Below, piece after piece: positions 1-64,000 of a stretch of DNA of 64,000 bases (within the stretch, counting starts at the first letter, position 1; each line of letters starts with the position of its first letter). Below the pieces are notes generated by a model. The model was not told the DNA's origin. It did no database searches and saw nothing but the letters and a program-made list of their open reading frames with translations. Source of the stretch: Agelas oroides (lineage: Eukaryota; Porifera; Demospongiae; Agelasida; Agelasidae); assembly GCA_949130485.1 (NCBI GenBank), contig OX422183.1, positions 4,476,136 to 4,540,135 of the forward strand, read 5' to 3'. Made by a program: the position numbers and the translations under genes.

Positions 1-37
1 GGGGGCTTAGCCTCTAGAATCGAGTTTGTTGCACGTA

Positions 38-397
38 AGGCCAGACCTAATTAATGTTTTGTTGCTCGAGCCCGGCGGGTCAAAATTTTTCCATTTTCGA
101 AAAAAAAAAAAATTTGATCACGTGATTGAATTAAGACTTAATGCACACGTGCACGTGGCTTCGTCACAGATGGCTCGTTTGTGGCTCAGCGTGGGAAGTC
201 GTTTCAGGCTGCACCATGCTTTTCGGGTCCAGAATCATTAACTGTTCCCAGCAGGAAACTTTTGGCAACTTTTTGTCATGGTTAGAGGACAAGTTCTCAG
301 AGAGTGACTTTTTTTTTTTTTTTTTTATTACCGGCCACCTGGGTCAACTTTGTGATTAAGCTAGCTCGAGCAACAAACCATCAAGTAGGTCTGGCCT
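38..397. mobile_element. Small inverted-repeat element, ~360 bp
   Basis: Imperfect 34-bp inverted termini lie at 38-71 and 364-397 (outer sequence AGGCCAGACCTA, inner TTTGTTGCTCGAGC). The interior holds an A-run, a T-run and no credible reading frame. It resembles a non-autonomous DNA transposon. No clear target duplication was found, so the family is unknown. Confidence 0.5.
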
Positions 398-1600
398 GAC
401 GAGAGCTTAAAATCTTGGGGGGCTTCAGCCCCCACAGCCCCCCCCCCCCCCCCCCCCTTGCCTACACCCTTGAAATTTGATGCCAGTGATACAGTACTTG
501 TACCTCTCCTACAGTGCTTTGAGTACAGCAACACTGCAGAATTTACCAGCATAATTATTATGAGAATTTGCAACTTACACTTACAGTAGAGATCACCAAC
601 GTGAGAATTCTAGTACAGATGTCAAGACTACAGAGCTGGGAATGACTGGAAACACGTTGATCACTGAGATAAGATTCAAGGAGGGGTGATCAGGCACTTG
701 AGGACAGCACTGCTATGTTGGAGATCCAGTAGTTAGTAACTTTTCATACCCAGTTGTTCATCTCTCCGCGAAGCGCGGTCTGCTACGATTCAAAGCGTGT
801 GTAGGTAGCTACCATGCATAGTAGAGCTATGCATGCAGTGGGCAAGCGTACAGTAGGGGTTAAAGTAAGACTTTAATAAGGTTAAAGGTGTTTAACACGG
901 GAACAGAAATCTGGCCTGGCTAGTCAAATAGGTGGGGTCGGCGAAAGGGCACGTGAGTCAGAGTTCTGGCGCGAGTTTGGAAAAGTGGCTCTTGGCTACA
1001 GAATTTACTGTACTCGCTTACCAGCAGACCTAGCCGCCAGATGCTCAGCCAAATGTTCAGGCAGTTGTTAACAAGTGTAGCCTATCAGCTAGATGCAATG
1101 TGACTACAAAATTGTCGTCTATGGAACTCCCAATTCCGCAGCTTACCTCATCAAGCCAAACTGCCCCGCCAGTGCTGCCATAATTATTACCCATGCTCCC
1201 AGCAAGTAACGTGATAGTGACGAGAGCTCCCCAACAGGGGGCTGGACCGAGCATGGGAAACTATTAAACTACAGGCGAGAACAAGGCTACCTTCATACAA
1301 GGCAGCCGGACCGCTGCTACAGAACTTCTTCAGCAAGCGTGCAAGCTATCAAGTCCCACAAGCAGCAACAACGCACACAGCAGATGTAAAGCACCAAGCC
1401 GGATGCTCCAAGCCACTCCCCTGGAGTCAGCGACTCTGTATAAACGGGACGTGAGCAAACCATTGTTAAGAAATTGTGTTATTAGGTATTGTAGGTAAGG
1501 GGGGAAACTGTATATATTGTACAGCGTAGAGATAGATAGTAAGCCAAATTCAGCCCAGGCAGTGGCTAGCTATGCCGCCAGCCCCCAGTACGGACCTGAT
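398..1600. other. Non-coding region
   Basis: No supported gene. There is a long C-run near 440-457 and low-complexity sequence around it. A short motif (GGTCGGCGAAAGGGCACGTG) at about 936-956 recurs inverted near 6399-6419 and may mark one end of the satellite-bearing block that follows. The short open frames here have no coding character. Confidence 0.5.
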
Positions 1601-4600
1601 TCCACTCACCAGCCCACACAATTAAAGGCCTCACAACTTTCACTCACCAGTCACATAGCAAACACTGGTGACATAGCTTCACACCTGATTCCTGGCCAAC
1701 CTCATATAGAACCATTCCTCAGGAATCCCATTGGCTAGCCACGTAGGTTTATACCAGATACTACTTACCGGCCCACATAGCTGAATGCCTCATGAACACT
1801 ACTCGCCAGCCACGTAGCAGCCTACCTGATCTAAAGTGCCAGCCTTCATAGCCAAATACCTCGTGAAAAGTCAGTTGCCTCCCACATAGCTCCATAGCTG
1901 ACCTACTCACAGCCCACATAGTTAAATGCCCCAGGAATCCCACTCGTGAACCACATATAGCTCCGTATCCGATTCTACTTGCCAGCCCCCACATAGCTGA
2001 ATGTCTCAGGAATTCCACCGGCCAACCACGTAGCTCATACCCAATCCTACTTGCCAGCCCAAACACCTCGGGAATTCCATGGGCAAGGCACATAACTTAT
2101 ACCTGACTCCGCTCATCAGCCCTCATAATTAAATGCCTCATGAACTTCACTCACCGGCACATATAATGTGTGCACTGGTCACACAGCTTCACACCTGACT
2201 CCTGGCCAGGCCCAGATAGGAGTATACCTCAGGAATCCCACTAGCCAGCCACGTAGCTTCATACTTGATCCTACTTGCCATCCTACATAGATGAATGCCT
2301 CACGAATGCCACTCGCCAGCCACAGAGCGTCATACCCTATCAAAATTACCAGTCCACATGCGTGGCTGAGTGCTGCATGAATGCCACTCACCAACAACAT
2401 AGCACTATGCCTGATCAAAATGGCCACCCCCACATAACTGAATGCGGCACAAATGCCACTCGCCAACCACATAGCATCATACCCGATCAAAATTATCAGT
2501 CCACATGCGTGGCTGAATGCTGCATGAATGCCACTCACCAACCACATAGCACTATGCCTGATCAAAATGGCCAGCCCACATAGCCGACCGCGGCACAAAT
2601 GCCACTCACCAACCACATAGCATTGTACCCGATCAAAATTACCAGTCCACATGCGTGACTGAGTGCTGCATGAATGCCACTCACCAACCACATAGCACTA
2701 TGCCTGATCAAAATGGCCAGCCCACATAGCTGAATGCGGCACAAATGCCACTCGCCAACCACATAGCACTATGCCTGATCAAAATTATCAGTCCACATGC
2801 GTGGCTGAATGCTGCATGAATGCCACTCACCAACCACATAGCACTATGCCTGATAAAAATGGTCAGCCCATATAGCTGAATGCGGCACAAATGCCACATA
2901 GCATCATACCCGATCAAAAATTATCAGTCCACATGCGTGGCTGAATGCTGCATGAATGCCACTCATCAACCACATAGCACTATGCCTGATCAAAATGGCT
3001 AGAAGAATTGCTCAGGAATCCCACTCACCAACCACATAGCATCATACACGATCAAAATTATCAATCCACATGCGTGGCTGAATGCTGCATGAATGCCACT
3101 CACCAACCACATAGCACTATGCCTGATCAAAATGGCCAGCCCACATAGCTGAACGTGGCACAAATGCCACATAGCATTATACCCGATCAAAATTACCAGT
3201 CCACATGCGTGACTGAGGGCTGCATGAATGTCACTCACCAACCACATAGCACTATGCGTGATCAAAATGGCCAGCCCACATAGCTGAATGCAGCACAAAT
3301 GCCACTCGCCAAACACATAGCATCATACCCGATCAAAATTATCAGTCCACATGCGTGGCTGAATGCTGCATGAATGTCACTCACCAACCACATAGCACTA
3401 TGCCTGATAAAAATGGCCAGCCCACATAGCTGAATGTGGCACAAATGCCACTCGCCAACCACATAGCATCATACCCGATCAGAATTACCAGTCCACATGC
3501 GTGGCTGAATGCTTCATGAATGCCACTCGCCAGACACATAGCATCATACCTGATCAAAATTACCAGTCCACATGCGTGACTGAGTGCTGCATGAATGCCA
3601 CTCACCAACCACATAGCATCATACCTGATCAAAATTACCAGTCCACATGCGTGACTGAGTGCTGCATGAATAGTTTGCAAACTGCAGCAGAAAGTACTTT
3701 GGTACTAAACATGTTGAGTTAAGCATAAATGAGACACAATAGAATCTGAGAATCGAATCATTAAAGCTTCAAATGAATGAATAGTGTACCCTCTAAACCT
3801 TTGTCAACCTCTCGGGTTCCCAATGAGGGTTACCCAGTTCACTGACTGTGCAGCACGGTACTAACCATGCTGAGTAAATGATGGTTCCAGCCTGAGAATT
3901 GAGTCAGGAAAGCTTCAAGTGAGCTACTTTAATGCAAGCAAGTCCGAACCTGAGACTTTTGGTGATGCTGGTCAGATGTTCTTACCAACTGAGTCACTGG
4001 AGCTCTGGCATTGGAGCAGAGGATAGAGAAGGTCATGGACACAGTTTCATGCAGAGTCAATGCCTACTAAGAGATCCAGCTTGAGAACTAGGAATCAAAT
4101 CTTCATGAATCACTGGAGCTCCTGGCATTGGAGCAGAGGATGATGATATACATCCATAGACATGGTTCAATTCTCAGGCTGCGCAATCTGCTTTCCCACA
4201 GCTGAATGTGCATTGCAGGAATGTCTCTCACCAACATCATATTAGGTTAGGTTGTCAGCCCACATAGCTGAATGCCCCAGGAACTAATTTGCTGCATAGT
4301 GTCATATTGGATTGACCACTCACCAACCACATAGCATCATACCTGATCAAAAAGTGCCAGCCTCCATAGCTGAATGCCTCAGGAATGCGACTCGCCACCC
4401 ATACCTGATCTAAATGGCCAGCCCACACTGTGTCATACCTGATTGACTTACAACGCAAAAGTCAGAGGCTGCAGGAATCTTACTCACGAGCCTCATTCAT
4501 GTAGCTTATACCTGATTACAACCGCCAGCCCACAGCTGAATGTGCATTGCAGGAATGTCTCTCACCAACATCATATTAGGTTAGGTTGTCAGCCCACATA

Positions 4601-5260
4601 GCTGAATGCCCCAGGAACTAATTTGCTGCATAGTGTCATATTGGATTGACCTTCCAGCCATTAGTCAGGAACCCCACTAGCCAGCTACTACTGGACTCTA
4701 CTCGCCAGCCTACCTAGCTGAATGCCCCTCAAGGTCACCCGCCAGTATCATGTCTCACACCTGAGTCTACTCAATTGGCAGCTTACCATAGCCAAATGCC
4801 TCAGGAATCCCACGTGCCAGCCACAAAGCTTTGTACTTGGTTCTACTTACTAGCCCACAGAGCAGCATGCCTCACGTGTGGTTAACTCGCAATCCTCATA
4901 GCATTATATCTGACCCGAATCACCAGCTCACATAACTGAATGCCCCAGGAATCATACTCACCAGCCACACAGCACCAGTCTGTGCTACCTGCCAGCCCAC
5001 ATAGTGGAGTACCTCATTAGTTCACTGACCAATCACACAGCTTCACACTGGATTTAAAGAGACAACCCACATAGCCATAATTTCCACAGAGCTTCATTCC
5101 TGATTGTACTTGCCTGCCCATGTAGCCAAATGCCTCAGAATTCCCCACATGCCAACCACATAGCTCACTTCCCCATGTGCCAACCAACATAGGCATCCAG
5201 ATTCATCTTGCCACCGTTGTTAGTCCACCTGACCTAACCATGCCCATGCCTCATAATACA
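1600..5260. repeat. 73/146-bp minisatellite block, degenerate at both ends
   Basis: Phrases such as CCACTCACCAACCACATAGC, CCTGATCAAAATGGCCAGCC and AATTACCAGTCCACATGCGT recur throughout. Two ~73-bp subunits alternate to give a ~146-bp unit; for example ATCAAAATGGCCAG recurs at 2561 and 2707. Order is clearest at about 2270-3670 and decays outward. A local duplication of about 330 bp repeats 4190-4300 at 4530-4650. Open frames on both strands here are by-products of the repeat. Confidence 0.9.
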
Positions 5261-5284
5261 GCTTGAGCCATGTGGCGTTCAGTG

Positions 5285-5347
5285 AAAGAAAAGAAAAAAA
5301 CAAAAAAAAAACAACAAAAAAAAACAAAAAAAAACAAAAATAAAACA
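5285..5347. repeat. A-rich simple repeat
   Basis: Runs of A broken by single C residues, about 60 bp. The rest of 5260-6060 holds further weak relatives of the minisatellite phrases and no gene. Confidence 0.7.
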
Positions 5348-6060
5348 GCTGCATCCATTTTCATGTATTAAAGATAGTCGTACCTCCTTAGCTATCCAGG
5401 TCGCTAGCGGCATGCCTCTTGCCACCTGCTAACCTACATACAGGTAGGGGCAGGTCCATTGCTATTTGTTAACCAGGAGCTAGGTACCCACAAACCCCTG
5501 CTATGTCATGCAACCTGCCAACCCCCATAGTTAGGCACTGCCATTGCCGGTGTCATAGTAGGGGTGATGTGGGATAATTTAAAGCAAAAAAGGCGCAATC
5601 TCTTTTGGAAGGGTAGCTAACCCCCGCAGCATCCCCTGGCAGGCACACCGCAAATGCAGCGTCACACAAACTGCAGCAAGTGGCATACATAGCTTTACTA
5701 CCATGCTTCTAATAGCAATTAACTAACTACCTGGTTCATACTTGCTGCCTCAACCAGCATTTAGCACAGTCAAGTCAGTCACTTAAGCATCTGTATTGTT
5801 GGCAGGGCATTTCAGTGCAGTTTGCAGCTAGTAGTAGGCGGCAAACTCTTGGTATAATTATTAGTGTGTCCTGGCTATTAAATAGTTGGTTATTAGCACT
5901 TTACAAAAGGAAGTTACATTATACACAAGGTCAGTCAAATATCATATACTGTCAAGAATTAATTAGAGTAACACCTGAATGAGTTTACTTTGGGGGATAG
6001 ATACTATGTGTGGGGCTACCCCAAAGTCATTCAGGTCACCTCAGGGAAGCGATAAGGTTA

Positions 6061-6230
6061 ATGCAGTCCAAGGCAGGACTTTAGGACAAGCGTCCTATAA
6101 TAATCCCATGCAGTCCAAGGCAGGACTTTAGGACAAGCGTCCTATTTGCCATGCAGTCCAAGGCAGGACTTTAGGACAAGCGTCCTATATGCCATGCAGT
6201 CCAAGGCAGGACTTTAGGACAAGCGTCCTA
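6061..6230. repeat. Four tandem copies of a 43-47-bp unit with an internal hairpin
   Basis: ATGCAGTCCAAGGCAGGAC starts at 6061, 6108, 6151 and 6194. Each unit contains TAGGACAAGCGTCCTA, which can fold on itself. The copies are almost identical, so the array is young or homogenised. More short palindromes follow at 6260-6395. Confidence 0.85.
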
Positions 6231-6531
6231 GGGCTTGATACTAGAGCAGGCAGGGCTCATGCCTGCTGCGGGGCAAGACAAATGTCTTGCTGTAAACAGA
6301 GCTTAACTGGCAGGAAGCAGATTCTGGGGTTTCCAGATCCTGCCAGTTAGCAGAAGGGAGGAGCGGAGGAGGCTCCTCCCTTCTTAACTAATCAGCGCAC
6401 GTGCCCTTACGCCGACCTCCAAATTAATTGTAGTGAACCAGTGTTAATCAACGTTGATAACACGGAAATATACGTATTTCCGTAAAAACCGCGTCCAAAT
6501 TCGAAAATCGCCCACGTGGCTTATGGCGTCA

Positions 6532-6577
6532 TAGCCTCGTTCCCAGGCCATAACCTTGTAGTCTGGGAACGAGACTA
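6532..6577. repeat. Short palindrome of the TAGCCTCGTTCCCAGG family
   Basis: TAGCCTCGTTCCCAGGCC is followed closely by GTCTGGGAACGAGACTA, leaving almost no interior. It is a minimal member of a dispersed inverted-repeat family seen at several places in the window. Confidence 0.7.
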
Positions 6578-6791
6578 AGTATGACTTCCGGACTCGAGCT
6601 CCACCCCTCTGAGCTCCACTTTACCAGTTTACAATGTGCGTACCTATAAATGTTGTTCTATGGTTTGGCCTTAACGTCACTGTTAATGCAGAAAATAGAG
6701 GGCGGAAAGCCTGGAAAAATTTGTTGCTTGCACACTTTAGTACTAGCAGGTATTCAAGCTAGGCAGCGGGAAGATCTGGAGTAAGGTTAAG

Positions 6792-7811
6792 TTAAGGTGG
6801 CACGGTCGTCACTCGGCGGAGGTTAACGAAAACATAAACCTGGGTTACAGTCAGGACCAGGGTTACTCCTAGTTCCAGGATTAGGGTTTGCTTTAGGGCA
6901 ATCTTGCTTTGCCTAATTTTAAAAAGGGTTTTAGTAGCTTATTAATATATTCATGAACCCCAAATTGCCACTCGATGGACGCATCTACACGCTCACTGTA
7001 GGTAGCGTCCCAACCACCAATGTATCTCAAAACAATCTATGCCAGCTTTTGTTCAAAGCTACTCTCAAAGTCAGGCTAGACTCATGTTTGTCACTACTCT
7101 TGGAATGGACAACTTTGACTGCACCAAAATGAATGCACATTTTAAAAAAATCACAGCTTGTCTACAGGAGGGGCTCATTCACGAGTGGAAGCAAGCATTA
7201 CTAGCCCCACCTCTCTCCCTTATGTCGCTAAACAACTCACGGCTCTGTTCCACACACAGCCACCGTTCAGCTCCCTTGGCTGTCAGACTGTAGCACCAAC
7301 GATAAATTGCGTATTCTAGTTAAAGCCCATCCCAGCACTTGAAGCACCTGGCCACGGTCACCAACTAGGCTAGGCATACGGCCGCGAGACCTGGGCCTAC
7401 TCAACAAACGCAGTCTTGGCCATTGTGGCCTTTCTGCTTCTTCTAGACGCAAGCTTGCTTTCACAAGCAGACATTACGCACTACTCACAGCTACTGACAC
7501 TACAGCACTCTACTAAACTCCTTCTTTTTTATTTTTTTTAATTTTTTTAAGTCGATCTAAGCTTATTTTCAAAGTTCCGACCACCACATGAAGGGTGCCG
7601 CCAGGCCACATCTTAACTAACTTAATTATAAACTGATTATTGGATGGCAATGCCGACAGGAAACGGGGAAAATCCCCAATTTTACGGACCGTAAACGGTT
7701 TGAGACTCTCAAAACAGACTGTGCGCTAAAATTTTAACAAGACAAAGAAGTCTATCAGCTTGGATTCCAGGTTTGTTGACCTTAAAAATCCAGGGTACTG
7801 TGCCACCTTAA
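6792..7811 (-). mobile_element. TTAA-flanked inverted-repeat transposon, copy 1
   Basis: Starts TTAAGGTGGCACGG and ends with its complement next to TTAA. It is about 1.02 kb, with the same sequence as two copies at 16.1 and 17.8 kb but in opposite orientation and clearly more diverged. TTAA flanks are typical of piggyBac-like or Kolobok-like elements. No transposase is present, so it is non-autonomous. An 84-residue open frame at 7039-7293 is kept in all three copies. Confidence 0.85.
7039..7293 (+). CDS. Small conserved ORF inside the TTAA element, function unknown
   Basis: An 84-codon frame from ATG, beginning MPAFVQSYSQSQ. The same frame is open in the other two copies of the element (16646-16900 and 18352-18606, minus strand) with a handful of amino-acid changes, such as K to E, Q to R and S to P. 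I recognise no domain. Either it is a peptide encoded by the element, or it is open by chance and shared because the copies are young. Confidence 0.25.
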   Translation: MPAFVQSYSQSQARLMFVTTLGMDNFDCTKMNAHFKKITACLQEGLIHEWKQALLAPPLSLMSLNNSRLCSTHSHRSAPLAVRL

Positions 7812-8574
7812 GGTTAAGTGCCTGCAGTCACTGCAAGCAATGACCCTGGCACAATGCCGGACAAACGTGCAGACTAGCAGACATACAGTACACGCACGTC
7901 ATATTTGTACACGTAGTGTATATGCCCTGCCGATACATAGCATCAAGCAAATTTTAATCCGTGCAAGTAGCTACCTTGTGTGTTTAAGCATAGATATATG
8001 ACATCTATGGTTTAATAGCAAGTGGTGACACTACAACGCTGCAACAGATGGTCACTGCAAGCGCCACAATTTTGGCGCCGTATGCTGTAAGCTCCCTTGA
8101 CTGACAATCGTCGGAAATTCCACAATTAATTAATTTCTGTGTGGGAGGAGTAGGTCGCGGAATACCAATCCATACTTGGAGAACTGTTACTCTCAGTATT
8201 CTGATCGACTGCGTTGAAGCTGATTGTTGACGCTAGGATTCACAGACACTGACAGAGCTGCCGATAAGGTGACTAAGTCCCAGCCATTGATTAGTTAGCT
8301 AGATCTGTCGTGCGGCATGATTATATATGATCTGTTTATATATGCGTCAGCAGTAATTATGAAGTCAGTCGTTTCTTTACATAACAAACTACTGATCGAC
8401 AGTGTGATTCAGTACTCACTGATTGTAATACTATAGTATAGATCTAACAGTCATCCAAAGTTACATGCAGAGTGATGTTTTTCAGTTATACAGCAACGAG
8501 CTGATCATTGGGCACATCATACTACATTGATAAGTCACTGAGTCAAATCTGTTTGTGTCAAAGAATTGAAAATC
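7812..8574 (+). promoter_or_regulatory. 5' flank of gene A, shared with gene D
   Basis: No reading frame. The stretch matches the flank of gene D, which is split there into 41115-41543 and 51407-51726. Landmarks include the ATCAAGCAAATTTTAATCCG phrase, AATTAATTAATTTCTGTGTG, AATACCAATCCATACTTGGA and GATCTAACAGTCATCCAAAG. Similarity over about 700 bp points to a promoter and 5' UTR copied with the gene. At 8265-8272 it keeps GACTAAGT without insertion, so it is the empty version of the site filled near gene D. Confidence 0.6.
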
Positions 8575-11500
8575 ATGGGGATTGATCTTGCCACATGGCG
8601 GGCTCGAATTGGGCTCAACTACTACCACATGTGTCGCCCCCTCCAGACCAGGTGGAAAAATGGTGGTCAGCTGTACCAGCCTGGGGTGGCCAGCTGGGGC
8701 GTGGGGGAGGTCATGAGCGACACACCCCTGGTGCTCAAGGGCTGCATGACAGTTGTTGCTCTGTCACTGATACTGCAGTATGTAGTCCATTCCTGGTCCA
8801 AGCTGAGGGGGAGGGGTGGGGGTGGCAAGGTGCGCTGCCACTGGAGGGGAATTACTTCTCGAGTGAGGAAAACACTGAATGGTGGGAGCACATTGCTGTT
8901 CAGAGCTATTTTGGTGGTGGTACACTTATTGCTGATGATATCAGGAGATGTGGAGCTAAACCCTGGACCTGAAGGTAATTGTGTAAGATTTGAAAGGCAT
9001 TGTGCTCAATGTACATAACAATTGTAGTAGACCAAGTGACACTATTGTTCTGTATCATTTCTGTCCTAGCAGGCTGTGCCCTAGTCACACTCCAGGGTGA
9101 GAGATGGTCAGGCTTGATAGACTAGCTGTGCCCAGAATTCCCAATACCCATTTCTTCCAACTACACAGTTATCTTTATCACACAACACACAATATGGTGG
9201 CTGCATGATATATGTAACTGCTTGTTTGCAAATCATGCCAAAACAATGAATTCCAATGACCTATTGCTGTAGAAGATACATATCACTGTGACACTGATGA
9301 AATGTCTCCTTCGGGTTTCATTCAGAAGTTTCAACCTGGAATAGACCAACCTTGCAATGACAAGCATTCACAAACTTTGCAAAAAACAAGCACATCAGAT
9401 TGCATACCATTTAACTACACAGTGTACCTGTTACCTACACAGACTTTGGACAGTGTTTGTAATTCATTTCTAGTTCTAAGCCCAATTTATAATGGCATCA
9501 TAACCTCTTTTTAAAATGTACATCTGCATGAGCTTGAGTAATCCATGCAATCAGAAGAGATGTATCAAACTATCAATGCACATCCACCGAGTGTGTCATA
9601 CATGGTTGCCTGAATCAAGGCATTAAAGAAGTATGTAGTAGATTTTCTTCTTGAATACACAGAACCAAGTCTGAAAGCACTTCTTAATGAACTTCATCCA
9701 GTTCGGGCCAGCTGGTTTATGATTGGACTGCAGTTGGACATCCCTCACACTGAACTGATCTGCTTCAGGCGAATATGTTCTGATTTCTCACATTCATTGT
9801 GTGAAATGTTGATGCATTGGTTAAAAACAGCTGTTGATCCACCTCCTACCTGGGAAGCAGTTGTCACTGCCTTGAAATCACCAACAGTAAATGAGAAGTA
9901 CATTGCGGCTCAGCTGGAATCAAAGTATTGTACACCAGTACAGCATGTCATGGAGGAGTCCAGCAACCCTACCAGTATGGAAAAGAGTGAAGGTAGCTAC
10001 TATTTTATGACATTGGAGTTATGAAAAGGAATTGTGTATTCTATAGGTACCATGCAAGAACTCACAAGAAGCATGGAGAATTAACTGTCAGCATCTCTTA
10101 AATGTATTTGTAGATGTTTTCATTACCTTACATTATTTACACTGTCTGCAGCTGTTCATCATAGGACTATTGCCAGCTCTACTGAAAATCAATTGAGAGA
10201 TCAAAAAGTAGAATTTCACACTAGCTCTACACCAGATTCAAAAAGCCCTATTACCAGCGCAACAAAACACACCACCACCTCTCCAAGTGAGGGGTCTCAG
10301 AAATCACCATTTGGGTGTGGGTGTGGCAAGTGCACATTCTTCAGCTTCATAGAGAGTGGCTGTCCAACACCCATCCCCTCAGCAAGCTCCTTCCCCTACC
10401 TTGACCTCAGTGGACTCACCCACGAACAAAAGCAGGAACTGAGGGGACGGCTTCAGTTTGAATCCCGAAATATAATGATACGATTCCAAAAGCTGGTGTC
10501 GACAACAATCAAGTCATTCCAAAGACGGCGCTTACCACTGGATGAGCTTGTGTCACATGTAATGACTCTTGGAACATTTGACCCTGTGCTGAAGGAGCCA
10601 CAAGTGCCAGTATTTTGCCATTACTTCAAGGAATTAAAAGCTGCAGACACTATCCCAATGGTTTTCATGGTTCTTAATGACTACTTTTCCTTCTTCAACT
10701 ATCACATCATTGAGCACATTATCGAAGAACTTGGCACAGAGGAAGATAAGTCTGAGCTACAGAGGTACATAGAAAGTTTTAATGAATATGCAAACAGAAG
10801 GGTCTTTGAATGCCTACCAGGGTTTGGACCAGTAAGTGATGCTGATCATGCTGATATGTTTGTGAAAGTGGACTCCAAATATGACAAGTATACTGTTGCA
10901 GAGATTGAGGAGTTCCGTCATAAACTCAGTGAAATCCTACGTGTTTCAACCCAAGGCATTTCACGCCTCTGTCGAGTTGATAAAGGTTGTTTTCAGCTGA
11001 TTTTCCAAGTGGCTTCATTTGTACAGCAGGAGATATTTCCACTGTCCAGGGAACAAGAGAAGGCTCTGACAACCATTGGTGTTATCAAACTTACATGTGG
11101 GAAGTACCTGTTCAAGGTAAAGTTGTCTGTGGGTGTAACAGTCAATACCATGTTAACTGTTAATTGTATTGGTTGTGGAATGAGGTATGGAGATTGTTAC
11201 TTTACAATCAGTAATAGAAATGTATCAGCGAGTCGGTAGACTCTCTGTGTAGGGATGTGTACATTAGTGTTGACGAGTGACAAACCTTTGTTTCCTTACA
11301 GAAAGATGAACCATCACAAGCTGGAGTTCGTATGTCCAATCTCATATTACCTATCTGACACTTATCTCACATTTAATTCTGTCTGTCTTTGTCCTTACAC
11401 AGAAAAGAAACACCAGGATGATACAGATGATGATTCTGGTATGGGTCCCAGCATATCCACTGACACAAAGAGCACCACTTTTTCTGAGGTAAGCTACTAT

Positions 11501-14406
11501 TATGTGCAGTATTGTGTGACCACTACTGCACACACTTCCTCTTATAGGGTCTTCTGTCCACAGAACAAGAAATTGATCTGTTAGCCATGGGTGTTACATG
11601 TGGGGACCAGCTTCTGGTAAGGTTGTCTGTGATTACTGTAGGTTTTGGAATGAGGCATGGAGGCTGTTGATGTTAAATAGATAATGGAAATTAACATACA
11701 TTGGTGTTACTGTGTTATGTATAACTTTCGTTTCTCTATACAGAAAGATGAACCATCACAAGCAGGAATTGGTATGACTGTGCAGTTTAGGCTCTACATA
11801 TATAGCTATTGTCTACAAAAAATGTCTTACATTTTGCCTTCCATTTTGTCACTCATGGTTTTCTGTTTCACAGAGAAAAAACACAAGCGTGATCCTGATG
11901 GTGATTCTGACTTTGGCATATTCACTGACACAAAAAGTACCACATTTTCTGAGGTAAACTGTTACCACCATCTGTAGTGTTGTGTAGCCAATCATACATG
12001 TACTTCACTCCTCTACCTCTAGGATCATCTGAACAAAGAACTGAAGGAACTGGACTATGAACTGAAAGTACAGGGTCTTGTAGAAATAGCATCCTCTCCC
12101 AAGTCTGGGAGTGGCCTAAAGCTCCACATAGCTGTAGCAATGGGGCAGTTGGAATATGTTAACTTTCTTGTTGAGAAGAAGCACTACAACCCAATGCAGA
12201 CCATACAGAATGGCTTTGCTCCCTTTCAGTTGGCAGCAATTGTAGGAAATGTCCAGGTATTGAAGTATTTCATCACTGAGAGGAGCTGCAGCCCAGCATG
12301 TCCAGGCCCACTTGGCTTAACACCCCTTCATTTAGCTAGTGGACAAGGTCATCTTGATGTGGTTAAGTTTCTAGTTACTGAACAGCAGATGGAACCACTG
12401 TGTGAAGATGAGTTTGGAAACACTCCACTGCATAGAGCTTGTGCAGGTGGCTATCAGGCAGTTGTTGAGTTTCTTATTTCAGAACATAAGAAATATACCC
12501 CCATTACAGAAATTGTCAGTGATATGAAGAACAAATGGAACAGTTTACCTATTCACAATGCAGTATCAAATGGTGACTTAAGTATAATTCAATATTTTAT
12601 GTATGACCTGAAGTGTGACCCAAACGTTCCAGGTCAGTATGGTGGAACTCCCCTTCATTATGCAGCTGAGTTTGGTCATCTGCACATACTGAAGTATTTA
12701 ATTGATCAGCAAGGCTGCAATCCATCAAGTTTGAATGACCTGAAACAAACTCCACTTCACTCTGCTGCCAAGAACGGACACATGGATATTGTGAAGTACC
12801 TTACCGTAGAGAAGCATTGTGACCCAACATGTAAAGATTCCAAACAGAATACTCCTCTTCATAAGACAGTACATAATGGTCATATAAACATAGTAAAGTG
12901 CCTCACTGTTGAAAAGCACTGTGATCCAACAAGTAGAAATGCCAATGGTGACACTGCTCTACACATTGCAGTAGTGAATGGGCATTTGGACATAGTCCAC
13001 AATTTTTCATCTCAGATTGGAAATGTGACTCAAACTTTCCAGGTCAATGTGGTAGAACACCTCTTCACTATGCTGCTGAATTTGGTCATCTGCACATAGT
13101 CAAGCATTTAAATGACCAGCAAGGCTGCAATCTATCATGTCTCGATGAAAACAAGTACACTCCACTTCACTGTGCTGCCACAAGAGGACACATGGACATT
13201 GTGAAGTTTCTTACTGTGGAGAAGCATTGTGACCCAATGTGTAGAGATTCCAAACAGGATACTCCTCTTCATAAGTCAGCACTCTACGGTCACATACAAG
13301 TAGTTAAGTTTCTCACTGTTGAAATGCACTGTGACCTATCAAGTAGAAATGCTTTCAATGACACTGCTCTAAATCTAGCAGTAGAACGTGGACATTTGGA
13401 CATACTCAAATTTTTTATCTCAGATCAGAAGTGTGACCCAAACATTCCAGGCCAGTATGGTGAAACTCTTCTTCACCGTGCTGCTGAGTGTGGTCATCTG
13501 AACATAGTCAAGTATTTGATTGATGAGCAAGGCTGCAATCCATCATGTTTGGATGAAGACAAGTACACTCCACTTCATTGTGCAGCTATAAATGGGTATG
13601 TGAATATTGTGAAGTTTCTTGCTATGGAGAATCACTGTGACCCACTGTGTAGAGATTCCGAACAGAATACTCCTCTTCATAAGACAGTACACAATGGTCA
13701 CATGGAAGTAGTTAAGTTTCTCACTCTTGAAATGAACTGTGACCCAAGAATTAGAAATGCCAACAGTGACAATGCCCTACATATAGCAGTAATGAATGGA
13801 CATATGGACATAATCCAATTCTTCATCTCTGAGCTGAACTGTAACCCTAACGTTCCAGGTCAGTATTGTAAAACACCTCTTCACTATGCTGCTGAGTTTG
13901 GATATTTGCACATAGTCAAGTATTTTACTGACAGGCAAGGCTGCAATCCATTATGTTTAGATGAATTCAGGTACACTCCACTTCACTATGCTACAGTAAG
14001 AGGGCACATGGATATTGTGAAGTTTCTTATTGTGGAGAAATGCTGTGATCAAATGTGTGGAGATATCAAGCTAAATACTCCACTTCATATGGCAGCAATA
14101 AATGATCGTAAAGATATAGTTAAGTTTCTAACTCTTGAGATGCATTGTGACCCGTTGTCCAGAAACATAAAAGGCAATACTGCTCTTCACTTTGCAGCAC
14201 TGTTTGGTCGCTTAGAGATTGTTAAGTTTCTTGTTGAGGAGTTGAAGTGTCCTCCAGACATCCAAGGGGCACTTAACATGACCCCACTCCAACTGGCTCT
14301 ACGCAAAAAACACCTTGATGTTGCTCAATATCTACAGAAGCACAGTGTAATACCTTACATATACACTGCTATAACTACGATGAAGCAGCTTGGACTCCTG
14401 AAATAG
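8575..14406 (+). CDS. Gene A: 2A leader-Death domain-ankyrin repeat protein, frameshifted
   Basis: Exons by GT-AG boundaries and paralogue comparison: 8575-8974, 9663-9992, 10152-11116, 11302-11329, 11403-11488, 11548-11616, 11744-11771, 11874-11953 and 12023-14406. The start ATG is the one conserved in all four paralogues. Residues 1-133 are the leader, with hydrophobic segments and GDVELNPGP at residues 124-132. Exon 2 is a Death domain (W..IG..L, MLMHWL, PTWEAVVTALKS). Exon 3 carries CGCGKC and a helical region. The last exon is ankyrin repeats (TPLH.AA..GH) ending MKQLGLLK. Two extra bases near 12999-13002, absent from gene D, shift the frame, so translation as given stops at 13099 (about 1020 aa). 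The repeat frame resumes at once and runs to 14406. The last exons are duplicated once (see findings). It may be a recent pseudogene, an allele or an assembly error. Confidence 0.8.
8944..8970 (+). other. 2A-like ribosome-skipping motif, gene A
   Basis: Encodes GDVELNPGP, an exact match to the D(V/I)ExNPGP signature. Established behaviour of such motifs is that no peptide bond forms between the final G and P, here after position 8967. The exon ends four bases after the proline codon. A hydrophobic run (AILVVVHLLLMIS) precedes it. Confidence 0.85.
8975..9662 (+). other. Intron 1 of gene A
   Basis: GT-AG intron of 688 bp in phase 1. The stretch around 9310-9410 resembles 53400-53500 in the first intron of gene D, for instance CATCAGATTGCAT.CCA, which supports common descent of the two genes. 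No separate gene is seen in it. Confidence 0.65.
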
Positions 14407-16119
14407 CCAGTGTGTGTATACTGTATACCTCTAAATAATCATCCCAGCTTTCTGTGTGTAGTTTATCTAGTGATTTTGATAAATTTGATGGGTGTTTCCA
14501 TGGAATTTACCTGCTTTAGCAGCAAGTTAATAGCATTGTTCTGCTTACTTACCCCATGTTTATGTATGGCTCATCAATTCACATAACCTTGCATGTGTTC
14601 CATGTCATCTGTATTGTCTATGTTTGAAAGCTTGAACACTACTAGTGACAGCCTGTAGATGCAACAACTTGTTATTTGGAACTTTCTGATTTTTATAAAA
14701 GTTAAACTAATAAGCCATGAGTTTTGAAGGCAGCAAAAGTCAAAGAAATATGTCATCATTGATTTATCCATACAAGAGATAGAAGTGCAAGCTTTATCAT
14801 GCATATCAAGTTAGTCAGATATAGCCTCGTTCCCAGGCTCACCCTGCTACAAGGCTAAGTCAGATAGAAGAGAAGGAACATAGGTTGGCATGCAATCAAC
14901 AGTAGCCAGACACAGACAGAGCAAGTCCACGTATTACATCAAACTTGCAGGTGGAGGTGAACTTTAAAAAACAAGTTAAAATTCTCTATTTCCTTTCATA
15001 ACTATGACATGCAGTTGTTATACAGCTAGGTTGACACATTGCTGCATACAAAATATGAAAACATACATTCACATGCAGTACATTAATATAACAGCCCTTC
15101 AAAGTAAAGGATGATATTACACAAAACACATACAGCAAAATTTTTTTGTAAGATCAGTAAGAAGTAACGCTGACTATGTGATAAGGACGAGAATTCCACA
15201 AAAAAAAAAGAACATACTAAAAATAAACATCTAAATAAATTAATCTTGGAGTGTTCACCAGAGCTGTACTGTTTGTCCTGCTCAAGCATAGAAGGGATAT
15301 CGTAGTCAGTATAGCTTCCACCACATGACAATGTAACAAAACCTGTACATAGTTTATACGTGCACCTGGAATTGCACTTCCCCAGCGGTCCTCTGGGCGA
15401 AGAGGAAGCCATCAACAAGTGCTGTGTTGATGGAACACCAAAGTATAGCTATACATAAACTCCTCCCTTCTGTGGCAGAACATTCATAACGAGTCTTGAT
15501 CAAATCTTGTTTTGGAACACAATTTAATGCAACCACAAGAGGAGTATCTAGGCACTGTGATTATCCATCTGCTATGTGTAAATGTGTTGGTAATGTGGGA
15601 TAGCTGTATGCTTGGAGCTTGGTCTCAACAGAACACATGCTGTATTGTTGAAAGTCTAAAAAGATAGATAAATAACTACATAGATGCACAGATTAGGTAG
15701 CTAGAATATATAGCTACATACAAACTTACCTTATTAACATAACTAAATATTAAATATTTGTGATCACAAATTCATAGCTGAATTAATATTCATCACTTGG
15801 GCATTTGCTTTTTCTAAGGGGCGGGACAGCTTGCCAGATTTTGGGTGTTGTTCTATTTTGAAGTGGACAAAGCCAAGGTTTTCTGCTTCTTAACTCATGA
15901 GCCTATGTATAGCTCTTCTAAAGCAGTGAAAGTTTGAGTCTGTATTAAAGCAAGTTTATTGGCACCATAGTGTTCACAGCAAGACCTGCAATAAGGTAAG
16001 TTTGTATGAGAAAGTTCCAAATATTGACACACTGGTAAAACAAAAATGCATAGTTTGAAAAAGAAGAATGATGTAAAATAGTAATGTAGGTACAAAAAAG
16101 CTTAACGGTAGATGTAGTA
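14407..16119. other. 3' flank of gene A with an oxygenase 3' UTR remnant
   Basis: 14407-14820 matches the sequence after gene D (61084-61800). 14900-15170 matches 61860-61990 and, more weakly, 39240-39330, the 3' end of the minus-strand oxygenase gene: AAGTCCACGTATTACATCAA, then ACAGCCCTTCAAAGTAAAGG. No oxygenase coding sequence survives here. A TAGCCTCGTTCCCAGGC fragment lies at 14823. Apart from the possible exon at 15354-15560, nothing else is recognisable. Confidence 0.6.
15354..15560 (-). CDS. Possible terminal exon, unrecognised protein
   Basis: On the minus strand a CCTAG acceptor is followed by an open frame of about 68 codons to a TAA. It contains NCVPKQDLIKTRYECSATEG and ends TAGEVQFQVHV. 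Codon use looks more gene-like than the flanks. I recognise no family and find no partner exon nearby, so this could be a remnant or chance. Confidence 0.2.
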   Translation of the reverse strand, partial: SQCLDTPLVVALNCVPKQDLIKTRYECSATEGRSLCIAILWCSINTALVDGFLFAQRTAGEVQFQVHV

Positions 16120-16379
16120 TTAAGGTGGCACGGTACCCTGTATTTTCAAGGTCAACAAACCTGGAATCCAAGTTGATAGTCTTCTTTGTCTTGTTAAAAT
16201 TTTAGCGCACATTCCGTTTTGGGAGTCTCAAACCGTTCACGGTCCGTAAAATTGGGGATTTTCCCCATTTCCTGTCGGCATTGCCATCCAATAATCAGTT
16301 TATAATTAAGTTAGTTAGGATGTGGCCTGGCGGCACCCTTCATGTGGTGCTCGGAACTTTGAAGATAAGCTTAGATCGA

Positions 16380-16417
<38 letters not shown>

Positions 16418-17147
16418 GGAGTTTAGTAGAGTGCTGTAGTGTCAGTAGCTGTGAGTAGTGCGTGATGCCTGCTTGTGAAAGCAAGCTTGTGTCTAGAAGC
16501 AGCAGAAAGGCCACAGTGGCCAAGACTGTATTTGTTGAGTAGGCCCAGGTCTCGCGGCCGTATGCCTAGTCTAGTTGGTGACCGTGGCCAGGTGCTTCGA
16601 GTGCTGGGCTGGGCTTTAACTAGAATACGCAATTTATCGTTTGTGCTACAGTCTGACAGACAAGGGAGCTGAACGGTGGCTGTGTGTGGAACAGAGCCGT
16701 GAGTTGTTTAGCGACATAAGGGGGAGAGGTGGGGCTAGTAATGCTTGCTTCCACTCGTGAATGAGCCCCTCCCGTAGACAAGCTGTGAATTTTTCGAAAT
16801 GTGCATTCATTTTGGTGCAGTCAAAGTTGTCCATTCCAAGAGTAGTGACAAACATGAGTCTAGCCTGACTTTGAGAGTAGCTTTGAACAAAAGCTGGCAT
16901 AGATTGATTTGAGATACATTGGTGGTTGGGACGCTACCTACAGTGAGCGTGTAGATGCGTCCATCGAGTGGCAATTTTGGGTTCATGAATATATTAATGA
17001 GCTACTAAAACCCTTTTTAAAATTAGGCAAAGCAAGATTGCCCTAAACCAAACCCTAACCCTGAAACTAGGAGTAACCCTGGTCCTGACTGTAACCCAAG
17101 TTTATGTTTTCGTTAACCTCCGCCGAGGGACGACCGTGCCACCTTAA
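16120..17147 (+). mobile_element. TTAA-flanked inverted-repeat transposon, copy 2
   Basis: Begins TTAAGGTGGCACGG and ends CCGTGCCACCTTAA, 1028 bp, with a long A-run near 16383-16411. It is essentially identical to copy 3 apart from the length of that run. Near its right end are degenerate telomere-like words (CCCTAAACC, CCCTAACCC). The 84-codon frame lies at 16646-16900 on the minus strand. It is non-autonomous. Confidence 0.9.
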
Positions 17148-17826
17148 AACCCTAAGCCTAGCCCTAGCCCTAACCCTAGTTTGCCTTAACCCTAAAATCC
17201 CTAACCCTAATCTCATTAACCCGAACCCCCTAACCCTAATTGAGCCTATGAATCTAATTAAAGCCCGACAGAGCTCTACAATCTGGGGTGTTTCTGTCCA
17301 CTCATGAATATTAATGAGTTGGCTTTAACTAGACCTCAGCATTACCCATGAACAACCCTGGGTTCAGTCAACTGTCCAATGGGAGGGTTAGAGTATGTTG
17401 ACTCTCATGAACCTCATTATTGAACTTCTGTTGAAGCATTGGCAGCTTGGCTTGGGGTTGAAAGGAATGGGTAAATGATGTTGAATATTCATGAGTATGA
17501 CCTAAGCCTTTCGTGGACCCAAACCCGAACAGAACAGGGCTATGAATCTCATTAACCCTCTGTGGATACTTGTGGATGTTGTTAATGTCCGAATTGAGAT
17601 CAATGAATCTCATTAAAGGCGTGTAATTCTGGGTGGAAGTCAGGCAATCTCTCCCCTCATGCATATTAATAGGTTGAATTTAGCTAGCTCTGTGTGGCAC
17701 CCCTAGGCAACATTCCGTTCATTGGTCCTCAAGAATATGATTAGTGGTATCGTGTTTGTTCTGTGGTAGCACTGGATTGGGTTGACTTGACAAATGTGAC
17801 ATGTTGAATAAGTTATGTGTAGCATC
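17148..17826. repeat. Telomere-like and ATGAATATTAATGAG-rich spacer
   Basis: 17148-17250 is a run of degenerate CCCTAA words. The rest repeats short phrases such as CTCATGAATATTAATGAG and CATGAATCTCATTAA, which also occur inside the flanking TTAA elements. No gene is supported. It lies exactly between two near-identical direct copies of the element. Confidence 0.6.
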
Positions 17827-18086
17827 TTAAGGTGGCACGGTACCCTGTATTTTCAAGGTCAACAAACCTGGAATCCAAGTTGATAGTCTTCTTTGTCTTG
17901 TTAAAATTTTAGCGCACATTCCGTTTTGGGAGTCTCAAACCGTTCACGGTCCGTAAAATTGGGGATTTTCCCCATTTCCTGTCGGCATTGCCATCCAATA
18001 ATCAGTTTATAATTAAGTTAGTTAGGATGTGGCCTGGCGGCACCCTTCATGTGGTGCTCGGAACTTTGAAGATAAGCTTAGATCGA

Positions 18087-18123
<37 letters not shown>

Positions 18124-18853
18124 GGAGTTTAGTAGAGTGCTGTAGTGTCAGTAGCTGTGAGTAGTGCGTGATGCCTGCTTGTGAAAGCAAGCTTGTGTCT
18201 AGAAGCAGCAGAAAGGCCACAGTGGCCAAGACTGTATTTGTTGAGTAGGCCCAGGTCTCGCGGCCGTATGCCTAGTCTAGTTGGTGACCGTGGCCAGGTG
18301 CTTCGAGTGCTGGGCTGGGCTTTAACTAGAATACGCAATTTATCGTTTGTGCTACAGTCTGACAGACAAGGGAGCTGAACGGTGGCTGTGTGTGGAACAG
18401 AGCCGTGAGTTGTTTAGCGACATAAGGGGGAGAGGTGGGGCTAGTAATGCTTGCTTCCACTCGTGAATGAGCCCCTCCCGTAGACAAGCTGTGAATTTTT
18501 CGAAATGTGCATTCATTTTGGTGCAGTCAAAGTTGTCCATTCCAAGAGTAGTGACAAACATGAGTCTAGCCTGACTTTGAGAGTAGCTTTGAACAAAAGC
18601 TGGCATAGATTGATTTGAGATACATTGGTGGTTGGGACGCTACCTACAGTGAGCGTGTAGATGCGTCCATCGAGTGGCAATTTTGGGTTCATGAATATAT
18701 TAATGAGCTACTAAAACCCTTTTTAAAATTAGGCAAAGCAAGATTGCCCTAAACCAAACCCTAACCCTGAAACTAGGAGTAACCCTGGTCCTGACTGTAA
18801 CCCAAGTTTATGTTTTCGTTAACCTCCGCCGAGGGACGACCGTGCCACCTTAA
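17827..18853 (+). mobile_element. TTAA-flanked inverted-repeat transposon, copy 3
   Basis: Has the same ends and length (1027 bp) as copy 2 and the same orientation. Its right end falls at TTAACAGCAG. The 84-codon frame lies at 18352-18606 on the minus strand. The near-identity implies very recent movement, local duplication or conversion. Confidence 0.9.
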
Positions 18854-19899
18854 CAGCAGACCTGCCAGTATGGTAAATTGTGGATGGAATAGTTCCTAAA
18901 TCATTTATGAGCGTAGTTATAGTCACTGCACAATGACATATACCAAGTAGCTATACTAGCTGCTAGTATATACTAGCAGCTATACTAGTATAGCTACTAG
19001 TATATACTAGCAGTGGGCTGTTATTCTACCAATTGAGGATACTTTAATGGTTGAGAGTGATCTTACAATGTAGCATGAAAAACTCCCAAATTATGGATTG
19101 CATGAGAAGCATACTACCCAATTTTGACTCTTTCATAGTAGCTATTCTATAGCTGTCCTCTGTAGAGATTTTCTTGGTAAGTGTTTCATTGTGGCGGTAG
19201 TTGTGTTTCTTCGCCTGGGTTTAATGCAAAAACAAATTGTTATTTTAGCCAAGTGTTTGGTTACTACAGTTGTGTGACTATCCTTACTATGCAATGCAGT
19301 GCTGGAAAAAAAATTCATGCATTGGGAGCTGATATACTTGAGTAAACTTTACTAGCTTCCCACAAAATGTGTTACAAGCACCACATTCTTTGAATTAGCA
19401 TAGGAAAGGTAGTAGTAACCAAATAATTTGCTAAAGCAGCAATTTAGCTTTCTCAGTGTATATATATATAGCACACTGTTCTCACCTCTAACAGTAAGCT
19501 TATAAATCCAATGCACAGAAAACAGTATCACTTTAAATTTAGGTGACATGGGACTCCAGATTGAATAGAGAATGGCTAGGCTTCTGCAGGTACATACACT
19601 CAATGGCACCATGCACCTAAGGAACTATAAATAGTACCTGCAGGAGGTATTCTTGCTGTGATCTTGGATTTGTGATTGTTTTGGGGACCACATATTCTTA
19701 ATTCCATCTTGTCTTCATAAACCAAGAATACTTTTCTTGGTAAGCATTTCATTGTGGCAGTGGTTGTGTTTCTTTGATTTAATGACATAATAGCTAGTTC
19801 TGTCACAGTACAAATTCAGTACACAGCAAGCAATATCCGTTTAATTTTATGTGACATCAGACTCAAGATTGAATGGAGAATGGCTAGGTACTATTTTAG
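18854..19899. repeat. Intergenic DNA with a local duplication
   Basis: 18950-19015 is a palindromic CTAGTATA-rich run. Sequence at 19160-19220 (CTTGGTAAGTGTTTCATTG) recurs altered at 19735-19790, and 19500-19590 (GATTGAATAGAGAATGGCTA) recurs at 19811-19890, so a unit of about 300-560 bp has been duplicated. No gene is supported. Confidence 0.5.
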
Positions 19900-20464
19900 T
19901 AGCCTCGTTCCCAGGCCCTGCGCGTTCGTCGCTTGCAGTACGAAATTCGCGCAGAGGGCCTGGGCTCGTTCATCACGTGATGTGTGCTGCAGCTTACGTC
20001 ACGTCCATTCTACTGGAATCAATGATGTCATAGATGAGCTAGCGCCCAGTTTAGCGTTGAAAGAGGCCCACAGAGATCACAGTAATGGTTTGTGTGCGAA
20101 CTTACGTAAGTGCTAAAAGTCTCGGCAGGAAAAGAGCACAAGCTGCCATGTTTAGCTGGATAGTAGACGTCTATATTCAGATACCTTGCCACATCGTGTT
20201 ACTAGGTCGACCCTGGATTTCGGCTCCTCGTCTTCTTCAGCTCGAGTTTACTATTGTAGTCTATCGTACGCGCGTGACCTGTTTCAGGTTCTTCCAACTC
20301 CATTTGTGGTTATCTCTACAACCGATGCTGCAACACGGCGCGGCCATATCTGGTGTGACGTAAAATTACGGCTGCGGCACACATCACGTGATGAACGAGC
20401 CCAGGCCCTCTGCGCGAATTTCGTACTGCAAGCGACGAACGCGCAGGGCCTGGGAACGAGGCTA
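19900..20464. mobile_element. Long-TIR element of the TAGCCTCGTTCCCAGG family, 565 bp
   Basis: Terminal inverted repeats of about 100 bp start TAGCCTCGTTCCCAGGCCCT. A 9-bp direct duplication, CTATTTTAG, flanks it at 19891-19899 and 20465-20473. Long inverted ends plus a 9-bp target duplication are typical of Mutator-like elements. There is no transposase frame. It stands upstream of gene B. Confidence 0.85.
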
Positions 20465-20789
20465 CTATTTTAGTGCATGCTGTCATTGAGTGTATGTAAC
20501 AGACAAGAAGGAGGAAAGATATGAAACACTCAAGACCACAGCATGCATCTCCACACGAAGAGCTATACACTGCTGTCATTTGGAGAAAACCATGTAATGG
20601 AAGTTTGCTGGAATGTTTTTATGCCTGTGCTACAGATTACGAATACTGTTTTGTAAATATTGTAGACATATACAAATCCTTACCTCACCTGCATTAGTTT
20701 TACACTTTCTATTATTTAGTTTGTTAGTTACAGCCTAGTACAGTCATTGACTTAAGTGGCTGTGCTCTTTATACAGTGACAGGCTGATC
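20465..20789 (+). promoter_or_regulatory. 5' flank of gene B
   Basis: No reading frame. Just before the start, TTTATACAG is followed by TGACAGGCTGATCATGG. Gene C has CTTCTCCAG then TGACAAGCTTATCATGG at the same spot. These look like 3' splice sites of a 5' UTR intron 16 bases ahead of the ATG. Genes A and D have a different leader there. The upstream exon was not located. Confidence 0.4.
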
Positions 20790-23700
20790 ATGGGGATTGA
20801 TCTTGCCACATGGCAGGCTCGTATTGGGCTCAACTACTACCACATGTGTCGCCCCCTCCAGACCAGGTGGAGAAGCAGTGGTGGTCAGCTGTACCAGCCT
20901 GGGGTGGCCAGCTGGGGGATGGGGGAGGTCATGAATGACACACCCCTGGTGCTCAAGGGCTGCATGACAGTTGTTGCTCTGTCACTGATACTGCAGTGTG
21001 TAGTCTGTTCCTGGTCCAAACTGAAGGGGAGAGGCAAGGCACGCTGCCACCAACAAGCAACCGTGTCTCGAGTGAGGGGGAAAGTGGATGGTGGGGGGAC
21101 CCTGCTGCTCAGAGCCATTGGGGTGGTGATACCTCTCCTGCTGGTGATAGCAGGGGATGTGGAAACAAATCCAGGACCAGAAGGTAAAATGTAGGTAGCT
21201 AAACACTACTGGCATGCAGTGCACCTTACCCTTAGTCAGTCACTTAGTGTAAGGATTAACGAGTGGCACTGCAACTGTATTTACAGGTACAGCACTGACA
21301 TTGAAAGCTGCCATTAATGCACTGCATTCAGTGTGCCCCAAGTGGTATAACATTGGAGTACAACTAGAAGTTCCAACATTTCAACTCAAGAACATTGAGA
21401 AGAAAACAAGTGACTTAATGGACCAGCTACGTGATACACTGGACTACTGGATGGACCATGACGCTTCCCCCTCCTGGAGACATCTTATTGATGCACTGAA
21501 AGCTCCCAGTGTTGGTGAGAACCGGTTAGCTGAAGAAATAGACGAGAAGTATTGTGATCCAGAGGAGCTAAGTAGCTGTGATGAGTCAGAAGCATCAGTT
21601 CAAAACAAAGGTCATCAAGGTACATATAAGCTTTAATTTTGCTATCTACACCAAAACTGTGTGAATTTACTTAGTGTGTTCTTTTCTCTGATGAAGTTCT
21701 CAGCCAAGCCAAGAAGACAAATCCAAGTGTGCCTACCTCAAAAAGCACAACAACCAGTGTGGCAAAACACAGCAGCAGTATCAGCCACTCTCCAAGTGAG
21801 GGGATTGAACCAGTGCGAAAGAAACCACATGATATTGATGCCAAACCTGATGATGCCAGTACCAGTGCGCCTCCAAGTGAGGGATCTCAGAAGCCACCAT
21901 TTGGGTGTGGGTGTGGCAAGTGCACATTCTTCAGCTTCATAGAGAGAGGCTGTCCAACACCCATCCCCTCAACAAGCTCCTTCCCCTACCTTGATCTTAG
22001 TGGACTCACCCATGATCAGCAGCAGGATCTGAAGGCAAGGCTTCGGTTTGAGTCTGAGAAGATAATGATGCAATTCCAAAAACTTGTTTCAGCAACAATC
22101 GAGTCTCTCAACAGACAAAATGTATCACGAGATAAGTTACTGTCTCATATCATGACTCTGGGAACATTGAAACCTGTGTTTGAAGAGCCACAGGTGCCAG
22201 CACTCCATTATCGCTTCAAAGAACTGAAAGCTGCAAAGACAATCTATGAATTTTTCCTGGTTCTTAATGACTACTTTTCCTTTTTCAACTACCATATGAT
22301 TGAACACATTATTGATCTTGGTACTGAGGAAGATAAAGCTGGACTACAGAGGTACAAGAAAGACTTTAATCAGTATGTGAAGCGAAGAATCTTTGAATGC
22401 CTGCCAGAATTTGGACCAATAAGTGATGCTGACCATGCTGATATCATTGTGATCATTGATTCACAGTATGACTACACAGTTGCCGAGATTAAGTGGTTCT
22501 GTCTTAAACTCAGTGAAATTCTAGATGTTCCCCAAGGCATTCTACGTCTCTGTCGAATAGATAAAGGTTGTTTTCAGCTGATGTTTCAGGTACCTTCATC
22601 TGTGCAGCAGAGGATTTTTCCACTGTCTAGAGAACAAGAGAAAGCTCTGGCAGATATGGGAGTCATCAGGCTCACATGTGGGGAGTACCAGTTCCTGGTA
22701 AAGTTGTCAATGTTTCTAATCATTGAAATGAGGCTGTTGCTGAATAATGGATGATGGAAATATTTGTTTCTGTTTCCCTACAGAAAGATGAACCATCACG
22801 AGCAGGAGTTGGTATGTGCATTCTGGGCTTCATTATGTCTTACATTCTGCCTTTCATTGTGTCAATCACACATACTATTCCATTTCACAGACAAGAAATA
22901 CCAGCATGACCCTGATGATGATTCTGGCATGGGTTCCAGCTTATTCACTGACACAAAGAGTACTACTTTTTCTGAGGTAAGCTATACACTATGATTCCAA
23001 ACGCATGTAGTGTCATATAACATATATATCCCCTTTTCCATTCTAGGACTGTCTAGACAGAAAGCTGAAAGAACTGGACTACGAGCTAAGAGTGCAGGGT
23101 CTTGTAAAAACAAAATCTTCCCAGAAGTATTGCAGTGGTTTAGAGCTTGACCTTGCAATAAGAATTGGACAATTGGAGGATGTCAGGTTTTTAGTTGAGC
23201 AGAAGCACTGTAACCCAATGCAGAGAGATCAGCATGGCATTACTGCCTTTCATATGGCAGCACATGAAGGAAAAGTACAGGTGTTTAAGTATTTTGTCAT
23301 CAAGAGTAACTGCAACCCAGCATGTCCAGCTGGTTCTCTTTGCTTAACACCCCTTCACTTAGCTAGTCAAGAGGGACATCTTGATATGGTCAAGTATCTG
23401 GTTATTGAACAGCAGATGGATCCACTGTGTGAAGATAAGAATCAAAACACTCCACTGCATACAGCTTGTGCAGGTGGCCATCAGGCAGTTGTTGAATTTC
23501 TTAATTCAGAGCTTAAACATCTTCCTATCACTAAACTCATGAGCAACCTCCAGAATAAATGGAACGACACTCCCCTTCACTGTGCGGTAGTATGTGGTCG
23601 CCTGGGCATACTCCAATACTTCATCCGTCAAAAATGTGACCCAAACATTTCGGGACAGTATGGTCGAACTCCTCTTCACTATGCTGCTGAGTTTGGTCAT

Positions 23701-26430
23701 CTGTACATAGTCAGGTATTTGACTGACAAGCAAGGCTGCAATCCATCATGTTTGGATGACAACAAGTACACTCCACTTCACTGTGCTGCCATGAAGGGAC
23801 ACATGGACATTGTGAAGTTCCTTACTGTGGAGAAACACTGTGATCCAATGTGTAGAGATTTGAAAGAGGGCACTCCTCTACATATGGCAGCACTAAATGG
23901 CCACATAAAAGTAGTTAAGTTTCTCACTCTTGAAATGCACTGTGAACCAACAAGTAGAGATGTTAATAATATCACTGCTCTACATGTAGCAGCAATGAAT
24001 GGACATTTGGACGCAATCCAGTTCTTCATCTCTGATCAGAACTGTAACCCAAACACTCCAGGAGGTCTGTATGGTAGAGCTCCTCTTCACTATGCTGCTC
24101 AGTTTGGCCACCTGCACATAGTCAAGTATTTGACTGGTGAGCAAGGCTGCAATCCATCATGTTTAGATGAACACAAGGACACTCCACTTCACTTTGCTGC
24201 CATGAAGGGGAACATGGCTGTTGCAAAGTTCCTTACTTTGGAAAAACACTGTGATCCAATGTGTAGAGATTCAGATCAGAACACTCCTCTTCACAGGGCA
24301 GCACAATATGGCCATATAGAAGTGGTGAAGTTCCTCACTTCTGAAATGCACTGTGACTTAACATGTAGAAATGCTAGCAACATGACTGCTCTACACTTAG
24401 CAGTAACAACAGGGCACTTGGAGGTAACTAGATTCTTCATCTCTAATCAAAAGTGTGATCCAAATCTTCCTGGTCAGTATGGTAGAACACCTCTTCACCT
24501 AGCTGCTGAGTTTGATCATCTCAACATAGTCATGTATTTGATAGATGAGCAAGGCTGCAATCCATCATGCCTGGCCAAACTGAAACACACTCCACTTCAT
24601 TGTGCTGCAGAAAATGGGCACTTGGACATTGTGAAATTTCTTACTGTGGAGAAACACTGTGACCCAATGTGTAGAGATCTTAATCTGAACACTCCTCTTC
24701 ACATGGCAGTACACAATGGTCACATAGAGGTAGTAACGTTCCTCATTATTGAGATGCATTGTGACCCAACAAGTAGAAATGCTGACAATCACACTGCTCT
24801 ACATCTAGCAGTACTGAATGGACATTTGGGCATAGTTCAATATTTCATATCTGATTGGAACTGTGACCCAAATATTCCAGGAGGTCAGTATGGTAGAACT
24901 CCTCTTCATTATGCTGCTGAGTGTGGCTATCTGCATATAGTCAAGTATTTGACTGATGAGCAAGGCTGCAGTCCATCATGTTTAGATGAACACAAGCTCA
25001 CTCCGCTTCACTGTGCTGCCATGGAGGGGTACATGGAAATTGTGAAGTTTCTTACTGTGGAGAAGCACTGTGACCCAATGTGTACAGATTGTTATCAGAA
25101 CACTCCTCTTCACAGAGCATCACTAGATGGTCATATACATGTAGTAAAGTTCCTCACTCACAAGATGCACTGTGACCCAACAGGTAGAAATGCTAATAAG
25201 GCCACTGCTCTACATCTAGCTGTAATGAATGGGCATTTGGACATAGTTAAATTTTTCATCTCTGATCAGAAGTGTGACCCAAACATTCCAGGTCTGTATG
25301 GTGGAACTCCTCTTCACTATGCTGCTGAGTTTAGTCATCTGCACATAGTCAAGTATTTGATTGAGAAGCAAGGATGTAGTCCATCCTATTTAGATAAACA
25401 CAAGTACACTCCACTCCACTTTGCTGCCAAGAAGGGACACATAGACATTGTGAAGTTCCTCACTCTTGAAACACACTGTGATCCAACATGCAGAAATGCT
25501 GACAGTGTCACTGCTTTACATCTAGCAGTAGTGGAAGGTCATTTGGACATACTCCAATTCTTTATCTCTGATCAGAACTGTGACTCAAACATTCCAGGAG
25601 GGCAGTATGGTGGAACTCCTCTTCATGGTGCTGCTGAGTGTGGTCATCTTAATATAGTTAAGTATTTGACTGATGAGCAAGGCTGCAATCCATCATGTTT
25701 GGATAAACACAAGTTCACTCCACTTCACTGTGCTGCCTTGAATGGGCACAGGGACATTGTAAAGTTTCTTACTGTCCTGAAACATTGCGACCCAACGTGT
25801 AGAGATTCTGAACAAAATACTCCTCTCCACAAGGCAGCCCTAAATGGTTATATAGATATTGTAAAGTTTTTTACTCATGAGATGCACTGCAATCCAACAA
25901 GTACAAATGCTAACCAAGCCACTGCTCTACATCTAGCAGTAGAGAAAGGGCATTTGGACATAGTCCAATTCCTCATCTCTGATCAGAAATGTGACCCAAA
26001 CATTCCAGGTCTGCATGGTCAAACTCCTCTACACTATGCTGCTTGGTTTGGTCATCTACACATAATCAAATATTTGACTGATGAGCAAGGCTGCAATCCA
26101 TCATGTTTGGATGAAGACAAGTACACTCCACTTATCCTTGCTGCAAGTAGGGGGCACTTGGACATTGTGAAGTTCCTTAGTATGAAGAAACACTGTGACC
26201 CAGTTTCACAAGAAATACTTCATTGTGCAATAGTAGGTGGTCACTTAGAGATAGTCAAATTTCTTATTGAGGAGCTGAAGTGTCCTCCAGACATCCCAGG
26301 ACCACAAAATATAACCCCACTTCAACTGGCTATACTTGTGAATCAGTCTGACATTGCTCAGTATCTACAAAAATACAATGCAATATACACCGCTATAGCT
26401 ATGATGAATCAGCTTGGGCTTCTGAAATAG
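20790..26430 (+). CDS. Gene B: intact 2A leader-Death domain-ankyrin repeat protein, 1741 aa
   Basis: Exons: 20790-21183, 21287-21619, 21697-22697, 22784-22811, 22891-22976 and 23047-26430. All junctions are GT-AG and phases agree (1,1,0,1,0). Residues 1-131 form the leader, with hydrophobic stretches near residues 65-75 and 110-121 and GDVETNPGP at 122-130. Residues 132-242 hold a Death domain (KWYNIGVQL, LDYWMDH, SWRHLIDALKAP). Residues 243-576 hold a Ser/Pro-rich linker, CGCGKCTFFSF and a helical region (NDYFSFFNYH, RRIFECLPEFGP). Residues 577-614 are a short acidic linker. Residues 615-1741 are about 31 ankyrin repeats of 33-35 residues, ending MNQLGLLK. After 2A skipping, a 1612-residue product starting with proline is expected. 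The role is probably adaptor or sensor signalling (inference). This is the only fully open copy. Confidence 0.92.
21153..21179 (+). other. 2A-like ribosome-skipping motif, gene B
   Basis: Encodes GDVETNPGP at residues 122-130. The predicted break lies between G129 and P130, after base 21176. A hydrophobic run (AIGVVIPLLLVIA) precedes it, and the exon ends four bases after the proline codon, as in the paralogues. Confidence 0.87.
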
Positions 26431-26585
26431 CTAGACTGTGCACATTATAAAATACCTCCTTTAACTATTTTTCTGCTTTACAGTTTTTGCTACATTTACT
26501 GTACATGCAATATATATAATAGATATACCTCACACATGAATATGATCATATAAAATTTGATTAAGTACAGAAACCAAGCTCAGAG
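26431..26585. other. 3' flank of gene B
   Basis: AT-rich, no gene. Unlike genes A, C and D it is not followed by oxygenase-related sequence. Confidence 0.4.
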
Positions 26586-26842
26586 GAATTTAGATGGGTG
26601 AAAGTAGGTGAAAGTAGTGGAAAGTGAAACGGCCAGCAGTCGCCAGGAGTGAAACCCAGGAGACCTCTGGCTTGAGCTGCCAGTGCTCTGCCACTGAGCC
26701 ACAACAGCCTGACAACCACCAACCTCCATAATCCTGTATGTAGGTGGTAATGAATGCCTCAGTCACACACCTGGCAGCCACTTGGTATGTGCTGTCAGAA
26801 CTCTGTTAGGGGTCGACCGGAATATTCTCTCCATCAGGAAGG
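26586..26842 (-). mobile_element. tRNA-derived SINE, copy 1
   Basis: Read on the minus strand it contains an A-box-like TGGCTCAGTGGCAGAGCACT (26682-26701) and a B-box-like stretch (26643-26662). Both are RNA polymerase III promoter elements of tRNA origin. A second copy lies 60 bp beyond. The two share sequence from GGAATTTAGATG to TCTCTCCATCAGGA. Confidence 0.7.
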
Positions 26843-26901
26843 AACCCATTCTGAGTGGTTTTCTAAATGCTCATAGAATCTTGCCTCACGCTGGAAATAA
26901 A

Positions 26902-27178
26902 GGAATTTAGATGTTATAAGGCGAAAATAGTGGAAAGTGAAAAGGCCGGCAGTCGCCAGGAGTTGAACCCAGAAGACCTCTGGCTTGGGCCGCCAGTGCT
27001 CTGCCACTGATCCACGACAGCCAGACAATCACCAACCCTCACAATCCTCCATATATTATGTTCTGCACAGGTGATATTGAATGCCTCAGTCGCACACCTG
27101 GCAGCCACTCAATATGTGCCGTCAGAGCTCTGTTAGGAACTCCATTAGGGGTCAACCAGAAAATTCTCTCCATCAGGA
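26902..27178 (-). mobile_element. tRNA-derived SINE, copy 2
   Basis: On the minus strand it has GATCAGTGGCAGAGCACTGG and a very good B box, GGGTTCAACTCC. It is about 80-85% similar to copy 1 by eye. The tRNA-like part does not fold into a credible functional tRNA, so it is not called as one. Confidence 0.7.
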
Positions 27179-28141
27179 TCCTTGCAACAACATTAGCTAA
27201 AGGTGTATCAAATGTTGGTAATCCTTCGATCTTAAGTGGTTGGAAGACCCACAGATTTCTGCCCTTTTTCCCCATTAGCAGGTTTTTGATCTGCTTTTTA
27301 TACTAAAACCACTGTATACGTTGCCTATAGGTAATGGGTTAGGTTAAAGTGCTTGTACAATATTCAATTGGGACTATGTTCTAAGTCAGATAGAACCCCT
27401 CCCATTGGGCTTGAGCCCACTAAATCAAATCTAGTCTCACGAAAAGTTTCAGATAAACAATTTCTTTGGCTAGCTACCAGGTTAATTGAAGCCAAGAGAA
27501 GTACTATAGCCACATACAGAGGCCTCCTAACAGCAGCCTGTGTTGGCTTGCAGTTACCAGCCATCTTAGGCTTTCCTAGAAGTGTGTAGGGGTGCAGGGA
27601 ACTTTCAGGGTTGGGTTAGGTCAACTGTCCCTGTGGCTCTTCCCAGTACTTGTTTTGATAAGAACATGTTGTGGCTGCACTGTGTTAGGATACACTATAT
27701 ACACAAGGTTTCAAAAACAACTCTTGGGAAAGTCACTTGCAGACAGAAGCTTCCATGTCCATGAGCAGAGCACCTTACAAGTTTGCAAGGGTAGGGTTAG
27801 GGTTAGGGTTAGGGTTGGGGTTGGGGTTGGGGTTAGGGTTAGGGCTAGGGCTAGGGCTAGGGCCAGGGAATGCACTACTTTTTTTTCTGGTCTTACAAAA
27901 TGTGATGAACATCTTTGTCCTTGTTGTTTCGGTAGTCTCTTATGAATATTTAATAAGATGGTGTAACCATTTCAAACCGGGTGAACTTAAGTCTATCCAT
28001 TTATGCACACATGCAGTGATTCTGCAATGCCAGTTTTGTCATGCGCTTACTAATGGCAAATGGTGCCTGCTTTCATTTGTTAGTCCCTCCTCTTGCAGAG
28101 TGCTGCTTCTTGGGTGCTTCTTGCTTAACATACATACCTGC
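27179..28141. other. Intergenic DNA with a telomere-like array
   Basis: 27789-27867 is a TTAGGG/TTGGGG/CTAGGG run of about 13 units. No gene is supported; the open frames through the array are products of its 6-bp period. Confidence 0.5.
27789..27867 (+). repeat. Interstitial telomere-like repeat (TTAGGG variants)
   Basis: Consecutive hexamers GGGTTA, GGGTTG and GGGCTA in small homogeneous blocks. TTAGGG is the usual metazoan telomere unit. The block structure (TTAGGG, then TTGGGG, then TTAGGG, then CTAGGG) suggests replication-slippage growth. Confidence 0.85.
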
Positions 28142-28236
28142 TAGCCTCGTTCCCAGGCCACTCCCAGATTTTATCTCACAGTTGTGAAAAAAACCCGAGT
28201 TAGATAAATTCTGGGAGTGGCCTGGGAACGAGGCTA
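28142..28236. mobile_element. Palindromic element of the TAGCCTCGTTCCCAGG family, 95 bp
   Basis: Inverted ends TAGCCTCGTTCCCAGGCCAC cover most of the element, with CCCAGATTTATCT-type arms. A 9-bp direct duplication, CATACCTGC, is present at 28133-28141 and 28237-28245. Confidence 0.88.
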
Positions 28237-29301
28237 CATACCTGCATGTACTACTGCTTAAATAATTGAGCGTACTTTTGAGAGAAAAGCACCCTTTGCA
28301 ATAGCTTCATTCAAGAAAGGGGGTTGGGCTTACTTTCGATGGTGGTCCTATTTTTGGAGATTGCGCTATATATATGTAGATATATGACTTTTGAAGCATT
28401 TATGACTGGGATCCAAGATTTTTGATCTGCGAAAAGTGTGCTTGATTGATCACTTGATCGTTCATTCCCTTATGAAGCTCTTGATCTCATTGGTTCAAAG
28501 GTCAAATTGTAGCTGCACATCCTTGATCTGTTGATTTTCACAGTTCAGAGGTCACCTTGATCCCAGATTGGCTCTCAAAAAGGTTTGATCCCTTGCTTCA
28601 GCAGAGACAGGTTGAGAACATCGATTGAATTAACATACATAAGCAGTATATTACGTTAGGCACTGATGGGAGGGACGTCCCCATGCCCCAAGTTTTGTAA
28701 CCAGCTGGATGAAAATCGTAGCATTGTACTCTCTTGTTGGGCTTGTGCACACGTTCACAGAAATGAATGTTGTACTGACCGTAATTAAATTAGCTGGGTT
28801 TCTTGCTTCTGTGCGACTTCAGTTGTCATAGTACATGTAGCATCTGCACAAGTGTTTGGGCTACTACAGTAACTTGGTTGGCTGCATTGGATTATCTGAC
28901 TGGAACAATACCGGTAGGTATTCCTGTAATCACACTTCCCATACATACATAGATAAGAGTTATGTAGGCTTGATTTTAAAGTGGAAGAAAGGAAAAAAAG
29001 TATTTAACTAACTCTTATGAAGAAAAGGAAAAGGCATTAAATAACTCCATCAAAGCCCAAGAATTGGGCACAATTTTACTGGACAGATTTTACTGGACAG
29101 ATTTTACTGGACATATTTTCCTAGCCATATTAGGCTGGTCACAAGACTGCCATGCCCCCCTGCAGCTGGAAAGCATGTAACAGAGGAAGAGGTGGAGGAG
29201 ATACTGGAGTCTGACAATACTACTGTCCTTACACAAGATTTGTGTGTAAGCTACTCAGACTACCTACTCTTCTATGTGTATAGCCTTATAGGCTTCCTTT
29301 C

Positions 29302-29580
29302 ACGAGATCAACTCTCATGAGATCAGTTCATGAAATCAACTTGTCACAAGATCAGTTCAAGAGATCAACTCTCATGAGATCAGTTCATGAAATCAACTTG
29401 TCACAAGATCAGTTCAAGAGATCAACTCTCATGAGATCAGTTCATGAAATCAACTTGTCACAAGATCAGTTCAAGAGATCAACTCTCATGAGATCAGTTC
29501 ATGAAATCAACTTGTCACAAGATCAGTTCAAGAGATCAACTCTCATGAGATCAGTTCATGAAATCAACTTGTCACAAGTT
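29302..29580 (+). repeat. 57-bp minisatellite, ~4.6 copies
   Basis: The unit begins GAGATCAGTTCATGAAATCA. 57 bp is divisible by three, so one frame stays open and gives a 19-residue repeat. It lies within the first detected syntaxin intron and is most likely non-coding. Degenerate relatives (ATGACAAGTTGATCTG) occur at 30240-30345. Confidence 0.88.
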
Positions 29581-29860
29581 TCCACTCATTTTATTATTGC
29601 CACACACCACGATAGGTGCAAAGGACATATACAAACAGATAAATTTATAAAAGTAGAATTAGTTATAGTTAGTTAAAACACATAAATAAAACCTCATCAT
29701 TTAGATGTACATTCAGTTTAGGAAAAAGCCTAACGTCTCGGATGAACATCTCTTATGTCTGTCTAGATACATGACTGTACTTAACTGCAACTTCAGTTAG
29801 ATCTTTTGTAATATATAATATTTGTAGTATTTGTGAAGTGCATACTACAACTGGTTGCAC

Positions 29861-30199
29861 TTAGCTTCGTTCTCAGACTCCGGCCCAGCTTTCCGTTGCT
29901 TGCAGTACAGAAAAGCAGGAAGCATGATATAATGGGAAAAGGTAAAAATTTTTAGAACAAACAGGCTACGTTTGCATGTTGTTGCACCCACTACTTGATG
30001 ATTCTCAATGTGTATATAACAGTTACCCCTCCACTAGCTAGGTAAGTTACCTTGTCTTTGCTCTTCTTGTTTCAGCCCAACCCACACACAATTAAACCAT
30101 CCTGATTTCTATCCTGATGTCACTCACATGAAAAGGCCGTCTCCTGCTTTTCAATATTACCAGCGTTGGAAGGCTGTGCAGGTGCCTGGGAACGAGGCT
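29861..30199. mobile_element. TAGCCTCGTTCCCAGG-family element inside a syntaxin intron
   Basis: Diverged ends (TAGCTTCGTTCTCAG and CCTGGGAACGAGGCT) with a 9-bp direct duplication, TGGTTGCAC, at 29852-29860 and 30200-30208. The interior has no gene. Confidence 0.75.
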
Positions 30200-31555
30200 T
30201 GGTTGCACACTTAGTTATCCAAGTTTATCTAGTGGCAAGTTCAGTGATCTCATAACAGTTGACCTCATGACAAGTTGATCTGGTTCCAAATGACTTTGTG
30301 AAAATTGATGTCAAGAGAATTGATCTCATGACACCAACTCAAATTGTAGTCGAGTGCTCAGGCTAATAGTTTGTCTGCAATATATGTAGATTGACACCTC
30401 ACTGAAGAGAGAAGCACTCAGAGAAATTGAAGCAAGACACCTGGAAATCCTTATTATGGAGCAGAACATTAGGGTAAGGTCTCAATTAACTTTCCTTTAT
30501 GCACATGACTCTACACTGTTGCACGCAACTTCTTGTATGCATGTGTGTCTTGTGACTGTCAGTTGATGGCTGTCTCTCAATCTTTGCAGGAACTTCACGA
30601 GATGTTTTATGACTTGGCAGTACTGGTGGATGAACAGGTAGCTACTGCTTTAGTTACTTTACACTAGCAGTCCCCATCTCCCGGTCACCCCAGCGCAACT
30701 GATGAAGCCTGGTATTGGCCAAAACGCATCCTGCGCAGTGGGTGACTTTACATAACATCTAGGCCTATTTATATATATAGGGAGATGTGGTTCGTTTATT
30801 GTTCATACATACATATGTGTACATATGTGTACATGTGTGACTGTGCACATACATACATGTACACACACACACACACAAGGGTGAGCTGATAGACCGCATT
30901 GAGCACAACGTTGAGAATACAGCTGAGTATATGGAGCAAGGCAGGAAGCAGATCCGCATGGCAGCCGAATACAAGAAGAAGAGAAGAGTGAGTATACCAG
31001 TAGTGTATAGTGCATGCTCGTACATGTGCAGTGACCACAGTACATAGTTCATCTATAGCCTCATTCACAAGCCTTTGTTGCAAGATTTCATGCAGTGTCA
31101 ATTACAGCCTGAGAGATGTTGTGTGTGGTGATGTCATATATTGTCAAGTAGAGAGGGTAGGTACACAAGGGGCAGCGTCCAACTGTTTTAATGGTGTTGA
31201 TCAGTCTCAAGTGTGATAAACAGTATGCTGTATTGGTGTTGCCTTGTGAATGTTCCGGCCACGAGTCCTTGTACAGATATTACAAACAGTGGCCTTGAGA
31301 TTCCTTATCGGGCACACCCTCCCCCACCCCTCCCCAAATGTGTCTACCCTACTGTCTACCTGACATTGCATGACACATGATGAGATCTCCCTGGCCTTCC
31401 CACTCCATATTTACGTACTGAAAGTGGTCAAATACTGGTGGCGGTAGAGGCCTGAGAATAAGTATAAATACCATTTCCTCTTGATTCAGTGGCATTCTCT
31501 TCACTCTGTTTTCCCTCCTCTCCAGGGTCTTTTCTGTTGCTGCGTTGTGTTATGA

Positions 31556-34060
31556 GTGTACGTCATTCTTCTTATTCTGGCTGCCATAATTACTTAGTGT
31601 TCTTGGACTATTCTATGATCAATCAAACAGCTTGGTAATCTTAGCCCCATTCTGTATGTAGCATGAATGTGCACATAATATTTGTACTGCCCACAGACTT
31701 ATTTATTTATTCATTTCATTAGCATACATATACATGTACATGCACTTGAGCTACACATGAGTAACTAACAAAGAGCTAAGAACTAGAGTGTGTTTAATCC
31801 TCTTCTCTGTATGTTGGAACCCCTCTTCATTGAAACTCAAGTGCGCATTGTACTATTACACTTACAAGGGCTCAAACAAGAGTGGGTTGAGCCAATGGCT
31901 AGCTGGCGCTCATTGCTATAGATTGCAAACCACTTGTTTACAAATACTTGACTCAAGTCTTGACTTAAAAAGTTCGTAATCTGAAGCCAGGCATTTTCAA
32001 TGTAAAGCGTATGGTCAACAGTTGATGAGCCTGCTACTAGCTAGGTGTTGGCCTAAATGTATGCAGTTGGGTGACTATATAATTAAAGCCTGCATGCCTT
32101 TTCCTGCCTACTGTAAATATTGGCTGGTAATCTTGATGTTGGAATGTGACTGCCATGGCAACAATTACTGTGCTTCCAATTCTGAAACCCTGCATGCATT
32201 ATTTTTGTTGGTAAGTGACCCTGTTCCTAGGCTTACACTCAGCCACATCTCACTGCTGAAAAGGCAGGATTTACTTTATAGCTACTATGATTATCCAGCT
32301 GCTGTGAAGTAGCCATTGCTTGCATGTGAAAATGTCTGGTTTGATTAAACCAGTACAAAAGAAGTATGGGTATATAATTTACAGTATATAAGTACAAAAG
32401 TACAGTACAAAAGAGGAACGGTGTGTAAGTGGGAACTACAAGCAGGTTTAAGAGCTGGATTCTGAGGCTTATTTACTATGTACTTAATATTTTACATATA
32501 TATATATAATTTCGCCAACGAGATAATCTGCAAAGAAAAAAAGCTACTTACACATGCTTACCATGAACACCTCCTAGAAGTGTATTTGTTTTTCTCTTAT
32601 AAGAAAGTTATTTTCAGTCAAAGAATAAAAGTAGTCAGAAGGTGAAGGACTGTGCAGCACTTGTGATAGAAATTGAACATACCCTCATCTCATGAGTAAC
32701 TGCAAGTAAAAGTGATCCTTCAAAACCCAAGAAAACAATAGCAAAGACGACAAAGTATGATGACCTATTCGTACTGTTGAGCAAAAGTGCACCTAGCATA
32801 ACTTTTGTTGCATTGATTCATTTTTCATACTGTAGAGTTATTCATAAGTTGGATTTATGACTTGCAATTGGGGGGTGGGGCTGCTTGTCAGAACACGAGT
32901 GTTGTTCTGCATCAATCTGAAGGAGGAATATAGTAAAGTTCACAGTATGACTGTCGCTGAAAGCCTGACAGTAAGCAGCATTAACAGCAGACCTGTCCCT
33001 GAGCTTTCCATTAACTTGGCATTGACTAGTGTGGTTAGCCATTGCAAATATTTGAAATTTGCCATATGCTGGTTAGCTATAGTTTGGCATGGTGGCAGGT
33101 ATGCAAACTGAGAGATTTTTTTATAAAGAGTTCATGAAAATCCTCTTATTCTAGCAAACAAACATAGCTTGCAAAACGGCTGATGATCAAATGATACATG
33201 CAGGAGTACCCATTCTATTGTTTATCTTGAGAGAATGACATTTTAAAAAAGAACTGTATGTACTGTATTATGTAATTTTGTTAAACATCATTGATGACAT
33301 CAGTTCTAAGCTATAACAGTGTACAGCAAACAGTGTCACTAAACTAGCTTCTGGTAGCGTCCCCTGAAGAGGAGCACTGCTCTTCCTCAGGTCTTGCCCC
33401 GTCACTCATGACATCACTAGAAGCACTGTAAGCAGAAGAGGGCCGGCTACAATGCAACTGTTCCCTCACAGCCACTGGACAGTTCCTGGCCATTCACTAT
33501 TCTGTTTCATTTCGGAGATCCCACACTACAACTTTGTCTCTCTTCAATACTGTAGTAATGTCACTATTCTATTATTACTGTTCTGTATTTAGCTATGTAG
33601 GCATGTGATTCAGGAGTATTTAAGTCTGGGTCTGTACAGTTCCATCAGTCTCTCTGTAGTTTATCTCTGGTCTCTGAGTTTCTCTAAAGTCTCTCTTGTA
33701 CCCAGATGTTACAGTGGTTGCAAGTTGCAACTGAACCCACATTCTAGTTATAGGTTACTACAAATACCACCATCTCCAAGTGAAGGGATACACCGTTACA
33801 CTACTGGTGTTAAGCCTCAGTGAAATAGAAATTCAATCAAAGTTCCAAGTTACATTGTCTTACTGTACTACTGATTATGACTGTGTTTGCAAGCATTGTA
33901 CTTATTGAGATATTACCAGAAAAGTGCAGTAATTTAAACATGCACCAAATGCATTATTACTTCACAATATATATAGCTGGATGAGTATCAAGTATAATAT
34001 TATTGTTAAAAGGGGATAACATCCTAAAATTATGATTGGTAGAATTATTCTGGAATTCAG
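31556..34060. other. Intergenic DNA between the syntaxin remnant and gene C
   Basis: No gene is supported across about 2.5 kb. It holds scattered AT-rich runs, an imperfect hairpin near 33360-33400 and a TATATA run at 32500. Short open frames lack coding character. Confidence 0.5.
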
Positions 34061-34099
34061 GTGAACTGTGTGTGCTCCTTCTCCAGTGACAAGCTTATC

Positions 34100-37000
34100 A
34101 TGGGGATTGATCTTGCCACATGGCGGGCTCGAATCGGGCTCAACTACTACCACATGTGTCACCACCTCCAGACCAGGTGGAGAAGCAGTTGTAGTCGGCT
34201 GTACCAGCCTGGGGTGGCCAGCTGGGGGGTGGGGGAGGTCATGAATGACACACCCATGGTGCTCAAGGGCTGCATGGCAGTTGTTGCTCTGTCACTGATA
34301 CTGCAGTATGTAGCCCATTCCTGGTCCAAACTGAAAGAGAGGGGTGGGGGTGTCAAGGTACGCTGCCACTGGTGGGTGTCCACTTCTCGAGTGAGGGGGG
34401 CAGTAGATGGTGGGGGGACCCAACTTTTGAGAACCTTGGTGGTCATTCCTCTACTGCTGGTGATAGCAGGAGATGTGGAGATAAATCCAGGACCAGAAGG
34501 TAATGATGTAAAGTAATAGCTTGCTGTGCAAACACATATCCTTTCTCTTTTCATGCTCGCACAGAGCCAAGTCTGCTTGATCTGCTTGAGGAACTGTATC
34601 CAGTCTGTACCAGCTGGTACAACATTGGACTGAAGTTACAAATTCCAGTCAGTACACTGGACCGCTTCAAGCAAATGTACACAGATCCTTTGGAATTAAT
34701 GTGTGAAATGCTGAAGCATTGGTTACAGACAGCTGTTGATCCATGTCCCACCTGGAAAGATGTAGTCACTGCTTTGAAGTCACCTATAGTGGACAAGATC
34801 ACTGTTGCTGCCCAGCTGGAGTCAAAGTATTGTGCACCAGTACAACATAAAATGGAAACGTCCAACAGACCAACCCAGGGAGACACATATTTGGATTAAT
34901 ATACAGGTACTGTCACTGTCTTACTACACTGTTGTGAGGGCCTTCTGGGGCTGGTGTAGAACATGCATGAGATTGCCTGCTTTGATTGGTTCATAAGAGC
35001 TGTAAAGTCATGAACTTTGCAGAAGGCTAAATAATGAAACTATTAAACCTAGTATCTCTCTCATGCCAAGGGCCTAGAACAAGTCAGAAGCCACCGTTTG
35101 GGTGTGGGTGTGGCAAGTGCACATTCTTCAGCTTCATAGAGAGGGGTTGTCCAACACCCATCCCTTCAGCAAGCTCCTTCCCCTACCTTGACCTCAGTGG
35201 ACTCACTCATGAACAACAGCAGGAACTCAAGGGAAAGCTTCTGTCTGAGTCTCGAAAGATAATGATATGATTCCAGGAGCTAGTGTCGGCAACAATCAAG
35301 TCATTTAAGAGACGATGTATTCCACTAGATGTTATGACTCTTGGAACATTTGATCCTGTGTTCAAGGATTCACAAGAGCCAGTGTTCCTCCATTTTTTCA
35401 AAAAACTAAAAGTTGCAGAAACTATCCCTAAGGTCTTTATGATTCTTAATGACTATTTTTCCTTCTTCAACTACCACATCATTGAGCACATCATCAAAGA
35501 ACTTGGTACAGAAGAAGACGAAGCTGAGCTACAGTGGTATAAAGAAGATTATGCAAAGCGAAGGATATTTGAATGCATGCCAGAGTTTGGACCGATGTGA
35601 TACTGATGACCATGCTGACATATTTGTGAAAGTGGACTCGCAATATGAGAACTTCACTGTTGCAGAAATTGAGGGGTTCCGTCATATACTCAGTGAAATC
35701 CTAGGTATTTCATCCCAAGGTATTCTGCGTCTCTGTCAAGTAGAAAAAGGTTGCTTTCAGCTGATGTTCCAGGTACCCTCATTTGTACAGCACATTTGCC
35801 GTCATTTGTGCCAATATTTCCATTATCTAGAGAACAGAAGAAGGCTCTGACCACTCTGGGTGTGATCAAGTTCACATGTGGGGAGTACCTGTTCCTAGTA
35901 AACTGGGTTTCTAACCTTATTGTTGTGCATTGTTAACATTTTTACTATTTGGTGTTACTGTAGGCATGTGGAAATGAAGTATGTTTGCTAATGTGTATTA
36001 TATTTTGGTTCTTACAGGAAGATAAGCCATCACAAGTAGGAGTTGGTATGTTAACTCTGTCATAATTATGCAACAGTTAGTAGTCTCACATTCACATGGT
36101 TTGCCATTTTACAGACAAAAAACACTGTCATGACACTGATGATGATTCTGGAATTGGTCCCAGCATATTCACTGACACTAAGAGCACCACATTTTCTGAG
36201 GTGAGCTAGTACCTCCCCCAGTACATGTAGGCCTGTAAACTGTTCTTCTGCATTAGGATCGCCTGGACAAGGAGATGAAGGAACTGGAATCTGGTAGTGG
36301 TTTAGAACTCCATTTCACAGTAGTAATGGGAGAGTTGAAGGATGTCAAGTATCTTGTTGAGAAGAAGAACTGCAACCCAATGCAAAGGGATCAGAATGGT
36401 TTTGCTTCCTTTCATGTTGCAGCAACTGTAGGAAATTTTCATGCATTTAAATACTTTATCACCGAGAGTAATTGCCAACCCAGCATGTCCAGGCCCACTT
36501 GGCTTAACACCACTTCATCTAGCTAGTGAACAAGGTCATCTTGATGTAGTCAAATATCTGGTTACAGAACAGCAAATTGATCCACTTTGTGAGGATGAAT
36601 ATGGAACACTCCACTGCATAGAGCTTGTGTAGGTGGGTGTCAAGCAGTTGTTAAGTTTCTTACTTTAGAACTCAAGAAGTATTCTCCCGTTACCGACCTT
36701 GTGAGTGACCACAAGAACAAATGAAACAGCACTCCTGTTTACTGTGCAGTAGCTAGTGGTCACTTGGGGATACTCCAGTTCTTCTTCTCGGATCAAAACT
36801 GTGACCCAAACCTTCCAGGACAGCATGGTGAAACTCTTCTTCACTATGCTGCTGAGTTTGGTCACCTGCACATAGTCAAATATTTGACTGATGAGCAAGG
36901 CTGCAATCCGTTATGTTTAGATGAGTGTGATGCCACTCCACTTCACTGTGCTGCCAGGAAGGGACACATGGACATTGTGAAGTTCCTTAGTGTGGTGAAG

Positions 37001-38094
37001 CATTGTGACCCAATGTGTCGAAAAATTCCACACAAAACACTCCACTTCATATTGCAGCAATGCATGGTCATGTAGGTGCAGTCAAGTTTCTTATTGATGA
37101 TATGCAATGTGACCCAACAAGTAAAAATACTGACAATAACATTGCTCTGCACTTAGCAGTAGTGAATGGACATTTTGATACAGTCAAATTCCTTCTGAAT
37201 CAGACCTGTGACCCAAACATTCAAGGTCTGTATGGTAGAACTCCTCTTCACTGTGCTGCTGAATTTGGTCATCTACACATAGTCAAGTATTTGACTGATG
37301 AGCAAGGCTGCAATCCATCATGTTTGGATGACGTGAAGTACACACCACTTCATTGTGCTACCATATAGACATTGTGAAGTTCCTTACTGTGGAGAAACAC
37401 TGTGACCCAATGTGTAGAGATATGAATCGGAACACTCCTCTTCACTTGGCAGCACAAACTGGTCACAAGGACATAGTAAAGTTCCTTACTGTTGAAATAC
37501 ACTGTAGCTCAACAAATAGGGATGCTAACAGTGTCACTGCACTACATATAGCAGCAACAAGTGGACATTTGAACATTGTCAAATTTGTAATATCTGATCA
37601 GAACTGTGACCCAGACATTTAGATCAGATTGGTGAAACTCCTCTTCATTATGCTACTGCATATGGTCATCTGCACATAGTCAAGTATTTGATCAATGAAC
37701 AAGGTTGCAATCCATCATGTGTAGGTGAACACAAATACACTCCCCTTCACCGTGCGGCTATAGGACAGATAGACAGTGTGAAATTCCTTGCTGTGGAGAA
37801 ACACTGTGACCCAATGTCACGAAGTATTTGCAATACTACTGCTGTTCATGATGCAGTAATGTTTGGTCGCTTTGAGATAGTTATAGTTAAGTTTCTTCTT
37901 GAGGAGACAAACTGTCCTCCAGACATCATAGCAATACCTTATACTCAGAATTGCTATAGATCACAATCACTGCTAAATAGGTATTGCTAGGTATGAATCA
38001 CTCTGATATTGCCCAATATCTACAGAAGCACAGTGTAATACCTTACATATATACTGCTATGACTATGATGAAACAGCTTGGTCTCCAGAAATAG
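34100..38094 (+). pseudogene. Gene C: broken 2A leader-Death domain-ankyrin paralogue
   Basis: Exon 1 (34100-34499) is fully open and carries the leader and GDVEINPGP. Exon 2 (34565-34899) encodes a complete Death domain (SWYNIGLKL, MLKHWL, PTWKDVVTALKS) but runs into TAA with no donor before it. The exon 3 linker is eroded. From 35085 CGCGKCTFFSF is intact, then CGA has become TGA (35268-35270), five codons are missing near 35328, and frameshifts lie near 35596 and 35795. Exons 36018-36045 and 36115-36200 keep good splice sites. The ankyrin exon (36257-38094) has shifts near 36475, 36605 and 37020, TGG to TGA near 36724, a deletion near 37362 and a stop at 37620. The conserved end, MMKQLGLQK and TAG, survives. 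The first two exons could still yield a leader plus free Death domain (inference). Confidence 0.88.
34469..34495 (+). other. 2A-like ribosome-skipping motif, gene C
   Basis: Encodes GDVEINPGP at residues 124-132, intact although the rest of the gene is decayed. The predicted break is after base 34492. A hydrophobic run (TLVVIPLLLVIA) precedes it. Confidence 0.85.
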
Positions 38095-39329
38095 CTAGTG
38101 TGTGTGCATTATGCCTCTAAATAATCACCCAAGCTTTCTGTGTGTAGTATAGTAAGTTAATTGATATGTACAGTGACAAATTTGATGTCAGTGTTTCCAT
38201 AAAATTTACCTCCTTAGCTAATTATATTTTCCTGTTCTTACCCCAATTGTACAGTGCATAGCTTATCGATCAATTTTCTTGCATGTCCCACCCAGTCACA
38301 CCTCTATGTGTCACCCACTTAGTCCCTAGCCTTGTTCTCAAGCCTCTTCCTAGTTGTATTATGATGCAAGTGATACAAACCTTGGGGGGGCATAGGAATG
38401 AGGTTACCAGCTTTTTGTCGCTTGTATTATGGTACTGCAAGTGACGGAAAGCTGGGCAGAGGCCTGGGAACAGCTATATCTGGTTACCATGATGATTATT
38501 TAGAGGCATAATGCACACACAAATTTGCTTCCTACGGGCCTGCCATCTGACGAGTCAACCAAGTCATCCATTTCCCCATTGCAGTCAACATGCTGCTTGC
38601 AGTATCACATCTATGCAGAATAGGATGTGGTGCTTAGAGAGTACGAAGTCTTCACCATTGTATTATAGTAGCGATTGTTTGAGGCTTGTGCACTTGGGCA
38701 GCATAAGCATTGTCATGTTGTCAGGTAGAACTCCCTGATGCTTATTAATTAAGGTCAAGTTTTAAGCCATGAGGTTTGACTGGTCTAGGGAAGGTAGAAA
38801 AAAGAGGTGTATTGATTGATTTTTTTTTTTTGATCTTGACAGAGAGGAAGCCCCATGTCGTACAGGCAATCAACAATAGATTGATGCAGACAATTAAAGC
38901 AAGTCCATATAAATCCATGATACTGGTTGTTTATATAAGACGTCACGAAATGTGCTGAACCAGCACACTTGGTATGTGCTAGTTCAATGAAGGTGGCATG
39001 TGTAAGAAACAACCAGTAAATTGCAATCACTGCAACCACTGCTGTAACAATCCCTGCTCGAGCCTGCACATGCCAAATGTGCTGGTTCAGCACATTTTGT
39101 GATGTCTTGCATGAAACAACCTACTCATCATACTACATCAAATCTGCATTGAACAATAAAGATAACTTAATTCTTCTCTATCTCCTTTCATCAACTATTC
39201 ATGTGCAGAAAAGTAACTAGTAATGCAGTAAGAGATAAGAAAATACATTGACGCAACAAAAACCCTTCAAATAAAAGGGTGATAATATAACACACCTAAC
39301 AAAATCCTTCAAAAATCAGTATATAATAT
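38095..39329. other. Region between gene C and the convergent oxygenase
   Basis: 38095-38290 resembles the 3' flank of genes A and D. 38337-38474 is a degraded TAGCCTTGTTCTCA-type inverted element. 38939-38972 and 39073-39106 form a separate inverted-repeat pair (AAATGTGCTGAACCAGCACA core), probably another small transposon. No further gene is seen. Confidence 0.5.
38939..39106. mobile_element. Small inverted-repeat element, 168 bp
   Basis: 34-bp inverted ends differing at a few positions; the left end contains GACGTCACGAAATGTGCTGA. The arms are themselves partly palindromic (TGTGCTGAACCAGCACA). No convincing target duplication was seen. Confidence 0.6.
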
Positions 39330-40253
39330 TCACACTATGTCAGCCAGATGAGCAAACTGATATTTGAAACGTTTTAGTCTTTGTTTCAGCCATGTTCCAT
39401 ACGTAATAATGCTGGAGTCAGGAAGTTCAAATTTGGCATCTGACCTTGGCTCAAAGAAGAACGGAACAGAGTAGCGTTCTTTACCTATATCGCGAACTCT
39501 GTGGTAGGTGGCCTTGAATTTCCCCTTTGTTAATCGAGAGAGGAGATCGCCTATGTTTACAATGAGAGAGCCTGGCCGTGGTGCAACACTCATCCAGGTC
39601 CCATCATCTCGGAGGATTTCCAGCCCCGGATAATTGAAGGTGACTAGCAGAGTCACAAACACTGTATCAATATGCTCTTCACATGTGAATGTAGATTCAT
39701 GTGTTGGTTGATACGTAGGGTAGTGCATAATTCGTAAACTGGAAACGGATTTCGGCCAGAATCGTTCCTCAAATTCATGCTCATCTAGTCCCAACCCAAG
39801 TGCAGTCAACCTTAGGAACTCCAATCCACCGTTTATCATAGCATAGTAGTATGTATACATCAGCTCGCGGAATGGTAAGCTCTCTTCACATGGCAAGGGG
39901 GTGGACTCATAAAGACAACTTCCTGAATTTCTGTCAGGGTCATCAACTGGCAATATTTCTCCCATTTCATATTGTTCCCTGAGATGATTCTCAGCTTGAT
40001 TTATGGGAACGTATCCTCTGTACACTCCTTTGGCGTTAGGGTTCCACTTCTTTGGAGACACACGCAGTTTCTCATCCACTGACAGAGAGAAAAACCAGCT
40101 GGCTGCTTTGTGGAGGTTTTCCTCAACTTCTTTGTTAAATCCTGGAACATTGTCCAGATAAACAAATCCAACGGTCTCCATGGCTTTCGTGAGCTCCTTC
40201 GCCATGGCTAGGCGGTCCGGGCTCGAGAAATCGATGATCGGTAGGCTTTCCAT
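39330..40253 (-). CDS. 2-oxoglutarate/Fe(II)-dependent oxygenase, isopenicillin N synthase-like, 307 aa
   Basis: A single-exon intact gene. The N-terminal IIDFS and ETVGFVYLDNVPG are typical of the DIOX_N region. The jelly-roll core carries the iron ligands H194 and D196 (EEHIDTVFVTLL) and H251 (ATYHRV), and the 2-oxoglutarate-binding R260/S262 (RYSVPFFFEP). Length fits the family's 300-350 residues. Such enzymes hydroxylate or oxidise small molecules using oxygen and 2-oxoglutarate, usually in the cytosol; the substrate cannot be predicted. It converges on gene C and is divergent from gene D's upstream flank, about 860 bp away. Decayed relatives lie after genes A and D, so it moved with the ankyrin gene during duplication. 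No introns and clean motifs suggest it is functional. Confidence 0.93.
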   Translation of the reverse strand: MESLPIIDFSSPDRLAMAKELTKAMETVGFVYLDNVPGFNKEVEENLHKAASWFFSLSVDEKLRVSPKKWNPNAKGVYRGYVPINQAENHLREQYEMGEILPVDDPDRNSGSCLYESTPLPCEESLPFRELMYTYYYAMINGGLEFLRLTALGLGLDEHEFEERFWPKSVSSLRIMHYPTYQPTHESTFTCEEHIDTVFVTLLVTFNYPGLEILRDDGTWMSVAPRPGSLIVNIGDLLSRLTKGKFKATYHRVRDIGKERYSVPFFFEPRSDAKFELPDSSIITYGTWLKQRLKRFKYQFAHLADIV

Positions 40254-40373
40254 GCTGTACTGCGTCTATTAAGTCTCGCGAGCCACGCCCTTCAGTGTGG
40301 GCTAGTCTCGTTCCCAGATCCCATCCTTTGTAGTCTGGGAACGAGACAAATTACGACTCGCGCTCGAGCTAGC

Positions 40374-40490
40374 TAGCCTCGTTCCCAGGCCGTTCCCAGG
40401 CCGTTCCCGCCTCCAGTTTTGATCGCTTGCAGTATGCCGTTTTTGCATACTGCAAAAACTGGAGGCTGGAACGGCCTGGGAACGAGGCTA
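40374..40490. mobile_element. Palindromic element of the TAGCCTCGTTCCCAGG family, 117 bp
   Basis: Ends TAGCCTCGTTCCCAGGCCGT and its complement; nearly the whole element folds back. The left arm contains an extra copy of CCAGGCCGTTCC. Confidence 0.8.
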
Positions 40491-40633
40491 AGCTCGAGCC
40501 CCACATCACCATAGATGTCATGCCAATACCAATTTCGTCCACGGTTGGGCCGTCACCGTCCATGGTGGAGAGCCTGGATAAATTGATCACTTGCACACTG
40601 TAGCAGGCAGCGCCCGGTGTCATGGGGATGAGT

Positions 40634-40874
40634 TAGTCTCGCAAGCCAGACCCAACCAACTCCAGCGCGGATCGCTTTGAGTATCACGCACGGGGAAGGA
40701 AGGGTCTGGTGACTCTCGGTAGGTTTCCTTGTGCTACGTCGCGATTGCCGCGTAGACAATTTGTTTGGCTACAGTCACATAACTTTGGCGAAGTTCGTTA
40801 CCCACGCTAGCACTAATAGCACCTACTTGAAAGCGATCCGCGCTGGGGTTGGTTGGGTCTGGCTTGCGAGACTA
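40634..40874. mobile_element. Inverted-repeat element, 241 bp, TAGTCTCGCAAGCC ends
   Basis: About 45-bp inverted ends, starting TAGTCTCGCAAGCCAGACCC. They also share GCGATCCGCGCTGG-type sequence. The interior has no gene, and no clear target duplication was seen. Confidence 0.75.
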
Positions 40875-41114
40875 TGTAAAGACTATAGGCCTACTTGAGT
40901 CTTGACTGGCACCTGTCAATGCGCACGTTAAATATGGTTAAACATGCTCCACTATCATCAGTTTCCGCATTCTACACACGAGGAACACAGAAAGCCGCGT
41001 GCTACCAACAGTTATAGCTAAAGGACATGCAGTACGCTGTAGCTATCTAGATGTTTGGTGGGGAGTCACTCTACCCCCGAGGAGTCACTCATCCCTTTGA
41101 CACCGGAACGAGGC

Positions 41115-41543
41115 TAATTGCTTGCGGTCACTGCAGTGACAGCAAGCAATGACCGTTTAAGCACACATACACGGATGTCTTGTTGTATGTATGCAGTGTG
41201 TATGCACTACCGATACATATCGAAATTTCAAGTCTGGCACATCAAGCAAATTTTATCATACCACTTCATAGTATCAAGCAAATTTTAATCCGTGCAAGTA
41301 CTACTATACGGCAGTGTAATGGCTAATCACTGCAAGTGCCACGATTTTGGTGCCGTAAGCTGCGATGTTCCCTCGACTGAGTGACAATCGTCAGAAATTC
41401 CACAATTAATTAATTTCTGTGTGGGAGGAGTAGGTTGCGGAATACCAATCCATACTTGGAGAACTCTTATTCTGATCGGCAAGGGATTGATTGTTGACGC
41501 TAGGATTCAGACACTAACAGAGCTACCAATAAGGTGACTAAGT
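41115..41543 (+). promoter_or_regulatory. Displaced upstream half of the gene D 5' flank
   Basis: Matches the gene A flank at about 7820-8272 (TCAAGCAAATTTTAATCCGT, GGAATACCAATCCATACTTG, GTTGACGCTAGGATTC). The match ends at GACTAAGT (41536-41543), where a 9.9-kb insertion begins. The other half resumes at 51407. Confidence 0.7.
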
Positions 41544-42194
41544 AGCGATGTCAGAGTTTCCAAAAGTATGCAAATGCCCTTCTACCCAGGCCATTTCTCC
41601 GCAATGTCTTAATGTATTCACATCAAATTTAGTATAGAGGTTCCTTAGAGGCTTGGGTATATTTCCTTGCACAGCTTTGTTAAAAATATCCGCCTCGATC
41701 AGAACTGCACACAATTTTTTGTCACATCTCGCTACTTTTCTGCAAATTGTTGAAGTATTAAGACATTTTGTACACAGAAAAAAACTGGTGTGCTATTTGG
41801 GTAAAACTGGTGTGCCAAATAAGCACAGAGTGTGCTATTGTATATCTTTAACACACTAAACGGTCAAATCCAGCACTGGAGTGTGCTAAAATGGCATGTT
41901 CTGCTGTGCTATATAACATATTAGCACATGCAAGCACTAATTTCCCTATTAGCACCCTCGGTTTGACACGCCACATGTGCTAGTTCCTCATCACCAAAAC
42001 TGTATGACACACTACATGTGCTAGTTCCTCATCACCAAAACTGTATGACACACCACTTGTGCTAGTTTCTCATCATGATCAGCACACTAACACAACAACT
42101 GCATAGGACACACTTGTGATAGTTTGTGTATATGATCAGACTCTGATGCTTGTCATGTAATGGAAATATCGATATAATATATGTGACTGATTGT

Positions 42195-45100
42195 GATTGT
42201 ACACACCAAATGGAACTGTTTGATACCCATTTGGTATAGTTTGGTCAAGTATTAGCTGTTTCGGGCCTGAAATTGTTAGTTACAAGTAACCGATATGTAC
42301 AAGTGGTAAAATCACAACCGCACCTGGACTATTTTTGAACCACTCATACCAAAATGAAAACAAACATCAGATTATGAATGTACACATCAAATGGAACTGT
42401 TTGATACCCATTTTGTATAGTTTGGTCAAGTATTAGCTGTTTCGGGCCTGAAATTGTTAGTTACAAGTAACCGATATGTACAAGTGGTAAAACCACAACC
42501 GCACCCAGACAATTTTCAGAACACTTACTCCAAAATGAAAACAAACATCAGATTATGAATGTACTCATCAAATGGAACTGTTTGATACCCATTTGGTATA
42601 GTTTGGTCAAGTATTAGCTGTTCCAGGCCTGAAATTGTTAGTTACAACTAACCGATACGTTGGTAAAACCACAACCGTACACAGACTATTTTCAGAACAC
42701 TTACTCCAAAATGAAAACAAACATCAGATTATGAATGTACACACCAAATGGAACTGTTTGATACCCATTTGGTATAGTTTGGTCAAGTATTAGCTGTTTC
42801 GGGCCTGAAATTGTTAATTACAAGTAACCGATATATGTACAAGTGGTAAAATCACAACCGCACCTGGACTATTTTTGAACCACTCATACCAAAATGAAAA
42901 CAAACATCAGATTATGAATGTACACATCAAATGGAACTGTTTGATACCCATTTTGTATAGTTTGGTCAAGTATTAGCTGTTTCGGGCCTGAAATTGTTAG
43001 TTACAAGTAACCGATATGTACAAGTGGTAAAACCACAACCGCACCCAGACAATTTTCAGAACACTTACTCCAAAATGAAAACAAACATCAGATTATGAAT
43101 GTACTCATCAAATGGAACTGTTTGATACCCATTTGGTATAGTTTGGTCAAGTATTAGCTGTTCCAGGCCTGAAACTGTTAGTTACAACTAACCGATACGT
43201 TGGTAAAACCACAACCGTACACAGACTATTTTCAGAACACTTACTCCAAAATGAAAACAAACATCAGATTATGAATGTACACACCAAATGGAACTGTTTG
43301 ATACCCATTTTGTATAGTTTGGTCAAGTATTAGCTGTTTCGGGCCTGAAATTGTTATAGTTACAAGTAACCGATATGTACAAGTGGTAAAACCACAACCG
43401 CACCCAGACAATTTTCAGAACACTTACTGCAAAATGAAAACAAACATCAGATTATGAATGTACTCATCAAATGGAACTGTTTGATACCCATTTGGTATAG
43501 TTTGGTCAAGTATTAGCTGTTCCAGGCCTGAAATTGTTAGTTACAACTAACCGATACGTTGGTAAAACCACAACCGTACACAGACTATTTTCAGAACACT
43601 TACTCCAAAATGAAAACAAACATCAGATTATGAATGTACACACCAAATGGAACTGTTTGATACCCATTTGGTATAGTTTGGTCAAGTATTAGCTGTTTCG
43701 GGCCTGAAATTGTTAATTACAAGTAACCGATATGTACAAGTGGTAAAATCACAACCGCACCTGGACTATTTTTGAACCACTCATACCAAAATGAAAACAA
43801 ACATCAGATTATGAATGTACACATCAAATGGAACTGTTTGATACCCATTTTGTATAGTTTGGTCAAGTATTAGCTGTTTCGGGCCTGAAATTGTTAGTTC
43901 CAAGTAACCAATATGTACAAGTGGTAAAACCACAACCGCACCCAGACAATTTTCAGAACACTTACTCCAAAATGAAAAAAAACATCAGATTATGAATGTA
44001 CTCATCAAATGGAACTGTTTGATACCCATTTGGTATAGTTTGGTCAAGTATTAGCTGTTTCGGGCCTGAAATTGTTAATTACAAGTAACCGATATGTACA
44101 AGTGGTAAAATCACAACCGCTCCTGGACTATTTTTGAACCACTCATACCAAAATGAAAACAAACATCAGATTATGAATGTACACATCAAATGGAACTGTT
44201 TGATACCCATTTTGTATAGTTTGGTCAAGTATTAGCTGTTTCGGGCCTGAAATTGTTAGTTACAAGTAACCGATATGTACAAGTGGTAAAACCACAACCG
44301 CACCCAGACAATTTTCAGAACACTTACTCCAAAATGAAAACAAACATCAGATTATGAATGTACTCATCAAATGGAACTGTTTGATACCCATTTGGTATAG
44401 TTTGGTCAAGTATTAGCTGTTCCAGGCCTGAAACTGTTAGTTACAACTAACCGATACGTTGGTAAAACCACAACCGTACACAGACTATTTTCAGAACACT
44501 TACTCCAAAATGAAAACAAACATCAGATTATGAATGTACACACCAAATGGAACTGTTTGATACCCATTTTGTATAGTTTGGTCAAGTATTAGCTGTTTCG
44601 GGCCTGAAATTGTTAGTTACAAGTAACCGATATGTACAAGTGGTAAAACCACAACCGCACCCAGACAATTTTCAGAACACTTACTGCAAAATGAAAACAA
44701 ACATCAGATTATGAATGTACTCATCAAATGGAACTGTTTGATACCCATTTGGTATAGTTTGGTCAAGTATTAGCTGTTCCAGGCCTGAAATTGTTAGTTA
44801 CAACTAACCGATACGTTGGTAAAACCACAACCGTACACAGACTATTTTCAGAACACTTACTCCAAAATGAAAACAAACATCAGATTATGAATGTACACAC
44901 CAAATGGAACTGTTTGATACCCATTTGGTATAGTTTGGTCAAGTATTAGCTGTTTCGGGCCTGAAATTGTTAATTACAAGTAACCGATATGTACAAGTGG
45001 TAAAATCACAACCGCACCTGGACTATTTTTGAACCACTCATACCAAAATGAAAACAAACATCAGATTATGAATGTACACATCAAATGGAACTGTTTGATA

Positions 45101-48100
45101 CCCATTTTGTATAGTTTGGTCAAGTATTAGCTGTTTCGGGCCTGAAATTGTTAGTTCCAAGTAACCAATATGTACAAGTGGTAAAACCACAACCGCACCC
45201 AGACAATTTTCAGAACACTTACTCCAAAATGAAAAAAAACATCAGATTATGAATGTACTCATCAAATGGAACTGTTTGATACCCATTTGGTATAGTTTGG
45301 TCAAGTATTAGCTGTTTCGGGCCTGAAATTGTTAATTACAAGTAACCGATATGTACAAGTGGTAAAATCACAACCGCTCCTGGACTATTTTTGAACCACT
45401 CATACCAAAATGAAAACAAACATCAGATTATGAATGTACACATCAAATGGAACTGTTTGATGCCCATTTTGTATAGTTTGGTCAAGTATTAGCTGTTTCG
45501 GGCCTGAAATTGTTAGTTACAAGTAACCGATATGTACAAGTGGTAAAACCACAACCGCACCCAGACAATTTTCAGAACACTTACTCCAAAATGAAAACAA
45601 ACATCAGATTATGAATGTACTCATCAAATGGAACTGTTTGATACCCATTTGGTATAGTTTGGTCAAGTATTAGCTGTTCCAGGCCTGAAATTGTTAGTTA
45701 CAACTAACCGATACGTTGGTAAAACCACAACCTTACACAGACTATTTTCAGAACACTTACTCCAAAATGAAAACAAACATCAGATTATGAATGTACACAC
45801 CAAATGGAACTGTTTGATACCCATTTGGTATAGTTTGGTCAAGTATTAGCTGTTCCAGGCCTGAAATTGTTAGTTACAACTAACCGATACGTTGGTAAAA
45901 CCAGAATCGTACACAGACTATTTTCAGAACACTTACTCCAAAATGAAAACAAACATCAGATTATGAATGTACACACCAAATGGAACTGTTTGATACCCAT
46001 TTTGTATAGTTTGGTCAAGTATTAGCTGCTTCAGGGATGATATTGTTAGTTACAACTAACCGATACGTTGGTAAAACCACAACCGTACCCAGACAATTTT
46101 CAGAACACTTACTCCAAAATGAAAACAAACATCAGATTATGAATGTACACACCAAATGGAACTGTTTGATACCCATTTTGTATAGTTTGGTCAAGTATTA
46201 GCTGTTTCGGGCCTGAAATTGTTAGTTACAAGTGACCGATATGTACAATTAAGTGGTAAAATCACAACCGCACCTGGACTATTTTTGAACCACTCATACC
46301 AAAATGAAAACAAACACCAGATTATGAATGTACACATCAAATGGAACTGTTTGATACCCATTTTGTCTGGTTTGGTCAAGTATTAGCTGTTTCGGGCCTG
46401 AAATTGTTAGTTACAAGTAACCGATATGTACAAGTGGTAAAATCACAACCGCTCCTGGACTATTTTTGAACCACTCACACCAAAATGAAAACAAACATCA
46501 GATTATGAATGTACACATCAAATGGAACTGTTTGATACCCATTTTGTATAGTTTGGTCAAGTATTAGCTGTTTCGGGCCTGAAATTGTTAGTTACAAGTA
46601 ACCGATATGTACAAGTGGTAAAACCACAACCGCACCCAGACAATTTTCAGAACACTTACTCCAAAATGAAAACAAACATCAGATTATGAATGTACTCATC
46701 AAATGGAACTGTTTGATACCCATTTGGTATAGTTTGGTCAAGTATTAGCTGTTCCAGGCCTGAAATTGTTAGTTACAACTAACCGATACGTTGGTAAAAC
46801 CACAACCTTACACAGACTATTTTCAGAACACTTACTCCAAAATGAAAACAAACATCAGATTATGAATGTACACACCAAATGGAACTGTTTGATACCCATT
46901 TGGTATAGTTTGGTCAAGTATTAGCTGTTCCAGGCCTGAAATTGTTAGTTACAACTAACCGATACGTTGGTAAAACCAGAATCGTACACAGACTATTTTC
47001 AGAACACTTACTCCAAAATGAAAACAAACATCAGATTATGAATGTACACACCAAATGGAACTGTTTGATACCCATTTTGTATAGTTTGGTCAAGTATTAG
47101 CTGCTTCAGGGATGATATTGTTAGTTACAACTAACCGATACGTTGGTAAAACCACAACCGTACCCAGACAATTTTCAGAACACTTACTCCAAAATGAAAA
47201 CAAACATCAGATTATGAATGTACACACCAAATGGAACTGTTTGATACCCATTTTGTATAGTTTGGTCAAGTATTAGCTGTTTCAGGCCTGAAATTGTTAG
47301 TTACAAGTGACCGATATGTACAATTAAGTGGTAAAATCACAACCGCACCTGGACTATTTTTGAACCACTCATACCAAAATGAAAACAAACACCAGATTAT
47401 GAATGTACACATCAAATGGAACTGTTTGATACCCATTTTGTCTGGTTTGGTCAAGTATTAGCTGTTTCGGGCCTGAAATTGTTAGTTACAAGTAACCGAT
47501 ATGTACAAGTGGTAAAATCACAACCGCTCCTGGACTATTTTTGAACCACTCACACCAAAATGAAAACAAACATCAGATTATGAATGTACACATCAAATGG
47601 AACTGTTTGATACCCATTTTGTATAGTTTGGTCAAGTATTAGCTGCTTTGGGCCTGAAATTATTAGTTACAAGTAACTGATATGTACAAGTGGTAAAATC
47701 ACAACCGCACCCAGACAATTTTCAGAACACTTACTCCAAAATGAAAACAAACATCAGATTATGAATGTACACACCAAATGGAACTGTTTGATACCCATTT
47801 TGTATAGTTTGGTCAAGTATTAGCTGCTTTGGGCCTGAAATTATTAGTTACAAGTAACTGATATGTACAAGTGGTAAAATCACAACTGCACCCAGACAAT
47901 TTTCAGAACACTTACTCCAAAATGAAAACAAACATCAGATTATGAATGTACACACCAAATGGGACTGTTTGATACCCATTTGGTATAGTTTGGTCAAGTA
48001 TTAGCTGCTTCGGGCCTGAAATTGTTAGTTACAACTAACCGATACGTTGGTAAAACCACAACCATACCCAGACTATTTTGAGAACACTTACTCCAAAATG

Positions 48101-48375
48101 AAAACAAACATCAGATTATGAATGTACACACCAAATGGGACTGTTTGATACCCATTTGGTATAGTTTGGTCAAGTATAGCTGTTTCGGGCCTGAAATTGT
48201 TAGTTACAAGTAACCGATATGTACAAGTGGTAAAATCACAACTGTACCTAGACTATTTTTGAACCACTTATACCAAAATGAAAACAAACATCAGATTATG
48301 AATGTACACATCAAATGGAACTGTTTGATTTTGTATAGTTTGGTCAAGTACTAGCTGTTTCAGGCCTGATTCATA
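42195..48375. repeat. Satellite array, ~34 monomers of 176-181 bp
   Basis: The phrase AAATGGAACTGTTTGATACC recurs at 42208, 42389, 42570, 42746 and so on, giving monomers of 181, 181 and 176 bp. Types are told apart by CACCTGGACTATTTTTGAAC, CACCCAGACAATTTTCAGAA and ACCGATACGTTGG. Larger periods of 1258 bp (7-mer, about 43.2-45.7 kb) and 1075 bp (6-mer, about 45.6-47.7 kb) are visible through shared private variants. It is bounded by unique sequence on both sides and is non-coding. Confidence 0.95.
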
Positions 48376-50690
48376 TTACATATATGAACATACATGATCA
48401 TGCAATAACTTTTACAACTCCTGTAGCTTTAGTCTGGAGAGAACAACCATCATGACAGGTAGTAGCGTGTATGTAGAGTCTGTTTTGTTACAGAAACTTA
48501 TACTTAGAAGTACAGGAGCCAGCCTCGCAAACAGGGTGGGGCTAGTAATGACAGGGGCGCGGCTCAGTCCTTGTACGCGTGCGCAACATGGCACGCGCCA
48601 TTTCGCATTTTCTCACTTCGATCGTACACTTCAAGTTCGTCTTCTTTGATATGATCCGTTCGTGAAAATTCCGCCAGCAACAAAATGGTACCTGAGCTTA
48701 GTGGAGGAGAGGGCTTACATGTTCGATGTCCCACGGGAGCGAATGTCTTTCGGTGACAAGGAGTGCGGAGCGGTTACATCGCTGAGACTTCACACCACCG
48801 TGGTAAGAAGTGGCTGAAAGTCAATAAATTTATAAATGTACTTTTTTTTTACTACATATAAAATAGCTAAAGTAGCTATTTCCGCGTAAGGATACATATA
48901 GCAGATATATATTTTTTTATAACTTGTAATATTATTATAGTCTAAATTGTTGTTGTGTGTACTTGTCATGCAGGACTCCCTGGTGGACCAGCCTTCAGGC
49001 TGAAAGGACTTTTCCTGTTAAAAATGAAATGTAACTAACATACATATAGCTAGCTATAGAGTTGTACTGCAGTAGTAAAGTCGCTAAAGAAATATTGTTG
49101 AATGTGTCATTTCTTTCTTTCTACCTTATACCTCCCTGCTTGTTCCCTTCTCATCCTTCCACCAACTACCAGACTAGCTAGACCAGTTAGTCTTCCTCTA
49201 TACTGATCTTGTCTGAGAGATCGTGGTGGTGATAGGTACACAGAGTGAGTCTGCAGCCTTCCCAAAGACATGTTCTGAAGGGAGGTTCTGGAGGCTGTAT
49301 ATGCACAGAGAGGAAAGGTACGAGATAGGGAGAACAAAAGCTTTTATTTAAAAGCCCCAGATGATTAATTCACATCACTTGTATATCCATACACAGGACC
49401 TTTGTCTCCAGGCTATTAGTGCCTCATTGTTCAGAAGTACCCAGGCCACAAGGTTCAATCTCCACGCTGCCCTGCAAGTGGTTTAAACTGCGGGTAAGTA
49501 AGCTTGTACTATATACTTATTACAACTGCAGTTGTCTGAATTTGCATTTAGGTCTTCCTCCTTAATTTGTTCTGCACTGGATTGGGGGTGGGGGGAGCCA
49601 TAGTACATTTCTTAATGAGGTGCGGAGAACATAAGTTGTACACAAGGCCTTGTATTTTCTGAAATGTACCTGCTGAGTGGATGACTCTTCTGGTTGGGAA
49701 TTGTCCAGTGCTTGCGTTTTTGTACTCTTAAATTTGCAAACCTAGTTTGTATCATGACCATCTTCCACTATACCTTCCAGGCCTGTTTACTTCTCCTCAC
49801 TACACCAACTGACTACGGAGGCCCCAGCTGCTTGAAGAGGCTCATAGCCAAGTGAGTGGTTACAATGTTTAATACATCTAGCCTTATCCCTGGTGATTAC
49901 GTTCAGGGATTTCCATGTATGCATGAATAACAACAAACAAGATGAGCCTTTCTGAGATGCTGACTGTGTGATTTCTTCACATACCCCGGTAGAGGAATTG
50001 CATTTGAAATGATAGCTGCCACACTTTCGAAATATTTTCAGTACACATGCTGCCATGTTGGAAGGCAATTGAAGGAAAGCAATTATGCAAAAATTACATT
50101 TCTACAGACCTGTTTCGGGCGTTTAACTTCAACTTTAGACTATGCAAAGGATTAGCTAGTGAAGACATTTAACACACCTCTGTGAGAAATGAATGCTACT
50201 GGTAGGAGCATTGCTAGGGCGGGAAGTTCAATGCGCTAGTATGATAATCACTACTGTTTTGTCCTCCAAGATGCCCCATATGACTTGTATAATGGAATAA
50301 TAGAATGATTGCAGTTCCTCTATCGCATGACCTGACTAGTATATGAATAATTATTGCATGTGCTATTCTTTCACAGATGGATGTTAACAATTGAACACAA
50401 CTGATTGATAGGTACATAAAATGTATATTATATGCATAGTTGAATGCCATTTTTGTATGTATAGAGTATATTGACACATTTTTGTACAATGTAGTACTTC
50501 AATCACATACGTATTTGTATAAAATGCTGTAACGTAAGTTATAGCATAACTATTGTTTGCTTGTTTTAGTATATTCATGTTTTCAACTCAGTGTATGTCA
50601 CAATTATATTTTGCTTACAGTCAAGAGTGTTTCATTGGAAATTCCATGTAAAAGCTCCACCCACTAAGTGAGGGGTCAGCTGCATGTCAG
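48376..50690 (+). other. Unique segment inside the insertion, possible captured transcription unit
   Basis: CpG-richer sequence at 48520-48620 is followed by exon-like pieces with splice signals: an open stretch ending at 48802 before GTAAGA (WYLSLVEERAYMFDVPRER), then CAG and a short in-frame piece 48974-49003 to a TGA, and further acceptor/donor-bounded pieces at 49397-49493 and 49782-49851. I recognise no protein. It could be a small gene or non-coding transcript picked up by the transposon, or chance. Confidence 0.25.
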
Positions 50691-51406
50691 TTTACACACT
50701 GCTAATTTTGCACACCAATTTTGACACATTGGTAGAATAACACACTTGTTATTTAGCACACTTGCTGAATAGCACACTACTAATTTGGCACACTGTCCAG
50801 TTAGCACATGTGTAGTTTTGACACACCTAACAATTTGACATGCGTGTAGGTGTGTCAAAACTGGAGACATCACTTTTGACACACTTTTTGTGTCAGATTA
50901 GCACACTTTTTTTTTTCTGTGTAGTGCTGCTCACAGCTACTTTAATATTCAACAAAGCACAACCAGTTCTGTATACTAGAGTAGTTGCCCAATGGGATGG
51001 TACAGGTTTTTGATTGGAATCTTACTCCAACTTCCCCGGAAATGCAACTATTTATGGCCACAAAATGCCGTTTTTTAAGCATTTATCAAGCCTAGTGCAA
51101 GGATTATACTAGATATCTAAAATCCACAACCTTCATTGGACTGAATAGGTACAGACTATCTTTCACAGCGAGTTTCATTCTGATCGGGCTTACAGCGGCT
51201 TCCGGAAAGGTAGTGACCGGAATATTGCGCTAAAATGACGTAGAAAAAATTTGGTAAACCAGTTACATTTCTAAGACCGTACCGCTTGCTGTATTCACCC
51301 AATCCCATTGATATGGGTACCGTTGGAATCGCCATATTATGCTCTTTTCAAAAATAAAGGTTGTTGTTGTGATAAACGAATTTTGATTTTCACCCCGACA
51401 TCGCTA

Positions 51407-51726
51407 GACTAAGTCCCAGTCATTGATTAGTTAGCTAGATCTGCATGATTATCTAATATTTAGCTAATATGCGTCAGCGATACCAGTAAGCAGTAATTAC
51501 GAAGTCAGGCGTTTCTTTACATACCCGGTAACACACTGCTGATCAACAGTGTACATGTGATTCAGTATATTCAACTGTAGTACTATAGTATAGATCTAAC
51601 AGTCATCCAAAGTTACATGCAGACCGATGTTTTTCAGTTTTACAGCAACGAGCTGATCATTGGGCACATCATACTACGTTGATAAGTCACTGAGTCAAAT
51701 CTGTTTGTGTCAAGGAGTTGAAAATC
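51407..51726 (+). promoter_or_regulatory. Proximal 5' flank of gene D
   Basis: Matches gene A sequence at 8265-8574 (ATTGATTAGTTAGCTAGATC, TCATCCAAAGTTACATGCAG, CAAATCTGTTTGTGTCAAG). It probably holds the 5' UTR and core promoter, now separated from its upstream half by the insertion. Confidence 0.6.
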
Positions 51727-54700
51727 ATGGGGATTGACCTTGCCACATGGCGGGCTCGAATTGGGCTCAACTACTACCACAGTTGTCGCCCCCTCCAGAC
51801 CAGGTGGAGAAGCAGTGGTGGTCGGCTGTACCAGCCTGGGGTGGCCAGCTGGGGGGTGGGGGAGGTCATGAGCGACACATCCCTGGTGCTCAAGTGCTGC
51901 ATAACAGTTGTTGCTCTGTCACTAATACTGCAGTATGTAGTCCATTCCTGGTCCAGGCTGAGGGGGAGGGGTGGTGGTGGTAAGGTGCGCTGCCACTGGC
52001 AGAGGACCACTTCTCAAGTGAGGGGTACAGTGGATCGTGGGTGGATGATGCTGCTCAGGGCCGTTGTGGTGATGATACCTCTACTGCTGGTGATAGCAGG
52101 GGATGTGGAAACAAACCCAGGACCTGGAGGTAAGTATTGCTCAGGGGAGGAGGAGGTGGTGCAACAAGGTGTTATCAATTACACTGTACAATTTAATTGC
52201 ACCAAGGTGTGGGTTATCACAGCTTCAGCACCATTGTTCCTCAATATGCCATATTCTAGCCTCGTTCCCAGGCCTTTCCACCATGTTATTGATCAAAATT
52301 TGGACAGTGGGAAGGCCTGAGAACAACTGCTTCAGATTTCCGTCACATGATGAAGTGCCATTGTGCTCAATGTAACAATTTTGTAGTGAACTAGAAGGTG
52401 CCATTGTTCTATATCTACCATATTCTGAATTGTACTGTATCAACTGTTCCAACTAGGACAGGTGTTTTTACATTCCAACAAAGAGTTCGTCACATGACAA
52501 ACAGCATCAGTGAAACAACTTTGTAGACGCTTCTGTATCTGAACTTACTGTACTGTACCCCCACAACTGCAGTAGTATATGGAGATACTATACATGGTGG
52601 TAACTGTGGAGTCCCTCGGTCTGCTATAGTATTATTATTGACAGGACTCAGAACCTGGGTGGACTAACCCACCTGACATCACAAATATTGGCTGGGAGGT
52701 TTAGCCGTGGGTAATTGTAATAAAATAGTTTGTCTGCCTTGATGTTAAGGTACGTATGGTTTTGGGGGACCGAGGCAACAATGTGTGTTTTCAGATGTGA
52801 GAGTGTCTAACCTGAATGAATCATCTTAGTCTTCAACTGGATGAATGCTACAGATATCTTCAAGGTATCAATGAGTCTGTGGAAAGATACTTCAGCCCTT
52901 ATAATCTCCTGAGTACCACTGTTGGTATGGGGAAAGCTGCCAAACTTACCTACGAGTATCTCGCATCCCTACTTTCCATCAATCATCATCAACCCTTGTC
53001 ATTATGGTATGCCCCCCTTCTTGTTACTCTGCCACGCTGTACTGTTCCTAAAAGGATCCAGATCAAAAAAGTGTACAGCAAAGGATCCAGATCAATAAAA
53101 AGGTCTGTGTTCTTCACTTTGATACACATCTCAACTTGTGGCACATGAGGATCATGTTCCTTGAACATTGCATATTATCATATATGATTTTATGTTTCTT
53201 TCCTAGTGCACTGTGCCTGCATTTTCACACTAAACCACACCTGTTCTTGCAACTTCACCTCTTTGCATGCCTGTGCAATATATATATTACACGAGCATAT
53301 ATATGATATATACTGCAGTGTAAAATACCAAACATTGTGAGACTGGTACAGTTTGCCAAACACCTTCTTCAGGTTACACTGAATGGTGTATGTTTGCAGC
53401 TTCAGAAATCACAAAAGTTTCAAAGTCCTGCCAACCTTGTAATGATAGGTATTCACAAGCTGCAAGTCATCCAACACATATCAGATTGCATGCCAATTGG
53501 TAATTGAGTACCTGCAGATTTTTTTTTGCATGGCTACACATAGTAAAAGGCATCTTCATCATTACAACTGAGTGAGTAAGTCAATCAGCTAAATGCTACA
53601 CAATACATTCTAATTGGTTCAAATTTATCAAATTGCTATACTTCAGGTACAAGTGTGTACAGTATATGAAACTAATAAATGTGGTTAAAGTAGTTCACAT
53701 ACGTATAAAGTATACAGGCAATGAAAGATATGCATGCCTTTTCTCCTCACAAACACCACAGAACCAAGTCTGAGGGTCCTGCTCATTGAACTTCACTCAG
53801 TTCGTGCCAACTGGTACAACATTGGACTGGAATTGGGTATCCCATATACCACACTGGATTGTTTCAAACAAAATGACAATGATCAATTGGTTTTACTGCG
53901 GGAAGTGATGAAGCATTGGTTAAAAACAGTTGTTGATCCACGTCCTACTTGGGAAGCCATTGTCACTGCCTTGAGGTCACCTTTAGTAAATGAGAAGGAT
54001 GTTGCTAAGCAGCTGGAGTCTAAGTATTGTGCACCAGTACGACAGGAGTCCAGTTCCTTCATCAAGGTGGAGAAGAGCGAAGGTATGTAGCTTATCTAGT
54101 TTCCATAACTTCAAGCTACTAAGCATTTATAATTCCAGGTATGTAATTATCTTACTGTTATGTGTACCTTCTGCAGCTAGTCATAAGAAGATTACTGCCA
54201 GCTCTACTGAAAGCCAGTTTAAAGATCAGCAATGTCACACTTGTTCTACTCAAGATTCACCAGGCCCTACTACAGATAGTGCAGTAAGACACAGTGGCAG
54301 TACCATCTCTCCTGCAGATGACGACATTGAACCAGTGCAAAAAAAACCACGATGTGATATTGAAACCAAACCTGATGGAGGCAGTGCCGGCCCCCCTCCA
54401 ACTGAGGGATCTTACAAGACACCATTTGGGTGTGGGTGTGGCAAATGCACATTTTTTAGTTGCACAGAGAGAGGTTGTCCAACACCTATCACCTCAATAA
54501 GCTCCTTCCCCTACCTTGACCTCAGTGGACTCACCCATGAGCAGCAAGAGGATCTCAGGGGAAAGCTTCAGTTTGAGTCTCAACAGATAATACTGCAATT
54601 TCAGGAGCTAGTTTCAGCAACAATCAAGTCTCTAATTAAAAGAAATGTATCACGAGATGAATTGGTGACACATGTCATGGCTTTGGGAGCATTTAAGCCT

Positions 54701-57700
54701 GTGTTCAAGGAGCCACAAGTGCCAGCATTTCACCATTGCTTCAAAGAACTGAAAGCTGCGGACACAATTCCAAAAGTTTTCCTGGTTCTTAATGACTACT
54801 TTTCTTTCTTCAACTACCACATTCTGGAGCACATCATCAAAGAACTTGGCACAGAAAAAGACAAAACTGAGCTACAGAGATACAAGGAACATTTTAATCA
54901 GTACGCAACGAGAAGGATCTTTAAATGCCAGCCAGAGTTCAGACCAATAAGTGAAGCTAATCATGTCAATATCTTAGTGAAGCTGGACTCCCAGTACGAT
55001 GAATACACTGTTACAGAGATTAACCCTTTAGGGCCCATAGCGCCAAAAGTCGCACTTTTGACTTCGTACTTTTTTGTGGCTTCTCACTTTGAAACTAAGT
55101 TCGCCCACGAACTAGTAGTCTTGCTTGTAGTTTGTTAGTGTTTCCACTCTCTAGGACTGTAGTAATAAGGGCGGGCAACGGTTCTGAGCAAAGCAGCGAG
55201 AAGCTGTTCAGACGGAGACCACCAGCTAGCGATAATATCGATCGAACGGTACAAGTAGGCAGGCTTATTTTGCCTTCGTTTTATGTTTACCTGGAGTAAC
55301 GCTCCCGCTGTGAGCTACTATGGACCTCTCCTCTCCAGCAGCAAAGCAGGTGATAACATCCAACCAGAGAACAGACAGCTTTACACAAGCCTTCGGCTAG
55401 TACTCCCGCCGCGTGGCTACCTCAGTGTGGCCCCACCCCTTGAATCCCACCCCTTCCTGCCTAGGATAACAATCATTACTAATCATTACTAGTAACTATC
55501 GGGGCATACCCCCAAGGCATAGAGAAGCCGTAACCGTTGCCGTAGGGCAGGATGGGAATTGCTACGCACAGTGGAAGCAGTTATATCAGCAGCCATACCA
55601 CGTGAAGAAAATTTCCATATAAATCTGGGCCCTAAAGAGTTAAGCTGTTTTATTATAAACTTAGTGAAATCCTAAATGTTTCATCCCAAGGTATTCTGCG
55701 TCTTTGTCGAGTAGATAAAGGCTGTTTTCAGTTGATGTTTCAGGTACCCTCATTTGCGCAGCAGATGATATTTCCATTGTCTAAAGAACAAGAGAGAGCT
55801 CTGGCAGCCATGGGTGTTATCAAGCTCACGTGTGGGGAGTATCAGTTCCTGGTAAAGTTGTTGATGTTTCTATTTGTCTACTGTAAGTTGTGGAATGAGG
55901 CTGTTGTTGTGTACCTGATGTGGTGATTATAGAAATGTGTGTGTGTGGCCCTAGTAATGTCAATTTTACGTAATCATTGTCACAGTGTATCTGCAAATTA
56001 ATGTGGGTATTGAGTTAGTAACACGGACATCCCTGTAAGTCTACTTGTTATATTTTTTACACAGCATGACACTATGGTTTGATTGTATTTACATTGTTGA
56101 TAAAAAATATATGTACTTTTGTGTTTCCTTACAGAACAATGAGCCGTCACAAGCAGGAGTTGGTACGTGGTGCATTCTATACGCTCTACATTGCAACTAA
56201 ATCTCACAATCTGTATCGATCATAGTTTGCCATTCTAGGCTCTTAATTATTAGCCTACCATTCTGTTTGTCAATTTCTTCACAGAAAAGAAACATCAGTA
56301 TGATCCTGATGATGATTCTGGCATGGGTCCCAGCACATTCACTGACACAAAGAGCACTACTTTTTCTGAAGTAAGAAAATCACACCTCCCCAATATATGT
56401 TTATTGTTGTTTGACCACTCATGCATATACCTTCCTCTTCTGCACTAGGATCGTCGGGACAAAGAGTTGGACTATGAACTGAAAGTGCAGGGACTTATTG
56501 AAACAGCATCGTCCAACAAGTCTGATATTGGTTCAGAGCTCCACTGGGTAGCAGCAGTTGGACAGTTAGCAGATGTCAAGTATCTTGTTGAGAAGAAGAA
56601 GTGCAACCCAATGCAGAAAAATCACGCTGGCTCCACTGCCCTTCACATGGCAGCAATCACTGGAAATGTGGATGTTTTTAAGTATTTCATAACTGAGAGT
56701 AACTGCAACCCAGCATGTCCAGGCCCTCTTGGATTAACACCTCTTCATTTCGCTAGTGATCAAGGGCATCTTGATATAGTCCAGTTTCTGGTTATTGAAC
56801 AGCAGATGGAACCACTGTGTGATGATGTGCATGGAAACACTCCACTGCACAGAGCTTGTATAGGTGGTCATCAGGCAGTTGTTGAATTTCTTACCACAGA
56901 AATTAAGTACCTTCCTATGAGTGAACTCATGAGCAAACTCCAGAATGAATGGAAAGACACTCCTCTTCACTATGCAGTGGTGAAGGGCCACTTTGACATA
57001 GTCCACTTCTTTACCTCTGAACAGAGTTGTGACCCAAACCTTCCAGGTCATCATGGTAGAACTCTTGTCCATGCAGCTGCTGAGTTTGGTCATCTACACA
57101 CACTCAAGTATTTGACAGATGAGCACGGCTGTAATCCATCCTGTTTGGATGATTTGAAATACACTCCACTTCATTGTGCTGCCATGAAGGGGCACATGAA
57201 CATTGTGAAGTTCCTTACTGTGGAGAAGCAATGTAACCCAATTTGTAGAAATTCTGATCAGAACACTCCTCTTCACTTGGCAGCGTCATGTGGTTATACG
57301 GATATAGTTAAGTTTCTCACTCTTGAGATGGACTGTGACCCAACTAGTAGAAATGATACCAATGATACTGCTGTACATCTAGCAATAGATAAAGGACATT
57401 TGGACATAATCCAATTTTTCATTTCTGATCAGAACTGTGATCCAAACATTTCTGCCCAGTATGATAGGACTTTGCTTCATTATGCTGCTGCATGTGGTCA
57501 TTTGCACATAGTCAAGTATTTGATCAATGAACAAGGTTGTGATCCATCATGCTTGGATAAAGACAAGCTCACTCCACTTCATTGTGCTGCTGCAAAAGGA
57601 CGTATAGATGTAGTCCATTTCCTTATTGTGAAGAAGCATTGTGATCCAATGTGTGCTATTCATATGGCAGCACAGAATGGTCATATGGAAGTAGTTAAGT

Positions 57701-60700
57701 TTCTCACTCTTGAACTGCACTGTGATCCAACAAGTAGAAATGCTGACAGTAACACTGCTCTACATCTAGCAGCAATGAATGGACATTTGGACGTACTCAA
57801 ATTTTTCATCTCTAATCTAAACTGTGACCCACACACTCCAGCTCAGTACTGTAGAACTCCTCTTCACTATGCTGCTGAACATGGCCACCTTAACATAGTC
57901 AAGTATTTGATTGATGAGCAAGGCTGTAATCCATCATGTTTGGGTGAATGCAAGTACACTCCACTTCACTGTGCTGCCCAGGAAGGTCACATGGCTGTTG
58001 TGAAGTTTCTTACTGTGAAGAAAAACTGTGACCCAATGTGTAGAGATTCTGAACAAAACACTCCTCTTCACATGGCAGCACAAAATGGCCACACAGAGGT
58101 GGTTAAGTTCCTCACTGTTGAGATGCTATGTGACCCTACAATTGGAAATATTTTCAACCACAATGCTTTGCATGTAGGAGTTCAAAATGGGCATTTAGAC
58201 GTAATCCAATACTTCATCTCTGATCTGAACTGTGACCCTAACATTCCAGGAGGTAACTATGGTAGAACTCCTCTTCACTATGCTGCTGACTTTGGTCATC
58301 TGCACATAGTCAAGTATTTGATTGATAAACAAGGTTGTGATCCATCATGTTTTGATTGTGACAAGTGCACTCCACTTCACTGTGCTGCCATGAAGGGGCA
58401 TATTGACGTTGTGAAATTTCTTACTATAGAGAAGCACTGTGACCCAACTAGTAGAAACACTGACAATGTCACTCCTCTGCATATAGCAGTGAAAGCTGGA
58501 CACTTAGACATACTTGCATTCTTCATCTCGGTTAGCAATTGTGACCCAAACATTCCAGGCCAGGGTGGTGTAACTCCTCTTCACTATGCTGCTCTTCTTG
58601 GTCATCTGCACGTAGTCAAATATTTGACTGATGATCAAGGTTGTGACCCCTCATGTTTGGATGAACTCAGACTCACTCCACTTCACCATGCTTGTGCATT
58701 AGGGCACATGGAAATTGTTAAGTTTCTTATTGTAGAGAAACAATGTGACCCTATGTCTAGAAATTCCCGACAAGGTACAGCTCTTCACTGGGCAGTACAA
58801 AGTGGTCACATTGAAATAGTTAAGTTTCTTACTCTTTACTGTGACCCAACATGTAGAAATGCAGACAGTGACACTGGTTTACATCTAGCAGCAAAACATG
58901 GACATTTAGACATACTCCAGTACTTCATCTCTGATCAGTACTGTGATCCAAACATTCCAGGAGGTCAGTATGGTGGAACTCCTCTTCACTGTGCTGCTGA
59001 GTGTGGTCACCTGCACATTGTCAAGTATTTGATTGATAAACAAGGCTGTGATTCATTATGTTTAAATGACCTGAAACAAACTCCACTTCACTGGGCTGCC
59101 ATGAAGGGACACATGGACATTGTGAAGTTCCTTATCATAGAGAAGCACTGTGATCCAATGTATAGAGATTCCCAACATAGTACAGCTCTTCACTGGGCAG
59201 TATACAGTGGTCACATTGAAGTAGTTAAGTTTCTTACTCTTAAAAAGAACAGCGGCCTGACAAGTAGAAATGTTCACGATGCCACTGCTCTACAGAACTG
59301 TGACCCAAATATTCCAGGTCAGCATGGTGGAACTCCTCTTCACTATGCTGCTGAGTTTGGCCATCTACACATTGTCAAGTATTTGATTGATGAGCAAGGT
59401 TGTAATCCATCATGTTTAAATGACTTGAAACAAACTCCACTTTACTGTGCTGCCAAGAAGGGACACATGGACATTGTGAACTTCCTTGCTGTGGAAAAAC
59501 ACTGTGACCCAATGTGTAGAGATTCCAAACAGAGTACTCCTCTCCATAGGGCAGCACAGAATGGTCATATAGAAGTAGTTAAGTTTCTCACTGTTGAACT
59601 GCACTGTGATCCAACAAGTAGAAATTCTAACGGTGACACTGCTCTACACATTGCAGTAGTGAATGGGCATTTGGACATAGTCCAATTTTTCATCTCAGAT
59701 TGGAAATGTGACCAAATCCTTCCAGGTCAATGTGGTAGAAATATTCTTCACTATGCTGCTGAATTTGGTCATCTGCACATACTCAAGTATTTGAATGATC
59801 AGCAAGGCTGCAATCTATCATGTCTCGATGAAAACAAGCACACTCCACTTCACTGTGCTGCCACGAGAGGACACGTGGACATTGTAAAGTTTCTTACTGT
59901 GGAGAAACACTGTAACCCAATGAGTAGAGATTCCAAACAGGATACTCCTCTTCATAAGGCAGCACAGAATGGCCACGTACAAGTAGTTAAGTTTCTCACT
60001 GTTGAAATGCACTGTGATCCATCAAGTAGAAATGCTTACAATGACACGGCTCTACATCTAGCAGTAGCAAATGGGCATATGGACATAATCCAGTTCTTCA
60101 TCTCAGATCAGGACTGTGACCCCAACATTCCAGGAGGTCAGTATGGTAAAACTCCTCTTCACCGTGCTGCTGAGTGTGGTCATCTGCATGTAGTCAAGTA
60201 TCTGATTGATGAGCAAGGTTGCAATCCATCATGTTTGGATGAAGACAAGTACACTCCACTTCACTGTGCAGCTATAAATGGGTATGTGAATATTGTGAAG
60301 TTTCTTGCTATGGAGAAAAACTGTGACCCACTGTGTAAGGATTCCGAACAGAATACTCCTCTTCATAAGACAGTACATAATGGTCACATGGAAGTAGTTA
60401 AGTTCCTCACTCTTGAAAAGAACTGTGACCCAACTTGTAGAAATGCTAACAATGACACTGCTCTACATGTAGCAATAATGAATGGACATATGGACATAAT
60501 CCAATTCTTCATCTCTGATCTGAACTGTAACCCAAACATTCCAGGTCAGTATTGTAAAACACCTCTTCACTATGCTGCTGAGTTTGGCTATTTGCACATT
60601 GTCAAGTATTTTACTGACAAGCAAGGCTGCAATCCATTATGTTTAGATGAATTCAGGTACACCCCACTTCACTATGCTACAGTAAGAGGGCACATGGACA

Positions 60701-61083
60701 TTGTGAAGTTTTTTATTGTGGAGAAATGCTGTGATCCAATGTGTGGAGATATCAAGCTAAACACTCCACTTCATATGGCGGCAATAAACAATCGTAAAGA
60801 CATAGTTAAGTTTCTAACTCTTGAGATGCATTGTGACCCAATGTCCAGAAACATAAAAGGCAATACTGCTCTTCACCTTGCAGCACTGTTTGGTCGCTTA
60901 GAGATAGTTAAGTTTCTTGTTGAGGAGTTGAAGTGTCCTCCAGTCATCCAAGGAGCACTTAACATGACCCCACTCCAACTAGCTCTATGCGAAAAACACC
61001 TTGATGTTGCTCAATATCTACAGAAGCACAGTGCAATATACACTGCTATAGCTATGATGAAACAGCTTGGACTCCTGAAATAG
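51727..61083 (+). CDS. Gene D: largest 2A leader-Death domain-ankyrin protein, exon 3 split by a transposon
   Basis: Exons: 51727-52129, 53762-54082, 54177-55851 (interrupted), 56135-56162, 56285-56370 and 56449-61083. The leader has 134 residues with GDVETNPGP at 125-133. Exon 2 is a Death domain (NWYNIGLEL, VMKHWL, PTWEAIVTALRS). Exon 3 holds CGCGKCTFFSC and the helical region. A 616-bp TTAA-flanked element sits at codon TTA of the ...TEI segment, and as read the frame stops at 55136-55138. Both sides match the paralogues and are in phase with each other (1055 coding bases without the insert and one TTAA). The last exon is one open frame of 1544 codons, about 44-45 ankyrin repeats, ending MMKQLGLLK. 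The reference allele may yield a leader plus a truncated Death-domain product; removal by splicing or an insertion-free allele (2175 aa) is possible but unproven. Confidence 0.85.
52099..52125 (+). other. 2A-like ribosome-skipping motif, gene D
   Basis: Encodes GDVETNPGP at residues 125-133, with the predicted break after base 52122. The hydrophobic run AVVVMIPLLLVIA precedes it. The exon ends four bases after the proline codon. Confidence 0.87.
52130..53761 (+). other. Intron 1 of gene D
   Basis: A 1632-bp phase-1 intron. It contains a diverged TAGCCTCGTTCCCAGG element (52257-52328) and an open frame at 52816-53148. 53400-53500 matches the gene A intron. It is more than twice as long as the gene A intron. 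Confidence 0.6.
52816..53148 (+). CDS. Unrecognised open frame in intron 1 of gene D
   Basis: 110 codons from ATG (MNHLSLQLDECYRYLQGINE). The first ~70 codons look protein-like; the end contains a repeated GGATCCAGATCAA and looks non-coding. It has no known domain and no counterpart in gene A. It is likely a fragment of an inserted gene or repeat rather than an active gene. Confidence 0.2.
   Translation: MNHLSLQLDECYRYLQGINESVERYFSPYNLLSTTVGMGKAAKLTYEYLASLLSINHHQPLSLWYAPLLVTLPRCTVPKRIQIKKVYSKGSRSIKRSVFFTLIHISTCGT
55024..55639. mobile_element. TTAA-inserted piggyBac-type non-autonomous element in gene D exon 3
   Basis: Flanked by TTAA at 55020-55023 and 55640-55643. The ends are inverted: CCCTTTAGGGCCCA on the left and TGGGCCCTAAAGAG on the right. 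TTAA targeting and a CCC-type start match piggyBac-like elements. It has no transposase. Excision at TTAA would leave GAG ATT AAG, which keeps the frame of the paralogues. Confidence 0.88.
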
Positions 61084-61979
61084 CTAGTGTGTGTATACTG
61101 TATACCTCATTCCAGCTTTCTGTGTGTAGTTTATCTAGTGATTTAGACAAATTTGATGGGTGTTTCCATGGAATTTACCTGCTTTAGCAGCAAGTTAATA
61201 GCATTGTTTGCTTACCTACCCCAAGTTTATGTATGGCTCATCAATTCACTAAAACCTTGCATGTGTCCCATGTCATCTACTTCCATGTACACTCACTGAG
61301 TCAGTCAAGTCATATAGATAGCCATAGCCCAGTTGCAGTATACTGTACCACACTCACACGATGTGCTGCTAAAGAGAGAGACATGCCAGAAGTTGGTGAT
61401 CCCATGTTTGCATGGAGTGCTACTAGTAGGGGGCTGCTCCAATAAAAAAAAAACTTGCAGCTACAAGATACCGGTAAATGGCTATAGTCTGGTAGTGTTA
61501 TTATTGAACCAAACAGTGTGCATATTTTCAGAGGGGGGCATTTATGTTAGTATGGAAGACAGACATGCATGGTATTACGAAGTCTTCAATGTTGTATTGA
61601 GTGTCTATGCTTGAAAGCTTGAATACTACTAGTGACAGCCTGTAGATGGATAGCCCTTGTTACTATGAAGCTTCCTGAATTTATATATGTTAAACTAATA
61701 AGCCATGAGTTTTGAAGACAGAAAAAGCAGAAAAAGATGTTGTCATTCATTTATCAAGAGATAAAGTGCAGGTTTTATCATGTATATCAAGTTAATCAGA
61801 AATAGCCTCACTACAAGGTTAAGTCAGATAGAATATATCTTGGCATGCAATCAACAGTCACAGACACCAGAGCAAGTCCACGTATTACATCAAACTTGCA
61901 GGTGGAGGTGAACTTTAAAGCAAACATAACAGCCCTTCAAAGTAAAGGTATTACATAAAACACACACAGCAAAATTTTA
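61084..61979. other. 3' flank of gene D
   Basis: Matches the flank of gene A (GATGGGTGTTTCCATGGAAT, AGTCCACGTATTACATCAAA) up to the 3' UTR of the decayed oxygenase copy. No other gene. Confidence 0.55.
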
Positions 61980-62800
61980 AAGATCAGTACATAATATTAT
62001 AGATAGATGTGTCAACCAGATGAGCAAACTGGTGTTTAGTCTTTGTACATATACATATAATGATGATAGAGTATGAAAATTCAAATTTAGCATCTGACCT
62101 CATGCAACTCAAAGAAGAAAGACATAGAGTACAGTGCTCTTTCCCAAAGTTGCAAACCTTGTGGTGGGTGGCCTTGAATTTCCCTCGAAGAGGAGAACAG
62201 ATGCGGTGCAACACACTCATCCAGCAGGTCCATTCATGTTGGAGTCTGGAACACCCTTAACTATATACTTTGGGCCCTTCTAGGCCACTGTGGACTACTC
62301 TGGATGGCCTGGATGTTAGAGTGATCAGAGTAGTCCACAGTGGCCTAGAATGGCCCAAAGTCTAAATCATCTGAAACCACTCTGGGCCACCCTGAGCTAC
62401 CCTGCAATGCCTGGGTTGGAGGGAAATTAGATGAGCACAAATTGGATCTCTTTCCAGTTAATGAATTATGCACTACCCTACGTTATTGAAAACATGTGAA
62501 TCAAAATTCACATTTGAAGAACATAAGTGACTCTTCAGTAATTATCCAGGCATGGAAATCCATCATATCTCAGAAATTCCAAGCTAGCATTTATGTATCA
62601 TGGCATAGATATATGCATAGACATCAACTACAAAATGGTAAGCTCCCTTCTTGTGGTAATTGCAAGGGGTTGGGTTCATAACAAAACTTCCTGTACTTTT
62701 ATTTCTCCCATTTCATAAATGATTTTTCCTGCGATGATCGGCTTCATCTATAGGAATGTATCCTCCATTAACTCAGGGTTCCACTTGTTGGGGAGTGAAT
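61980..62800 (-). pseudogene. Decayed copy of the 2OG-Fe(II) oxygenase
   Basis: 61980-62235 corresponds to the C-terminal part of the gene at 39330 (KFKAT.HRV becomes KFKATHHKV; RSDAKFE and QFAHL are still readable) but has frameshifts and stops. 62520-62800 corresponds to the middle region (TTTCTCCCATTTCATA, GGGTTCCACTT). Between them an unrelated palindromic insertion lies at 62271-62362. The iron-site HxD region is missing, so no enzyme can be made. Confidence 0.8.
62271..62362. repeat. Near-perfect palindrome, ~92 bp
   Basis: The left arm contains TAGGCCACTGTGGACTACTC and the right arm its complement (GAGTAGTCCACAGTGGCCTA), between TTTGGGCC and GGCCCAAA ends. Related phrases (CACTCTGGGCCACCCTGAGC) follow to 62410. 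It is likely a small inverted-repeat transposon within the oxygenase pseudogene. Confidence 0.75.
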
Positions 62801-63714
62801 ACATCCAGAGGAGGGGAACTAGCTGATTTCTATTCCCTGTATACTATAACATGGGTGGTGAGAAAGCTTGGGAACTATTGGCTAACAATTCACAATCAGC
62901 ATCTCTGTGCACAATTATCAGCATTAATTATACTTTTTTGCTTTGTGTATGGTAGGGTATGCATCATTATCATAAGTCTAACTCATGGGGATGTGTATAG
63001 GAGTCAATGGGGAAGCCTTGTAGGTAATGTGCATATGCATTGTACTTTTACTAAAAGCCTCATGAGAATCTGTGTCAGATATTAAATAGGAGTGACTAAT
63101 GAGTGCACCTGTCCCTGACCATCTGGGAGCGCACCTCCCCTCTCTTCACCCACATCCTGCAATGAGTTGGGAGAGTTCTGGACTGACCCCCATGCCACTG
63201 AGCTCCTCTATTAGCTGGTGAATAAGAGCAGGTAGTGTCATTTAATATTAGTGATAGTCTTGTTCTCAGACCAAGAAGATATATTGATCTGACGCGACAC
63301 AACGTTCACACATCTCCACTACTGACCTGACAAAACACATCTTATCTGGATGGGAGCATGTACACATACAATTTTAGAATGCTTGACATATAGCTATCTG
63401 AGGGCCCGAGAACAATTAAGATTACTTTCTAGCTAGGGAGTACGTAGTGACTGCATGTCAGGTCAAGTTCATTTGCATACCTAGTGGCAGTATTCTTGTA
63501 TATAGGAATATAGTAGTTGTTTCAGCTGAGAGTACTCTGCTAGCGTGATCTTGGGAAAGTCTTCGTAATGCTTTGTGTCTTACACAGCTGCACCACAGGC
63601 TAGCTCTTGATATTAAACTTCGAATCCACTAAAGCTAAGTCACTGAAGTTGCTTGTGGGACATATTATAGAAGTGTCAGTAGGGAAGTGTGATAAATAGT
63701 TGTGGAGGGAAAGT
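62801..63714. other. Intergenic DNA at the right side
   Basis: No gene is supported. A partial TAGTCTTGTTCTCAGACCA fragment of the palindromic family lies near 63255. Otherwise AT-rich unique sequence. Confidence 0.45.
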
Positions 63715-63895
63715 ACAAATGAAAATTGGCATCTGATCTTGGCTCAAACAATGGTACAGAATAGCTAAGGATATGACTCAGTATTGTCAGAGTAACATTC
63801 TATATTTCAATGTCTTGAGCTCGGTGGTAGGTGCATGACATTTCCCCTACATTAGTTAGCTACTTAAGAAAGGAAATTGCGAGAGTGCCTGCATA
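63715..63895 (-). pseudogene. Second oxygenase gene fragment
   Basis: TTGGCATCTGATCTTGGCTC, GGTGGTAGGTG and TTTCCCCTACATTAGTTA line up with the C-terminal third of the oxygenase at about 39427-39540, with gaps and stops. It is a separate copy from 61980-62800, because the same region is present in both. Confidence 0.65.
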
Positions 63896-64000
63896 TTGTA
63901 AGCTTAAGTCAGTGAGCTCAATAAAGTAATTTGACAATGTGATAGCTACAGCAACATGAATGCTGTTCAGCTGGTCTGATATTCCAATATACCATACAGG

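Follow-up and report, generated by a model that had tools for sequence, protein, structure and literature searches.

The four tandem paralogues found in the analyzed stretch of the Agelas oroides genome probably belong to an extensive family of death-fold proteins acting as intracellular sensors or adaptors, the first exon of which, judging from the gene sequences, would encode a membrane protein released separately by means of ribosome skipping. In the proposed course of events, exon 1 would give rise to a leader of ~130 residues whose N-terminal patch is conserved and which contains two hydrophobic helices, the latter of them running into the 2A motif GDVExNPGP; the nascent 2A chain would prevent the ribosome from forming the final Gly-Pro bond, whereupon the leader would be freed and translation would resume at the proline. 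The product made after the skip would be a soluble protein consisting of a Death domain (likely the signalling part), a helical/RRM-like domain and an ankyrin array (likely the recognition part), whose length varies in steps of about four repeats. The leader would insert into the membrane in equimolar amount with the body of the protein, and an unskipped fraction would be membrane-tethered; by analogy, an immune role of the family may be supposed. According to Li (2026, PMC12846837), ribosome skipping is regarded as a device of viruses and as a rarity in cells. If the 2A sequences described here are active, an animal lineage would make large-scale use of skipping to produce cytosolic sensors jointly with a membrane peptide, and the family would offer natural variation for probing the role of the leader and the way in which the product ratio is set.

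Exon organization of the paralogues in the window

The window, i.e., the whole analyzed stretch of 64,000 nucleotides (C1:4476136-4540135, part of a 259-Mb genome), contains four paralogues, all on the plus strand, each having the order leader, Death exon, helical/RRM-like domain and ankyrin repeats. Exact DVExNPGP cores are located on the plus strand at 8947-8970 (x = L), 21156-21179 (T), 34472-34495 (I) and 52102-52125 (T), with G directly preceding each of the four, as had been claimed in the original prediction; all four agree with the StopGo/2A core definition (D/G/C/N)(V/I)ExNPGP. These cores are not a product of chance, since the strict 2A DNA pattern gave 177 matches in the whole genome against 0 for the reversed pattern used as a control. 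Each core terminates an open first exon of ~130 residues that starts with MGIDLATW, namely 8575..8974 in gene 1 (DVELNPGP), 20790..21183 in gene 2 (DVETNPGP), 34100..34499 in gene 3 (DVEINPGP) and 51727..52129 in gene 4 (DVETNPGP), all plus strand. The phase-1 intron expected right after the 2A was recovered as well, in the form of predicted splice sites: a phase-1 donor, GAAG|GTAA or GGAG|GTAA, lies four bases past the core in 4/4 genes, and phase-1 acceptors (CACAG|AA, CACAG|AG, TACAG|GT) open the Death exons.

Only gene 2 (20790-26430, plus strand) is intact. Its six predicted exons join, with GT-AG at 5/5 introns, into a frame of 1741 residues without an internal stop. The leader exon is followed by the Death exon (21287..21619; PF00531, E 1.2e-5, passing the Pfam cut-off), exon 3 (21697..22697) with a Ser/Thr-rich linker, a Cys/helical segment and an RRM-like (TRADD-N-like) segment, a 28-nt micro-exon (22784..22811) with canonical GT-AG borders that keeps the frame, exon 5 (22891..22976) encoding the acidic DPDDDSGMG..FTDTKSTTFSE, and exon 6 (23047..26430) with the ankyrin repeats (PF00023, 24 stretches) and the stop.

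Genes 1, 3 and 4, also on the plus strand, carry lesions; the expectation of four genes thus held for their architecture but not for their integrity. In gene 1, the Death exon (9663..9992) matches PF00531 at E 0.0071, below Pfam's own cut-off, an open frame at 10085..11236 covers the linker and the helical/RRM-like domain, and the ankyrin exon (12023..14403) is divided between two frames, the lesion being a frame change near 12953-13096. The Death exon of gene 3 (34565..34890, 3' end approximate) passes the cut-off (E 6.4e-5), and the exons downstream of it, to ~37987, are interrupted by an internal stop and by frame changes in several places. Gene 4 possesses a Death exon at 53762..54082 (E 0.0016, under the cut-off) and open frames for the linker and the helical/RRM-like domain at 53990..55923, the first of which overlaps the end of the Death exon; a ~614-bp insertion at about 55025-55638 splits these frames within the middle domain. 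Its ankyrin exon (56449..61083) is open over 1544 aa, ends with a stop and contains 34 PF00023 stretches.

Family size and the junction between the leader and Death exons

A search of the genome with a leader query of 133 residues yielded 86 matches, which merge into at least 80 loci; these counts are lower bounds, since the search scores the best candidates only. Fifty-three loci are situated on contig C1, 17 on C3 and ten over six other contigs. Within C1, an array at 4.04-5.11 Mb contains 35 leaders, 34 of them on one strand, with a median spacing of 17.8 kb, and a second one-strand group of 16 leaders occupies C3:325-818 kb. The clustering originally predicted is therefore real, but a cluster of four was a considerable underestimate, given at least 80 loci and 34 leaders in one ~1-Mb one-strand array. 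The leaders fall into two divergent subfamilies, A (the kind found in the window) and B, which are ~46% identical. At least 64 of the 100 listed strict 2A sites (177 in total) belong to this leader-Death-ankyrin family.

For 72 of the 80 leader loci, the common middle domain follows downstream on the leader strand at a distance of no more than 12 kb. The remaining eight, including both copies on contig C2 near 5.1 Mb (L021 and L022), have no middle domain in reach, and 44/116 middle domains have no leader in reach. The pairing took in 86/86 leader matches, the 100 listed of the 177 motif places and 116 of 148 middle-domain rows, with 32 fragments or weakest rows omitted; one of the omitted rows, C1:4410792, sits downstream of a leader scored as lacking the domain. 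Among the first 20 ten-kilobase loci, the middle domain follows the leader in 17 and is absent within the stretch in L015, L021 and L022. L022 is one of the subfamily B leaders.

For the analysis of splice phase, 64 distinct leaders (46 of subfamily A and 18 of B) were extracted by a pattern requiring NPGP and an M..TW start. A phase-1 G|GT donor occurs within 18 nt of the core in 62/64 of them, the corresponding figures for phases 0 and 2 being 2 and 3 of 64. On the acceptor side, 29 Death places, including two duplicate pairs (L001/L069 and gene 4/L009), were considered: an in-frame phase-1 AG is present upstream of 29/29, and a pyrimidine-rich YAG within 30 nt of the Death start was found in phase 1 in 26/29, in phase 0 in one and in phase 2 in none.

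These regularities bear on the view that exon 1 represents a small gene of its own, or a retroelement fragment, which merely lies upstream of the Death-ankyrin genes. Such a view could draw on the presence of 2A motifs in PHD/endonuclease retrotransposons of the same genome, on the eight leaders with the middle domain out of reach, and on the leader+Death ORFs of the public database, which read as genomic sequence and not as cDNA. Nevertheless, the same order, strand and splice phase recur, with the phase controls included, in two subfamilies of only ~46% identity, and the 13 leaders scanned against Pfam gave weak, inconsistent matches with no PHD, endonuclease or RT among them, so that we consider a separate exon 1 highly improbable.

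Conservation of the leader and of its 2A core

In a search without the NPGP requirement, 71 rows were obtained, of which 69 belong to subfamilies A and B (68 loci, gene 4 appearing twice) and two, L072 and L073, to another leader family. NPGP is retained in 67/69 of the former (66 distinct loci) and in 67/67 of the rows that reach the end in frame; the two rows without it, L032 and L043, are both frame-broken. Since 68 of the 80 leader loci were extracted as sequence and the other 12 are mostly partial matches, this retention applies to near-complete copies. Searches of the public protein database returned 745, 429 and 760 relatives, the best 120 of each being listed, and NPGP was retained in 119 of the best 120 of the 429 leader relatives. 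Six leader+Death ORFs from this database were considered as candidate cDNA and rejected, as they seem to be genomic ORFs running through short introns that keep the frame.

The core residues lying outside the extraction pattern are near-invariant among the 64 leaders (G 64, D 64, V 63, E 63) and are encoded by varied synonymous codons. Upstream of D, all 64 leaders have an L-rich context ending in AG or SG, similar to that of the L-rich LLLLSG-like 2A class, motif 6 of which was active in an assay (Li, 2026, PMC12846837). In contrast to what the available text describes for this class, S before NPGP is absent here, and the residue in this position is mostly T, R or L. It is conceivable that the 2A is a relic or inactive, the gene yielding a single membrane-anchored Death-ankyrin protein, since 2A activity also depends on the sequence around the core and is often lacking in chimeric versions (Li, 2026, PMC12846837). 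However, a near-invariant core with varied synonymous codons, the universal presence of NPGP in the in-frame rows and the retained L-rich upstream context all argue against this, and we regard it as improbable.

Beyond the core, the leader start MGIDxATWRARIG is conserved, and two 19-residue stretches with Kyte-Doolittle values >1.6 are present in 63/64 leaders, near residues 54 and 106, the second directly preceding the 2A core. At Gly2, a PROSITE-style N-myristoylation pattern fits 62/64 leaders, which is no more than a weak hint. The original prediction spoke of a hydrophobic leader peptide; hydrophobic it is, but the description falls short of a conserved protein of ~130 residues with two hydrophobic stretches and a constrained N-terminal patch.

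The distribution of constraint was estimated by pN/pS, which is only indicative, because the leader copies are related and may exchange sequence. The first-pass values, partly built in because the extraction pattern demanded NPGP and the M..TW start, were 0.11 within A, 0.48 within B and 0.16 between the subfamilies for the N-terminal patch, 0.27, 0.05 and 0.22, respectively, for the WGVGEVM segment, and 0.15, 0.02 and 0.09 for the 2A core; those of the loop (0.65, 0.63 and 0.71) and of the second helix (0.51, 0.95 and 0.73) were higher. With the forced columns dropped, GDVEx gave 0.20 within A, 0.07 within B and 0.18 between, and the N-terminal patch 0.14, 0.51 and 0.20. Conservation of the patch is thus strong among the A leaders and in the comparison of A with B, but not clear-cut among the B leaders. 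It suggests some specific role of the peptide once released, or else of the fusion left unskipped.

These data are of importance for the main rival of the two-product model, namely dual targeting as in sea-urchin NLRs, where the leader would serve mainly as a signal or signal-anchor, the 2A would set the share of cytosolic versus secretory or membrane protein, and the freed leader would be waste. Such targeting was shown for the 26-residue SpNLR leader (Roulston, 2016, PMC4981915); the leaders studied here likewise have a hydrophobic stretch right before the 2A, and the same genome contains an NLR of the Death-NACHT type with a 2A leader. On the other hand, a leader of ~130 residues whose first hydrophobic stretch is located only at about residue 54 is unlike a classical signal peptide, and conservation of the patch and of WGVGEVM between the subfamilies (pN/pS 0.20 and 0.22 against 0.71 for the loop) would be unneeded in waste, although the value of 0.51 for the patch within subfamily B weakens this last argument. 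On balance, dual targeting appears rather unlikely as the main role of the leader, and it can coexist with the release of two products, which we prefer.

Downstream domains and relation to other 2A-led genes

The Death exon had been anticipated, and PF00531 was detected at E <= 0.1 in 18/18 Death exons from the window and the extracted loci (best E 1.9e-6; 1.2e-5 to 0.0071 in the window); of the four window domains, only those of genes 2 and 3 pass the curated Pfam cut-off. A profile of the Death exons recovered FADD from the PDB at E 0.0014.

For the middle domain, neither a Pfam search nor a comparison of its profile with the PDB sequences was informative. In its AF2 model (mean pLDDT 72.6) the N-terminal part is helical, and the C-terminal part is predicted to adopt a beta-alpha-beta-beta-alpha-beta order with Gly-Cys in the turn between strands 2 and 3, features also attributed to TRADD-N (eLife, 2021, PMC8195603). 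In the structural comparison, this model gave its best matches with nuclear-pore chains, ribosomal protein S6 and ACT-type domains; among the structural matches listed, no TRADD chain appeared, which does not amount to exclusion. By hhalign, the middle domain was aligned with the pre-NACHT stretch of an NLR from this genome (probability 95.3, E 2e-8, 199 columns), so that the family represents a branch of an NLR-type set. The Cys/helical domain of the original prediction is accordingly present, as part of such a branch and not of an isolated system. NACHT was not found in the pieces of the window genes scanned with Pfam.

Further 2A-led genes were sought among 36 listed 2A places outside the leader matches, of which 22 distinct ones were read; at least one place, C3:678104, adjoins a partial leader. 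Seven of the 22 are PHD-bearing and retrotransposon-like (L071 and L079 by Pfam scan, the other five as assigned by eye), fourteen are gene-leader-like, and one is neither. Phase-1 G|GT just after NPGP is clear in thirteen of the gene-leader-like sites and probable in one. A WRA(R/K)IG sequence near the N-terminus occurs in five of these fourteen (L072, L073, L088, L083 and L087), a sixth, L082, having WRARV, and a WRxRIG-type start was found in 0/7 retrotransposon-like ORFs. The leader in L001/L069/L092 is followed by a Death domain (tblastn 45%, E 3.5e-17), a homologous middle domain and NACHT (E 5e-16); that in L085/L091 by Death (E 0.0015) and Roc (E 2.4e-4), both under the Pfam cut-offs. 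COR-A (E 9e-9) lies about 2.3 kb from the leader in L083/L089, and Death in L087/L090 (E 2.1e-4) is just below the cut-off. As the Death profile includes the L001 and L090 segments, their own scores with it are circular, and independent support comes from tblastn for L001 and from Pfam for L090. The WRxRIG start is present at the Roc/COR gene L083 and the Death gene L087, and absent from the same exon in the leaders of the NACHT and Death-Roc genes.

Judging from the sequence organization, death-fold sensors with a 2A leader form a wider set, within which the window family appears as the ankyrin-bearing branch. It may further be proposed, tentatively and with somewhat less than even confidence, that the WRxRIG-2A leader is a portable module, i.e., a conserved small membrane protein, released by skipping, that has been joined via phase-1 introns to Death-ankyrin, Death-NACHT and Roc/COR families. 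In that case, the synthesis of each sensor would also yield a single copy of a related membrane protein as its partner.

Among known systems, sea-urchin host NLRs carry an N-terminal 2A (Roulston, 2016, PMC4981915), and the link to them drawn in the original prediction is supported. Like SpNLR2A of Strongylocentrotus purpuratus, the sponge genes are host genes with an N-terminal 2A, a Death-fold immune-type protein downstream and many paralogues; they differ from it, with its 26-residue leader before Death-NACHT-LRR (PMC4981915), in having a leader of ~130 residues that occupies its own exon, contains two hydrophobic stretches and is conserved in an N-terminal patch, as well as ankyrin repeats in place of NACHT-LRR. 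In Amphimedon, a very large lineage-specific expansion of Death, TRADD-N and ankyrin proteins was described, TRADD-N being characterized by an RRM-like fold with a tiny-(S/C) turn between strands 2 and 3 (eLife, 2021, PMC8195603). The Death-fold N-terminus, the (here predicted) RRM-like domain with a G-(S/C) turn and the frequent ankyrin repeats are common to that expansion and the family studied here, in which TRADD-N identity is putative; in contrast to our case, the available text on Amphimedon mentions no 2A or membrane leader (PMC8195603). The 2A-led Death-NACHT NLR of the same genome (C1:609-613 kb, L069/L092) shares the 2A leader, the phase-1 junction to Death and the homologous middle domain, and differs in lacking the WRxRIG start in its leader exon and in possessing NACHT in place of ankyrin. 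Finally, 2A-bearing non-LTR retrotransposons have the 2A core and a hydrophobic upstream run in common with the leaders, but a PHD finger and an endonuclease follow the 2A immediately in one ORF (L079), without a splice donor.

Hence, the N-terminal 2A on host NLRs and the sponge Death/TRADD-N/ankyrin expansion were known already. The 2A-Death-ankyrin combination, the long conserved leader and the common WRxRIG start were not found in the literature searched, with the reservation that the survey of eukaryotic and viral 2A sequences by Rao (2025, Cell Rep 44, 115822) may list such genes; in the accessible text of a paper on Dysidea avara NLRs (PMC12909245), the terms 2A-like and ankyrin have 0 occurrences.

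The ankyrin exon was likewise correctly foreseen, as the Pfam repeats are unambiguous in the window genes. The ankyrin exons display a higher-order periodicity, most often 387-411 bp, corresponding to about four repeats, but also 309 and 354 bp, which suggests recent internal amplification.

Ankyrin exons and small exons of the tandem genes

A higher-order repeat of ~408 bp, equal to four ankyrin units, was detected in the ankyrin exons at 12610-14153, 23628-25486 and 59293-60841, and suggests that they expanded recently. In gene 1, the first of the four paralogues, the region of the micro-exon and the acidic exon, small exons lying in gene 2 between the middle domain and the ankyrin exon, is present twice (11298-11945), perhaps as a duplicated exon pair.

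Other sequences of the window

An open frame of 311 aa for a 2OG-Fe(II) oxygenase (PF03171, E 2.9e-20) sits on the minus strand within the sensor-gene array (39333-40265). Genes 3 and 4 are separated by a tandem array of ~34 copies of a 181-bp unit (42189-48369), and another tandem repeat, with a unit of ~146 bp, occupies 2277-3671, being open for reading also on the minus strand.

Further 2A leaders in the genome

Elsewhere in the same genome, a Death-NACHT NLR with a 2A leader was found at the loci L069 and L092 (609-613 kb of the contig containing the window), the middle domain being common to this NLR and the window family. Several more 2A leaders, namely L083, L087, L072, L073, L088 and L082, carry WRA(R/K)(I/V) at their start and are directly followed by a phase-1 donor.
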